NCBI GenBank assembly: GCA_026390735.1
Contig: JAPLFJ010000060.1
Location: forward strand, 1-50,702
Direction: 5' to 3'
Origin: Ignavibacteriota bacterium
GTDB lineage: Bacteria > Bacteroidota > Ignavibacteria > Tepidaquicellales > Tepidaquicellaceae
Length of the DNA stretch: 50,702 bases
Every line of letters begins with the position of its first letter. Within the stretch, counting starts at the first letter, position 1. Position numbers and translations under genes: made by a program. The notes beneath the pieces are model-generated. The model was not told the origin of the DNA, searched no databases, and was given only the letters and a program-made list of their open reading frames with translations. This document shows positions 1 to 50,702 of the stretch, piece by piece.

Positions 1-125
1 ACACAATTCTGCAAATATTAAGCGTTCACATTTTTAGCAAAGACATGTTAAACCAATTATTTATAGAACCAGAGGGTCAAGAAATCGATAACATGACTAC
101 TAAACAACTGTTTTTATTCAACTAA
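1..125 (+). mobile_element. C-terminal end of a probable IS transposase (partial)
   Basis: Frame 3 is open from the window edge to a TAA at 123-125 and encodes about 40 residues. They begin with ILQILSV and end in KQLFLFN. A hydrophobic LQILSVxxF stretch followed by an NQL-LF-type terminus resembles, from memory, the ends of IS4-type (DUF4372-associated) transposases common in Bacteroidota. The body of the gene is outside the window, so the catalytic residues cannot be seen. The reading frame overlaps the truncated minus-strand gene at 114-272, as expected at an insertion junction. The family assignment is tentative. Confidence 0.45.
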
Positions 126-272
126 CAACTGGACAGTAGTGACAAAGTTACTAAAATCAATGTCTTTTTCTGCATCATCGAATGGATAAATTACGCCTAA
201 TGATTGAGCATAAGTTATATTCATACATACAAAAATCAATATCAGGGCTTTTAGGAGTATATTCTTGTTCAT
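114..272 (-). pseudogene. Truncated secreted-protein gene, cut by the left-edge insertion
   Basis: On the minus strand an ATG at 272 opens a 52-residue frame with a clear signal peptide: a short basic start (MNKN), a hydrophobic core, and an end near YAQ. About 25 mature residues follow (SLGVIYPFDD...). The frame then runs into the sequence that, read the other way, encodes the transposase tail, and it stops at 114. It lies 33 bases downstream of the MBOAT gene and probably was the last gene of that operon before an insertion element replaced its 3' part. The native product cannot be identified from so short a stub. Confidence 0.6.
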
Positions 273-305
273 TAAGTAATTAATTAGTTATCGAAAAAAT
301 TGTTT

Positions 306-1802
306 TTAAAATTGAAAATAAATAAATGGCTGAAGTTGTGCTGATTTTAGCTGTACAACAATCCATATTACAAAAATCAGATATAGTGCCTTTATAATTA
401 AAGGCGATTTAATAATTAATTTTTCAAAGAATAAATCATACTTTTCAGGAATAAAATGTATTGTGTATCCTGCAATAATTAGTATAAATACTTCTTTATA
501 TCCCATAATTATCTGAGGAATGATGTTAATATTAAATGAATTAAATATCTGACTTATTACAGAGAATGCTTTTCCAAAATTATTTGCACGAAAGAATATC
601 CAACAGAAGCAGATAAATAAGAATGTAATAAAGGCACCAATACTTTTTGAATAAATATTTGATTTAAATTTTAATCTTGATTTAATAATTCTCTCAACGG
701 AAATTCCGATACCGTACAGTCCTCCCCACGCCACAAACGTCCAACTTGCTCCATGCCATAAACCACAAAGTAACATTGTAATAATCATACCTGCATTATA
801 ACTCCAGGCTTCAGCTTTTATCCCTAAGAATTTATTGTTTTTAAGTTTTCTTGCAACAGAATAGGCAATAGGTAAAAACAAGTAATCTCTGAACCAAGAT
901 GATAAGGAAATATGCCAGCGCTGCCAAAACTCTTTAATACTTAAACTTTTATAAGGTAAATTGAAGTTTGCAGGGATATGAATACCGATGAGCAAGGCTA
1001 TTCCAATTGCAATATCTGAATACCCTGAGAAATCACAATAGATTTGTAAAGCATAGCCAAATACGGCGAACAGATTTTCAAACCCCGAATAAAGCAAAGG
1101 ATTATCAAATACACGATCAACAAAATTCACGCCTATGTAGTCCCCAATAATACATTTCTTTAGTAACCCTGATATTATTAGCAGTACTGCCTTGCTAAGA
1201 GTTTCATTCGTTATATAAGGAATTAATTTAATTTGTTTAAAATAATTTCCAGCTCTTAATATTGGCCCAGCCTGAATGACAGGAAAGAACGAAGTAAAAG
1301 AAATAAACTCAAGTATGTTTTTTGCAGGAGGTATATTGCCTTTATACACGTCTATTATGTATCCTATATTTTGAAATATAAAAAAGGAAATACCAACCGG
1401 TAATATAATTGAAAGGTATTCAATCACGTTTCCACTTAATCCACCATACAAACTTAAAAAGAAATTAGTGTATTTGAAATAAATAAGTGTTCCAAGGTTA
1501 AACGATAACGATAACCAGAAAAATGCCTTCTTTAGTGAATTTACATTTGAAACAAGGAAAGCGGTTAAAAAATAATTAATCAGTGAAACAGAAATCAGCA
1601 ATAAGACATAACTTCCACAGCATTTGTAATAGAAATAAAGAGAAAAAACCATTAATACAGAAAGTCTGGCATTTTTGCTCTTATAAAACATTGAATACAA
1701 TATTATAAATACTGAAATGAACCAAAGGAAAAATCCTGTTGTAAAATATGCAGGGTTTTCGGGGTTATATTTAATTATGTTTATAATACTGGTTAAATTC
1801 AC
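306..1802 (-). CDS. MBOAT family membrane O-acyltransferase (AlgI/PatA-like)
   Basis: A 498-residue polytopic membrane protein of typical length for AlgI-like MBOAT enzymes, which move acetyl groups to extracytoplasmic polysaccharide or peptidoglycan. Family hallmarks are present: FWQRWHISLSSWFRDYL at about residues 292-308 and GLWHG at about 347-351, with the invariant His near 350. The usual motif FFPVIQAGPILR (about 172-183) is also present. Its start overlaps the stop of the upstream SGNH gene by four bases (ATGA), so the two are translationally coupled. MBOAT plus SGNH pairs are the standard layout for export-linked O-acetylation. The acceptor polymer is unknown. A second copy of this module lies at 8345-10643. 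Confidence 0.9.
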   Translation of the reverse strand: MNLTSIINIIKYNPENPAYFTTGFFLWFISVFIILYSMFYKSKNARLSVLMVFSLYFYYKCCGSYVLLLISVSLINYFLTAFLVSNVNSLKKAFFWLSLSFNLGTLIYFKYTNFFLSLYGGLSGNVIEYLSIILPVGISFFIFQNIGYIIDVYKGNIPPAKNILEFISFTSFFPVIQAGPILRAGNYFKQIKLIPYITNETLSKAVLLIISGLLKKCIIGDYIGVNFVDRVFDNPLLYSGFENLFAVFGYALQIYCDFSGYSDIAIGIALLIGIHIPANFNLPYKSLSIKEFWQRWHISLSSWFRDYLFLPIAYSVARKLKNNKFLGIKAEAWSYNAGMIITMLLCGLWHGASWTFVAWGGLYGIGISVERIIKSRLKFKSNIYSKSIGAFITFLFICFCWIFFRANNFGKAFSVISQIFNSFNINIIPQIIMGYKEVFILIIAGYTIHFIPEKYDLFFEKLIIKSPLIIKALYLIFVIWIVVQLKSAQLQPFIYFQF

Positions 1803-3121
1803 TTCTGTGATTTCAAGTAATTAAAATAATTATACATTAACTGATTATATAAATATGTTCCGACTATTTCTGCTCCGGCAACATTGAAATGGGTATAGTC
1901 TTTATTAGCAAGATCATCTTTAACCCATTTTGACATTGAATTTGTACCTCCCATATTCCGGAACAAATTCCAGAATGCACATCCCGTTTCCTTAGAAATT
2001 TGTTCTTGCGCTTCTACGATTAACGGGATACTTGGTTCGGTAACATAATTTCCTCCCCGTTTATAACACTTATCGCTTACACTCATAACAAGAATATCTG
2101 CGTTTGGAAAACACTCTTTTAAATTATTTATTGCAGGAATCATAGTTTGTGTATAGAATGAAAAATCTTTTGTTTCCGGTTTGGCAAGATTTAAGCCGTA
2201 CTGAAGTATGATTAAATTGTACTGCATAACACTATCAATATTTTTCAAAAGAGATTGTGATAAACCAATAAGTGGAATGCCTGTATTACCTCTGACAGAA
2301 TAATTATCAAGGAATACACCATACGGACTTTCAAAACTAAGACCATAAATATTTGCAGAACTGCTGCAATGAAAAACAATTTCGGATTTATCTACCGGAA
2401 TAGTGTCATTTAGAATAACCTGATTATATTCATCAGTTTTATTCAGATAATAATTATTTTCCAAGTATGAGGCATAATCTTCGGGAGCAGTATTCCCATA
2501 ATACAATTTTATAGTATAAAATTGCTTCAGGTTATCATATTTGTCTTCCGGTGCAAAATAAGAAACACTTGAAACACCTTTCGGTTTGAAAACATAACCC
2601 GAAAGCCCAAGATTTTTATCGCCAAGATTTTTTAATATAGATAACACACTCCAGTTAGAAGAATATTTGTGATGAATTGATTCTCTGAAATTTGCAACTT
2701 GTGATACAACAGGCATAAACCCAACCCCATATCCTCCGTATTTTTGCTGAAGTTTGTATCTTAATGATTGTGTGACTAAATCTGCTTCAATCATAGAGTC
2801 TCCTAAAAATGCAATACGAGTTATAGTTTTATCTTTCTCGGTTTTTCTTAATGCATTATTAAATTTATCAAGTGTATGAAGGCTGTCAATTCTATAGTCA
2901 GTAATATAATTTTTGAAAGTATCGGCTGAATCAACGGAATGTTCATTTTCTTTTATAATAGAATTTGTGTTTACAGAGTCAGTTAATTCAGCAAAGTACA
3001 ATTCAGAAATTATATCCGTTTTTTTTACTTCAATTCCAAGTATTTGAAAATTCTGAATAAATACAGATGAAACAAGAAGAGAGAAAAAGACAAATACTGT
3101 CAGATATAATGTTTTTTTCAA
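1799..3121 (-). CDS. SGNH/GDSL-fold hydrolase or acetyltransferase, membrane-anchored
   Basis: A 440-residue protein with an N-terminal hydrophobic segment (about 5-23) that is a signal anchor or signal peptide, so the rest should be periplasmic. The SGNH blocks are visible: GDS at 107-109 with the nucleophilic Ser, YGLN at about 308-311 as the Asn block, and D408-Y-T-H411 as the catalytic Asp-His pair. Proteins of this type next to an MBOAT partner usually move the acetyl group from the transporter to sugar, or remove it. It sits between another SGNH gene (four-base overlap) and the MBOAT gene (four-base overlap), so the three form one translationally coupled unit. Confidence 0.82.
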   Translation of the reverse strand: MKKTLYLTVFVFFSLLVSSVFIQNFQILGIEVKKTDIISELYFAELTDSVNTNSIIKENEHSVDSADTFKNYITDYRIDSLHTLDKFNNALRKTEKDKTITRIAFLGDSMIEADLVTQSLRYKLQQKYGGYGVGFMPVVSQVANFRESIHHKYSSNWSVLSILKNLGDKNLGLSGYVFKPKGVSSVSYFAPEDKYDNLKQFYTIKLYYGNTAPEDYASYLENNYYLNKTDEYNQVILNDTIPVDKSEIVFHCSSSANIYGLSFESPYGVFLDNYSVRGNTGIPLIGLSQSLLKNIDSVMQYNLIILQYGLNLAKPETKDFSFYTQTMIPAINNLKECFPNADILVMSVSDKCYKRGGNYVTEPSIPLIVEAQEQISKETGCAFWNLFRNMGGTNSMSKWVKDDLANKDYTHFNVAGAEIVGTYLYNQLMYNYFNYLKSQK

Positions 3122-3783
3122 TTTGGTCTTTCTAATGTAATCGGATAATTGCTTTTATTAGTAATCCAGGCAGCAATAGAATCAGCCCAGATTCCAAACG
3201 CATAAGGTGACGGGTGTCTTTTATCGGGTGCTCTTTTGTTTTTTAAAGGTTCAGACAGGAACATACTTTTTGACGAAAAGTATTTGTTTTCACCAAGAGT
3301 TTCAATAAGCATCTCATCAAGTCCGTTATCTTCTCTCCAATGCGGAGGTCCAACCCATACAAATTTAATATTTGATGACTCATCTAAAATTTGATTAACC
3401 AGTTTTTCTCTTATTTTTAAATCTGTAGTGTACAATTCATTTGAACCAAGAGCCATAATTATATAAGAAGGGTTGTATTTTTTTATTAGTCCTGATAATC
3501 TGTTTGAATATGCCCAGCCCACGATTGTTGAACTTGTCCAACCAGCGCGTATTAATTTATGTCCATTCTTGTCGCAATACTCGGTTAAAGGAGCCAATAA
3601 TCCATCTGCCATAGAGTCGCCTGCCAGAAGTATTTTCTGGCATGTTTTATCTACTATAGGTAAATTCTTAGTCGTTTCTAGTTTTTGAACAAAGACTGAA
3701 TCAACTTTCTTTTGCTGTTCCTGTTGCATCCCGTGAACCTTTTCAAACAAACCAGGGTTAAGATGAAAGTATAAGGCTACCAA
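3118..3783 (-). CDS. SGNH hydrolase (DUF459-like), first gene of the MBOAT module; start unclear
   Basis: An SGNH protein with GDS at about residues 55-57, GSNEL as the Asn block and DKRHPS carrying the terminal Asp-His pair. It is clearly paralogous to 9822-10643: LLAGDSM, GHxL, and the shared VWxGPPxW motif. The frame as read has no ATG before this TTG. An ATG at 3860, just below a TAnnTTTG box, would give MNKHF and then the hydrophobic anchor LYLPSFAAFSILLLVALYF, but only if one base is added to the A-run at 3845-3849. The gene is therefore either frameshifted near its start or starts at a non-ATG codon. The coordinates given use the in-frame TTG and probably miss the N-terminal anchor. 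Confidence 0.72.
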   Translation of the reverse strand: MVALYFHLNPGLFEKVHGMQQEQQKKVDSVFVQKLETTKNLPIVDKTCQKILLAGDSMADGLLAPLTEYCDKNGHKLIRAGWTSSTIVGWAYSNRLSGLIKKYNPSYIIMALGSNELYTTDLKIREKLVNQILDESSNIKFVWVGPPHWREDNGLDEMLIETLGENKYFSSKSMFLSEPLKNKRAPDKRHPSPYAFGIWADSIAAWITNKSNYPITLERPN

Positions 3784-3870
3784 CAGTAAAATAGAAAAGG
3801 CAGCAAAAGACGGTAAATATAATTTTTTATCGATATTATTATTTAAAAATGTTTATTCATAAATGTTGTG

Positions 3871-3878
3871 CAAATATA
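3871..3878 (-). promoter_or_regulatory. Putative -7 box (TAnnTTTG) of the first MBOAT operon
   Basis: On the minus strand the sequence is TATATTTG, a full match to the Bacteroidota -7 consensus TAnnTTTG. It lies 10 bases upstream of the ATG at 3860. No convincing -33 TTTG is seen at the usual distance. The position supports 3860 as the original start of the SGNH gene. Confidence 0.45.
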
Positions 3879-3936
3879 ATAAAAATGGCCTTGAAATAGC
3901 ATTTATTAATTTATGTATAGTTACTAAATTGTCTTT

Positions 3937-4554
3937 ATGAAATTTACATTAAGCATATTGTTATGGGTATTTTGTTTTTTAAACTTCGTAAATGCCGACT
4001 CATTAAGTACGAAAGAAGACACTATAAAGAACTTTATTCCAAAGATCAAAGTAATTGGTCACAGTTGGGCAGTTGGGACATTTAAGGGAAAAGAGGATTA
4101 TTTTAAGAAACAAGGAATAATTATTGATGAGACATCAGAAGTTGGGACATCTCTAACCTGGGCTTACGAAAGATTAATAGATGTTCCGGAGAATAAATAT
4201 GATGCTTTGTGTATATTGACAGGTATTAATGACTACAAAAATGATTTAGGAAAGGTAACAGAAGTGTTTTCAAATATACTTGAATTAGGTGTTTCAAAAG
4301 CCCCCGTGATATTTGTTTTTAATATTGGATATTACGAACCAGCGGTTGAAATGGTTGCTTTTATGAATGACTGGCTGAATGAAGTAGCAAAATTAAACCC
4401 CAATTTAATCATAGTGATTGACATTTATGGTGAAATAGAAAGCAAGAAAAAAGATGGTTTCAAAATGAGCAGTAATGGATTGCATCCCTCAAGTTATGAT
4501 ATCATACAAAAACTGTTTGTTTCTGTAGTAAAAGATCACTATAACCTTAAATAA
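3937..4554 (+). CDS. Secreted SGNH-like protein of unknown substrate
   Basis: A 205-residue protein with a signal peptide (MKFTLSILLW..., cleavage near VNA-DS). The SGNH pattern is visible although the first block is altered: VIGHSWAVG replaces GDS but keeps the Ser. GINDY forms the Asn block and NGLHPSS the His block. The fold assignment rests on these three blocks in order and on the flanking SGNH genes. The Asp-to-His change in block I may alter or abolish hydrolysis. It is divergently transcribed from the MBOAT operon, so it may share regulation with it. Confidence 0.55.
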   Translation: MKFTLSILLWVFCFLNFVNADSLSTKEDTIKNFIPKIKVIGHSWAVGTFKGKEDYFKKQGIIIDETSEVGTSLTWAYERLIDVPENKYDALCILTGINDYKNDLGKVTEVFSNILELGVSKAPVIFVFNIGYYEPAVEMVAFMNDWLNEVAKLNPNLIIVIDIYGEIESKKKDGFKMSSNGLHPSSYDIIQKLFVSVVKDHYNLK

Positions 4555-4920
4555 ATATTCCGATTCTTATACAATTAACTTTTGAGTTGTTGATTATACT
4601 ATTATCAACGCGATATATGGGAAAATAATGTGAAATAGCAAAACTGAATTATGTTAACTATTAAGTGTGAGAACATTCTTATAATTTAAAAGAAACAATC
4701 GGAACACAGACGAGGCCGAAATAGCGAATTTTCACGGATTAGATAAATTGAGAAGAGATTTACTAGTTTGAAATTATGGATTATCATTTTATATTCTTCT
4801 CTATTTGCAATATTTTAGGTACAGAAAGAAAATATATTATTCGCATACCTCAGTGAATTGTAAATATTTGTCAAATATCATATATTATATTTTAATATAT
4901 AAATTATAACGGAGAAATAA
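4555..4920 (+). other. Intergenic region without a recognised gene
   Basis: About 370 bases of AT-rich DNA between the SGNH-like gene and the permease. There is a 6-bp hairpin (GTTGAT and ATCAAC, 4589-4609) without a following T-run. A short open stretch around 4688-4768 has no start codon. A GGAG at 4911-4914 sits just upstream of the permease frame. Nothing else can be supported. Confidence 0.5.
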
Positions 4921-6219
4921 ATTCAGCCAAAAAATAAGATAGATTTAACAACAGCCACAGCTTTTGTTATTGCAAATATGATAGGCACAGGAGTATTTAC
5001 CAGTCTTGGTTTTCAACTATTGGATATACAGAATCCGATATCAATTATGCTATTATGGGTTACAGGATGCGTATTAGCTTTATTTGGAGCTTTTTCATAC
5101 AGCGAAGTTGCAGTTAATTTTCCAAAATCTGGTGGAGAATACAATTTCACAAGAGAATTGTACCATCCATCGATAGGTTTTTCAGCGGGCTGGGTTTCTT
5201 TATTTGCCGGATTTGCAGCACCGGTTTCCTTAGCTTCAATAGCACTTGGCAGTTATTTAAGTTTTATTTACCCCGTACTTAACAAATCAGTTATTGCTGT
5301 AGTCATTATTGTTCTAATTACTGTATTTCACTTATTTAACAATAGAATAAGTTCACTTTTTCAGAGATTTTTTACGTATATAAAAGTGATTGTAATAATT
5401 TTGTTTATTATATCAGGTTTTTTGATATCAAACTCTCAGCACTTAGATTTAGCGATAAATCAAACAGTAATTAATGATTTAATGAATCCCGGTTTTGCTA
5501 TTTCACTATTGTATGTTTCTTTCGCATATTCAGGGTGGAATGCGTCTACTTATGTTACTAAAGAAGTTATAAATCCTTCGAGGAATATACCTTTATCGTT
5601 ATTTATAGGTACATTAATAGTTTCAGCATTATATTTATCACTGAATTTTGTTTTTCTTTATACAGCACCAATTGAGGATTTAAAAGGAAAGTTAGAAATT
5701 GGCATAATATCTGCTGATTTCATTTTTGGGAAAAACGGGGGACAAATAATGGGCGGAATTATCAGTTTACTTTTAATCTCTACTATTAGTTCAATGATAT
5801 TTTCGGGCCCAAGAGTTCTTTCATCAATGGGTAAAGATTATAAAATGTTAAATTTCTTAGTAGAAAAAGAAAACAGCACACCCAAAATTTCTATTATAGT
5901 ACAATCCCTGATATCTATTTTGTTTGTTTTAACTTCTACATTCGAAAAGGTTATTACATATGTAGGATTTATATTAATAATATATACAATGTTAACAGTT
6001 TTTGGAGTTTTTATTCTTCGGTACAAGAAGATATCATCCTCTACATACAAGACATTTGGTTACCCAATAACTCCATTAGTTTTTCTTATAATAAATTCAT
6101 GGTTTTTATATTATGTCATTAAATCAAAACCTCAAGAAGCTCTAATGGGTACTTTGTTTTTATTAACAAGTATCATAGTTTATTTTATAATGAATAAATT
6201 TAACAAATCAAAAATATGA
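4921..6219 (+). CDS. APC-superfamily amino acid permease, non-standard start
   Basis: A membrane transporter of roughly 430 residues with about 12 hydrophobic segments. The APC signature of TM1 is clear: ANMIGTGVFTSLGFQL. SFAYSGWNASTYVTKEVINPSRNIP, in two blocks, is the typical middle motif of TM6 and the following loop. It should exchange or symport amino acids at the inner membrane; the substrate cannot be predicted. The first ATG (4978) would remove the first half of TM1. The frame is open upstream to a TAA at 4918-4920 and gives IQPKNKIDLTTATAFVIANM, the expected N-terminus. The first codon, ATT at 4921, lies six bases after GGAG (4911-4914). I chose it as the likely start, although ATT is rare; loss of a true ATG is the alternative. 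The stop overlaps the next gene (ATGA). Confidence 0.75.
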   Translation: MQPKNKIDLTTATAFVIANMIGTGVFTSLGFQLLDIQNPISIMLLWVTGCVLALFGAFSYSEVAVNFPKSGGEYNFTRELYHPSIGFSAGWVSLFAGFAAPVSLASIALGSYLSFIYPVLNKSVIAVVIIVLITVFHLFNNRISSLFQRFFTYIKVIVIILFIISGFLISNSQHLDLAINQTVINDLMNPGFAISLLYVSFAYSGWNASTYVTKEVINPSRNIPLSLFIGTLIVSALYLSLNFVFLYTAPIEDLKGKLEIGIISADFIFGKNGGQIMGGIISLLLISTISSMIFSGPRVLSSMGKDYKMLNFLVEKENSTPKISIIVQSLISILFVLTSTFEKVITYVGFILIIYTMLTVFGVFILRYKKISSSTYKTFGYPITPLVFLIINSWFLYYVIKSKPQEALMGTLFLLTSIIVYFIMNKFNKSKI

Positions 6220-7421
6220 GACTTTATATACTAATCTTCTTAATTATTGCTCTTGTAAGTTTTTCCTGTGGGAAAAAAGATCTTCAAAGTATAAAAAAAG
6301 ATTCTACTAATAACACTTTGACTAATAATTCTGAAAAGAATCAGGATTCAACGAAGAAAATAGAGCCCGACATAAAGACAGATACTTCAACTTATAACTA
6401 TTATAATAATATAAGTAAATTTATAGCTGGTGAGGATTTGGATGAAAAAAGCGTATTTTATGATCATACACAGACGTATTTGTATAAAAATTACAAGAAT
6501 TCAATGACTCAGTCGTGGAACCAGGTTTCAAAAATCAGGCTCAATAAGATGAAAGAATGGTATGACGAAGAAATTGCCCCAGAAGTTAAAGATTCAATAA
6601 ATCTCTTTTACCCATTTTCAGGGCCAGATATACTTCATTCGTTTACATTCTATCCATACGCTAAAAACTACTATTTCATTGCTCTTGAGAATACCGGCTC
6701 TTTACCTGAAATAGAGAACATGAATATTACAAATGTAGGGGCTTATTTGTTCAATTTAAGCCAATCAATCAGAGATGTTATGTTTACGAGTTATTTTTTA
6801 ACAAAGAAGATGATGGTTGCTTTAAAGAAAGATAAAGTAGATGGGGCATTGCCAATACTATGTTTGTTTATTTCAAAAACTGGTAATTCAATTCTTTCGT
6901 ATGAATCCTTGTATATGAATAGAAAAGGCGATTTTTCTGATGAAAAGAATTCTGATTATACAACACCTTGCCTGCGAATTGTATTTAAAAAGAACAACTC
7001 TAATTATATACAAACCATTTATTACTTCAAACAAGATCTTTCAGACGGTGAGAGTCTTAATCAATCTCATTTGTTAGATGTAATAAAATCTAAAGGTGAA
7101 TTCAACACTTATACAAAAGCAGCTTCTTATTTAATGCACCACGGTAATTTTTCTACAGTCAGAGATTTTATTATCAATAATTCTATAACGGTTTTGCAAG
7201 ACGACACGGGGATACCAAACAAGTATTTTGACAGAAAGATCTGGAAAGAAAAGTTATATGGTGACTACATTGCACCTATTTCGCTTTTTCAAATGCGTGA
7301 TCAGCCTGACCTAAGAGCAGCATACAAGAAGAACCGCGAAGGGGGGTTGCCTTTTAATATGGGTTATCATGTAAACAATAGCAAACAACATATTATGTTT
7401 TTCAGCAAGATTAATAATTGA
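6216..7421 (+). CDS. Lipoprotein of unknown function
   Basis: A 401-residue protein with a lipoprotein signal: MRLYILIFLIIALVSFSC, Cys 18, followed by GKK. A low-complexity Ser/Thr/Asn/Lys linker spans about 20-60. The rest is a globular domain rich in aromatic residues that I do not recognise. It overlaps the permease stop by four bases, so the two are co-translated and may act together, for example as a periplasmic accessory. Its 3' end overlaps the convergent hydrolase gene by 11 bases. Confidence 0.7.
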   Translation: MRLYILIFLIIALVSFSCGKKDLQSIKKDSTNNTLTNNSEKNQDSTKKIEPDIKTDTSTYNYYNNISKFIAGEDLDEKSVFYDHTQTYLYKNYKNSMTQSWNQVSKIRLNKMKEWYDEEIAPEVKDSINLFYPFSGPDILHSFTFYPYAKNYYFIALENTGSLPEIENMNITNVGAYLFNLSQSIRDVMFTSYFLTKKMMVALKKDKVDGALPILCLFISKTGNSILSYESLYMNRKGDFSDEKNSDYTTPCLRIVFKKNNSNYIQTIYYFKQDLSDGESLNQSHLLDVIKSKGEFNTYTKAASYLMHHGNFSTVRDFIINNSITVLQDDTGIPNKYFDRKIWKEKLYGDYIAPISLFQMRDQPDLRAAYKKNREGGLPFNMGYHVNNSKQHIMFFSKINN

Positions 7422-8307
7422 AATCTTTAAGTGAGCTCATTTTAAGATATCTGTTTAGATTTTTCTCTAAAACGGCTCCATGATCGACATTGGTTTCCAG
7501 GAATATGTTTGTTTTAATTTCCTGGTCTGAGAAGATATAGTTTTCTTCGATAGAAGACATATACTCTAAACCAGCGGAGTTCAGTTTTTTCATTAATGAT
7601 ATGTTATTTTTCAGTGGGCTGCTTCTTTGTGTTGCTACGCTTACAATTTTTCCATTATAATCTCTAATCCATTTGAATATTATATCGACCTCTCCGTAAA
7701 GTGCATCAAGTAGGAATATTTCTTTAATATTGTTTTCCATTCCACCCTTTTTTAAGATGGAAACTATTGGTCTGTATCCGCCGCTGTGACCGCAAAGTAT
7801 AATACTATTCAAAGAATGAGAGTTTATCAAGGAGTTTCTATTTAGCGAGTCAATTAATTCCCACACATAATCCTTAAAAACATCTTTATTCTTAAAATTT
7901 CCATCAAAAGAATCAGGAGCAAATTTTGCCATTGCCGGAAAAACCAGAATAGCCTGTTTTTTACTGTCAATAAACTGTTTTATTAAATCAGTAGTTGAAG
8001 CAGAATAGTAATTACTGTTTAACCACCCGTAAAAAAAGAACACAATATCTATTCCTTCGCTATTCTTGTAGTTATTTGGTATAAATACAACAACTGAGTT
8101 ATCCGAATAATTTTCTTCATAAGTATATGTTTTGCCATCTTTTGTCATACCCTCTTTCCGTTCATCCGAAGGGAATGCAGAGTTATTCAATGTTGAGAAA
8201 TATACTTCCCCATATTTAAAGTATTTATCAGGAAAATCCTGGGCATATATGAAAGGAACATTAAGAATTAATGTAACCACTAGTAATATGAATATTCTAA
8301 GTTTCAT
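7411..8307 (-). CDS. Secreted alpha/beta-hydrolase-like protein
   Basis: A 298-residue protein with a signal peptide ending at about YAQ-DF. The nucleophile elbow is ILCGHSGGYRPI (GHSGG) and the FFFYGW stretch resembles the oxyanion-hole strand. VDHGAVLEKNL near the C-terminus supplies a candidate catalytic His. The overall order fits a serine hydrolase or esterase of the alpha/beta fold. The substrate is unknown. Its position ahead of the second MBOAT/SGNH module, transcribed in the same direction with a 37-base gap, suggests it may de-esterify the same envelope polymer. A near TAnnTTTG box lies just upstream of the ATG with one mismatch. Confidence 0.65.
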   Translation of the reverse strand: MKLRIFILLVVTLILNVPFIYAQDFPDKYFKYGEVYFSTLNNSAFPSDERKEGMTKDGKTYTYEENYSDNSVVVFIPNNYKNSEGIDIVFFFYGWLNSNYYSASTTDLIKQFIDSKKQAILVFPAMAKFAPDSFDGNFKNKDVFKDYVWELIDSLNRNSLINSHSLNSIILCGHSGGYRPIVSILKKGGMENNIKEIFLLDALYGEVDIIFKWIRDYNGKIVSVATQRSSPLKNNISLMKKLNSAGLEYMSSIEENYIFSDQEIKTNIFLETNVDHGAVLEKNLNRYLKMSSLKDFNY

Positions 8308-8344
8308 TTATCTACAAATATTAGATTATATAAATATATAAAAT

Positions 8345-9832
8345 TTAAAACTGATAATAAATAAATGGCTGAATACTCTCTGTTTGGATTTGTAATATTA
8401 CTTGTATCAGTATTATAAAGATTACAGCTTTAACGTAAATAGGCAGCGAAATATATATACTAGTAATCTTAATCTTTAAAATATCAGGAAGAAATATTAG
8501 AATTATTGAGACCAGAAGAAAGATGCTAAAAAGTGTTCTTGCATTATAGAAAGGGATGATGTAATTAATATCAAAACCAAAAACAATTAAATTCAATGAT
8601 GAGTATGCATCATTAAAATCATTTGCTCTAAAAATAACCCAGGATATAAGAATGAAGAAAATAGTAAGAATTCTTCCTATAAATTTCAGAAGTGTTAACT
8701 TTTGTATACGTTTCTTTACAGTGAACAAATAGGTTCTGTTAATTATTAAACCTAAACCGTGAAGGCTACCCCAGATTATATACTTATTAGATGATCCATG
8801 CCACAGTCCCGCAATAAACATTGTAATAGTTGTTGCAAATATATAGGCAGATAACAAATAATATTTCTTTTTGTTTGAATGCCGGACGTAGAAATAATTT
8901 AATGGTAAAAACAGATAATCTCTTAACCAGGTTGATAATGATATATGCCATCTTTTCCAAAAATCTATAAGGTTCTTTGACTTATACGGACTGTCAAAAT
9001 TAGGTTTGATTTTAAACCCCATAAGCCTTGATAACCCAATCGCTATGTCTGAATATCCCGAAAAATCCAGATAAATTTCTACTGTATACCCAATCATTGC
9101 GATAAAATTCTCAAAGCCTGAAAAACCCAACGGACTTCCATAAATCAAGTCACAATATTGAGAAATATAATAAGCAAATATACCTTTTTTAATAATTCCT
9201 TTACAAATCATCGAAAAGCCCGAGGCGACATCATTTTTATCAATAATTAGATCATTGTTGATTTGTGGAAGCATCTCTGAGGCTCTCACAATAGGACCTG
9301 CAACGATGTAAGGAAAAAACGATACAAAGAATGTGTAATCTAAAATATTTTCAGTTGGCGCTAAATTCCTTCTGAATATGTCAGTTAAATAGCTTATAGA
9401 CTGAAATGTAAAAAAGGATATTCCAATCGGAAGAAAGATATCAACTTTTGAAAAATTTCCACCAAGAATTACATTTACATTCTCTACAATAAAATTAACA
9501 TATTTAAAATATGCCAAAGTACAAACATTCGCAAATATACCAAGGAGGAAGGAAAATCTTCTTAAATTTTTAAAATCAGTGTTGTGTATAACTAATCCAA
9601 TAATGTAATTTACAACAATAGAACCAATCAGTACTATAACAAAATCACCACTGGTTTTGTAATAAAAATACAAACTGAATGTTATAACGTATATATTTCT
9701 TAAAGATTTTTTGTTATAAACAAACGAATAAAACAACAAAAATATTGTAAATGCCAAAAGGAAAAATCCGCTTGTAAATATCAACGGATTGGATTTATCA
9801 TAAATGATATTTACTAAAAAATCATTTTGCAT
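8345..9832 (-). CDS. MBOAT family membrane O-acyltransferase, second copy
   Basis: A 495-residue polytopic protein paralogous to 306-1802. It shares DFWKRWHISLSTWLRDYLFLP, in two blocks, the GLWHG motif with the family His, the SGYSDIAIGLSRLMG stretch, and the same C-terminal ending QPFIYYQF versus QPFIYFQF. Its start overlaps the end of the SGNH gene by 11 bases. Two related but clearly diverged MBOAT/SGNH pairs within 10 kb suggest an old duplication of an O-acylation module, perhaps for two positions or two polymers. Confidence 0.9.
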   Translation of the reverse strand: MQNDFLVNIIYDKSNPLIFTSGFFLLAFTIFLLFYSFVYNKKSLRNIYVITFSLYFYYKTSGDFVIVLIGSIVVNYIIGLVIHNTDFKNLRRFSFLLGIFANVCTLAYFKYVNFIVENVNVILGGNFSKVDIFLPIGISFFTFQSISYLTDIFRRNLAPTENILDYTFFVSFFPYIVAGPIVRASEMLPQINNDLIIDKNDVASGFSMICKGIIKKGIFAYYISQYCDLIYGSPLGFSGFENFIAMIGYTVEIYLDFSGYSDIAIGLSRLMGFKIKPNFDSPYKSKNLIDFWKRWHISLSTWLRDYLFLPLNYFYVRHSNKKKYYLLSAYIFATTITMFIAGLWHGSSNKYIIWGSLHGLGLIINRTYLFTVKKRIQKLTLLKFIGRILTIFFILISWVIFRANDFNDAYSSLNLIVFGFDINYIIPFYNARTLFSIFLLVSIILIFLPDILKIKITSIYISLPIYVKAVIFIILIQVILQIQTESIQPFIYYQF

Positions 9833-10643
9833 AATTCATCATCATCGGGCTCAATTTCTTCCTGTATTCTTTCTCCGGTTGGTTAAACAAAATAGGATAT
9901 TTACTTTCATTAACTATCCATTCGGCAATTTTTTCTGCCCACATATTACTGGATTTTCTTGTTGGGTGTGCTCCATCGCTTATCCTGTCGTATTTTAAGT
10001 TTTTCGATGGATAATATCTGTCTTTCCCCATATTCTTCAGGATTAAATCATTTATTCCGGTGTCTTCTTTCCAATTAGGAGGTCCTATCCATACAAATTT
10101 CACTCCATCACTTTGATTTAAAATCTCCTTTATGTATTCATCTCTATTGTCTAAATCTCTAACGAATAGCTCATTAGCACCAAGAACAAGAATTACATAA
10201 GTAGCGTTGTATTTATTAATTAATTCTTTCAGTTTGTTCTTTTGTGCATACGCTTTTGAAGATGAACTGTACCAGATAACGGGGAATAGCTCGTGTCCGT
10301 TTTCTACGCAATAATCAGACAACAAATACATCAAACCTTCAACCATAGAATCACCTGCCAGTAATATTCTTTGTGAGTTTGTGTCAATTTGTCTGGCAAT
10401 GATTGAATCGGGAGCCAAAGCATTTAACTCACCGGATTCCGGAAAGCCAGATGCTGACAGACTATTATTGACCGAATCAGATACAAAGGAAGAATTATTT
10501 GGTGTGAATAATTCCTTAAACCTACTTTTTTTAATATCTATGCCTAAAAGACTAATATTATCATCAGTATAAGAAAAAAGCGTCAACACAGAGACAGAAA
10601 ACAATAACAAAAATACAATTGATAGTAACGGGTAATTCTTCAT
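9822..10643 (-). CDS. SGNH hydrolase (DUF459-like), partner of the second MBOAT
   Basis: A 273-residue protein with an N-terminal membrane anchor or signal (about 4-25). SGNH blocks are LLAGDSMVEG (Ser), LGANELF (Asn) and DGAHPTRKS (Asp-His). It is a paralogue of 3118-3783, sharing the VWIGPPNW motif, but unlike that gene it has an intact ATG start and a complete anchor. That makes it a good template for judging the damaged start at 3783-3860. It overlaps its neighbours by 4 and 11 bases. Confidence 0.82.
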   Translation of the reverse strand: MKNYPLLSIVFLLLFSVSVLTLFSYTDDNISLLGIDIKKSRFKELFTPNNSSFVSDSVNNSLSASGFPESGELNALAPDSIIARQIDTNSQRILLAGDSMVEGLMYLLSDYCVENGHELFPVIWYSSSSKAYAQKNKLKELINKYNATYVILVLGANELFVRDLDNRDEYIKEILNQSDGVKFVWIGPPNWKEDTGINDLILKNMGKDRYYPSKNLKYDRISDGAHPTRKSSNMWAEKIAEWIVNESKYPILFNQPEKEYRKKLSPMMMNYAK

Positions 10644-11521
10644 TTACTAAATTTACTTTTAGAATATATCCAGTTTATTAATTTACTATCTTTAAAAGCA
10701 TAACTCCATGCATTATGTCCTACATTTTCATATTCAGTATATATAACGTCCCTGTTTAAAGTCTTCACCTTAGAAATAATATTTCTACTTCTTGACACAT
10801 TTACCAATTTATCTTTGCTGCCATGAAATGCCCAAATAGGAATATTGCTTAACTTAAATGCCTGTTCTTCATCACCACCACCGCATATTGGAACAGCGGC
10901 AGCAAATTTATCAGGCATTCTTGTAATTATATCCCAAGTCCCAAATCCACCCATTGAGAGCCCCATTACATATAATCTGTTTGTATCAACTTTATAGTTA
11001 TCTAATATTCTATTAAGCAATTTTATTGTGAGTGACATGCTTTTTTCAGGAACATCTTTGAATGTTGATTTTAACTGAGTCCAATCAGCATCAACCCATT
11101 TTTCACCGGCAGGGCATTGAGGTAAAATCACAAATGAAGATTGCTTTTGAAATAAATCACTTTCAATAAAATCTGAGATTGAATTCATTTGACTAACATT
11201 GTCATCACCTCTTTCTCCTGCGCCATGAAAGAATAATAAGAGAGGGAAACTTTTGGAAGAATCATAATCTTTCGGCAATGACAATCTAAACAACAAACTA
11301 TCGGATTCGTATTTATAAATGCATTTTAATGTAGTTGTACTGTTATCATAAACAATTATTGTATCTATTCTGATTGGGACATAAGTACTATCCGACTTTC
11401 TGACCTCTTCATAACTATTACCTTTGCATGAAAACGCTACAAACAGTAGAATTAAAAATATCGCAAAGGTTCTTTCGTGCTTCAAATACCTTATAGGGAT
11501 ACAACTTATTGATGAATTCAT
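10640..11521 (-). CDS. Lipoprotein esterase of the alpha/beta fold (CE1/PHB-depolymerase-like)
   Basis: A 293-residue protein. The hydrophobic stretch FAIFLILLFVAFSC ends in a lipobox Cys. The catalytic domain shows LLLFFHGAGERGDD (oxyanion strand), VMGLSMGGFGTWD (GLSMGG nucleophile elbow), WAFHGSKDKLV (Asp strand) and NVGHNAW (His). This is the pattern of COG4099-type peptidase/esterases and feruloyl or acetyl esterases. It leads the second MBOAT module with a four-base overlap, so an esterase and an acyltransferase are made together. Deacylation of the polymer that the MBOAT acylates is a reasonable inference. Confidence 0.8.
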   Translation of the reverse strand: MNSSISCIPIRYLKHERTFAIFLILLFVAFSCKGNSYEEVRKSDSTYVPIRIDTIIVYDNSTTTLKCIYKYESDSLLFRLSLPKDYDSSKSFPLLLFFHGAGERGDDNVSQMNSISDFIESDLFQKQSSFVILPQCPAGEKWVDADWTQLKSTFKDVPEKSMSLTIKLLNRILDNYKVDTNRLYVMGLSMGGFGTWDIITRMPDKFAAAVPICGGGDEEQAFKLSNIPIWAFHGSKDKLVNVSRSRNIISKVKTLNRDVIYTEYENVGHNAWSYAFKDSKLINWIYSKSKFSK

Positions 11522-11600
11522 ATTCTGCTAATATGGAGCACCATTATTTTTATTTAGGTCTCCGTTAATCTTTTAATTATTAAATATTATATGATTTATT

Positions 11601-13529
11601 TTAATCTTCCCAGTATTCGGTGCCATCCTTGTCAATAAAACCATGTTTTCCGTTTAATTCAACTCTTGCAAGGCCTTTATAAAAACTATAAGCCCAATCA
11701 TATTTTAAAGGGATAACTTCATTTCCAACTTTATCAACAAATCCACACTTTCCATTCAATATAACACTTGTGAATCCTTCTCTGAAATCATTTACCCAAT
11801 CATATTTTAAAGGAACAACTTCTTTGCCATCTATATCAATTATTCCACATACTCCATTTAATTTTATCTTTGCCAATCCATTATTGAATTCATTTACAAT
11901 GTCATACTTTGCAGGAATAATTTCTTTTCCTTCTTTATTAATTAATCCCCACTTTCCATTGAGTTTAACTTCGACAAGTCCATTTTCAAATTCAATAACA
12001 TCATCATATTTTATAGGAATAACTTCTTTCCCTTCAATATTTATTTTCCCCCATTTTTCATTTACCCTAACTGTTGCGATTCCATCCACAAATCCTCCGA
12101 CGTCATCATATTTAATGAGAATGATCTCTTTACCATTTTTATCAATAAAGCCAATTTTCTTTTTTCTTTCAACCCAAACAAGACCTTCTGTGAAATAAAA
12201 TCCCCGGTATTGTTCCGCACCGTAGTATTCTATTTCATCATATATTAAAGGAGTAATCTCTCTCTCTTTTTTATCAATTAATCCCCACTTCCCATTGAGT
12301 TTAACTTTTGCCAATCCATTTTCATATCCAATAATATCGTCATAACTTTGAGGGATGACTTCTTTTCCTTCACTATTTATTACTCCCCATTTTTCATTTA
12401 CCCTGACTTTTGCGAGTCCATCTACAAAATCCTCGGCATCATCATATATAAGGGGAATGGCCTCTTTACCACTTTTATTAATAAAACCGATTTTCTTTTT
12501 TCTTTCAACCCTAATGAGACCTTCAGTGAAATAAAAAAATGGGTGTTCGTATTGGCGGTAGTAGCCTATTGCGTCATATTTTAAAGGAGTAATCTCTCTC
12601 CCTACTTTATCAATTAATCCATACTTTCCATTGAGTTTAACTTTTGCCAATCCATCTTCATATCCTTCAAAACCATCATATTTTATTTGAATAACTTCTT
12701 TTCCTTCTCTATTTATTACTCCCCATTTTTCATTTAATCTAACTTCGGCAAGCCCATCATTAAATAACCCCACTTCATCATATTTTATAGGGATAACTTC
12801 CTTTCCTTCTTTGTTGGTATATCCGCATTTGCCATTTAATCTAACTTCGACAAGTCCATCCTTAGACAACCTTACTTCGTCATACATTATAGGGATAACT
12901 TCTTTTCCTTCTCTATTCATTACTCCCCATTTTTCGGTTAATCTAACTTTGACAAGCCCTTCTGTGGAAAATATTTCGTTTTGGGTGTCATCTGTTATTT
13001 CATCATATTTTAATGGAATAACTTCTTTTCCATCTCTATTTATTACTCCCCATTTACCATTTAAACTAACCTCGGCAAGCCATTCTGTGGAAAATATTTT
13101 ATTGGAACCAGTACTGTCTCGAAAACGGTTTTCTATTTTATCATAAATTACAGGAACAACCTCTTTGCCATCTTTAAAAATCAGACCAGTCTTATTATCT
13201 TGATGAACCATTAAAAGTCCATCCTCCATAAAATCTATCTGATCATATTTTAAAGGAATAACTTCGTTTCCAAGCATATCAATAAACCCAATCTTTTCAT
13301 TCAACTTTACCATTGCAAAACCATCTTTAAACAGCCATACTTCATCGTATTTTAGGGGGATAACAATTTCCTTATATTTATTACAGTAACCCCACTTGTC
13401 GATTTTTCTATAAGGGATGAAGTCCTGATATTGCAAGAAAGAGTCATTCTGAGAAAAAGAGTGATTAACATCAAACAAAAATATCGATAGAACAGTTATT
13501 AATGCGTATATTAGTTTTATTATTTTCAT
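11601..13529 (-). CDS. Secreted WG-repeat protein (17 units)
   Basis: A 642-residue protein with a signal peptide (about 1-26). The rest is made of about 17 WG/KWG beta-repeats of 30-40 residues. Each reads roughly GLAxVxLNxKWGxINxxGKEVIPxKYDxV. Some units replace WG with IG, CG, YG or HG. Two units carry a longer aromatic insertion before FTEGL. WG-repeat proteins of Bacteroidota are thought to be binding or scaffolding surfaces at the envelope, and no enzymatic residues are seen. It has its own promoter (13563-13591) and stands apart from the kinase operon. The internal supra-repeat is listed separately. Confidence 0.88.
   Translation of the reverse strand: MKIIKLIYALITVLSIFLFDVNHSFSQNDSFLQYQDFIPYRKIDKWGYCNKYKEIVIPLKYDEVWLFKDGFAMVKLNEKIGFIDMLGNEVIPLKYDQIDFMEDGLLMVHQDNKTGLIFKDGKEVVPVIYDKIENRFRDSTGSNKIFSTEWLAEVSLNGKWGVINRDGKEVIPLKYDEITDDTQNEIFSTEGLVKVRLTEKWGVMNREGKEVIPIMYDEVRLSKDGLVEVRLNGKCGYTNKEGKEVIPIKYDEVGLFNDGLAEVRLNEKWGVINREGKEVIQIKYDGFEGYEDGLAKVKLNGKYGLIDKVGREITPLKYDAIGYYRQYEHPFFYFTEGLIRVERKKKIGFINKSGKEAIPLIYDDAEDFVDGLAKVRVNEKWGVINSEGKEVIPQSYDDIIGYENGLAKVKLNGKWGLIDKKEREITPLIYDEIEYYGAEQYRGFYFTEGLVWVERKKKIGFIDKNGKEIILIKYDDVGGFVDGIATVRVNEKWGKINIEGKEVIPIKYDDVIEFENGLVEVKLNGKWGLINKEGKEIIPAKYDIVNEFNNGLAKIKLNGVCGIIDIDGKEVVPLKYDWVNDFREGFTSVILNGKCGFVDKVGNEVIPLKYDWAYSFYKGLARVELNGKHGFIDKDGTEYWED
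12030..12701 (-). repeat. 336-bp tandem supra-repeat inside the WG gene
   Basis: Three anchors recur exactly 336 bases apart: CCATTTTTCATTTACCCT at 12051 and 12387 (the first 13 bases recur at 12723), TTTTCTTTTTTCTTTCAACC at about 12155 and 12491, and ATCAATTAATCC at 12273 and 12609. The unit equals 112 codons, three WG repeats including one with the long aromatic insertion. This is a recent in-frame duplication inside the array. The outer limits are approximate. Confidence 0.75.
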
Positions 13530-13562
13530 ATATATTATTCTAATTTCATTGTATTATTGGCA

Positions 13563-13591
13563 CAAAGTTATTTAACTCGAAGAAGGACAAA
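13563..13591 (-). promoter_or_regulatory. Bacteroidota-type promoter of the WG-repeat gene
   Basis: On the minus strand a TTTG (13591-13588) is followed by a 17-base spacer and TAACTTTG (13570-13563), a full TTTG / TAnnTTTG match. Transcription would start about 25-30 bases before the ATG at 13529. This is the best promoter match I found in the window. Confidence 0.6.
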
Positions 13592-13599
13592 GCAACAAT

Positions 13600-14175
13600 T
13601 CACTTTAATTTAACTGTAGCAATCATTTCTATGTTGTTCATTAAATCAGCAACAGTATTTTTCCAGAATACTATGTTTTTATTAACATTTCCATTGGCAT
13701 AAATTACATCACCAAGAAACTCAAACTCAAAGAAGAGAAAGTATTCCTTCATCTCTTTATGTATTGCTACTTGGTTTTGTAAAAGAACATATTTAAATTC
13801 TTTTCCTTCGTTACCTTCCACTAAGCTAGCCTTAATATTCTTAAATGCAGCCGCCTCAGAAAGTTTATTAATCTCTTTAAACATCAAGTTTAAAGTTACC
13901 ACCGATAATGAGTCAACGGTAATATCTTTATCAATTCTGATATCACTTGGCTCTGAATTTGCAGAAGTATAATTTGAATCCACTTTTTCTACACTAAAGC
14001 CAAATCCTGATAATTCATCACCCAAAACGTTAGATGATTTTGTCCAATATCTGATACTCATGGTCCCTGATCCGTCTTCATTCAGTTTAACCTTTTGAAT
14101 AACATTAATGCAGCCCGAGAAGCAGAATACAAACACAATCATTAAAGAAACAGATTGCAAAAATTTTAGAAGCAT
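13600..14175 (-). CDS. Small lipoprotein of unknown function
   Basis: From the ATG at 14175 the product is about 191 residues with a lipoprotein signal (MLLKFLQSVSLMIVFVFCFSGC). The frame can be extended to 14235, but those 20 residues precede the signal peptide and are probably not translated. The mature part begins with a pattern, KLNEDGSGTMSIRYW, seen in Bacteroidota lipoproteins that resemble LppM-like beta domains; the fold is not certain. It lies 115 bases downstream of the kinase operon and reads the same way, so it could be its last gene or have its own promoter. Confidence 0.65.
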   Translation of the reverse strand: MLLKFLQSVSLMIVFVFCFSGCINVIQKVKLNEDGSGTMSIRYWTKSSNVLGDELSGFGFSVEKVDSNYTSANSEPSDIRIDKDITVDSLSVVTLNLMFKEINKLSEAAAFKNIKASLVEGNEGKEFKYVLLQNQVAIHKEMKEYFLFFEFEFLGDVIYANGNVNKNIVFWKNTVADLMNNIEMIATVKLK

Positions 14176-14290
14176 ATTAGTTTTCAATTTAAGAATATTT
14201 AATTTCACACTAAATAAATGTTTGTACCAAATCATATACTATTGAATAATTGTAAAATCTAAAAAATGGGCAACAATAATCTAAATAATC

Positions 14291-15235
14291 TCAATAATTT
14301 CTTTTCTCGCTAATATAGAATTCAATTAGTCCTTCAAACATTGATATAAAGCAAATAAATATGAACATATAAGCACTGAAAGTATGTGCCAGAGATCCAA
14401 AACCACCTACAGCACTATCAATGGATGATACAACGTACATATATATAACTGTTACGATAAATATTACTAATGAAAGAATATTCGTCCAATTTAGTTTGTT
14501 TGATATTCTAAGTTTAAGAAAATTCATAATCAGACCAACAATTAAAAGTATAAAGATAACAAGAAACAAAGTGTTCAGAGGACCGTAATCAATTTTTGAT
14601 AATAGTGAATTCTTTTCCGGTGATTTATTGAATGCAAAATCTAATGCGGATAATGAAATACTCTCAGTACCCCCTTTAATGATTATCCATGGAAAGAAGA
14701 AAAGTATAACCATAACAAAATAGAATATTTTCCCCACCCAAGTTTGATTAATTTTTAAACTGAGAACACCCGAATCAGAAAATGATGCAATACCGTAATT
14801 GTTAATCATGTTTGCAATTGCAGGATGTGTCAAGTTTAAAGGATAACTGCCGATATTAATTTTACTGAATGCTGTAATTTTCACTTTTCCTGTAACTTTT
14901 CTTCCATCCACATAAGTACCATTCATTGACCTTAAATCTTCGATGAATACTTCTTCGTTGTCCACGAAGATTTTTGCATGTTTGCTTGAGACACCACCAT
15001 CGTTTATCACAATATCACAATTACTTGCCCGCCCGATTAATACTTCAGAAGCATTTGTATTTACCATGCCAGGTACAGATTGAACAATCATTGTTTTGTT
15101 TGCAGAACTACCGGAACTTGCACCAGAAAAAGACTTTGTGGAAGCTGCTTGTGGTGCACTTTGCCTTCTGGTGCCGCAATTAGCACAGAATGCTGCATTG
15201 GGCTTATTCGCTTGCCCGCATTTTGGACACTGCAT
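14291..15235 (-). CDS. Zinc-ribbon / FHA / four-TM membrane protein
   Basis: A 314-residue protein. Residues 1-22 form a zinc ribbon (Cys 3, 6, 17, 20). A Ser-rich linker carries the motif NKTMIVQSVP with Thr 48. Residues about 65-135 are an FHA domain with the phosphothreonine-binding residues in place: GR 68-69, SSKH 83-86 and NGT 105-107. Four hydrophobic segments follow (about 170-187, 219-240, 252-272, 286-306). The FHA end should face the cytoplasm and dock phosphorylated partners, recruiting them to the membrane. It is the last gene of the kinase operon. Thr 48 is a candidate kinase site. Confidence 0.85.
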   Translation of the reverse strand: MQCPKCGQANKPNAAFCANCGTRRQSAPQAASTKSFSGASSGSSANKTMIVQSVPGMVNTNASEVLIGRASNCDIVINDGGVSSKHAKIFVDNEEVFIEDLRSMNGTYVDGRKVTGKVKITAFSKINIGSYPLNLTHPAIANMINNYGIASFSDSGVLSLKINQTWVGKIFYFVMVILFFFPWIIIKGGTESISLSALDFAFNKSPEKNSLLSKIDYGPLNTLFLVIFILLIVGLIMNFLKLRISNKLNWTNILSLVIFIVTVIYMYVVSSIDSAVGGFGSLAHTFSAYMFIFICFISMFEGLIEFYISEKRNY

Positions 15236-15272
15236 AATTATATTATTTAATTTTATAAAATATTAATTGCAA

Positions 15273-16145
15273 TTAATCACCTTCAAAATTATTTCCGTAA
15301 TTATATGTATCCCTTTTTTCTAATCTTTCCTCTGTAGAAGATATTTTCCATTCGGCGATACCATTATTCTTAACGACCTTTAAATTGAATAAATATGAAT
15401 AGTTAAAAGAAGTAGAACCTTTATCATTGAACTTATAAATATTAACTTTTGCTCTAACGTCATCATTCGGTAATCCAATAACATTTTCATACCAAAAATT
15501 AACTTTTGTAGGGAATCCGCCACGCAATTTTTCATATATCGGGTCTGATTTACCACTTTCCCAATAAGAGGAAGCATTGTACAAAGTTGAAGAACTTTGA
15601 GAAGTGAAAGCATCTGAATATGTTCTTAAATAATTTTCAACATATTCTCTGGAACTCATATTAGGACGGATAACTGAGACATTGAAATTATCACTAAATA
15701 ATGGTTTGTTATCGCTATCTATCAGACTTAATGTATATTGTGAATTTGCGTTTTCATTTGGGGCAATTTTTTTAATGAAAACAATCTTCCCATTTGACTG
15801 TTCAAACATAATTTTCTCTCTGTTTTCACCTACGGCAAAATAATATTCTTTATTCCTTGGTAACTTTGAGGACTCAATTTCTACAATAACGTTTCCTCCA
15901 TTTTTATACAACATTTCATAGAACCCTTTATTTTTGAGTTCTAAACTTCCGTCTGTTGAATATGTTATCTTAAATTTAGGGTCAGCATTGTAAATTGCAA
16001 AATAATATATTAAAGCACCACCTAATGCAATTATTGCAAACAGCAAGAAAATAACAGGGAATTTTGATGCTTTCTTCTGTTGAATTGGCATATTGTTGTA
16101 ATTTTGCTGCGGCATCTGAGTAAATACAGTTTTTTGAGAATCCAT
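15273..16145 (-). CDS. Single-pass receptor-like protein with NTF2-like outer domain, no kinase domain
   Basis: A 290-residue protein: a short cytoplasmic N-terminus with the motif QKTVFTQMPQQNYN (Thr 6), a TM segment at about 30-51, a beta-rich region (about 55-160), and a C-terminal NTF2-like domain (about 165-280) like those ending several kinases here. Its first 50 residues strongly resemble the juxtamembrane part of the kinase at 18838-20259 (DRTVYQAPQQSIGYN, then KK and TM). It looks like such a kinase with the catalytic domain removed. It may be a kinase substrate, an FHA-docking partner or a competing receptor. The function is inferred from architecture only. Confidence 0.7.
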   Translation of the reverse strand: MDSQKTVFTQMPQQNYNNMPIQQKKASKFPVIFLLFAIIALGGALIYYFAIYNADPKFKITYSTDGSLELKNKGFYEMLYKNGGNVIVEIESSKLPRNKEYYFAVGENREKIMFEQSNGKIVFIKKIAPNENANSQYTLSLIDSDNKPLFSDNFNVSVIRPNMSSREYVENYLRTYSDAFTSQSSSTLYNASSYWESGKSDPIYEKLRGGFPTKVNFWYENVIGLPNDDVRAKVNIYKFNDKGSTSFNYSYLFNLKVVKNNGIAEWKISSTEERLEKRDTYNYGNNFEGD

Positions 16146-16168
16146 GGTATTAATATTATAATTTATAA

Positions 16169-17398
16169 TTAATTGTTTTTAAAAAGTCCCAAACAAAATT
16201 TTAATCTTAGTATTTTTTTAACTGAAATACTTAATTGCTCCTTAAACTTTTCATCTTTGTTGGCATACTCAACAATAGAATTAAGCAGCTTTGCTTCATC
16301 TGTAGGCATTAAGACCATATCACATCCTGATTTTAAAGCCTCTAATGAAGGCCTCTCAAAACTGGTAACACCTTTCATATTCATCGCATCAGTGATTATT
16401 AAACCTTTAAATTTTAATTCTTCTTTTAGCAAATCTGTAATAATATTTCTGCTTATTGTAGAGGGGCGACCACCAGTATTGTATTTTTTACTTCCTTCGA
16501 CAGCTATATGCCCTATCATTACAGATATGACTCCACCACTTATAACTTTTCTGAATGTTTCAATTTCAGAAGGTTCCCCTTTAATCGTTACTAAACCTTT
16601 ATGACTGTCCCCTGATACATTCCCATGGCCAGGGAAGTGTTTTGCGGTTGCTACAACATTATTGTCCTGACTTAATTTAACAAACGCATTCGCCAGAGCA
16701 GAAACAATTTCTGTATTACTTCCAAATGATCTGTCGCCAATAATTTCTTTATTAGTATTAAAATCGCATACAGGAGCAAAATTCTGGTTAAAACCCAGTC
16801 CCTTTATATATTTTGTTATATCCTCGCTTATTTTAATTGCATCCTTTTCAGTTTTAATACTTGAAGTTTTAGGGAAATGAGGTGACCCGGATATTTTCAT
16901 ATTTAACAAACTTGGTTCCGCGTCACAAGAATAAATAGGAGGAATAGAGTTGTTTTTTTTAACAGTTTCAGAAAGTTCTGAGATTTTAGATTTAAACTCT
17001 GAACTGCTACCTTTTAGGAGTAAAACACCACCAATTTCGTTTTTTTGAATAAGTGCGTCAATTACTGAATAAGGTTTTCCGTATTCACCAGCCGCCTGGA
17101 CGATAACTTGTCCCGCTCTTTGCCTATCGTTTAAACTTTTAAAAACAGAATCAACTTTTGAATCAAGAAATTTATTGTTTGAATAAAAATCGCTTAAATT
17201 ATAATTATCTCTCTTTTCGTTACTTTTATCTTGATTCAGCATCGTATTCAGTACTTCTTTAGGAGTACTAATAGTTGTTGAATCTTTCCCTGATTGTTTT
17301 TCACTATTTGGTTTGAATAATATGAATATAAAAACTGATATTATTAGAACTAATACTCCAATCAAAACAAATAATATTTTATCTTTTATTATTTCCAT
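16169..17398 (-). CDS. GH3 family beta-N-acetylhexosaminidase (NagZ-like), membrane-anchored
   Basis: A 409-residue protein with a signal anchor (about 8-29), a linker and a GH3 catalytic barrel. NagZ hallmarks are KHFPGHGN at about 253-260, the Asp-His general-acid loop GDSHKG (Asp 264, His 266) and the nucleophile Asp 337 in LIITDAMNM. The family removes N-acetylglucosamine from muropeptides or related glycans. Classical NagZ is cytosolic; this one should face the periplasm. It overlaps the upstream kinase gene by 10 bases, so the two are translationally coupled. This is a strong hint that wall turnover and kinase signalling are linked. Confidence 0.87.
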   Translation of the reverse strand: MEIIKDKILFVLIGVLVLIISVFIFILFKPNSEKQSGKDSTTISTPKEVLNTMLNQDKSNEKRDNYNLSDFYSNNKFLDSKVDSVFKSLNDRQRAGQVIVQAAGEYGKPYSVIDALIQKNEIGGVLLLKGSSSEFKSKISELSETVKKNNSIPPIYSCDAEPSLLNMKISGSPHFPKTSSIKTEKDAIKISEDITKYIKGLGFNQNFAPVCDFNTNKEIIGDRSFGSNTEIVSALANAFVKLSQDNNVVATAKHFPGHGNVSGDSHKGLVTIKGEPSEIETFRKVISGGVISVMIGHIAVEGSKKYNTGGRPSTISRNIITDLLKEELKFKGLIITDAMNMKGVTSFERPSLEALKSGCDMVLMPTDEAKLLNSIVEYANKDEKFKEQLSISVKKILRLKFCLGLFKNN

Positions 17399-18828
17399 AA
17401 GTTTACATCTATATTAGTAACTTTTATTATTTTCCATTCCGAACCAAATTTATTCAATAGAAAATTCTGTTTAAATGTGCCGTTTTTATTAACCGGGTCA
17501 TACGCGGTATAATCAATATACACGGAAGCATCATAACTGTTTTCATTATTAATTCTGATATTATTAATAACAGTACTTGTAATACCCCCAAAACCTTTGG
17601 AAGAACTAAAATGACTGTATGCGCCCCAGGCTTTATTTCTCTGTCTGTTGTATGCAGATTGAAAATCCCCATTCCCTAAATCAGTGATAAATCCTCTAAC
17701 AACTTGAACCGGGGCACTTTCAGTTTCGGTTTTTTGTGTAGTAGGTTGTGTCTGAGAAGTGTTTGTAGAAGTATTAACCTTAACAGGTGCGCTGTCAACA
17801 ACGACTTTTGAATCATTTCCTTTAAGCACAATAAAAAGCGCGACACCAATACCTATTATTAAAACCGCTAATAAAATAATTATTGTGTTTTTATTACTTC
17901 CCCGGTTTACAACTTGCTGTTGGTTTGACGGGACCGAGTACATAGTTGAATTATAATTTGGTGTATTTGATATTACAGTATTTTGTGATATGGGCGGGGA
18001 ATAAATGTAACTTTTATTGCTTAATGCATTTAAAAATTCAGAACAGGTTGAAAATCTCATATTAGCTTCTTTCGAACAAGCCTTTTGAATTGCAAAAGAT
18101 AAATTGCTGTCTACGTCAGATCGAAACGAACTTAAATTGGGAATTTCAACCTTCATAATATTCTCCATAATTGCATATTCTGTATCTGTTTGAATATTAT
18201 AGGGCAAACTTCTTGTTAACATTTCATAAAGAACAATTCCAAGAGAATATATATCGCTTCTGCTATCAACATCATAACCCATAACCTGTTCAGGGCTCAT
18301 ATAATAAACAGAACCCATTCTTGTTCCCGCTTTAGTCAGGTGCAAATTACTATTAACTAATTTAGCTATTCCAAAATCCAATATTTTAGGTTTATCTCCT
18401 TCTTCAAGTATTATATTGGAAGGTTTTATGTCTCTATGAATTATTCCCTTTTTATGAGCATAATCAAATGCTTCTAATATCTGTTTAAATACATAAACAG
18501 CCCGCTGTGTTTGGAACGGGGAATTAAATTTTTGCATTATATTATCAAGAGTATCTCCCTGTACATATTCCATAACAATGTAAAAACTTCCGTTTTCTTC
18601 AATCAAATCATAAATAGTAATAATATTTGAATGATTTAGTTGGGCAAGAATCATTGCTTCATTTACAAATCTGTCTCTAAAATCTGCATTATTTGTAAAA
18701 TTAGAATGCAGTTGCTTTATAGCAACCGGGCGATTTAAAGTGATATGTTCGCCGTAAAACACAGTTCCCATACCACCTTCGGCTATTTGAGAAATGATTT
18801 TATAATTTTGTATTTTTCTGTTTTCCAT
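17389..18828 (-). CDS. Transmembrane Ser/Thr kinase with NTF2-like outer domain (kinase 1)
   Basis: A 479-residue kinase of the PknB type. Residues 9-270 are the catalytic domain: P-loop IAEGGMGTV, Lys 38 in VAIK, HRDIKPSN at 131-138, DFG at 151-153 and SPEQ at 178-181, all intact. The linker contains SQNTVIS (Thr 284) and NSTMYSVP (Thr 295). A TM segment (about 314-336) is followed by a Thr-rich stalk and an NTF2-like domain (about 375-479). The catalytic part is cytoplasmic and the C-terminal domain outside, so it is a receptor kinase. It belongs with kinases 2 and 6 to the subfamily with A/S-E-G-G-M-G in the P-loop and HITL-R-VAIK. Confidence 0.93.
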   Translation of the reverse strand: MENRKIQNYKIISQIAEGGMGTVFYGEHITLNRPVAIKQLHSNFTNNADFRDRFVNEAMILAQLNHSNIITIYDLIEENGSFYIVMEYVQGDTLDNIMQKFNSPFQTQRAVYVFKQILEAFDYAHKKGIIHRDIKPSNIILEEGDKPKILDFGIAKLVNSNLHLTKAGTRMGSVYYMSPEQVMGYDVDSRSDIYSLGIVLYEMLTRSLPYNIQTDTEYAIMENIMKVEIPNLSSFRSDVDSNLSFAIQKACSKEANMRFSTCSEFLNALSNKSYIYSPPISQNTVISNTPNYNSTMYSVPSNQQQVVNRGSNKNTIIILLAVLIIGIGVALFIVLKGNDSKVVVDSAPVKVNTSTNTSQTQPTTQKTETESAPVQVVRGFITDLGNGDFQSAYNRQRNKAWGAYSHFSSSKGFGGITSTVINNIRINNENSYDASVYIDYTAYDPVNKNGTFKQNFLLNKFGSEWKIIKVTNIDVNLWK

Positions 18829-18837
18829 ATATTAAAT

Positions 18838-20259
18838 TTACTCGTATTGTTTAAGAAATAATGCATTCTTTCTTTCGACATCACTCAACATATTATCAAC
18901 ATTGTAATATTTAGGTTCATACCACGATTGACCGTTAAAGTGGTTTATCATATCGGGATTAACTTTAAATATATAACCGTGTCTGGCATATATTTCGTTT
19001 TTCATAATTTTTATCTGATATTTACTCAAATTAGAAATATCAGAATATGTCAAGTACTTTGAAGAACCTTCAGGGTAATCACCCGGTATATTAGGGTTTC
19101 TTACTCTTTCTTCTTTTGGAGGTGGGGTTTTCTTGATATCATTTTGAGTATTACTTTGCGAACTATTACTTTGTGAATTCTGAGTGTTTTGAGTTTGAGT
19201 ATTATTATTCACAGAAACTTTATCATTAGAATTATTACCGAAAACAAAGAAAATGATTAAACCCGCAATAATTGTAAGAGCAAATATTCCTGATATTATT
19301 ATAGCACTATTATTAGATTTTTTTATAACCGGGGCATTATATCCAATGCTTTGCTGGGGGGCCTGATATACTGTTCTGTCAAATTGGGCAGGCCTAGGCT
19401 GAGAATTATTATGATTAACAGAATTTGAGCCCTCCTCAAATTTAAAACCACTGTCATTTAATGCTTTTTCGAATTCTTTGCAGGTGGCAAATCTTAAATT
19501 GGGGGCTTTTTGTGTAGCTTTATTTATCACGTTGGAAATGCTTTCCGGAATATCTTTCCTAAACGATGAAATACTTACGGGTATTTGATTGACAATCGCC
19601 TGCATAATTTCAAATTCAGTATCTGTCTTTAAATTGTATGGTATCGAGTTAGTCAATAATTCATACAGTACAATACCGAGAGCATATATGTCGCTTCTAG
19701 TATCAACCAGGTTCCCGGTTACTTGTTCGGGACTCATATAATACAAAGACCCCATTTTTGTTCCTGCCTTAGTAAGGTTTAAATCACTTTGCAAAATCTT
19801 TGCAATACCGAAATCCAAGACCTTTGCGGTATCGTTTTCGTCAAGAATTATATTTGAAGGTTTTATATCTCTGTGTACAATTCCCTTACTGTGTGCATAA
19901 TCAAAAGCTTTAAGTGTTTGAATAAAAATGTTTAAAGCCCTTTGAAGTTGAAAAGGACTTCGCATATTTTTCATAATATTATCCAACGTATCTCCCTGGA
20001 TGTATTCCATAACAATATAAAAATCCGAATTATCTTCGATTAAGTCGTATATTGTAATAATATTGGGGTGGTTTAGCTGAGCGAGAATCATTGCTTCATT
20101 AACAAATCTATCCCTGAATTGCGGATTGTTTGTTAAATTTGAATTCAATTGCTTAATAGCAACAGGCCGGTTTAGGGTTATATGTTCTCCATAATATACT
20201 ACACCCATTCCGCCTTCGGCTATCTGAGAAGTGATTTTGTAATTATTTATTGTTTTCAT
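18838..20259 (-). CDS. Transmembrane Ser/Thr kinase with YARHG outer domain (kinase 2)
   Basis: A 473-residue kinase. The catalytic domain is complete (Lys 36 in VAIK, HRD 129-131, DFG 149-151, SPEQ). The linker has DRTVYQAPQQ with Thr 296, then a TM segment (about 319-340) and a long Asn/Ser/Gln-rich stalk. Residues about 400-473 form a YARHG domain, recognised by YARHGYIF (424-431) and the surrounding aromatic pattern. YARHG domains are extracellular and are thought to bind wall or envelope ligands, so this kinase senses something different from its neighbours. Kinase 1 starts 10 bases downstream. Confidence 0.93.
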   Translation of the reverse strand: MKTINNYKITSQIAEGGMGVVYYGEHITLNRPVAIKQLNSNLTNNPQFRDRFVNEAMILAQLNHPNIITIYDLIEDNSDFYIVMEYIQGDTLDNIMKNMRSPFQLQRALNIFIQTLKAFDYAHSKGIVHRDIKPSNIILDENDTAKVLDFGIAKILQSDLNLTKAGTKMGSLYYMSPEQVTGNLVDTRSDIYALGIVLYELLTNSIPYNLKTDTEFEIMQAIVNQIPVSISSFRKDIPESISNVINKATQKAPNLRFATCKEFEKALNDSGFKFEEGSNSVNHNNSQPRPAQFDRTVYQAPQQSIGYNAPVIKKSNNSAIIISGIFALTIIAGLIIFFVFGNNSNDKVSVNNNTQTQNTQNSQSNSSQSNTQNDIKKTPPPKEERVRNPNIPGDYPEGSSKYLTYSDISNLSKYQIKIMKNEIYARHGYIFKVNPDMINHFNGQSWYEPKYYNVDNMLSDVERKNALFLKQYE

Positions 20260-20271
20260 ATTTTATAAAGT

Positions 20272-21231
20272 TTATTGCTTTTCTTCAAACCAACGTCTTA
20301 CAACGAATACACTCCCACCATTACCCCATTCATTAACAGGGGTTCTTTTTTGCATTAACTTAGACAAAACAGAGACTAAATCCTTTTTAACAACACAACC
20401 AGCACTAAACGAACTTTCAATCGTGGTTTCATTGTCATAAATTAATATAACGTGTCCCTTCCATACTATAATATCAAGCGGTTTAACTGTTTTCGCAATT
20501 TGCTTTGCAGACAAACCTTCAATATTTACACTTTCGCCCATATAAACCATTTGATGCGTATTACGTGCAGTAAAACCATTTGTTGCTTCATAGATTAATC
20601 CAGAACAATCTACACCTTTTAATTCCCACTCTTTTGATTCTTTATTACCCAAGTCCCCCTTTGGAGGATAGAAATCAAACATTTCTTTTACGCCATCAAT
20701 GTTGTTAGCACCCCATACATATAAAGAGCCAACACTTTTATCCAGATAGTCATATATTTTACTCTTAGACGGTACATCTATCTTACGTTTTTCCGGTTTT
20801 TGGTAAGTTATCTCAACAAATCTGGAATCAATAAATAATTCAATATCTAACTCAGAAATGTCATATTCATCGGTATATATTTTGTAAATTGAATAATTAT
20901 CTTTTTTATACTCATCCAGAATTTCAAATATTGAACCAGGATAAGCGACGTATTCAAGCTCTTTGATTAAACCATTTTTACTCCTTTTTAAGGATTTACC
21001 ATCTTTACCACCATACACAGATGAAAAATTCTTAGTATTTATAACAGGAGTAAAATATTTTGATACGGCATATTTTTTCCCATCTGATTTTAATGTGTCT
21101 TTCTTTACCTTGGTATTTTCTTTGGTCTCTTGCTTTTTGGGTGTTTCCCGAATTTCATTTTTAGATTCTTTGCAAGAGGTAATACTTGCAATAGAAATAA
21201 TGAGCGTAAAAATTAAGATTAATGTTTTCAT
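20272..21231 (-). CDS. Lipoprotein NlpC/P60 peptidase with SH3-like domain
   Basis: A 319-residue lipoprotein (lipobox ending at Cys 20, IASITSC). A Lys/Glu-rich linker leads to an SH3-like region (about 85-145), then the catalytic domain: YVWGANN (about 171-177), GVDCSGL with the nucleophile Cys 209, GHVILI with His 260, and TTIES as the likely third site. NlpC/P60 enzymes cut peptidoglycan stem peptides, usually between D-Glu and the diamino acid. It sits between kinases 3 and 2 with gaps of 1 and 12 bases, so its expression is tied to theirs. Confidence 0.87.
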   Translation of the reverse strand: MKTLILIFTLIISIASITSCKESKNEIRETPKKQETKENTKVKKDTLKSDGKKYAVSKYFTPVINTKNFSSVYGGKDGKSLKRSKNGLIKELEYVAYPGSIFEILDEYKKDNYSIYKIYTDEYDISELDIELFIDSRFVEITYQKPEKRKIDVPSKSKIYDYLDKSVGSLYVWGANNIDGVKEMFDFYPPKGDLGNKESKEWELKGVDCSGLIYEATNGFTARNTHQMVYMGESVNIEGLSAKQIAKTVKPLDIIVWKGHVILIYDNETTIESSFSAGCVVKKDLVSVLSKLMQKRTPVNEWGNGGSVFVVRRWFEEKQ

Positions 21232-21232
21232 G

Positions 21233-22711
21233 TTAGTCTCCTGCTACTGTTGAATAAATAAGTTCTTCGTAAGTTATCTTTATAATACCGTTTGAATCCT
21301 TTTTCAATCTCAATATTTTATGCCCTTCGTCGCTATATTGAGCACTTGAATAAAATTGCCTGAAGCTGACTTCTGCAGTATTATCTGACGTTATTTTTGT
21401 CTTTAAATCTGTATAGGTTATTGATAAAGCTGTTGCTTTGTTATACATTGTGGTTCTATTATTGATCCAATCTGAATACCCATAATTAGTTGTTTTTCCT
21501 GATTTTGTTCTTTTTATTCCGTAAAATGAAGGATCATACATTGAAGCATAATCCGATAATTGTTTGTTTGTTTGGATTGATGCCCAGGTTTTAACAAAGA
21601 TTTCGCATTCATTTTCTGTAATTTTGGAAGCTGTATTAGTTTTTGTATTCCCCGAAGAAGTTTGTTCGTTTGATTTTGTTGTAATAATATTGTTGTTAGA
21701 GTCCGAATCATCTTTATTGAGGAAATAGATAAATCCCGCTACAAGAATTATAATAATATATGCACCTGCAATATAAATAACATTATTATTCTTTTTAACA
21801 TCAGGCTGAACATTATTATTAATATTCTGATACACAGTTTGATTACTTTTCAATTGTGGTTGAATAATCGTTTTTGATGATGGTAAGCTTGTATACTGTC
21901 CATCTATAGCATCAATAAACTCCTCACAAGAATTATATCTGTCGTAAGGGTTTTTTGCGGTTGCCTTCCCAATTAGAATATCATAATTATCATTTAATCC
22001 TTGATTAAAAGCCTTAACCGATGGTAATGTATCCTGAACAATTTTATGCTGTATTTCATACTCACTTTTATTATCCAGATCGTAGGGGGTTTTGCCAGTA
22101 AGCATTTCGAAATAAGTAACTCCTAAGGAATAAATATCGCTTCGATGGTCCACATCTTTTCCAAGGACCTGTTCCGGGCTCATATATGCAACTGAGCCCA
22201 TCCTTGTACCCGTTTTTGTTAGTTTTTTATCCCCCTCAATTATTTTAGCAATCCCAAAATCAAGTATTTTAGGAGTGTCATCGAACTGCAATATTATATT
22301 TGACGGTTTAATGTCTCTATGTACGATACCTTTAGTATGCGCATAAGCAAATCCAGTAAGAATTTGCTTAAATATCTTATTGCATCTAACTTCCGGAATC
22401 GCGCCAATGTCATTTGTGATAAGATCATCAAGAGGTTTACCTTCAACAAATTCCATTATTAAAAATAAATTGGTCCCAATATCCGCAAAATCAAAAAGAG
22501 TAACAATGTTTGTGTGGTTAAGTTTAGAAAGAGTTATAGCTTCATTTATAAATCTTTCCCGAATATCATTATCACCCGTTAAAACAGGATTCAGAACTTT
22601 AATGGCTACTTTCCTATTCAGTTTTTCGTGAACACCAAGGTAAACAGTGCCCATTCCCCCTTCACCAATTTTTTTATTAATTTTATAACTTAAAACAGTT
22701 TCGCCTATCAT
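21233..22711 (-). CDS. Transmembrane Ser/Thr kinase with Cds6-like outer domain (kinase 3)
   Basis: A 492-residue kinase. P-loop IGEGGMGTV, Lys 38 in VAIK, HRD 131-133, DFG 151-153 and SPEQ are intact. The linker has two threonine motifs, SKTIIQP (Thr 281) and NQTVYQN (Thr 292). A TM segment lies at about 311-330. The outer part (about 365-492) is an NTF2-like domain of the Cds6/L,D-transpeptidase-associated kind, with a pattern of VKTWASI, FYGIKRTKSG and YSDWINNR. It belongs to the second kinase subfamily here (MIG start, IGEGGMG). One base separates it from the NlpC/P60 gene. Confidence 0.92.
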   Translation of the reverse strand: MIGETVLSYKINKKIGEGGMGTVYLGVHEKLNRKVAIKVLNPVLTGDNDIRERFINEAITLSKLNHTNIVTLFDFADIGTNLFLIMEFVEGKPLDDLITNDIGAIPEVRCNKIFKQILTGFAYAHTKGIVHRDIKPSNIILQFDDTPKILDFGIAKIIEGDKKLTKTGTRMGSVAYMSPEQVLGKDVDHRSDIYSLGVTYFEMLTGKTPYDLDNKSEYEIQHKIVQDTLPSVKAFNQGLNDNYDILIGKATAKNPYDRYNSCEEFIDAIDGQYTSLPSSKTIIQPQLKSNQTVYQNINNNVQPDVKKNNNVIYIAGAYIIIILVAGFIYFLNKDDSDSNNNIITTKSNEQTSSGNTKTNTASKITENECEIFVKTWASIQTNKQLSDYASMYDPSFYGIKRTKSGKTTNYGYSDWINNRTTMYNKATALSITYTDLKTKITSDNTAEVSFRQFYSSAQYSDEGHKILRLKKDSNGIIKITYEELIYSTVAGD

Positions 22712-22717
22712 AATAAA

Positions 22718-23557
22718 TTATTTAAGTTTAATATTTGGATATTCAAATTTTATTCCCGACTCTTCAAGAAACGACAAATCCGCCATTATGTGCATCTTTA
22801 TTCTTTCTTCTAATTTATAGCCTCTATAAGTTTCAACAGTATAAGATTTTGTATTTAGTTTAGCTTCAATATTATCCAGTGAATGATTAGGCTGTATTGG
22901 ATAATATTGAATATTAAACAAAAATTCATTTTCCTTTATTCGGCTATTTAAATTTGCTAATGATTTTATCAACAATTCGTCGGATGGGCTAATACAAGTA
23001 ATCAGAACCTGTCCAAATGCTTTATCAGGATTTTTTCTGTATTCATTCGCATCATATTTTGTTCGTGCCTCATGATTATTTATAACACAAACAGGTTTAA
23101 GTGAGTCTACAAAATTCATAAAATCATATGCGAGCCTAAATTCATAATCAACTGCATTTTTATCTCCCGGGAAAGAGCGGTTGAAATCATTTTTTAGACC
23201 TCTCTTAATTTCCTTGCAAGCATTAATATTAAGCCTTGGAATTATATAGACTGTTCCTTTAGACACTTTTAAATATTTTGCAAGTGTATCACAAGACATA
23301 TAGCCAGATATTTCGTCACCATGAATGCCGCCATCAATTATTACAACCGGATTTGTTTCTTTACCTTTAAATACATAATAAGGTGTTTGATAATAAATAT
23401 CTTTACCAAGAATGAAATTTGACTTAGTATTTGATGCTTCTAAACTGTCATATTTATTAGAAGAATCTTTATTTGGCAAAGCTATATTAGTCGCTTTATT
23501 CTTACAACTTAAGAATATAACAGCAAACAGAAATAGAATGATAATGTTTTTCATCAC
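22718..23557 (-). CDS. Lipoprotein zinc carboxypeptidase of the M14/AstE-AspA type
   Basis: A 279-residue protein with lipobox Cys 18 (FLSC). Zinc ligands are visible as His 79 and Glu 82 in GGIHGDE and His 162 in NNHEA. NDFNRSFPG (about 123-131) is the substrate-binding Asn-Arg region. TVETYRG near the C-terminus carries the likely catalytic Glu. This fits the M14 succinylglutamate desuccinylase/aspartoacylase-like group, some members of which trim peptidoglycan stem peptides. Here it is membrane-attached outside the cytoplasm and lies between kinases 4 and 3 (gaps of 10 and 6 bases), so a wall-peptide substrate is plausible but unproven. Confidence 0.8.
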   Translation of the reverse strand: MMKNIIILFLFAVIFLSCKNKATNIALPNKDSSNKYDSLEASNTKSNFILGKDIYYQTPYYVFKGKETNPVVIIDGGIHGDEISGYMSCDTLAKYLKVSKGTVYIIPRLNINACKEIKRGLKNDFNRSFPGDKNAVDYEFRLAYDFMNFVDSLKPVCVINNHEARTKYDANEYRKNPDKAFGQVLITCISPSDELLIKSLANLNSRIKENEFLFNIQYYPIQPNHSLDNIEAKLNTKSYTVETYRGYKLEERIKMHIMADLSFLEESGIKFEYPNIKLK

Positions 23558-23567
23558 ATAAAATTTA

Positions 23568-25037
23568 TTAATAAAAACTATCTTTATATATTTTCCACGA
23601 ACCGCTTTCTTTTCTCAAATAAATCACTTTATAACCTGTGTCATTATATTTATCTGAGTTATATGTTTGGTTATATGAAGCTGTCACCTGGTTTTCATTT
23701 ATAATTCTAACATCAATATCAGAATGAGTTATGTTAATATACTTCCTTTCCTGAAATTGCTGTCTCCAAACCGAAAGTCTTTCTGTTTTATCCTGATATT
23801 TGTTTTTTCCAGTTGCTGTTTCATATTGATAATCTTCTGTCATTAAAGATTGCATACAACTTATATCTTTGTTTTGCCAACAATTCAAGAATCTTTCAAT
23901 AGTGCTTCTTATATCTAACTTAGTTTGTTCTTGTGATAGCTGCTCAATTTTTGGTTCTTTCTTTACTTCACTCGAGGTGGTAACTTTTAAATCGGGTTCC
24001 GAGAAATTTGTTTTATAAATAATAAAACCTATTACAATAAGAATAACTAAAATTGAAATAATAATAATTGGAGTGCTTTTACTATTCCTATTAAGCTGCT
24101 GATTAGTATAATTATTCGAAGAATTCTGAATTATCGTCTTGTTATGATCTAAGTTTAATATTTGTGTCTTTGAATTGGAATTTTGATAATTATTGGGCAA
24201 TTTTAAAGAGTCATTAAGAGCATTATTTCCAATAAATGCTTCTTTAAATTGATTACAGGACTGAAATCTATTATTTGGATCCTTTGCGGTTGCTACATTT
24301 ATTATTTGTTGAATATTATCAGACAACAAAGGATTAAAAGTATTTATTGGGGGTAAATAATTATTCACTATTTCACTCTGAATTTCGTATTCGCTTTTTG
24401 ATTTATAATCATAAGGATTTCTACCTACTAATAATTCATAAAGAGTTATTCCTAAAGAATAAATATCACTTCTAAAATCGACATCTTTTCCGAGTATTTG
24501 TTCAGGACTCATATAAAGTACCGAGCCCATCTTCATACCAGTTTTTGTTAATCTTATATCACCTTGAACAATTTTTGCAATTCCAAAATCCAATATTTTT
24601 GGAACGGCCTCATTGCTTAAAATAATATTCGCGGGTTTTATGTCTCTATGAACAATGCCTTTATTGTGAGCATAATCAAAGCCATTTAATATTTGAATAA
24701 ATATATTTGTAGCAATATATTCATCTTTTGTGTTTGATTGCTTTAAATAGTCGTCGAGTGGTAATCCCTCAACATATTCCATTATTAAAAACAGATTACC
24801 GTCGAGTTCTGCGAAATCATATAAAGTGACAATATTTTGATGTGATAGCTTTGACAGCGTTCGAGCCTCATTAATAAATCTTTCTTTAATTTCTGTATTG
24901 CGTGCAAACTCAGGCAACAGGACCTTAATTGCAACATTTCTGTCCAGAGTAGTATGTTTACCAAGATATACGGTTCCCATACCACCTTCACCTATCTGCT
25001 TTTCAATTTTATAGTTTAATACTAATGTCCCTATCAT
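23568..25037 (-). CDS. Transmembrane Ser/Thr kinase with Cds6-like outer domain (kinase 4)
   Basis: A 489-residue kinase with all catalytic motifs (IGEGGMGTV, Lys 38, HRDIKPAN at 130-137, DFG 150-152, SPEQ). The pre-membrane linker has SKTQILN (Thr 291) and NKTIIQN (Thr 301). A TM segment lies at about 322-341. The outer NTF2-like domain (about 375-489) ends in SGSWKIYKDSFY, the usual last strand of Cds6-like domains. It is closely related to kinases 3 and 5. The HRD loop has KPAN instead of KPSN, which is neutral for activity in this family. Confidence 0.92.
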   Translation of the reverse strand: MIGTLVLNYKIEKQIGEGGMGTVYLGKHTTLDRNVAIKVLLPEFARNTEIKERFINEARTLSKLSHQNIVTLYDFAELDGNLFLIMEYVEGLPLDDYLKQSNTKDEYIATNIFIQILNGFDYAHNKGIVHRDIKPANIILSNEAVPKILDFGIAKIVQGDIRLTKTGMKMGSVLYMSPEQILGKDVDFRSDIYSLGITLYELLVGRNPYDYKSKSEYEIQSEIVNNYLPPINTFNPLLSDNIQQIINVATAKDPNNRFQSCNQFKEAFIGNNALNDSLKLPNNYQNSNSKTQILNLDHNKTIIQNSSNNYTNQQLNRNSKSTPIIIISILVILIVIGFIIYKTNFSEPDLKVTTSSEVKKEPKIEQLSQEQTKLDIRSTIERFLNCWQNKDISCMQSLMTEDYQYETATGKNKYQDKTERLSVWRQQFQERKYINITHSDIDVRIINENQVTASYNQTYNSDKYNDTGYKVIYLRKESGSWKIYKDSFY

Positions 25038-25058
25038 ATCATTCCATTAATTTAATTA

Positions 25059-26525
25059 CTAATTTTTTTTGGTCCAATAAATGTAATCATCTGTTTCTGT
25101 TGTGATTAACCAAATGCCATTAATCTTTTCAAAAACCAATCTGCTCTTAACTTTTCCTTCATAGAATTTTCCTGAGAAATTGGAGGCTTTATAATATTTA
25201 TCAAATATACAAACATATTTGTTCGCGTCATCCCTAGTAATACTTAAATTTTCAGGAGACAAGGTAATATTATCCCATTTATTAAAGAATTTTCTTTTAT
25301 CTGACATTAAAGTGTTTAACGATGCAACACCATTTTTATAATAATTTATGTTTGAAGCATAATAATTTGAGATTTCAGTATTCTTTTGCTCGGTCAACTT
25401 TAAAACTTTCAACAGCTTATCTTTAATCTCCAACGAATCCACATTTTTATTAATAATTGGGGCTTCATTAGTTGTGCCTTTTACGACAGTCTGGAAAACT
25501 TTATTGTCATCTTTACTATTAATGTACAAAAAGATTAATACAGTGATGAATATTAAAACAATTGAAATAATAATAATACTTTTATGTGAATTGCCACTCT
25601 GGGCCGCCGAATTATACTTTAAATCATTATTCAAAACCTTTGTAGATGAATCAGGGATATAATTAATTACTTTTGTTGCTCCAATATTTACTTTCGAATC
25701 TGATTTTTGTAAATATAAAATATAATTATCTAAATCATATATGAATTCGGATAATGACTGATACCTGTTGTTTAAATTCTTTTGACAAGCTTTTTGAATT
25801 ATTCTTCCAATTTCATTATTAGAATTTACACTTAGTAATGGAATTTCCTGTTTGATAATCGTATCCATAATTTCATACTCAGTGTTAGATTTTATATCGT
25901 ACGGACATTTTGATGTAAGCATCTCATACAATAAAATGCCTAATGAGTAAATATCGGTTCTTATATCAATCTCATTACCTAGTATTTGTTCAGGGCTCAT
26001 GTAAAGGATTGAACCCATTTTAACTCCTGTTCGTGTTAAATTAACATCTCCCTGAATAATCTTGGCTATTCCAAAATCGAGAATTTTTGGAATATTATTT
26101 GTTTGCAGAATAATGTTTGATGGCTTAATATCTCTATGAATAACACCTTTACTATGAGCATATTCAAAACCACTTAATATTTGTTTAAATATATTCAATA
26201 TTGAAAGTACATTGAAATCTTTGGATTTGCTTATAAATTCATTTAAAGAAATACCCTCAATATATTCCATTATCAGGAAAAAATTATCATCTATTTCCGT
26301 AAAATCATAAAGAGAAACAATATTTGAATGCGATAATTTTGATAACGTCTTTGCTTCATTAATAAACCTTTCTTTTATCTCATAATTATTTGTAAACTGC
26401 TGCAAAAGAACTTTAACTGCAACTTCTCTATCAAGAGTAGCATGTTTTGCAAGGTAAACAGCTCCCATTCCTCCTTCACCGATCTGGGATAAAATTTTAT
26501 AGTTTATTATTGTTTGACCAATCAT
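25059..26525 (-). CDS. Transmembrane Ser/Thr kinase with NTF2-like outer domain (kinase 5)
   Basis: A 488-residue kinase. Catalytic residues are Lys 38 (VAVK), HRD 130-132, DFG 150-152 and SPEQ. The linker has GATKVINY (Thr 284) and SSTKVLN (Thr 295), so the motif is present but with Lys after Thr. A TM segment lies at about 316-335. The outer domain (about 365-488) is NTF2-like, ending in NGIWLITTETDDYIYW. Kinase 4 starts 21 bases downstream. Confidence 0.92.
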   Translation of the reverse strand: MIGQTIINYKILSQIGEGGMGAVYLAKHATLDREVAVKVLLQQFTNNYEIKERFINEAKTLSKLSHSNIVSLYDFTEIDDNFFLIMEYIEGISLNEFISKSKDFNVLSILNIFKQILSGFEYAHSKGVIHRDIKPSNIILQTNNIPKILDFGIAKIIQGDVNLTRTGVKMGSILYMSPEQILGNEIDIRTDIYSLGILLYEMLTSKCPYDIKSNTEYEIMDTIIKQEIPLLSVNSNNEIGRIIQKACQKNLNNRYQSLSEFIYDLDNYILYLQKSDSKVNIGATKVINYIPDSSTKVLNNDLKYNSAAQSGNSHKSIIIISIVLIFITVLIFLYINSKDDNKVFQTVVKGTTNEAPIINKNVDSLEIKDKLLKVLKLTEQKNTEISNYYASNINYYKNGVASLNTLMSDKRKFFNKWDNITLSPENLSITRDDANKYVCIFDKYYKASNFSGKFYEGKVKSRLVFEKINGIWLITTETDDYIYWTKKN

Positions 26526-26532
26526 TATAAAT

Positions 26533-27915
26533 TTATTTCCTGCTTAAATTAAATGAATAAGAACCATTATCTGAATACCTGAACCAGTCTCCCGTTATTG
26601 ATTTTCCATCCAACGAAATTTTCCCGACAAATTTTCCCGATTTGTTAACTTCGGGGTCTTCATACATAATAATTTGACAGTTGTTTTTGTCATATTCTCC
26701 TTTAAAAGGGGCTGTCATCCCATTTGTGTTTTTTGAAAATCCCCAGTAAATTGTGTTTATACCTTTAAAATTTGTCCCATTAAAACCATAAATTTCGACT
26801 TCCCACTTTGTACCGTCTTTTATCGTTCCTGAATATTTTCCATCTATCTCAATTTTCAAGCAAGGATTTTCTAATTGCTGTGGTATCTGTGGTTGATTTG
26901 AAATTACAGGAGTGCTTTCACGGTTTTGATTCATTAAATACGTTAAAATGAAAAAGATTACTATTATAACAATCCCAGACAATAGATAAAATATATTTTT
27001 CCCGGAGTTTTTGATTTTGGAGGCATTTGCACTGTTTTGTAAATCATAATCTGTGTTTTTGCTTATTATTGTCTTATCCGGAAGGCAATATTCCGGTTGT
27101 AATTTATTATCCCGAAGTGTGTTTATTTTGTTTATTGCTTCACTGAATTCTGTTATAGTTTGAAATCTATCATTTGGATTTTTGGCGCACGCCTTCTGTA
27201 ATATATTATTAAATTTATTTGAGGTTATATTAAATTCCAAAATATCCTGTTTTAATATACAATCCATTATTTCATATTCTGTATCTGACTTAATATTGTA
27301 TGGTAATTTGCACGTAAGAATTTCGAAAAGTAAAACACCAAGAGAATAGATATCTGTTCTATAGTCAATGTCTTTACCTAATACCTGTTCGGGACTCATA
27401 TAGTATAGAGATCCCATCTTAGTCCCGGTTTTTGTTAGACTATGATTGCTTTGCATTAACTTTGCAATACCAAAATCCAGGATTTTCGGTTCATCATTTT
27501 GGTTAACAATAATGTTTGATGGCTTTATATCGCGATGAACGATACCTTGCTCGTGTGCAAAACCAAATGCGGATAGTATTTTATCAAATATTTTTAATGC
27601 TCTGCTTTCTTCTATTGGGATAACGTTCTTTTTTAGAAATTCATCTAAAGTAAGACCCGAAACATACTCCATAACTATATAATATTCACTATTCTCTTCA
27701 ATAAAATCAAATATACTAATAATGTTTGAATGGTTTAATTTTGCAAGTATTTTTGCCTCATTTACGAACCTAAGTTGAAAATCAGGATTCGCCGTTAACT
27801 CGCTATGAAGTTTTTTAATTGCCACTTCACGGTCTAAAGTTATATGTCTGGCAAGGAATACCTTACCCATTCCACCTTCAGATATCAGATTTAGAATTTG
27901 ATAATTTTTGAGCAT
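26533..27915 (-). CDS. Transmembrane Ser/Thr kinase with beta-rich outer domain (kinase 6)
   Basis: A 460-residue kinase. The P-loop reads ISEGGMGKV; Lys 34, HRD 127-129, DFG 147-149 and SPEQ are intact. The linker motif is DKTIISKN (Thr 282). The TM segment is at about 308-327. The outer domain (about 350-460) is short and beta-rich, with GKYSGTIKDGTKWEVEI and GKFVGKISLDGKSITGDW, which looks like a small lipocalin- or calycin-like barrel and not the NTF2 type of its neighbours. Its start lies one base after the stop of the outer-membrane TPR gene. Confidence 0.92.
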   Translation of the reverse strand: MLKNYQILNLISEGGMGKVFLARHITLDREVAIKKLHSELTANPDFQLRFVNEAKILAKLNHSNIISIFDFIEENSEYYIVMEYVSGLTLDEFLKKNVIPIEESRALKIFDKILSAFGFAHEQGIVHRDIKPSNIIVNQNDEPKILDFGIAKLMQSNHSLTKTGTKMGSLYYMSPEQVLGKDIDYRTDIYSLGVLLFEILTCKLPYNIKSDTEYEIMDCILKQDILEFNITSNKFNNILQKACAKNPNDRFQTITEFSEAINKINTLRDNKLQPEYCLPDKTIISKNTDYDLQNSANASKIKNSGKNIFYLLSGIVIIVIFFILTYLMNQNRESTPVISNQPQIPQQLENPCLKIEIDGKYSGTIKDGTKWEVEIYGFNGTNFKGINTIYWGFSKNTNGMTAPFKGEYDKNNCQIIMYEDPEVNKSGKFVGKISLDGKSITGDWFRYSDNGSYSFNLSRK

Positions 27916-27916
27916 A

Positions 27917-29404
27917 TTAAAAATTAATAATCCCTAAATTTATGAAATGCCCCGAGTATCTGTTGTCAAAGAAATCTAAATCACTTTTTAAATTATAATC
28001 GCGGAAACTATAACCCACAAAAAAGCCCGGATTCTTTCCTATCATTAATGATAATTCAATTTTAAAACCAGACCCAATACAAACTTTAGATATTTCTTTA
28101 TTTATTAAAGAGATTGCCTGATTACTAAGAGTGTTTGACAATTCAAATCCGTGATGCTGCCCATAAACTCCATAATAAACAGTAAACATTGGAGTTACAG
28201 ATTTATTAAGTAAACCAACACCAAAACCTCCATTAAAATAAAACTCTCCTACCAGTGGACCATTATTTAATGACACAATGGAATCTATTTTGAAATATTT
28301 CCCAACATCTTTTGACGACCCTATCATTCCCTGGTATGCAGCATCAAAGTTTAAGAAGAATGTAAAAGCAGGGCTTGGGGGCATAAGAGTGGCTAATTTT
28401 ACCGGCACCCCCAATTGAATATTCCAGAAGTATACATCTGTTTTTACCTTGGTATTATTATTAACTCCAATTCCTGCACTGAAAATAACTCCAGTATTCG
28501 GAAAGATTAATTGTCTGTAATGCTCAAGATCGGCTATTTTTTCCTGCTGTGAATCTTTTTTCTTCTGCTCGGAATATTGAACATTTTTAAGTTTCCCTCT
28601 TACCGTTGATGATTCGTAATATTTCAATGAATTATTATATTCATTAATTCCATCGTTATTCTTACCTTCTTTTAACTTACTATCTCCGCTTTCTTCATAG
28701 AATGTTGCAAGTTCTTTCTTTACTTCATAATTATTATTATCGTACTCAAGTGCAAATTTCATATTTTCCAAATACTTATCAAGACTTCCCTGAAAGTTTG
28801 TTCTTTTGTAATCAATCATATAATCATCAGCTATAATAGAGTATATGTCGCAGATTTTCTTACTGAATTCCTTTTTCCTTGAAGGATCGTATGTAATGCA
28901 CATTACGTACTTTTTGACTGCTAACTCATAGTTTTTCTGACTTAAATAATTATCCCCTTCTAATCTGAATTTCTCGGTTTTCTCAAACGTATTTTCGGCT
29001 AAACTTTTATTATAACTCTTTGTTATATATTTCCTAGCCCCTCCATATTCTTCGAGAAAACGAAGTTCAAGATCATCTGCATCCTTAGGAACGGAGAAAG
29101 TCAGAAAACCCGTTATTTGATCATAAGGCTTCACTTTTGTTAATAAAAAGCTTCCGGCATCTGTTATCTTTATTTGTGAATTATATATCTCACTTGAGGA
29201 ATAAAGCCATATTCCGTATAACTCTTCACACACACCGGCTTCATTTCCTACATTTTTAACCCTAATGTTTATTTGTAAATTAGCATTGCCATAATCCTTG
29301 GCGTCTCCCCAGTAGAAATCATCAACTGATATTTTAAATTCAGCCTGAGAGTATAATTCCCCCGATATTAACACTAAAAGTAGTACTAGTAATTTTCTTA
29401 TCAT
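27917..29404 (-). CDS. Secreted beta-domain / TPR / outer-membrane barrel protein
   Basis: A 495-residue protein with a signal peptide (about 1-19). A beta-sandwich-like domain (about 20-135) is shared with the next gene, with matching motifs AEFKIS, LQINIxVKNVGNxAG, GIWLYSSS and DDLELRF. TPR-like helices (about 140-290) follow. From about 295 the sequence shows alternating short beta strands, is rich in Gly and aromatic residues, and ends in Phe, as outer-membrane barrels do. It could carry the signalling system to the outer membrane. It is not a known family to me. It is separated from kinase 6 by one base. Confidence 0.72.
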   Translation of the reverse strand: MIRKLLVLLLVLISGELYSQAEFKISVDDFYWGDAKDYGNANLQINIRVKNVGNEAGVCEELYGIWLYSSSEIYNSQIKITDAGSFLLTKVKPYDQITGFLTFSVPKDADDLELRFLEEYGGARKYITKSYNKSLAENTFEKTEKFRLEGDNYLSQKNYELAVKKYVMCITYDPSRKKEFSKKICDIYSIIADDYMIDYKRTNFQGSLDKYLENMKFALEYDNNNYEVKKELATFYEESGDSKLKEGKNNDGINEYNNSLKYYESSTVRGKLKNVQYSEQKKKDSQQEKIADLEHYRQLIFPNTGVIFSAGIGVNNNTKVKTDVYFWNIQLGVPVKLATLMPPSPAFTFFLNFDAAYQGMIGSSKDVGKYFKIDSIVSLNNGPLVGEFYFNGGFGVGLLNKSVTPMFTVYYGVYGQHHGFELSNTLSNQAISLINKEISKVCIGSGFKIELSLMIGKNPGFFVGYSFRDYNLKSDLDFFDNRYSGHFINLGIINF

Positions 29405-29407
29405 AAA

Positions 29408-30331
29408 TTATTTTTTAGGTTGTGCTTTTACTGACTTAGTACCCGATTTTACATTCGACTCTGTCTTTTTCAGATTTTTGGACGTATTCCTTGAAACTTT
29501 AAACTTTTTAATTAAATCAATTTTATCGCGTACGCTTTGCTGGTCATTATATTTTAAGGATTTTTCATAATTTGTAAGCGCCTCCTGATATTTTCCATTA
29601 TCAAATCCATTATTACCGATTCTTTCATATAATGATGCCATGGCAATTGAGACTGCAGTATCTTTATTGTATTCAAGAGACACCCTATAATTGTCAATCG
29701 CATTATTTATGTATGAAAAATCATTTAATATTAAAAATTTATCATAATATGTGTCGGCAATTTTAGTGTAACAATTTGCTATATTAATATCCATATCAGA
29801 TTTAGTTGCAAGATCATATTTTGTGCATAATATGTATTTCACAATAGCCTTATCGTATGATTTACTTGCATATAATGCATCGGCTTCTGCTTTAAGAGTC
29901 CCAACTTTTGAATCTGTTTTTTGAGAAAAATATTTATTATAACTTCCAGTAATATATTTACCGGCTCCGCCGTATTCTCTTGTGAACCTTAACTCAAGGT
30001 CATCGGCTTCTTTAGGGACTGAGAATATTAAAAAACTTGTTATGTAATCATTGGGTTTTATTGATTTAAACAGATATGTACCGTTTCTCTTAAAAGTTAT
30101 TTTATCATTAGCAATCGAACTGGATGAGTATAACCATATTCCCTCAAAATCATTGCATTGCCCTGCTTTATTCCCTACATTTTTGATTTTAATATTAATC
30201 TGTAATTCTGCATTCAATGATGAACTTGAAGCAGACCATTCATATCCTTCAATGGATATTTTAAATTCTGCCTGTGAAAAAACAGTTTTTGTTAAAACAA
30301 ACAATAACATTAATAGAAATAATTTTCTCAT
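29408..30331 (-). CDS. Secreted beta-domain / TPR protein, paralogue of the barrel protein
   Basis: A 307-residue protein with a signal peptide (about 1-19), the same N-terminal beta domain as 27917-29404, and a TPR block (about 135-265) with a YxxALxxYxxxLK-like repeat. It ends in a Lys/Ser-rich basic tail instead of a barrel. The pair arose by duplication, with one copy gaining or losing the C-terminal barrel. A periplasmic adaptor role is a guess. It lies between kinase 7 and the barrel protein. Confidence 0.7.
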   Translation of the reverse strand: MRKLFLLMLLFVLTKTVFSQAEFKISIEGYEWSASSSSLNAELQINIKIKNVGNKAGQCNDFEGIWLYSSSSIANDKITFKRNGTYLFKSIKPNDYITSFLIFSVPKEADDLELRFTREYGGAGKYITGSYNKYFSQKTDSKVGTLKAEADALYASKSYDKAIVKYILCTKYDLATKSDMDINIANCYTKIADTYYDKFLILNDFSYINNAIDNYRVSLEYNKDTAVSIAMASLYERIGNNGFDNGKYQEALTNYEKSLKYNDQQSVRDKIDLIKKFKVSRNTSKNLKKTESNVKSGTKSVKAQPKK

Positions 30332-30339
30332 ATTATATA

Positions 30340-31704
30340 TTATTCAAAAGTTACATTCTTTCTTGGTTTTTGAACCGGTGGCGGAGCCACATTATTATTA
30401 CCTGTATTGCTACTTCCACTAGTATTTCTTTTCTTATAATAATTATTAGGTGCTTTCTCGATTTGCTTTTGCTCAACTTTCTCTTCACTTACAGGTTCTA
30501 ATTCTTTTTTCACTTCTTTAGTATTTAAAGAGTCTTTATTTATTTCAGTTTTTGGTATTTCAACTATTTTATTATTGTTTAGTGAAATAATAAACCAAAC
30601 CAATGCTGCGAAAATGATAAAACCAGCAGATATGAATATTGCAGAATAAGAGCCTTTCTTAGCTTCTTCCTTTGGTTTCGCCCTGTAAATTTCAGTCTTT
30701 TGAGAATTTATTCTCGGGATAGGACTTTTCTCAGGGAAACTGTTTCTTGGGACTTCATTTTTAAAGCCGTCAATATCTTTTTGCCATGAATCTTTTCCCT
30801 CAACCTGAGCATAATTCTGATCCGGCTGGATTTCCCTTGCCGAATTAAGAGGATTCACATATTCCCGTTTTATATTCGATTTAAAATAAACATCATCCAT
30901 TGCCAATGCAAATTCTTCACATGTTTGAAACCTTTCCTCAGGTAATTTGGAGGTTGCTGTTGCTATAACATTTTCCATATGTCTGGAAACAGCAGGGTAA
31001 ATATCACTTGCTAAAGGCAGAGGTTCTGATATTATCTTAGTTTGTATTGTGTAATCGCTCAGTGTATTTAAATCATATACTCTTTTACCTGTAAGCATTT
31101 CAAAAAGTGTAATACCAAGTGAATATATATCAGAACGTATATCAACATCATTCCCCCTCACTTGTTCAGGGCTCATATACAATACAGTACCGACTTTATC
31201 ACCTGCTTTTGTTAATGCGCGATTGGAGGTTAGCATTTTAGCAATTCCAAAATCTAAAATCTTTGGTGTATAATCAGGCTTTAGTATAATGTTTGAAGGC
31301 TTAATATCTCTGTGTATAACTCCTTTGGAATGTGCAAAGCTAAACCCGGATAATATTTGCTTGAATATTGTGAGTGTTAAATTTTCATGAATTGGTCCAT
31401 TAACTCTTTCAATGAAATGGTCTAACGGATGTCCTTCCACATATTCTAAAACCAGAAATAATTCATCTCCCAGGTCTGCGAAATCATAAAGGGCCACAAT
31501 ATTATTATGATTCAGTTGTGCCAATGTATAACCTTCGTTTAAAAAACGCTTTTTAACTTCTATATCCTTTGCAAAGACAGGATTTAAGAACTTGATAGCA
31601 GCTTTTCTATGCAACGTAATATGCTCACCCAAGTATACATACCCCATACCGCCCTCGCCTATTTTTGAAAGTATACTGTAATTTTGTACTACTCTGCCTA
31701 TCAT
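30340..31704 (-). CDS. Transmembrane Ser/Thr kinase with short outer tail (kinase 7)
   Basis: A 454-residue kinase with P-loop IGEGGMGYV, Lys 38 (AAIK), HRD 131-133, DFG 151-153 and SPEQ. It differs from the other six in the activation loop: AGDKVGTVLYM replaces TGxKMGSxxYM. The long linker has SQKTEIYRAKP (Thr 337). After the TM segment (about 353-375) there are only about 80 residues of Glu/Lys- and Pro-rich sequence ending near PPPVQKPRK, with no folded sensor domain. It is the first kinase of the operon, nearest to PP2C and the FHA genes, so it may be the core kinase served by the others. Confidence 0.92.
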   Translation of the reverse strand: MIGRVVQNYSILSKIGEGGMGYVYLGEHITLHRKAAIKFLNPVFAKDIEVKKRFLNEGYTLAQLNHNNIVALYDFADLGDELFLVLEYVEGHPLDHFIERVNGPIHENLTLTIFKQILSGFSFAHSKGVIHRDIKPSNIILKPDYTPKILDFGIAKMLTSNRALTKAGDKVGTVLYMSPEQVRGNDVDIRSDIYSLGITLFEMLTGKRVYDLNTLSDYTIQTKIISEPLPLASDIYPAVSRHMENVIATATSKLPEERFQTCEEFALAMDDVYFKSNIKREYVNPLNSAREIQPDQNYAQVEGKDSWQKDIDGFKNEVPRNSFPEKSPIPRINSQKTEIYRAKPKEEAKKGSYSAIFISAGFIIFAALVWFIISLNNNKIVEIPKTEINKDSLNTKEVKKELEPVSEEKVEQKQIEKAPNNYYKKRNTSGSSNTGNNNVAPPPVQKPRKNVTFE

Positions 31705-31719
31705 TTGATTAATAATTCA

Positions 31720-32979
31720 TTAATTATATTTATAAAATACTGTTTCACTGTTACCAATTTTTATAACATCTCTGTCTTTTAAAATAGCAGTATTGATTCT
31801 ACCTCTATTGAGTAATGTCCCGTTTTTAGAGAATAAATCTGTCAAATAGAAGAATCCATTTGTTTTGGTTATCTTGCAATGTTTTTTAGATATGAATATA
31901 TCATCAGCTATTACAACATCACAATCGAAATCCCTGCCTATGTATGTTTCTGTTTTACTTAGCGGATAGTTCCTTCCATTATAGTACAAGACGCTCTTAA
32001 TGTTTAGTTCTCTGTTATTATTAATATATTGTTTGTTCGAATGTAACTTATGTCCAATGTTTTCTTGTACTACCGGCTGAGTAACCGGTTGATACAAAAA
32101 GTTTTTCTGCTTTTTATTTGAATTCGATATAGCGAATACTATTAAGACGAATATTGAACCAAATAATACAAAAATGATTAAGACAGAATTGTTGTTTTTA
32201 GAATTCACAATTCGTGTTGTCAGGACAGTATCATTTTTGAACTTTGGAATCAGATTACTTATTCCAGAATTATTTATAGAATCTTTATTCTTTGCAGAAT
32301 CTTTAGTTAAATCAGAAGGGTTATTAGAATTATATTTTATTGAATATTTTTTTAAAACAGATACCAGCTCAGAAACATGAATGGCAATAAATTGATTATT
32401 TCCTTTAGGGTAATAATATGAATTTATACCAATAAGTTCGCCTTTTGAATTAAGCAATGGACCTCCGCTATTACCTTTGTTTAAAGTTGCTGAATGCAGT
32501 ATAATATGTGCAGATATTGGGTATTCAGGAGATGGTATTTCTTCATTAGTAATATTATTAATTATACCTTCAGTAAAAGTAAATTTATAGACATTAAAAT
32601 TAGAAGTGGGGTTGCCAATTGCAAACACTTTATCTCCGATTTTCGGACCTGATTCATTTGCCAAAATTAAATAATTTGAAACAGGTTCAGTTTCATATGC
32701 TGCCAGGTCATTACTTTTATCCTCGAACAGTTTTTTTACAAGCTTAATTTTAGACCCGTCTTTCAGCTTTATTAATGTATTTGAAAAATTTAATTCAATT
32801 GAAACGTGCCTGTTAGTTACAAAGGTTGTACTATTTACAAAAAAGCCGCTACCAATTCCTCTCATATCAGAAATTAAACCAACAGAGCTAACCGCTTTTT
32901 CGTATACTTTTTCGGCATCCTGGGAATAAGAAAACAACGTATATCCAAACAACAAATATATAAAAAATAGTTTTTTCAA
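31720..32979 (-). CDS. Trypsin-like serine protease joined through a TM segment to an FHA domain
   Basis: A 419-residue protein. A signal peptide (about 1-20) is followed by a trypsin/HtrA-like protease domain with a complete triad: His 58 in TNRHV, Asp 91 in SNDLAAY and Ser 171 in NKGNSGGP. A TM segment lies at about 266-286. The C-terminal part (about 340-415) is an FHA domain with GRD at 348-350, SKKH at 364-367 and KNGT at 385-388. The protease should be in the periplasm and the FHA domain in the cytoplasm. This layout could pass phosphorylation state across the membrane to a protease, or the reverse. Confidence 0.87.
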   Translation of the reverse strand: MKKLFFIYLLFGYTLFSYSQDAEKVYEKAVSSVGLISDMRGIGSGFFVNSTTFVTNRHVSIELNFSNTLIKLKDGSKIKLVKKLFEDKSNDLAAYETEPVSNYLILANESGPKIGDKVFAIGNPTSNFNVYKFTFTEGIINNITNEEIPSPEYPISAHIILHSATLNKGNSGGPLLNSKGELIGINSYYYPKGNNQFIAIHVSELVSVLKKYSIKYNSNNPSDLTKDSAKNKDSINNSGISNLIPKFKNDTVLTTRIVNSKNNNSVLIIFVLFGSIFVLIVFAISNSNKKQKNFLYQPVTQPVVQENIGHKLHSNKQYINNNRELNIKSVLYYNGRNYPLSKTETYIGRDFDCDVVIADDIFISKKHCKITKTNGFFYLTDLFSKNGTLLNRGRINTAILKDRDVIKIGNSETVFYKYN

Positions 32980-34040
32980 TTTCCGACTTCGCTTTTATTC
33001 TTAATTTCCTCTAAAAACTTCCTTGCAAGAGATTGTATTTTATCATTGCAAGATTCGTCAATCAAGTCATAATATGATTTTGCTTTACTGAATATGCTTA
33101 TTTGTCGATAAGTATTTCCCAGCATTAGGATAGTTCTGCAATAATTTTTACCCTTTGGCACTTCCCCATTTTCATCTGTTAAATAATTCTTCATATTAAT
33201 TTCGAAGCCTTTTTCATCAAACCTCATAATACAATAAATATTATAAAGAGAATAGGCAGCCATATATTTTACATCATCTAGAATGGAATCCTTGTAGCAA
33301 TAATTTTCTAAAAAATCGTTAGACTGCTCATTAACTGTATTATTGTCTTCATAGTTGTTATCATTCATATTCATATAAATATTATGAGTAATGCCATAAA
33401 GACAAAGCGAATAATTTTTTAAGAATACTGAATCTCTGTTACCTAAATCATACGATTTCTTGAAGTAATCCAACTGCAGAGTCTTTGAGGAATCATTTAA
33501 ATACGCTAGAATTTCATAGTATAAACAATTATCAAAATGACCTAAATCTTCAACTCGTTGCTCAAATCTTCCTTTATACTCTTTATTTATCTTATTCTGA
33601 CTCTCAAACTCTTTTTTCGCATTATATAAAAACAGAGATGAAAATAGTCTATCTGGCTCAGTAGGATTTAAATTTTCAAAAGAACTTATACTTAACTTTT
33701 GGTTTTTTTCAAAATACACTGTATCACCAATATTGTGTGATACAAATCTCATAATCACTAAATATTTTTTGGGTAAATTACTTTTAATTGTATCTATATG
33801 ATCCGAATAGTAGTTTATTTTATTAACTTTTGTATAAACTGTGTTCATTAGTATGTTAATATCTACAATTTTATTAGATTCAAATATAAAATTAACAAAC
33901 TTATTAAACTTGTTGTCGTTATACTTATATTCCGGAATTAGGCTGAAATTTATATAATTTACTTTTGCATCCTGTGAATAAATAATTTGCGACTTTAGCA
34001 GAAATAAACACATTACCAAAAAAACTAAAACACATTTCAT
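32976..34040 (-). CDS. Secreted TPR-like protein
   Basis: From the ATG at 34040 the protein has about 354 residues and a signal peptide (MKCVLVFLVMCLFLL..., ending about YSQ). An upstream in-frame ATG at 34070 would overlap the phosphatase gene and precede the signal peptide by ten residues, so the later start is preferred. The mature part is helical and Asn/Tyr-rich with TPR-like spacing, including LGNTYRQISIFSKAKSYYDLI near the end, in two blocks. It probably acts as a periplasmic scaffold for the proteins of this operon. No enzyme motifs are seen. It overlaps the protease-FHA gene by four bases. Confidence 0.65.
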   Translation of the reverse strand: MKCVLVFLVMCLFLLKSQIIYSQDAKVNYINFSLIPEYKYNDNKFNKFVNFIFESNKIVDINILMNTVYTKVNKINYYSDHIDTIKSNLPKKYLVIMRFVSHNIGDTVYFEKNQKLSISSFENLNPTEPDRLFSSLFLYNAKKEFESQNKINKEYKGRFEQRVEDLGHFDNCLYYEILAYLNDSSKTLQLDYFKKSYDLGNRDSVFLKNYSLCLYGITHNIYMNMNDNNYEDNNTVNEQSNDFLENYCYKDSILDDVKYMAAYSLYNIYCIMRFDEKGFEINMKNYLTDENGEVPKGKNYCRTILMLGNTYRQISIFSKAKSYYDLIDESCNDKIQSLARKFLEEIKNKSEVGN

Positions 34041-34047
34041 TAAATTG

Positions 34048-35577
34048 TCAATTTTTAGGGTTGTCACCATTATTTTCCTTATTTTTAATATTTGATGGAT
34101 TATTTATTTTAGTTTCATCATTCGGCAATTTAGTTTTTGATGATTCTTTTTTCTCGTGTATTTGATTTTTGTCTTTTTTATCCTTTTCCTTAACCGACTT
34201 ATCCTTAATTTCTATATTATTTTTTGCGATTTCAGTTTTGACGATTATTTCATTTACTTTAAATTTATTATTAGTTATTATAACTCCTGTGATAATGAAA
34301 TCATTTTTTTCCTCCCCAATTATAATCTTAAATTTATAATCTGAGCCCAATGTATCTAATGGAGGGTCAAATCTGATTATATTATTTGTTTTCACAAAAC
34401 TTTTTAAATTGTCTAAATTATAGATATTTGGTTGATCATTACGGAATATAAAATTAAAATTGCTATAGTCAATTGATATTTCGGTTGTATCGGTAAATTT
34501 TGAATTCAATGATTTTGATAAGTCTGCGATAATTCTGTATTTGTTTACATTTATAGATTTTAAGGATACCTCATTTGTTTTTTTGTTTTCACCATTAATT
34601 TTCCAATATACCAATCCTGCAAATATTAATATCAATGCTACTAACAACACATACAGCATTGTTTTATTCTTCTTTTTTGACTGAAGGTTATTAAATGACG
34701 GGATTTCCGCTGTTTTATCGAATGAATGCGGCTTAAAGGGGTTCTGCTGAAGTACATTTGCTTTTTTGTCCAACGCTCCAAGAGGAACAACTTCTTCTTT
34801 TCCTTTAGGTATTGATATTCCTTTTACAACTTTTACAACCTGAACCGTTATATTATCGAATCCTCCGTTATTGTTTGCTGTAGCTAATAATTTTAAAGAG
34901 GCTTCCTGAGGGTCGTTTGTGTTTACTATTCTTTGAATGTCTTCGTCAGTTATTAGCCCGCTTAATCCGTCACTGCACATTATAAATGTGTCGTTTTTGT
35001 ATAAATTCAGGCCAATATTGTTGACGTCTACTTTTATTTCCGAAGTAATACCTAATGCCTGCATAATTTCATTCTTTCTCGGATGATGCTCTGCCTCTTC
35101 ATAAGATATCAACCCTCCGTCAACGAGTGTTTGCACGAATGAATGATCTCTCGTCATTTGATATATCTTTGAATTTCTAATCATATACATTCTTGAATCA
35201 CCAACGTGTGCATAGTAGGCTATGTTAGTTTTCACTATTAATACTACTGCAGTTGTACCCATGCCTTTTAATTCGGGTTCATCCGTCCATTTCTCTATTA
35301 TTCTATGATTAGCGAGATTTACAGAATCTATTATTATTTGCTTTGTATTTGTTACTCCCTGCGGATTGTTTAATATATTCTCCTTAATAGTTGCAACAGC
35401 CAGTCTTGATGCTACTTCACCTGCAGTGTGACCTCCCATACCGTCACAAACGACAAATACGTATCCAAAAGGAGACTCAAAACTTTCGAGATAGTCTTCA
35501 TTCTTTTGCCTGACCTTACCTACATCTGTTCCATTTCCTATATCAATAGAAAAATCATTTGTTATATCAATAATCAT
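34048..35577 (-). CDS. PP2C-family Ser/Thr phosphatase with TM anchor (PstP-like)
   Basis: A 509-residue protein. Residues about 10-250 are a PP2C domain with all metal-binding motifs: Asp 45 in CDGMGGH, GDSR at 126-129, CSDGLSGL at 201-208 and GGFDNIT at 238-244. A linker has DKTAEIPSF (Thr 289), similar to the threonine motif of the kinases. A TM segment (about 306-326) leads to an outer domain of about 180 residues with a beta part and a Lys/Asn-rich tail. Its job is to remove phosphate from the kinases and their partners. It is the only phosphatase seen beside seven kinases. Confidence 0.92.
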   Translation of the reverse strand: MIIDITNDFSIDIGNGTDVGKVRQKNEDYLESFESPFGYVFVVCDGMGGHTAGEVASRLAVATIKENILNNPQGVTNTKQIIIDSVNLANHRIIEKWTDEPELKGMGTTAVVLIVKTNIAYYAHVGDSRMYMIRNSKIYQMTRDHSFVQTLVDGGLISYEEAEHHPRKNEIMQALGITSEIKVDVNNIGLNLYKNDTFIMCSDGLSGLITDEDIQRIVNTNDPQEASLKLLATANNNGGFDNITVQVVKVVKGISIPKGKEEVVPLGALDKKANVLQQNPFKPHSFDKTAEIPSFNNLQSKKKNKTMLYVLLVALILIFAGLVYWKINGENKKTNEVSLKSINVNKYRIIADLSKSLNSKFTDTTEISIDYSNFNFIFRNDQPNIYNLDNLKSFVKTNNIIRFDPPLDTLGSDYKFKIIIGEEKNDFIITGVIITNNKFKVNEIIVKTEIAKNNIEIKDKSVKEKDKKDKNQIHEKKESSKTKLPNDETKINNPSNIKNKENNGDNPKN

Positions 35578-35588
35578 ATAAATTTGTT

Positions 35589-37193
35589 TTAGATTTTAAA
35601 TGTAAGTGAAACATTTCCTAAACGGACAGTGTCATTATTGCTTAATACAGAGCTCGTTATTCTTTTTTCATTAACAAAAGTTCCGTTTGTTGACCCTAAA
35701 TCTTCAATATAAAACTGACCGTTGGTCATCAGTATTCTTGCGTGCATCCTTGATATGGTTGAGTCCTGTAGTACAATATCCCCCTGCTGTCTTCCAATAC
35801 TTGCACCCATAGGCGATACTGTGAATGTCTGACCCGTATACGAACCACTGTTTACGCATAAGGACGCCTGCCCTGAACCGACGTTCATTGATGGCGATGA
35901 CTTCGAACTTAAAATCATTGTTCTTCTCCTGTAATCAATATTAGGAGTCACTCCTATCATTGTTTTTGAAGCATCCTGTATTTTGTTTTCCAATTCAGAT
36001 ATTCTCATTTTATCAGAATCCGTAATAACGCTCGCGTTTTCTAACTGGTCAAGAAGATTATCGTATTCTTTTTGAATTGCTCCAAACCTTTCTTCGTTAA
36101 TCCTGGCTTCTTCTTCCCTGAGCATTTGTTCCTGTTCTTTTTCAGCTTTATATCTTTTCTTTTTATTAATATTAATAACTAAAAATACGCTTAAAGCAAT
36201 TAAAATTACTCCGCCGCCAATTGATCCGTACAAAAATTCTTTTGTTTCCCAGAAACTTACTGCAGGCGCATTCTTTATTATTTTAGCTGGTGATTTATAC
36301 TCGAAATCTCTTTTGTAAGTGGTTTCCCCGACTTTAACAAGTATCTCCCCTTTTACATCTGTACTAACGGGTGCATAACTGAAATAAGTCAAAACATACT
36401 CGTCTTTAATCCTGTCATAAATTAACGGAATTATGTTTTTCATATCTTCAGGTGTATTAATCTTGTAATACTTCCCATCTTTTGTGGATGCAGCTATCTT
36501 TTCAATGTTTATTAATGTGTTCCTGCTTGCCCTGTTATCAGCGACAGTTCCTATTGAGAACACAGATATTCCTGAATTTTCAAGTCCTTTAATGCAATCA
36601 CCGATTTTTATGTCCGTACCGTTGTCATCTCCATCACTTAATAGTATCATCACTTTTCTTTTAGGAGATTCAACAGATTTAAGCCACTTTGTTGCTTCGT
36701 TTACACTCAGAAATATCTCGGATGATGACCCACCTGTAGTTAAGTCATTAATATTATTTCTCAAGATTTCTCTATCAGTTTCAAAGCCGGTTTTCTTTAA
36801 AAATTTATCATTAAAAATACTAATTGCCATCTTATCCTGAGGTCTCATTTCAGGTAATATATGCAATATCCCTTCTTTTATATTATTAAGCGGTGCACCG
36901 TCCATTGAATTTGATGCATCTATTACAAAACAAATAACCATCCCTTCGTCTGACTTGAAGAAATTTTTCATGAATGGAGAAACTTTTTTGTCGGTGTTTT
37001 TTTCGACAATTGTTATACGGGTTGAATCAATATCATTAATAGCTTTCCCGTTCGTATCTAAAATATTCAGGTATAACTTGATTTGTTGAAATTCAGTATA
37101 ATCAATATCCCTCAGGTTAAGACTAATAGTACTTTGTGAATAGATATTAGCTGACACGAATAATAATCCTATAAGAAAAATAAGTTTTTTCAT
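35589..37193 (-). CDS. Secreted VWA domain joined through a TM segment to a coiled coil and FHA domain
   Basis: A 534-residue protein: signal peptide (about 1-19), beta region, VWA domain (about 84-265) with the MIDAS motif DASNS at 92-96, a TM segment (about 322-343), a Glu-rich coiled coil (about 347-410), then two threonine motifs (SKTMIG, Thr 411; RRTMILSS, Thr 425) and an FHA domain (about 445-534; GR 467-468, H 484, NGT 503-505). VWA binds metal-bridged ligands in the periplasm; FHA reads phosphothreonine inside. Like the protease-FHA protein, it couples an outside domain to an inside FHA. Confidence 0.9.
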   Translation of the reverse strand: MKKLIFLIGLLFVSANIYSQSTISLNLRDIDYTEFQQIKLYLNILDTNGKAINDIDSTRITIVEKNTDKKVSPFMKNFFKSDEGMVICFVIDASNSMDGAPLNNIKEGILHILPEMRPQDKMAISIFNDKFLKKTGFETDREILRNNINDLTTGGSSSEIFLSVNEATKWLKSVESPKRKVMILLSDGDDNGTDIKIGDCIKGLENSGISVFSIGTVADNRASRNTLINIEKIAASTKDGKYYKINTPEDMKNIIPLIYDRIKDEYVLTYFSYAPVSTDVKGEILVKVGETTYKRDFEYKSPAKIIKNAPAVSFWETKEFLYGSIGGGVILIALSVFLVININKKKRYKAEKEQEQMLREEEARINEERFGAIQKEYDNLLDQLENASVITDSDKMRISELENKIQDASKTMIGVTPNIDYRRRTMILSSKSSPSMNVGSGQASLCVNSGSYTGQTFTVSPMGASIGRQQGDIVLQDSTISRMHARILMTNGQFYIEDLGSTNGTFVNEKRITSSVLSNNDTVRLGNVSLTFKI

Positions 37194-37213
37194 ATTAATT
37201 TATGATTGTTAAA

Positions 37214-37828
37214 TTAAACAGTTCTGAATTTTAATTCCGTTTTACCAACTTTAATAATATCCCCATCTTTTATAGTGGCTTCGTCAATTGCTTCGCCATT
37301 AAGAAAGGTTCCGTTTGTGGAAAGCTCATCTTTGATTTTTATTGTTCCGGCTCTGTACAAAACCATACAATGAGGAGTTGAAACGGAAGGATCGTTAATT
37401 TTAATATCGCCTTCATCTGAATTGCTTATCAAATTTCTACCCTCATAAATCTTATAATCTTCTCCTTCGGGTTTCCATGTAAATGAAATCAGCCATCCGA
37501 CAATCTTTCTTCCTGCTTTAGGGGGTGCAGCAGAATCAGCACTGACAATAACTGTTTTATTGCCAATACCTTTACCAACGCCTCCCATAATTGAAGTCTT
37601 ATCTCCTTTGCTTCCAAATGTAGCTGTAGAATCCCCCTGATTGAAATTATTCATTCCAACTTTCATTTTTAAATCGGGAGTAGGACAGAAAGGACATTTT
37701 GATAAATTTGAGCTATAGATATGCCCATTAGGGCAAACTCTTGTTGATTCTTTCATGAGCTGGGAGCCGCATGAAATACAAAACTTTGAGTTTTGCTCAT
37801 TGTCAGTGTTACAAATTTTACAAATCAT
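37214..37828 (-). CDS. Zinc-ribbon FHA adaptor protein, first gene of the kinase operon
   Basis: A 204-residue soluble protein. Two zinc-binding clusters are visible: Cys 3, 6, 17, 20, and Cys 32, His 36, Cys 45, Cys 48. The linker has DKTSIMG (Thr 78) and NKTVIVS (Thr 92), then an FHA domain (about 125-204) with the STNGT motif at 170-174; its first motif is GRNLISN. Domain order and Thr-bearing linker resemble mycobacterial GarA/FhaB-type regulators, in which a phosphorylated N-terminal Thr binds the FHA domain of the same or another protein. It heads the operon and has no TM segment. Confidence 0.88.
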   Translation of the reverse strand: MICKICNTDNEQNSKFCISCGSQLMKESTRVCPNGHIYSSNLSKCPFCPTPDLKMKVGMNNFNQGDSTATFGSKGDKTSIMGGVGKGIGNKTVIVSADSAAPPKAGRKIVGWLISFTWKPEGEDYKIYEGRNLISNSDEGDIKINDPSVSTPHCMVLYRAGTIKIKDELSTNGTFLNGEAIDEATIKDGDIIKVGKTELKFRTV

Positions 37829-37914
37829 ATTATTAAGCTTAAATTTTAAAAAATTTAGTTTGTCAACCGCCTAAAATTGTGTAAAACTTATTTTTTATTT
37901 CGATATAGTAGATG

Positions 37915-37985
37915 TAAGTAAATCAAAACTACTTTGGGGTTAGTTTTGACCTTAAGTCATTTTATAGTGTAAATTTATTTACTTA
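37915..37985. repeat. Nested inverted repeat, possible operator
   Basis: The inner pair TCAAAACTA (37923-37931) and TAGTTTTGA (37941-37949) is a perfect 9-bp inverted repeat with a 9-base spacer. The outer pair TAAGTAAAT (37915-37923) and ATTTACTTA (37977-37985) is also perfect over 9 bp. The inner arms contain TAGTTTTG on both strands, which matches the -7 consensus TAnnTTTG in both directions. No -33 box accompanies either, so an operator or structured leader is as likely as back-to-back promoters. Confidence 0.5.
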
Positions 37986-38100
37986 TGTTTGAGATACTCC
38001 TTTTAGATTTATTTTTGTAAAATAATACTAAAATTATTATTATCAAATGCATTTTTGTTTACTTGGAAATTAAAGCTTTAAAGTTTAATTATTCCAACGC

Positions 38101-38123
38101 TATATATATATATATATATATAT
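38101..38123. repeat. Simple repeat, (TA)11
   Basis: A pure TA run of 23 bases in the divergent regulatory region. Such runs can vary in length by slippage and can melt or bend the DNA. Its effect on the flanking promoters is unknown. Confidence 0.9.
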
Positions 38124-38386
38124 TACTATCCATCCGGAATTTGGAAAATTCATCGACTACATTATAGTATTACTCTAAATTTAAAACCAAAGCAGCAATA
38201 CGTAAAGGCTCATATTTATAAAGACAAATATTTTTTTATATCTTAAAATATTCATTGTCTTTTAGAGAATTGTTGATTAATTTATTTTATTGGAATTTTA
38301 TAAGGGAAATATGCTAATACCCTTTGTCTTTTTTTGAATTATTCTGATTTGTTTTTATGTTAAATTTATTTGTTTTTAAACCCTGA

Positions 38387-38414
38387 TTGATTTTCCATAA
38401 TGCAATTAAATTTG
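38387..38414 (+). promoter_or_regulatory. Putative promoter of the M48/LEA2/FHA-ABC operon
   Basis: TTG at 38387-38389, a 17-base spacer and TAAATTTG at 38407-38414 match the Bacteroidota TTTG / TAnnTTTG form, with the first base of the -33 box changed (ATTG). It would give a 5' leader of more than 110 bases before the ATG at 38535. Confidence 0.45.
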
Positions 38415-38534
38415 GAATCGCTGAAAGCCAACTTTGTCCTGTCTGGATTAACAAAAGGGTTGTTTTGTTAGTGACATGTTATTTATTTAAACAATGTTTA
38501 TTTAAATTAGATTAAAACCAAAGTATAAATTATT

Positions 38535-39284
38535 ATGAAAAAAACAATTACCTCCTTGTTTCTCTTTTTAGTGTTATCTGCTAACACTGCATTTTCGCAG
38601 ATTAGCTTAGACTCACTTTTTAACTTTGGGAAAAATGTGCTTGATGTTATAGGTGAAAATACGGAACTGACCGACAGCGAAGAAACAGAATTCGGAGATA
38701 TGCTGGCAGGAGAATTTAATAAACAACATACGCTTACTTCAACAGGAAAAGAAAAAGTTGAAATAATCGGGAATAATATATCAAATTATGTGAAACGAAA
38801 AGCAATCGGTTACAAATTCAATGTAACGAAGGATGAGATTAAAAACGCCTTTTCTATGGCTGGAGGAAACATCTGGATAACATCAGGTCTTTTGAATCTT
38901 GTTGAAAGCGATGACGAGCTGGCATTTGTTATCGCGCACGAAATGGCACATGAAGATAAAAAGCACAACATGAAACGAATTCAGATGATTTACAGAGCTT
39001 ACCAGTTTGGAGGAGAAGATGCAGCGCAACTTGCATCTATTGCTCAGAACCTTTTAATGACGCCGTTCGAGAAATATCAGGAATTTGAAGCAGATGAATA
39101 TGGTGTGTATCTGTTGAGACATGCAGGATACAACACAAACGGCGCTATTACATTTTTTAATAAACTTGCCTCGCTGGAAAAAGAAACCAGCGAAGATGAG
39201 ATTGGTTATCTTTTCCGTACTCACCCTTATACAAAAGACAGAATTAAAAGATTAAAAGATTACATCAAAAAACTTGACAAATAA
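38535..39284 (+). CDS. Secreted M48 family zinc metalloprotease
   Basis: A 249-residue protein with a signal peptide (about 1-22, ending FSQ). HEMAH at 135-139 is the zinc motif, and EFEAD (183-187) supplies the third ligand. HPYTKDRIKRL near the C-terminus is also usual in M48 proteins. The short length, single domain and signal peptide fit the periplasmic LoiP/BepA-like group, which degrades or helps assemble envelope proteins. It begins a three-gene unit with a LEA2 lipoprotein (14-base gap) and an FHA-ABC transporter, divergent from the kinase operon. Confidence 0.88.
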   Translation: MKKTITSLFLFLVLSANTAFSQISLDSLFNFGKNVLDVIGENTELTDSEETEFGDMLAGEFNKQHTLTSTGKEKVEIIGNNISNYVKRKAIGYKFNVTKDEIKNAFSMAGGNIWITSGLLNLVESDDELAFVIAHEMAHEDKKHNMKRIQMIYRAYQFGGEDAAQLASIAQNLLMTPFEKYQEFEADEYGVYLLRHAGYNTNGAITFFNKLASLEKETSEDEIGYLFRTHPYTKDRIKRLKDYIKKLDK

Positions 39285-39298
39285 AAGACAAACATCAA

Positions 39299-39769
39299 AT
39301 GATTAAAAATACATTTATACTTCTTATAACAGCTTTATTTCTGCAGGGATGTTCGGTTTTTTATTCGGCAGCATTTAAACAACCAGAAATACGAAAAATC
39401 AGCAATGTTAAAATAGAGAACATCGGTCCTTTCGGATGCACTGTTCTTTTAACGGTTGAGGTTATGAACAATAATCCGATGTCTGGCAGTCTTACAAAAG
39501 CGGATTATAAACTATATGTGAATAACGAATACATTGCTTCCGGATCAACAAGCAAAAAACAACATATTGAAAAGAACACAACGTCTGAAATCTACGTCCC
39601 TGTTAGTGTAAAGACATCTGACCTTGTTCCTGCTACAATGGGATTATTTAAGTCTATGATTAAAGGAGAAACGCTAAGGTATAAAATAAAAGGGACACTA
39701 GAAGTTGAGTCCGATGGTATTGAAATGGAACTCCCGCTTGATGTTGAAAATGATTTTCTAAAAAATTAG
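39299..39769 (+). CDS. LEA2/WHy-domain lipoprotein
   Basis: A 156-residue lipoprotein (lipobox LQGC, Cys 18). The body matches the LEA2/WHy pattern: ISNVKIENIGPFGCTVLL, EVMNNNPMSGSL, a KLYVNNEYIASGS strand, and TSEIYVPVSVKTSDL. These domains bind hydrophobic or stressed surfaces. The substrate is unknown. It sits between the M48 protease and the FHA-ABC gene with short gaps (14 and 12 bases), so the three gene products probably act on one process at the envelope. Confidence 0.8.
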   Translation: MIKNTFILLITALFLQGCSVFYSAAFKQPEIRKISNVKIENIGPFGCTVLLTVEVMNNNPMSGSLTKADYKLYVNNEYIASGSTSKKQHIEKNTTSEIYVPVSVKTSDLVPATMGLFKSMIKGETLRYKIKGTLEVESDGIEMELPLDVENDFLKN

Positions 39770-39781
39770 ACATAGTATCTG

Positions 39782-42301
39782 ATGAGAATTATATCTGTAG
39801 GTCGTTCTCCGGAAACTGATATTAGTATAAACGATCAATCAGTTTCATGGTTTCACGCAAGGATAATAATAGAACGTGACTCTTACACAATTGAAGATAA
39901 TAATTCTTCAAATGGCACATTTCTGAACGGCAGGAAGATAACAAAATCAGGATTTAATTTTTCTGACAACATTATCCTCGGAAATTTCAAACTTGATTTT
40001 AGGAGTTACAGTGGTGTTTTTGATATGACTTCTTCCAATAACGGTGAGTTACACCACAATCAGTTAAATTTTTCCGGCAGAAAAGAAATAAGAATAGGAA
40101 GAGCACCTGACAACGACATTATTATCAACGACCAACATATTTCAAACTATCATGCCGTTCTGACAATTGAGAACGGAAATATGAGCTTGCAGGATATGGG
40201 AAGCAGAAACGGCACATTTGTCAACAGACAGCAGATATCTTCAGCTCAAATATCTACAGCAGACTTTATAAGTCTGGGAAGCTATAAATTCAGCCTTGAA
40301 AGATTTGCTAATTATCTTATTGAAAGGAAACCTGACATTTCTCTGTCAAATGTCTCTGTAACATTGAAGGAAGGTATAAACAAAATCGGCAGAGCTCAGG
40401 ATAATGACGTTATTTTAAAACACCCCATGATTTCAGCTCATCATGCAGTTATAAAAAGACGGGGAAAGATTATATACATTGAAGACCTTAGTTCAGCTAA
40501 TGGTGTATTTATAAACGGCAAGAGAATAAGAAGCGGAAATATTAATCCGGGTGATAAAGTTGCTTTTGGCACATTTTCTATTAACATTACATCTGACATT
40601 GTATTAAAAACATACAAAGGAGACATCAAACTCGACTTAAAAGATGTTTCTTTTGAAGTGAATAACAATAATATAACTAAAAAGATACTATCCAATATTT
40701 CATTGACAGTCTTTCCAACTGAATTCGTAGGCCTTATTGGACCATCCGGTTCAGGGAAAACAACTTTAATGAATGTTATAAATGGATACGTTAATCCTTC
40801 CAGAGGTCAGGTTCTGATAAATTCAAATAATCTTCATACTAATTATGACCTGTTCCGTGGTAATATCGGTTTTGTCCCTCAGGATGACATTATACACAGG
40901 GAATTAACCGTTTATCAAAGCTTGTTTTACTCTGCAAAACTTCGACTGCCAATTGACACAACAGAGGAAGAAATTAGAAGTAGAATAAATGACATTTTAT
41001 TAAAATTAGATTTACTAAAATCAAAAGATGTAATAATTGGCTCACCGGAAAAAACAGGAATCAGCGGAGGACAGAGAAAAAGAGTGAATCTTGCGCAAGA
41101 GCTGATTACACAGCCATCTTTGCTTTTGCTTGACGAACCTACTAGCGGGCTTGACCCCAGAACAGATCATGACATAATGATGCTGTTGAGAAAACTGGCT
41201 GATGATGGAAGAATTATAATACTTACAACTCATCATATTTCGGAAAGAAATTTTAAGTTGTTTGACAATTTAATATTACTGGCATCCGGAGGTAAACTTG
41301 CATACTTTGGTCCCGCTTATCCGGACTCGGTTGAATACTACAAAGTAAAAGAGCCTCAGGACATATTTACTAAACTTGAGGAAAGAGGTTCTGGAGAATC
41401 TAACAATGCAATGTACAAAAAGAGCAAATACCATACTGAGTATGTTGAAAAGAGAAGGACAAACACAAAAGACCTTCTAATATCAGGCAAAGCAAGTATT
41501 CCAAAGCAAAAAAGGAGATTTGGTTTTAAACAATTTATTTCTCTGCTTCAAAGGTACTATACAATAAAAAAAACAGATACGATTAATCTGCTTATCCTGC
41601 TCTTGCAGGCTCCTTTAATCGGGCTTTTAATTGGTCTAACGCTAGGGAAAGAAGAAAATAATCCAAACCTCCCACCTACTTTTATTAATCCGGTTTTTGT
41701 GATGATTGTATGTTCGATATTTTTTGGAGTTCTTAATACTTCGCGTGAAATAGTTGCCGAGCGGGCTATTTATTACCGCGAAAGGATGGTAATGCTTAAG
41801 ATTCCATCATATCTGTTTTCGAAATATTTTCTTCTTACTTTTATAAGTATCTTTCAATCGGTTACCTTGGTTATTGTAACTTATTATTTGTGCGGGCTTA
41901 AAGGAGATATTATGTTTATTATTCTTAATATAACACTGCTTTCGCTTAGTAGTATGGCATTAGGTCTTTTGTTATCAGCAATTGTGAAAACGCCAGAAGC
42001 AGCTATTTCTATGGCAATATTTGCCATAATTCCACAAATAATTTTCGGTGGTGCAATTCTTTTAATAGGAAAAATGGAAGGCATAATGAAGTATGCATCC
42101 TATTTATTGTTGTCTCGCTGGGCTTTTGATTCGATTATGAGAAATGAAGGGACAAAACAAAATGCTATTCAAAAATTAGAAAATCTTAAGTTCATTAATC
42201 CGGAAAACAATACTTTGTTATGTCTGCTAATGATCGCATTTTGGGGGGCATTTTATCTACTAGCTGTCTCTATCCTTTTGAAGAATAGGGACAATGTCTA
42301 A
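39782..42301 (+). CDS. ABC transporter with three N-terminal FHA domains (Rv1747-like)
   Basis: An 839-residue half transporter. Three FHA domains come first: about 1-75 (GR 7-8, NGT 44-46), about 95-172 (GR 106-107, NGT 143-145) and about 190-270 (GR 203-204, but NGV instead of NGT at 240-242). The ATPase (about 285-515) has Walker A GPSGSGKTT (320-328), signature ISGGQRKR (427-434), Walker B LLLLDEP (447-453) and the H-loop His. An ABC2-type membrane domain with about six segments follows (from about 600). The nearest known design is mycobacterial Rv1747 (two FHA domains, regulated by PknF); a third FHA is unusual. The transported substrate is not known; lipid or polysaccharide export is the usual guess. 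Confidence 0.92.
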   Translation: MRIISVGRSPETDISINDQSVSWFHARIIIERDSYTIEDNNSSNGTFLNGRKITKSGFNFSDNIILGNFKLDFRSYSGVFDMTSSNNGELHHNQLNFSGRKEIRIGRAPDNDIIINDQHISNYHAVLTIENGNMSLQDMGSRNGTFVNRQQISSAQISTADFISLGSYKFSLERFANYLIERKPDISLSNVSVTLKEGINKIGRAQDNDVILKHPMISAHHAVIKRRGKIIYIEDLSSANGVFINGKRIRSGNINPGDKVAFGTFSINITSDIVLKTYKGDIKLDLKDVSFEVNNNNITKKILSNISLTVFPTEFVGLIGPSGSGKTTLMNVINGYVNPSRGQVLINSNNLHTNYDLFRGNIGFVPQDDIIHRELTVYQSLFYSAKLRLPIDTTEEEIRSRINDILLKLDLLKSKDVIIGSPEKTGISGGQRKRVNLAQELITQPSLLLLDEPTSGLDPRTDHDIMMLLRKLADDGRIIILTTHHISERNFKLFDNLILLASGGKLAYFGPAYPDSVEYYKVKEPQDIFTKLEERGSGESNNAMYKKSKYHTEYVEKRRTNTKDLLISGKASIPKQKRRFGFKQFISLLQRYYTIKKTDTINLLILLLQAPLIGLLIGLTLGKEENNPNLPPTFINPVFVMIVCSIFFGVLNTSREIVAERAIYYRERMVMLKIPSYLFSKYFLLTFISIFQSVTLVIVTYYLCGLKGDIMFIILNITLLSLSSMALGLLLSAIVKTPEAAISMAIFAIIPQIIFGGAILLIGKMEGIMKYASYLLLSRWAFDSIMRNEGTKQNAIQKLENLKFINPENNTLLCLLMIAFWGAFYLLAVSILLKNRDNV

Positions 42302-43026
42302 GTATTTGTTCGCGACAACCTTTAATGGTTTACAATATTCCGGTGCAGAATTTGATGGGACCTGGGATTATATTATTAATCTGCCAAATAAATTTAAGAT
42401 ATATTCTACTGCACTTCCCCAATATGCATAATATGATTATTTTCAAATGCCTTTTGTTTCTTATAAATTTTCTGTTAGTGCATATATTGTTTGTCTCTTC
42501 AACAGAGTAATCCAGAATACAATTATAAGAAAAGTGACTATTAATAAAATTATTTTGATGATTAAACATTTCATTGTCGTAGACTTAAAATTTACAGACT
42601 AATGGGAACGTTACCCTTCTTGCTAAGACTTAAAGTTTCCATTTTATTTTAAAAAATTAATACTTAATTTAATTCGGGTCATAATAATTAGGGAAGTGGG
42701 TTGTTGTTCTTTAACAACACAGAATTCATTTCAATCAACATTAGTTGGGAATAATTATATTGCCCAATTCGAATTTTCTATTCCAGATTTATTTACATAC
42801 AACAACTCAATAGGTGGTTTTATAAATCAATTTAATTAGAATCATTACTATTGCTGTTTTTATTAACGATATAAGTGAAACAATGTATTTATGGGTTTAA
42901 ACTATAAAACAATTTTAATCCTAACCTTCCTAATACAAAAGGACATATAATTCTTTATAAGCACATTCAGACTTAATAAATATTAAATATTTTAATGGCA
43001 AAGAAAAGCCAAAGAAAGGAATCAAA
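42302..43026. other. Intergenic region, 725 bases, no gene recognised
   Basis: AT-rich, with two short overlapping ORFs on opposite strands (42325-42510 and 42330-42569) that lack signals or recognisable sequence. A rough direct repeat, AGACTTAAAATTT near 42582 and AGACTTAAAGTTT near 42626, is present. An AAAGGA at about 43015 serves as ribosome binding site for the next gene. It may contain decayed coding sequence, but nothing can be supported. Confidence 0.4.
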
Positions 43027-43443
43027 ATGATAAATATTACAAAGACTATTAGAATTTCAGTTTTGTTGTTAATCATATTTTTTGTTACCAACGAAGGAAA
43101 TTCGGCGGATAGATCTATCAACATTAATAGCCTGCTTAGATTTATTGGAATGGAAAAATGCAGCATAACAATGCTTTACGATTACGATGTTGAGGGTACA
43201 TATTCTGTTGGGAAAACTTCATGTACTATAAGGTGGAATACTTCGGACAGGGCATTCAGAGTTAAATGGAAAAAAGGAAGCGGATCTACAATTCTAATCG
43301 CACAAAGCGATGGGATGTTTGAGGAATATGATTCAAGTGGGATTACTTACTGCGGAATGTTTATTTTTAAGAACTCAAGTTGCTTATCAGGGACTTATTC
43401 AAGAGCCGATGGGAAGAAATTCAAGATTGTTAAGATTGATTAA
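43027..43443 (+). CDS. Small secreted beta-rich protein
   Basis: A 138-residue protein with a signal peptide (about 1-27, ending NSA). The remainder reads as short beta strands (YDYDVEGTYSVGKTSCTIRW, SGITYCGMFIF, CLSGTYSRADG) with four Cys residues. It loosely recalls the small beta domain at the end of kinase 6, but the likeness is weak. It has an AAAGGA eight bases before its ATG, which is stronger than usual in this window. The function is unknown. Confidence 0.6.
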   Translation: MINITKTIRISVLLLIIFFVTNEGNSADRSININSLLRFIGMEKCSITMLYDYDVEGTYSVGKTSCTIRWNTSDRAFRVKWKKGSGSTILIAQSDGMFEEYDSSGITYCGMFIFKNSSCLSGTYSRADGKKFKIVKID

Positions 43444-43466
43444 TTATATTCAATTAATTTTAGTAT

Positions 43467-44354
43467 ATGAATAAATATTTAGTTTTATGTTTTCTAGTTT
43501 TGTTTGCAATTGGTTGTAAGAGAGATAATCAAACTGAGCAAATAAAAAGAAATTCGGAAGATTCAATTTCGGGAAAGAACTTATCTAATGAAAATACTTC
43601 TGAAATAAAGAAAGCAGGTAAGGTCAATTCTGACAGTATTGACAGTGAATCTGCAAAATTATTTTCGGGCGTATATACAGGTACTATTCATACATATGGT
43701 ACATGTGTTACGAATGAAGCTAAGGCAAATATATTCTTTGATATAGAGAAATCACCAATCACGATTGTTTATGACGGGACTATTATGGACAAACCGAATA
43801 TAAGAGGTCGAAAAATATTTTTAAACGGAATTGAATTGGGGAAATTTGAAGTTAGAGACAATAATCCAGAATTTATTTATAACGGGAGTATAAATCAATG
43901 GGCTGACGAAGAAGGGGCTGAGAATAAGAGCTTTACATGGACAAAGATTGAATACACAAGTAGTTTAAGAAATAAATATGAAAATTATATTTCTGAGTAT
44001 AAAGCTTTTAAAAAATTCTGGATAGGATTTAAAGAGTCATTTCTGAATGATGATTTTGATAAAATATCCGGGTATGCCAAATATCCGATTATTGATAAGA
44101 CAGGTAGGAAACCCGCAAATCATATTAAATCTGTAAAAGAGCTTAAAACATTTCTTCAGGGCCTTAATGCAGAGCACGCAAATAATTTAAGTAACAATAA
44201 GAATTTAAATAGTGAATTACACGAGCCAGTCAGGTTTACAGATAACGACCCATGTTTTCCAAAGGAATACATTTGGATATCGTTCAGTAATTATCTTGTC
44301 TTTCAATACCTAAACGGTAGTTTCAAGATTACTTCACTTAGATTATTTGAGTAA
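43467..44354 (+). CDS. Two-domain lipoprotein of unknown function
   Basis: A 295-residue lipoprotein (lipobox AIGC, Cys 17) with a polar linker, a beta domain (about 68-170, GVYTGTIHTYGTC...), and a C-terminal domain (about 175-295) starting FKKFWIGFKESFLNDDFDKI. The C-terminal domain is related to the second half of the broken gene at 45713-46374 (FNVF-KDFKKADI and PFIDK versus PIIDK). Such domains occur in many Bacteroidota lipoproteins without a known function. Confidence 0.65.
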   Translation: MNKYLVLCFLVLFAIGCKRDNQTEQIKRNSEDSISGKNLSNENTSEIKKAGKVNSDSIDSESAKLFSGVYTGTIHTYGTCVTNEAKANIFFDIEKSPITIVYDGTIMDKPNIRGRKIFLNGIELGKFEVRDNNPEFIYNGSINQWADEEGAENKSFTWTKIEYTSSLRNKYENYISEYKAFKKFWIGFKESFLNDDFDKISGYAKYPIIDKTGRKPANHIKSVKELKTFLQGLNAEHANNLSNNKNLNSELHEPVRFTDNDPCFPKEYIWISFSNYLVFQYLNGSFKITSLRLFE

Positions 44355-44416
44355 ATAATTAATACAAGATATTTAGAATTTGAGAACCAATAGCTTAAAT
44401 ATTAAATTATAAGTTT

Positions 44417-44812
44417 ATGAAGAAATTAATAATTGTTATTGCTTTTATTCTGATTTGTGTAACTAATATAAGGGCACAAGTCTCTTTTAGCTGTTATTAT
44501 CGCGAATATTGTAAATGGAATGAATATTCCAAAGAATTTGAAGATTGCAAAGGATTCGAGGAATCCTCCTTGTTTGTAATGAACAAAGGCGAGACTATGT
44601 TTACCCATACGATTGAAACAATGAAATCTACATATTATGTTAACGAAAGAGAATATAATAATGAAAAGGAGGTATGGACTTATTATGTTACAAGCGATGT
44701 GGGGAATAAGTACTATTATGTGTTTGATCCGAAGAATAAAGAGGTTAGAGCTTTAGTTTCTAAAGATGGAGAAACCATGTTGATAAGGTTTTTTGTTAAA
44801 GCAGTATTTTAA
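44417..44812 (+). CDS. Small secreted protein of unknown function
   Basis: A 131-residue protein with a signal peptide ending at IRAQ. The mature part is rich in Tyr, Glu and Lys and probably forms a small beta sheet (TYYVNEREYNNEKEVWTYYV, then YYYVFDPKNKEVRALV). I do not recognise the family. It lies in a series of co-oriented secreted proteins with gaps of 60-70 bases. Confidence 0.55.
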   Translation: MKKLIIVIAFILICVTNIRAQVSFSCYYREYCKWNEYSKEFEDCKGFEESSLFVMNKGETMFTHTIETMKSTYYVNEREYNNEKEVWTYYVTSDVGNKYYYVFDPKNKEVRALVSKDGETMLIRFFVKAVF

Positions 44813-44883
44813 CTAAATATTGATAAAAGAGTAAGAAAATATAAAATTTTATCGACAGGAATATTAATAATCAATATATAAAC

Positions 44884-45689
44884 ATGAAACACCTTTATTT
44901 AAAAGCTATAATCATTGTTTTTTTGGGAGTTATAAACGGCAATATGTTTGCACAAAATATTATAGAAACAAAGATAAAAGATAAATTACCGAAAGGAGTA
45001 TTCCTGAGAGAATACGAAAAAATACCTGATATGAAAGTGGATTCTTATTTTGGAATCTATATAGAAAACCCTGTAATAGCTAAAGTACCAAATGAAGATG
45101 GATTTGGTCAAGTGTTATATTATATCTGTTCAGAGAGAACTCTTGGTCAGACAATTTCAGGAATTTACCATCTATTTTTATTTCAGGATAATACAATAAA
45201 ATCCGATATAATAATCCCACCGGCATATTCAGATAATATTACTATGGAACAAGAACTATGCTATTTTAATACTGAATACAATTTATGCTGGCATTTGAAG
45301 ATAAGAATATTTGTGACAGAAATAGCGAATCAAACAACAGCACGACTAACCTTAGAAAAGCTAAATTGATTAATTTTAAGGACTGTACTGGAAGCGGGAA
45401 AAAGTATAATTTTATTTTGGTTGGGACAACTGAGGCTTGCGGATGGGTTTGCTATCTTGTTGCGGGATACAATGAAGAAGTAAATAAAGTCGAAATATTC
45501 GATATAAAATCTCAATATGGAGTCACACAATGGTTCGCAAGGTTCTATCCAAACGAGAAAGGAGAATCCTTTATTGAAATTTTATGTGGAGATCATGGAT
45601 TTGAGTCAAACGTAAGAGAGTTTTATAAATTCAATAAGGCAAACAGAATGTATGAGCTTATTGATGTTGTTGAAACACCCTGTGAATGA
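44884..45689 (+). pseudogene. Frameshifted secreted-protein gene
   Basis: Two overlapping frames appear to be one gene. The first (44884-45369) starts with a signal peptide (ending FAQ) and makes sense to about ELCYFNTEYN. The second (open to 45689) continues as MLAFEDKNI..., with LINFKDCTGSGKKYNFILVG and a plausible C-terminal domain. A shift near 45275-45285 (one base missing in the sequence as given) would join them into a protein of about 265 residues. The last 28 residues of the first frame (CWHLKIRIF...) do not resemble secreted protein sequence. Either a real lesion or a sequence error explains this. Confidence 0.6.
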
Positions 45690-45712
45690 ATTATTTACTA
45701 ATATAAATCAAA

Positions 45713-46374
45713 ATGATACAAGGAAGTAAAGCACTACTATTAATTTTAGTGTCGCCAATGTTATTTTCTTATGCTTATAAGAAAACGCAGGTCAATGATA
45801 AAGAAAATGTTGCATACATAACGGATACAATTGGCAAAGAAACAAGAAATGAAAGTCACACTATTGAGAAAGACAGGATATTTATAAAACTATCACCATT
45901 GGAACTCAAGAGTGGATGGTAGAAAACCTAAATGTTGATCATTACCGAAACGGAGATTTGATACCTGAGATTAGAGATTTTAATGTATTTTGAAAAGATT
46001 TTAAAAAAGCTGATATTTAAGAAGATAAAAAAACTATACTGAAAATGACTAATATACCTTTTATAGATAAAAACCGGGATGTTTATGATGAATCTTCTCG
46101 AAGTTCAGGGTCTTTAACTTCTTTATCTGAGGAAGAGTTTTTAGATAATTATAATAATATATTTAAAAATGATGTAATAAAAACAATAAAAACGGTGAAA
46201 TTTAAATCTTTGGGGATTCCTGAATATGAAAACTATGCTACAAAAGGATCTGGGATCTATAGATTAAGCAAAGATGCATATTTATTGGAAGTTGAATGTA
46301 TGGAGCCACATCTGTTTATTCTTAAAAAGAAAGACGGTGTTTTTAAACTTACAATTATTCCTTATCAGGAATGA
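45713..46374 (+). pseudogene. Broken gene: signal peptide, FISUMP segment and C-terminal domain
   Basis: A signal-peptide start at 45713 (MIQGSKALLL...) shifts frame near 45875. The following frame reads DIYKTITIGTQEWMVENLN and VDHYRNGDLIPE, an unmistakable start of a FISUMP domain (Fibrobacter succinogenes major paralogous domain). The same frame then runs through a TGA at 45991-45993 (a Trp is expected: FNVF-W-KDFKKA) and a TAA at 46018-46020 into the ORF at 46045-46374. That ORF is homologous to the C-terminal domain of 43467-44354. One frameshift and two stops indicate a decaying gene. The separate ORFs 45713-45922 and 46045-46374 should not be treated as genes. Confidence 0.65.
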
Positions 46375-46412
46375 TTTAATAACTAATTTTAAAAAATTAT
46401 AAATAAAACATT

Positions 46413-46889
46413 ATGATGTACAAATATTTAATTCTAGTGCTTTTTATGTTATTGTCGTTTTCATTTTCTTTGGGACAAACACTTGAATTGTTTGGTCAGA
46501 AAGTTACTTTTGGAGCAACATTGAGTGAGCAGAATAATAACTTTTGGGAAGAAGGCGGCCAAATTGAAAGTGATGCTTCTTACCTTGAGGTTTATGAGGG
46601 TGATAATTTGGATGGTTGGTTTTATAAAAAACAATTAGTTACACTTGATGTTAATATGTGGAGTAACAAAGTATGTAGCGAAATTGAGGATTTAATTATA
46701 AACTTAAAGCCATATAATCAATATACGATATTTAAAGAAGTTGAGATTCTCTATGAGATATATCAAACAAATGATTATTATATTAGCAGGTCAAGCAGTA
46801 GCAAAAGTAAAGAATATACTATTATACCTGTAAAAGTGTTAGAAAATATTCGTAGAACACATTCCGAATATCTGAGCAAGTTGTTTTGA
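46413..46889 (+). CDS. Secreted protein of unknown function
   Basis: A 158-residue protein with a signal peptide (MMYKYLILVLFMLLSFSF..., ending LGQ). The mature part has no recognised motif. It contains a Ser-rich patch (YYISRSSSSKSKEY) near the C-terminus. The ribosome binding site is weak, as for most genes here. Confidence 0.55.
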   Translation: MMYKYLILVLFMLLSFSFSLGQTLELFGQKVTFGATLSEQNNNFWEEGGQIESDASYLEVYEGDNLDGWFYKKQLVTLDVNMWSNKVCSEIEDLIINLKPYNQYTIFKEVEILYEIYQTNDYYISRSSSSKSKEYTIIPVKVLENIRRTHSEYLSKLF

Positions 46890-46950
46890 TTTGAAAAAGA
46901 TTAAAAACTTGAGAAATAATATTAACTTATAATAACTTAATTATCAAAAT

Positions 46951-47862
46951 ATGAAGAAACAGTATTTTATATTCGCTGCCCTTTTAGTTTTTGGTTTTGG
47001 GAATGCTTTTTGCCAGAATTATGAAAGTATTAAGAGTTACAATAAATATTTAAATGGGTTATCAACTTCAGACTTTAAAAACATTTCGAAAGCTATTACA
47101 TATTTCGAGAAAAACATTTCTACATTAACTCCTGAAGAACGTGATTATGGGTATGTGGAATTTAGAAGGTTTTACAATAAAGTTGATTCTGTTTTCGGTA
47201 TTGTATTAGGAACCGGAGACCCAAATTACACACCTAGGGATAAGATTTATACTAAGTGCTTTGACCCCAAATATGAGAATGGTAAGGAGGTTTTAGATTT
47301 TAAAAAATCCTTAATGGAAAACGGTTTTGAAATTAGCATTGGAAGTGAACCAGGATATTATGTGCGGGAAGTACCAGGTTTTATGATTGAAAAGTTTGGG
47401 AAATATGTTTCACCTCAAATAAGTGAATATTTAAAATTGCGGGAAGTAGATTTACAAACTCCTGCTTATTATGATATTTATATTTGGATTAGTGCCGATG
47501 AAATGGGTAATCGGTTAAAGGATTGGGATAAATACATGAGTGAATATCCAAATTCCCCCTTTTTTGAAAATTCTAAATTAGAAATGAAAAGATATTTTAA
47601 TGATTTTCTGTGTATTTTTTTACCGTATGTTGACCAAAATCCAAATGGAGAAACTAATCTTATGGTGTTTGATATGAGTGGTAAAATGCTAGAGTCCGGT
47701 AAATCTCTTTACGAAAAACTAATTGCAGAATGCGGAGATAGTTACTTAGGCAATTTGCTAAGAGAATACTACGCTGTATTGAAAAAAACAGGGTTCAAAA
47801 GGAATTCAAAGACAATCGAATTTCTAAAAGGAAAAGGGTTTGAGTTTTATGATGAAAATTAA
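46951..47862 (+). CDS. Secreted helical protein of unknown function
   Basis: A 303-residue protein with a signal peptide ending at FCQ. The mature part is predominantly helical (FKNISKAITYFEKNISTL, in two blocks, and SEYPNSPFFENSKLEMKRYF), with spacing that recalls TPR or Bacteroidota lipoproteins of unknown role. Its last codons overlap the start of the beta-propeller lipoprotein by about 14 bases, so the two are co-translated and may act together. Confidence 0.62.
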   Translation: MKKQYFIFAALLVFGFGNAFCQNYESIKSYNKYLNGLSTSDFKNISKAITYFEKNISTLTPEERDYGYVEFRRFYNKVDSVFGIVLGTGDPNYTPRDKIYTKCFDPKYENGKEVLDFKKSLMENGFEISIGSEPGYYVREVPGFMIEKFGKYVSPQISEYLKLREVDLQTPAYYDIYIWISADEMGNRLKDWDKYMSEYPNSPFFENSKLEMKRYFNDFLCIFLPYVDQNPNGETNLMVFDMSGKMLESGKSLYEKLIAECGDSYLGNLLREYYAVLKKTGFKRNSKTIEFLKGKGFEFYDEN

Positions 47863-49348
47863 AGTATGTATGAAATGTTTATTAACATTAGCTATTTTTG
47901 TTGTAACAACCGTTTCTTGTAAATTAGAAAGGAAAAGTGAGACAGATGTAATCCCAAATCCAGTAGTTGTTGATTCTGTGAAACAAATTGATGATTATGA
48001 GATTATTGTTGGGTCTTTTCTTGGGGATGATAAACGATGTTACTATGGTGAAGAACCTCCTTCAACATTAAATTTAATGTGGAAATGCTGGCTTGGGGGT
48101 GCACCATCTCATATGCCTTATCATAACGGAGAATCTAATATGCGCTTTGGAGCTGGATGGACAGGGCAACCGCTTTTATTCAGAGAAAAAGGAATCCTTT
48201 ATCTGCTACAAGGGTCTTATGATTATAACCTTCGAAAGATTGATGCTTTAACGGGTGAAGTTGTTTGGAAATATTTATTTGATGATGCAGTTAAGGGAAC
48301 CGGGACTTTGTTTTACAATAAAAAGGGGGCGAGTGAAGAGAATAAGCTTGTAATGCTTCAGGGCAGTCGACAACCCACCAACAAGGATTATAATTACAGG
48401 GGTATATCGGCAGTTAACGGAGAAGAACTTTTCAGGACGAAAGTTGTACGTACAAGCAGTTTCAGCAGGGACGTGGATGGATCTGCTTTGATTGTTGGAG
48501 ATACAGCTTATATAGGACTTGAAAATGGGATCTTCAAAGTGTTTAATCCAAATGATGACAATGCGTCGGTAAATGGAAAATTTTATGAGCCAGAATTGTA
48601 TAATGAAATAAATTTATTTACATCAAAAGATGTAGCCAGAGTAGGCGGAAATATTGTTACTGAGTCTTCTCCCTCGATTCTTAACGGGAAAATATACATC
48701 ACTTCAGGTACTGGATACGTTTACGGATATAACATAGAAAAAGGTGAAATTGACTGGGAATATTTTATTGGTTCGGATTTAAATGGTTCGCCAGTTGTTA
48801 CAGAGGATAATTGTTTACTCGTTCCGGTTGAGAAACAATACATTACAGGAAATGGAGGGGTTTTAAAACTTAATCCAGAAAAACCTCCTGAAGATGCTCT
48901 TGTTTGGTACTATCCTGTTGGAAATCTAAAGTTGCTTTCCTGGGATGGGGGAGTGATTGGAAGCACATGTATAAATGATAAATATAAATCAAAAGAAACA
49001 AAATCACTTTCGGCATTTATTGGAATAGATGGATATTTGTATATAGTTGATTATAAATCTATGGATGGTACTGCAAAGAGTTTTGACGGAAAAACAACAG
49101 TGGATAAACCTGAATTAATATTCAAATATAAAGTAGGGTCATCAATTTCCTCTCCAATAATTTTTAAAGATAAACTAATTGCCTGCGGTTATGGGGGAAT
49201 CTTTCTTTTCAAATTTGATAAAGATTATAATTTCACATTAATTGAAAGCAAGAGTTATACTTTTGAAGGCACGCCAATCGTTTATAACGGGAAAATATAC
49301 GTTGCTTCAAAAGACGGTTGGTTGTATTGTTTCGGGGATGAGGAATGA
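47849..49348 (+). CDS. PQQ-like beta-propeller lipoprotein
   Basis: From the ATG at 47849 (499 residues) the signal peptide ends in a lipobox VVTTVSC. A TTG nine bases earlier is a less likely start. The body is an eight-bladed-type propeller: LRKIDALTGEVVWKY, YNIEKGEIDWEYFIGSDLNGSP, in blocks, and ASKDGWLYCFGDEE at the end, which is the usual closing strand of BamB/PQQ-type repeats. No PQQ-binding or catalytic residues can be claimed. BamB-like scaffolds or ligand-binding proteins are the closest known types. Confidence 0.82.
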   Translation: MMKIKVCMKCLLTLAIFVVTTVSCKLERKSETDVIPNPVVVDSVKQIDDYEIIVGSFLGDDKRCYYGEEPPSTLNLMWKCWLGGAPSHMPYHNGESNMRFGAGWTGQPLLFREKGILYLLQGSYDYNLRKIDALTGEVVWKYLFDDAVKGTGTLFYNKKGASEENKLVMLQGSRQPTNKDYNYRGISAVNGEELFRTKVVRTSSFSRDVDGSALIVGDTAYIGLENGIFKVFNPNDDNASVNGKFYEPELYNEINLFTSKDVARVGGNIVTESSPSILNGKIYITSGTGYVYGYNIEKGEIDWEYFIGSDLNGSPVVTEDNCLLVPVEKQYITGNGGVLKLNPEKPPEDALVWYYPVGNLKLLSWDGGVIGSTCINDKYKSKETKSLSAFIGIDGYLYIVDYKSMDGTAKSFDGKTTVDKPELIFKYKVGSSISSPIIFKDKLIACGYGGIFLFKFDKDYNFTLIESKSYTFEGTPIVYNGKIYVASKDGWLYCFGDEE

Positions 49349-49480
49349 GGCTTCAATTGATGACGTCGTTTTTCCCTATTACTGAGGTATTAGAAGCAAA
49401 GACTTTCAGAATTAAACCTACGAAATTGGTTCATCGCAAAACACATAAGTATTACCATAATTAATTAAAGGAGCTATTTG

Positions 49481-49497
49481 TCCGCTATTTAGGCGGA
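49481..49497. repeat. Small hairpin in the gap after the propeller gene
   Basis: TCCGC (49481-49485), the loop TATTTAG, and GCGGA (49493-49497) form a five-pair hairpin with GC-rich arms in an otherwise AT-rich gap. It is followed by GGGCAAAAAAGGG but no T-run, so a classical terminator is not supported. Confidence 0.35.
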
Positions 49498-49631
49498 AAA
49501 TAGGGCAAAAAAGGGTAATCAAGACGAGAAAAAACCTCAAAAACAGCTTAGAATCGCCACCTTTAAGGTTTTTATATAAATATCAGTTATTTAGTCAGCA
49601 AAACACTTTTGCTTACACAAAAAACACTTTA

Positions 49632-49922
49632 TTGCCAAAATTAATTTCTCAAAGGTCTGAAATAAACCGATATATTTATAATGATAAAAACCAGAACAAA
49701 GATATAATTGAATTCAAAAAATTAATATTAAGCTGGGTTAATGCATACGTAAAATATGGAGAAGATCTTGTTGACTATGGCTACAAATCAAATTATGTGG
49801 GTGACAGAATGTGGAGAGATTATGGATATATTTTATACGATGATAAAGATAAAGGTTATAATCTTCATCAAAAGGTACTGAAAAAATATAAAAGTATAAA
49901 AACATTGTTCAATATTAACTGA
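49632..49922 (+). CDS. Short ORF of unknown function, start uncertain
   Basis: A 96-residue frame beginning at TTG 49632 and ending in a normal stop, with a polar, helical composition (KKLILSWVNAYVKYGEDLVDYG). The same frame is open back to 49461 without an ATG or ribosome binding site, so the true start is unclear and the piece may be the 3' end of a damaged gene. No signal peptide is visible in contrast to its neighbours. The family is not recognised. Confidence 0.4.
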   Translation: MPKLISQRSEINRYIYNDKNQNKDIIEFKKLILSWVNAYVKYGEDLVDYGYKSNYVGDRMWRDYGYILYDDKDKGYNLHQKVLKKYKSIKTLFNIN

Positions 49923-49966
49923 ATCGATTAAATATTAATTGAATCGATAATGAAAATCCAGTATCA

Positions 49967-50602
49967 ATGAAAATAATTGTCTGTTTAATAGTATTTATTC
50001 TAATAAATGGCTTTTCTTGCAAAGGAAACAAGGATGCCGAGAGTTCTTATTTCAATACTAAGAAAGAGAATGAAAGTTTGATAGTTGATAGTACAGATAA
50101 AAAAGCTGAAGAGTATTTAATAATAGATACTAATGTTTGTATAGATAATTCCCGTCATATATCACCTGTTATTGGTCATTTAAAAACAGGAATGAATATC
50201 CCAAATTTGAAAATTGAGGTATTTTTTGATACAACTAAATTATTAGAAGGATTGCAGTATATAAATATCATTGATTCTTTAACCTGCAAAATGATACAAA
50301 GGATTAGTACATCAGATATAAAATTAAACAAAAATCAGAGTGAGGAACTTATTTCCTTTACAGAATTGCACTTTGATTACTACAATCTTGACGATTATTT
50401 AGATATATATTTCATGCAAGATTGTGGTGCACATGGACCTTGTACCGGATATTATTTCTTATATGACATGAAAAAAGGGAAATATGTGTATGCAAAGGAA
50501 TATGATAAGTTGTTTGATATAAGTGTTGACAGAAAGAAGAAATTGATTTATTCGGCTAATAATGTTATGCTTCAGATGGAATTGGACAAATTAAATCATT
50601 AA
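49967..50602 (+). CDS. Lipoprotein of unknown function
   Basis: A 211-residue lipoprotein with MKIIVCLIVFILINGFSC and Cys 18. The mature part has LHFDYYNLDDYLDIYFMQD and CGAHGPCTGYYFLYD, a VCBS-like or FG-GAP-like Asp-rich pattern with two Cys residues. Such a Bacteroidota lipoprotein domain has been seen in XAC2610-like proteins, which this resembles weakly. It is the last complete gene before the right edge. Confidence 0.6.
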   Translation: MKIIVCLIVFILINGFSCKGNKDAESSYFNTKKENESLIVDSTDKKAEEYLIIDTNVCIDNSRHISPVIGHLKTGMNIPNLKIEVFFDTTKLLEGLQYINIIDSLTCKMIQRISTSDIKLNKNQSEELISFTELHFDYYNLDDYLDIYFMQDCGAHGPCTGYYFLYDMKKGKYVYAKEYDKLFDISVDRKKKLIYSANNVMLQMELDKLNH

Positions 50603-50625
50603 ATTTGTAGAAAAGGAGATTTAAG

Positions 50626-50702
50626 ATGTCAAAGTACAAAGTTATTTCATCAAGGGACAAAGTTCTGATTTTGAGAGAACTACTTGAAAACAAGGTTCCA
50701 AT
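50626..50702 (+). CDS. Start of a possible transposase or HTH protein (partial)
   Basis: ATG at 50626 after a strong AAAAGGAG (50611-50618). The 25 codons before the window edge read MSKYKVISSRDKVLILRELLENKVP. This resembles the first helix of IS3-type OrfA or other HTH transposases (regulator start, then EKVxILREHLENKVP), recalled from memory. The strong ribosome binding site differs from its neighbours and fits a mobile gene. Without more sequence the family cannot be settled. Confidence 0.4.
   Translation, partial: MSKYKVISSRDKVLILRELLENKVP

Follow-up and report, generated by a model that had tools for sequence, protein, structure and literature searches.

Bacteria with many receptor kinases raise the open question of how signal specificity is kept or shared. 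In the locus described here, sensors, an eraser, readers and a candidate common tag sit together, minimal versions occur in other phyla, and the shared-reader idea is therefore testable with a handful of purified proteins.

Gene content and extent of the locus

Positions 14291-37828 of the window (the whole stretch of DNA analysed, 50,702 nucleotides) hold 19 ORFs on the minus strand, with an intergenic spacing of -23 to +37 bp according to the ORF list of the window. An earlier note on this DNA had described just such a run of 19 tightly spaced minus-strand genes, and had called the host Bacteroidota-type, which was roughly right, the named relatives being Ignavibacteria. By Pfam, the run encodes seven Pkinase proteins (E 1.5e-54 to 1.7e-59), one PP2C, four FHA proteins, one GH3 and one M99/AspA-type peptidase, as well as DUF4352 in two proteins, in one of them under its cut-off; Trypsin_2 and VWA each occur in one chain with FHA. 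Three genes are of wall-hydrolase type. The seven intact, one-TM PknB-type kinases of the earlier note were thus recovered (Pkinase in 7/7, with motifs and hydropathy), as were its PP2C and four FHA proteins. Its single phosphatase holds for the locus and not for the genome, which contains a second PP2C_2 match elsewhere. Genome-wide, seven of the 12 kinase matches lie in this locus and seven of the nine FHA domains within this window.

Every terminator-like site on the minus strand of the run lies within an ORF and none in the gaps. A Bacteroidota-type promoter pattern gave 12 hits against 6.2 expected and had no minus-strand match upstream of the first gene. As promoter-like hits are at chance level, we only infer that the 19 genes form a single transcript. 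The system extends further, to divergent plus-strand genes at 38535-42301 that were absent from the earlier note; in a relative this arm is found inside the run (G037, where its M48, LEA_2 and FHA-ABC genes lie near or within the core run).

The seven kinases and their outer parts

The catalytic Lys, HRDxKPxN and DFG are kept in all seven kinases (motif check), and in each of them one TM segment separates the kinase domain from a C-terminal part (hydropathy); by catalytic residues and single TM, 7/7 are Hanks-type Ser/Thr receptor kinases. All are encoded on the minus strand and matched by Pfam. K1 (30340..31704) ends in a short charged tail in which no domain was recognised, K2 (26533..27915) carries an ectodomain without a family match, K3 (25059..26525) a small ectodomain, K4 (23568..25037) an NTF2-like one (SnoaL_3), K5 (21233..22711) an NTF2-like one under the Pfam cut-off (Cds6_C), K6 (18838..20259) a YARHG domain and K7 (17389..18828) an ectodomain without a Pfam match. 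PASTA was not matched in any of the seven (Pfam, E 0.001). The AlphaFold model of the K3 ectodomain (helices then strands, mean pLDDT 52.4) was too weak for naming a fold, and our reading of K3, K7 and the kinase-less partner described below as NTF2-like in fold is only an impression.

K6 and K7 are 68% identical over the kinase domain, and in the kinase tree K6, K7, K2 and K3 form a local expansion (support 97/91). A supported set comprises the seven window kinases, both locus kinases of G037 and two of the four from G008, with none of 27 other class kinases inside; the other two from G008, both from G413 and those of Cloacimonadota fall outside. Kinase number does not make the locus unique, as tandem arrays occur elsewhere in the class: seven listed kinase matches lie within 16 kb on G163:C2, in a genome absent from the VWA-FHA matches of the phylum sample of 395.

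FHA proteins, phosphatase, wall enzymes and exporter arm

The first gene of the run encodes a 204-aa zinc-ribbon-FHA protein, A (37214..37828, minus strand as for the whole run; Pfam), in which the phosphothreonine-contact Arg of the IGR motif is lost (ISN). Next to it lies the core gene for a VWA-TM-FHA protein (35589..37193; Pfam, TM hydropathy), with the VWA domain, MIDAS residues included, on the extracytoplasmic side and FHA in the cytoplasm, as judged by hydropathy and motifs. The other FHA proteins are an HtrA/trypsin-like protease-TM-FHA chain (31720..32979; Pfam, NCBIfam, His/Asp/Ser motifs) and a zinc-ribbon-FHA protein with several TM segments, B (14291..15235; Pfam, hydropathy). 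Alignment shows that the binding residues Arg/Ser/His/Asn are kept in six of the seven window FHA domains.

The PP2C phosphatase (34048..35577; Pfam) has a TM segment and an extracytoplasmic tail. It is a Stp1/IreP equivalog (NF033484, 259.1 bits, cut-off 230) with the metal-binding Asp motifs DGMGG, GDSR, SDGL and GGFDN. Its tail is fast-evolving, as judged from an alignment of tails that was too divergent for folding. A 364-aa exported-type protein (32976..34070) has an N-terminal hydrophobic segment and no Pfam family over the cut-off. Further along are a DUF4352-like + TPR-like protein (29408..30331; both Pfam hits under the cut-off) and a DUF4352 protein (27917..29404; Pfam).

The GH3, NlpC/P60 and M14-type enzymes of the earlier note fared unevenly. 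The GH3 protein, which has an N-terminal TM segment (16169..17398; Pfam, motifs, hydropathy), has NagZ/YbbD/LpqI-type proteins as nearest solved relatives and scores under the NCBIfam equivalog cut-off, and the M14-type enzyme is an M99/AspA-type zinc carboxypeptidase (22718..23557; Pfam, motifs) with a stretch of about 75 residues matching PDB chains 4wck/4q6m. The NlpC/P60-like protein (20272..21231) gave a weak Pfam match under the cut-off (E 0.021), with DCSGL and GHV motifs present. A kinase-less membrane partner (15273..16145), recognised by its tag and tail alignment, consists of a 30-aa cytoplasmic tail, a TM segment and an extracytoplasmic part; its AlphaFold model (mean pLDDT 61.5) was too weak for naming a fold, and Foldseek matches to it (RhoGDI-, SoxYZ-, TRAP-like and others; TM-scores by query 0.14-0.26) were set aside.

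On the plus strand, the divergent arm encodes an M48 metalloprotease (38535..39284; Pfam), LoiP/BepA-like and under the equivalog cut-offs, a LEA_2 protein with an N-terminal hydrophobic segment (39299..39769; Pfam, hydropathy) and an exporter (39782..42301; Pfam, NCBIfam) that combines three N-terminal FHA stretches, ABC_tran and ABC2_membrane in one chain. This Rv1747-type layout (N-terminal FHA, then NBD and ABC-2 membrane domain) comes with Walker A, signature and Walker B motifs, and the best solved matches are ABCG-like. The exporter FHA domains lie close together, at about residues 1-75, 101-173 and 201-263, with no long linker; Rv1747-type exporters have a phosphorylated, disordered linker between these domains. 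The orthologue in G037 is 61% identical. Catalytic motifs are present in the PP2C, GH3, NlpC-like, M99, trypsin, VWA, M48 and ABC proteins.

Conservation in other genomes

When relatives were searched for the same neighbourhood, the 19-gene set of the earlier note did not appear as a conserved unit. What recurs is a smaller core (zinc-ribbon-FHA, VWA-TM-FHA, PP2C), frequently accompanied by M48, FHA-ABC or a kinase, and the FHA/VWA/PP2C gene order recurs across phyla even without an adjacent kinase. Several kinases and the wall hydrolases were, among the loci examined, peculiar to this one, with part of them also in the nearest relatives, and this locus is the largest version among those compared. 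In the genome samples searched, the VWA-TM-FHA marker occurred in 4/44 genomes of the order, 4/395 of the phylum and 12/124 of Cloacimonadota; Chloroflexi and Acidobacteria contigs carry looser relatives. A single VWA-FHA protein used as query against genome contigs gave no match, and the relatives were found by alignment-based search. In the VWA-FHA tree the window joins G037, from the same family, with support that is not strong (88/78); the tree is compatible with vertical descent plus losses, and we do not claim horizontal transfer of the locus.

FHA domains concentrate at the locus in the genomes that have it (6/6 in G037, 3/5 in G006 and 3/4 in G008), and four genus mates without a detected VWA-FHA have 0, 1, 0 and 0. 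The M48 gene adjoins PP2C in several relatives. Five one-TM proteins of Cloacimonadota in the position of LEA_2 lack a Pfam match and were not counted. FHA-ABC was not detected in G006 and G008, both of which keep the core, so that the exporter is dispensable for the core.

A threonine tag in cytoplasmic linkers

A short [KR]-T-[VM]-I-like tag is repeated across unrelated linkers on the cytoplasmic side, namely those of kinases, FHA proteins and the kinase-less partner. It reads KTVIV at aa 92 of zinc-ribbon-FHA-A, KTMIG (411) and RTMIL (425) in VWA-TM-FHA, where R424, T425 and I427 are invariant in five sequences, and KTMIV ahead of FHA in zinc-ribbon-FHA-B. Among the kinases it appears as KTIIS in K2, KTIIQ in K4, KTIIQ and QTVYQ in K5, RTVYQ in K6 and NTVIS and STMYS in K7; the linkers of K1 and K3 lack the strict tag, K1 having KTEIY. 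The kinase-less partner has KTVFTQMP in its tail, with K5 and T6 as the sole invariant residues after Met1 in three orthologues. The exporter itself is free of the motif (motif scan), as are the protease-FHA linkers, both the window's and 0/3 in other loci.

The tag is enriched over expectation. The window has 12 occurrences against 1.19 expected, in 9/13 linkers and matched in 0/5000 shuffles, a test that is circular, since visual inspection of the window is how the tag was first spotted. Counts in the other sets were 14 against 2.39 expected (11/20 linkers) for G037/G006/G008 and 5 against 0.45 (3/4 linkers) for G413, some G037 and G413 sequences having been inspected ahead of fixing the pattern, and 6 against 1.27 (4/11 linkers) for L057/L058/L060. 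The Cloacimonadota loci, which were fetched after the pattern had been fixed, gave 27 against 3.20 (20/28 linkers), with the tag in 20/21 FHA/VWA linkers and none in two kinase and five PP2C linkers. Nor was it found in two kinase linkers of L057, in the VWA-FHA linkers of Chloroflexi and Acidobacteria or, in its strict form, in the linkers of the FHA protein and kinase on C2 of the window's own genome. These tests excluded G226, which nearly duplicates G413, together with kinases that were truncated at a contig end or had no TM downstream, and linkers no longer than 12 aa; from L058 this removed the FHA-kinase and two FHA proteins. In a pooled residue scan of the tag position, Thr is enriched (64 against 8.1 expected) and Ser is not (6 against 12.8); eight other residues ranged from 0.32 to 1.40 fold.

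Control kinases were the best-scoring class kinases with loci given, not a random draw, and 4/28 of their loci had no nearby TM. Preceded by K/R/D/N/Q, the tag occurs 10 times in 7/15 system kinase linkers against 0.51 expected, and not at all in 23 control linkers. In its unrestricted form it was mildly raised in the controls (4 against 1.43 expected, 263/5000 shuffles; 6 against 1.65 in 4/24 linkers when L112 was included, the third G037 kinase, which was dropped from the stricter control as its genome carries the system). Tagged kinases amount to 10/15 in the system and 3/23 in the controls (Fisher, p 0.0013), or 10/19 in the system with Cloacimonadota added (p 0.008), in a test that takes no account of linker length, whereas the shuffles match it. 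Full-length VWA-FHA was found in none of the 23 control genomes (14 in the phylum sample, 9 checked separately); the only match of the separate check, in G444, is confined to the VWA part, and the kinase of that genome had already been excluded (no TM).

Proposed mechanism and alternatives

We consider it fairly probable that the locus encodes a self-tagging phosphothreonine network with sensor kinases, shared FHA readers, a PP2C eraser and an envelope output. The seven receptor kinases, with their differing outer parts and putative ligands, would sense envelope conditions, as judged from domain types alone. Once active, they would phosphorylate the tag [KR]-T-[V/M/I]-I/Y/F at three kinds of site: the juxtamembrane linkers of most of the kinases themselves, the linkers of the FHA proteins and the kinase-less partner's cytoplasmic tail. 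The six intact FHA domains (VWA-FHA, protease-FHA, zinc-ribbon-FHA-B and three on the exporter) could then bind the tagged proteins, by which kinases, protease, VWA protein and exporter would gather at the inner membrane until the membrane PP2C strips the phosphates from the tags. As output, the envelope would be remodelled, with the FHA-ABC exporter, two proteases (HtrA-like and M48) and the wall hydrolases of the run as effectors. We read the tag as a putative phosphothreonine mark through which FHA readers common to many sensors would be recruited. The earlier note, too, saw several sensors feeding one phosphatase and a common pool of FHA readers, and the tag common to kinases and FHA proteins lends the shared-reader idea support at the sequence level; its enlarged phosphosignalling system, distinct from the mycobacterial one, is supported, and conservation of the 19-gene set as a unit is not. 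More tentatively, and as less likely than not, we suggest a cross-phylum envelope machine in which one phosphothreonine tag, copied into unrelated membrane proteins, may act as an address label by which FHA proteins cluster tagged kinases, proteases, VWA protein and ABCG-like exporter, and which lineages may tune through extra sensor kinases whose outer parts are new. Our literature searches found no description of such a machine.

The main output might instead be the FHA-ABCG-like exporter with M48 and LEA_2, an Rv1747/PknF-like export control to which the wall hydrolases are recruited bystanders. This reading overlaps the network just proposed and differs in the output; we regard it as a serious possibility that falls short of being probable. 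FHA-ABC and M48 each lie near the core in 7/12 Cloacimonadota loci and in G037, FHA-ABC also in L058 and L060, and HMMs made from one window protein each did not detect GH3, M99 or NlpC-like proteins in these loci. However, the core persists without detectable FHA-ABC in G006 and in G008, which also has several kinases, and in G413/G226 FHA-ABC sits on another contig.

It seems unlikely that the locus is a set of largely independent, tandem-duplicated kinases with their own substrates, whose FHA neighbours reflect a general tendency of signalling genes to cluster and whose tag is only a generic autophosphorylation or activation site. The local expansion of K6, K7, K2 and K3, the G163 array without a VWA-FHA match and the mildly raised control kinases all fit such a reading, but the tag is strongest in non-kinase proteins (the Cloacimonadota FHA/VWA linkers) and present in the kinase-less partner, the FHA/VWA/PP2C order holds across phyla even where no kinase adjoins, and the bulk of the FHA domains in these genomes is at the locus. 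Least credible, and in our view very improbable, is a cassette regulating secretion or conflict (T6SS PpkA-PppA-Fha-like or a VWA-PP2C-kinase module). Kinase, PP2C, FHA and VWA parts are in common, and a kinase-PP2C-vWA gene linkage is described for actinobacterial GAP1-N2 systems in PMC7159879; yet none of the 40 window proteins scanned has a listed MoxR or STAND match, hydropathy marks VWA and several partners as exported or membrane proteins, and the T6SS link was rejected on the sheath gene alone (VipB, PF05943, no match in the 97% complete genome).

Comparison with known systems

In the mycobacterial pknA-pknB-pstP-fhaA-fhaB locus, kinases, PP2C and FHA proteins occur together with a presumed wall role. 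The present locus likewise co-encodes them, but its FHA architectures are other ones, PASTA is missing from its kinases as noted above, and neither rodA nor pbpA (penicillin-binding protein) was found among the 40 window proteins scanned; in these respects the enlarged system differs from the mycobacterial one. With Mycobacterium tuberculosis PknF-Rv1747 it shares FHA domains N-terminal to an ABC exporter, a Hanks kinase and PP2C; the exporter here, ABCG-like and without the tag, has three FHA domains as against two, and VWA-FHA, zinc-ribbon-FHA, M48, LEA_2 and seven kinases join it in one locus. The FHA-ABC exporter theme is thereby extended from Mycobacterium to loci of Ignavibacteria, Cloacimonadota, Chloroflexi and Acidobacteria. 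PppA is the PP2C part of the T6SS PpkA-PppA-Fha pathway, whose kinase, PP2C and FHA logic is similar, whereas here VWA is fused to FHA in a genome without a sheath match. Condensation is on record for both known systems: for the Rv1747 FHA part it is described as driven by PknF phosphorylation and undone by PstP (review, PMC9312465), and the PpkA-Fha pair is reported to yield condensates (PMC12607579). In GAP1-N2 systems, a standalone vWA gene neighbours kinase and PP2C genes, a theme given as restricted to actinobacteria in PMC7159879, whereas the vWA here is exported and FHA-fused. For YARHG-domain kinases, peptidoglycan is proposed as ligand in PMC3355149; K6 has the same kinase-TM-YARHG order and differs in being one of seven in a shared-reader locus. 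In G037, YARHG occurs in a separate protein with a signal-like N-terminus.

Gene content of the locus

The window is a complete contig (C11, 50,702 bp) of a 4.02-Mb genome in 69 contigs. The 19 closely spaced minus-strand genes that the earlier note had described between 14291 and 37828 were borne out: the ORFs span 37828 to 14291 at intergenic spacings of -23 to +37 bp, and a motif check found Lys, HRD and DFG in all seven kinases. Genes 1–5 encode zinc-ribbon-FHA-A, VWA-TM-FHA, PP2C-TM, a family-less protein and HtrA/trypsin-TM-FHA, followed by K1, two DUF4352-type proteins, K2, K3 and K4 (genes 6–11), an M99/AspA-type carboxypeptidase, K5, an NlpC/P60-like protein, K6 and K7 (genes 12–16), and a GH3 enzyme whose nearest solved structures are NagZ/YbbD/LpqI, a kinase-less membrane partner and zinc-ribbon-FHA-B with several TM segments (genes 17–19). 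The remaining enzymes had their catalytic motifs wherever these were checked. All minus-strand intrinsic-terminator-like sites within the run are intra-ORF, and one transcript for the whole run is plausible.

The divergent arm (38535-42301, plus strand), which the earlier note left out, consists of genes for an M48 protease, for a LEA_2 protein and for a triple-FHA ABC exporter; CDR1 and ABCG2 are among the best solved relatives of the exporter's ATPase part. The arm was counted as a component of the system because the same three genes sit inside a same-strand run in the Ignavibacteria genome G037 (JAFGII010000072.1), with the PP2C region on one side and the protease-FHA gene on the other.

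The window holds 7 of the genome's 9 FHA domains, 7 of its 12 kinase matches and one of its two PP2C_2 matches. A second kinase region (C68:88.8-101.5 kb) encodes an FHA-kinase, a TM-less PP2C and two further kinases, one of 1649 aa and one whose outer part is large, and a satellite pair at C2:15231-21517 comprises a zinc-ribbon-FHA-TM protein and a kinase.

Distribution and conserved core

The system is rare among the genomes searched. In the order, 9 genomes gave a VWA-FHA match, which was full-length in 4 of 44 (our own, G006, G008 and G037) and partial, chiefly over the VWA region, in the other five; the four genus mates gave no VWA-TM-FHA match. In the phylum sample the full-length protein was found in 4 of 395 genomes (our own, G037, G226 and G413). 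G413 and G226 carry a small form (zinc-ribbon-FHA, VWA-FHA, PP2C and kinase); in both, a two-FHA ABC gene lies on another contig. Named VWA-FHA matches came from Ignavibacteria and from one Cloacimonadota contig (L057); Chloroflexi (L058), where no PP2C was seen within 16 kb, and Acidobacteria (L060) contributed looser relatives. Among 124 Cloacimonadota genomes, 12 encode the VWA-FHA protein; zinc-ribbon-FHA and PP2C are each adjacent in 11 of these 12 loci, and M48 (7), FHA-ABC (7) and a kinase (4) lie nearby, several loci being interrupted by contig ends.

The G037 locus contains GH3, a YARHG protein, a DUF4352-type protein and two kinases, and that of G008 four full kinases and one cut, two DUF4352-type proteins and the kinase-less partner. 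Whole-genome searches placed the kinase matches on the locus contig in G008 (5/5), G006 (1/1) and, for two out of three, G037. No FHA-ABC was found in the fragmented assemblies of G006 and G008. From these neighbour counts, FHA/VWA/PP2C forms the conserved core, which the exporter arm often accompanies. Of the kinase/FHA/hydrolase neighbourhood whose conservation had been put forward as a check, the FHA/VWA/PP2C part recurs in Ignavibacteria and Cloacimonadota; the hydrolases and the extended series of kinases seem to be additions to it. Tandem kinase arrays also occur in genomes where the system was not detected. One genome of the class, G163, which is not among the VWA-FHA matches of the phylum sample, has 7 kinase matches in about 16 kb (C2:41.7-57.6 kb) among the matches listed.

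Kinase history and outer parts

A tree of 52 kinase domains, including 27 other class kinases, contained a supported set of 13 rows (97/92): K1-K7, both G037 locus kinases, two of four from G008, a third G037 kinase and the C2 satellite kinase, which thus clusters with the locus kinases. None of the 27 other class kinases fell within this set, and it also excluded the Cloacimonadota kinases, both from G413 and the remaining two from G008. A local expansion (97/91) unites K2, K3, K6 and K7, and within it K6 and K7 share 68% identity over the kinase domain. The outer part is YARHG in K6, a domain for which peptidoglycan binding has been proposed (PMC3355149); it is NTF2-like in K4 (Pfam) and, below cut-off, in K5, and a short tail in K1, and Pfam recognised no outer domain in K2, K3 and K7. 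Another type was observed in a G008 locus kinase (L045:215-1681), in which a Cys-rich stretch is followed by a terminal DUF805 membrane domain.

A threonine tag in the cytoplasmic linkers

The tag, T-[VIM]-[VILMYF], was spotted by eye in linkers that join folded cytoplasmic domains to membrane segments. It occurs 12 times against 1.19 expected in the window (779 residues, 13 linkers, 9 with tag; 0 of 5000 shuffles), a test that is circular because the pattern was derived from the same sequences; the Ser version was not enriched (3 versus 2.89 expected). With the pattern fixed, there were 14 tags against 2.39 expected in G037, G006 and G008 (11 of 20 linkers) and 5 against 0.45 in G413 (3 of 4), portions of G037 and G413 having been inspected beforehand, and 6 against 1.27 in L057, L058 and L060 (4 of 11). 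The Cloacimonadota loci, obtained after the pattern was fixed, gave 27 against 3.20 (20 of 28 linkers), distributed as 20/21 FHA/VWA linkers, 0/2 kinases and 0/5 PP2C. When ten residues were scanned at the first position of the pattern in the pooled linkers, Thr alone was strongly enriched (7.9-fold; Ser 0.47). The commonest context is D-[KR]-T-[VM]-I, often with Pro at +5.

In 23 control linkers from class kinases the unrestricted pattern occurred 4 times (1.43 expected). The tag preceded by K/R/D/N/Q was absent from these and occurred 10 times in 7 of 15 linkers of system kinases (0.51 expected); the genomes of the control kinases gave no full-length VWA-FHA match. No tag was found in the protease-FHA and PP2C linkers, in the L058 and L060 VWA-FHA linkers or in those of the C2 kinase and C2 FHA protein, and K1 and K3 lack the strict form. 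Across three orthologues of the kinase-less partner (15273..16145, minus strand), only K5-T6 is kept after Met1 in the 30-residue tail; in that of G008 the sequence is KTSY, which does not fit the strict pattern. FHA domains favour phosphothreonine over phosphoserine, and the Thr-only tag fits this preference.

Proposed mechanism and relation to known systems

In the proposed mechanism, active kinases would phosphorylate tags on themselves and their partners, FHA domains would bind the phosphorylated tags, and PP2C would return the system to its starting state. Speaking against this reading are the tag-less linkers named above, those of Cloacimonadota kinases included, the failure to find FHA-ABC in G006 and G008, the rarity of the system, and the tandem kinase arrays of genomes where it was not detected. 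Binding residues are kept in six of the seven FHA domains of the window. In zinc-ribbon-FHA-A (37214-37828) and many orthologues the phosphothreonine-contact Arg is gone and the rest of the FHA signature intact; in the FHA alignment the Arg is lost in 4/4 Ignavibacteria-type and 6/11 Cloacimonadota rows. Since the tag is present and the Arg lost, this protein may be a tagged adaptor, not a reader. A membrane cluster of tagged proteins would be a reasonable working model by analogy, because phosphorylation-dependent clustering has been reported for Rv1747/PknF/PstP (PMC9312465) and for PpkA/Fha (PMC12607579). From the exported VWA, the proteases, the exporter and three wall-hydrolase-type genes, we infer an envelope output.

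Every single component is of a known kind, and the theme of FHA-ABC with a kinase is already known in Mycobacterium. No description of the same gene set was found in an open-access library, judged by titles and opening lines; nearest in content was the vWA-kinase-PP2C linkage that PMC7159879 describes in other systems. The cross-phylum core and the common Thr tag are apparently undescribed in the literature searched.

Flanking genes

Downstream of the operon lies a gene for a WG-repeat protein (11601-13529; 13 repeats matched) with a promoter-pattern match just upstream (13563-13591). Two MBOAT acyltransferase genes, within 306-3121 and 8345-11521, flank an amino-acid permease, and each adjoins GDSL-like or DUF459-like genes (both types below the Pfam cut-off); these regions perhaps serve surface-polymer acylation.
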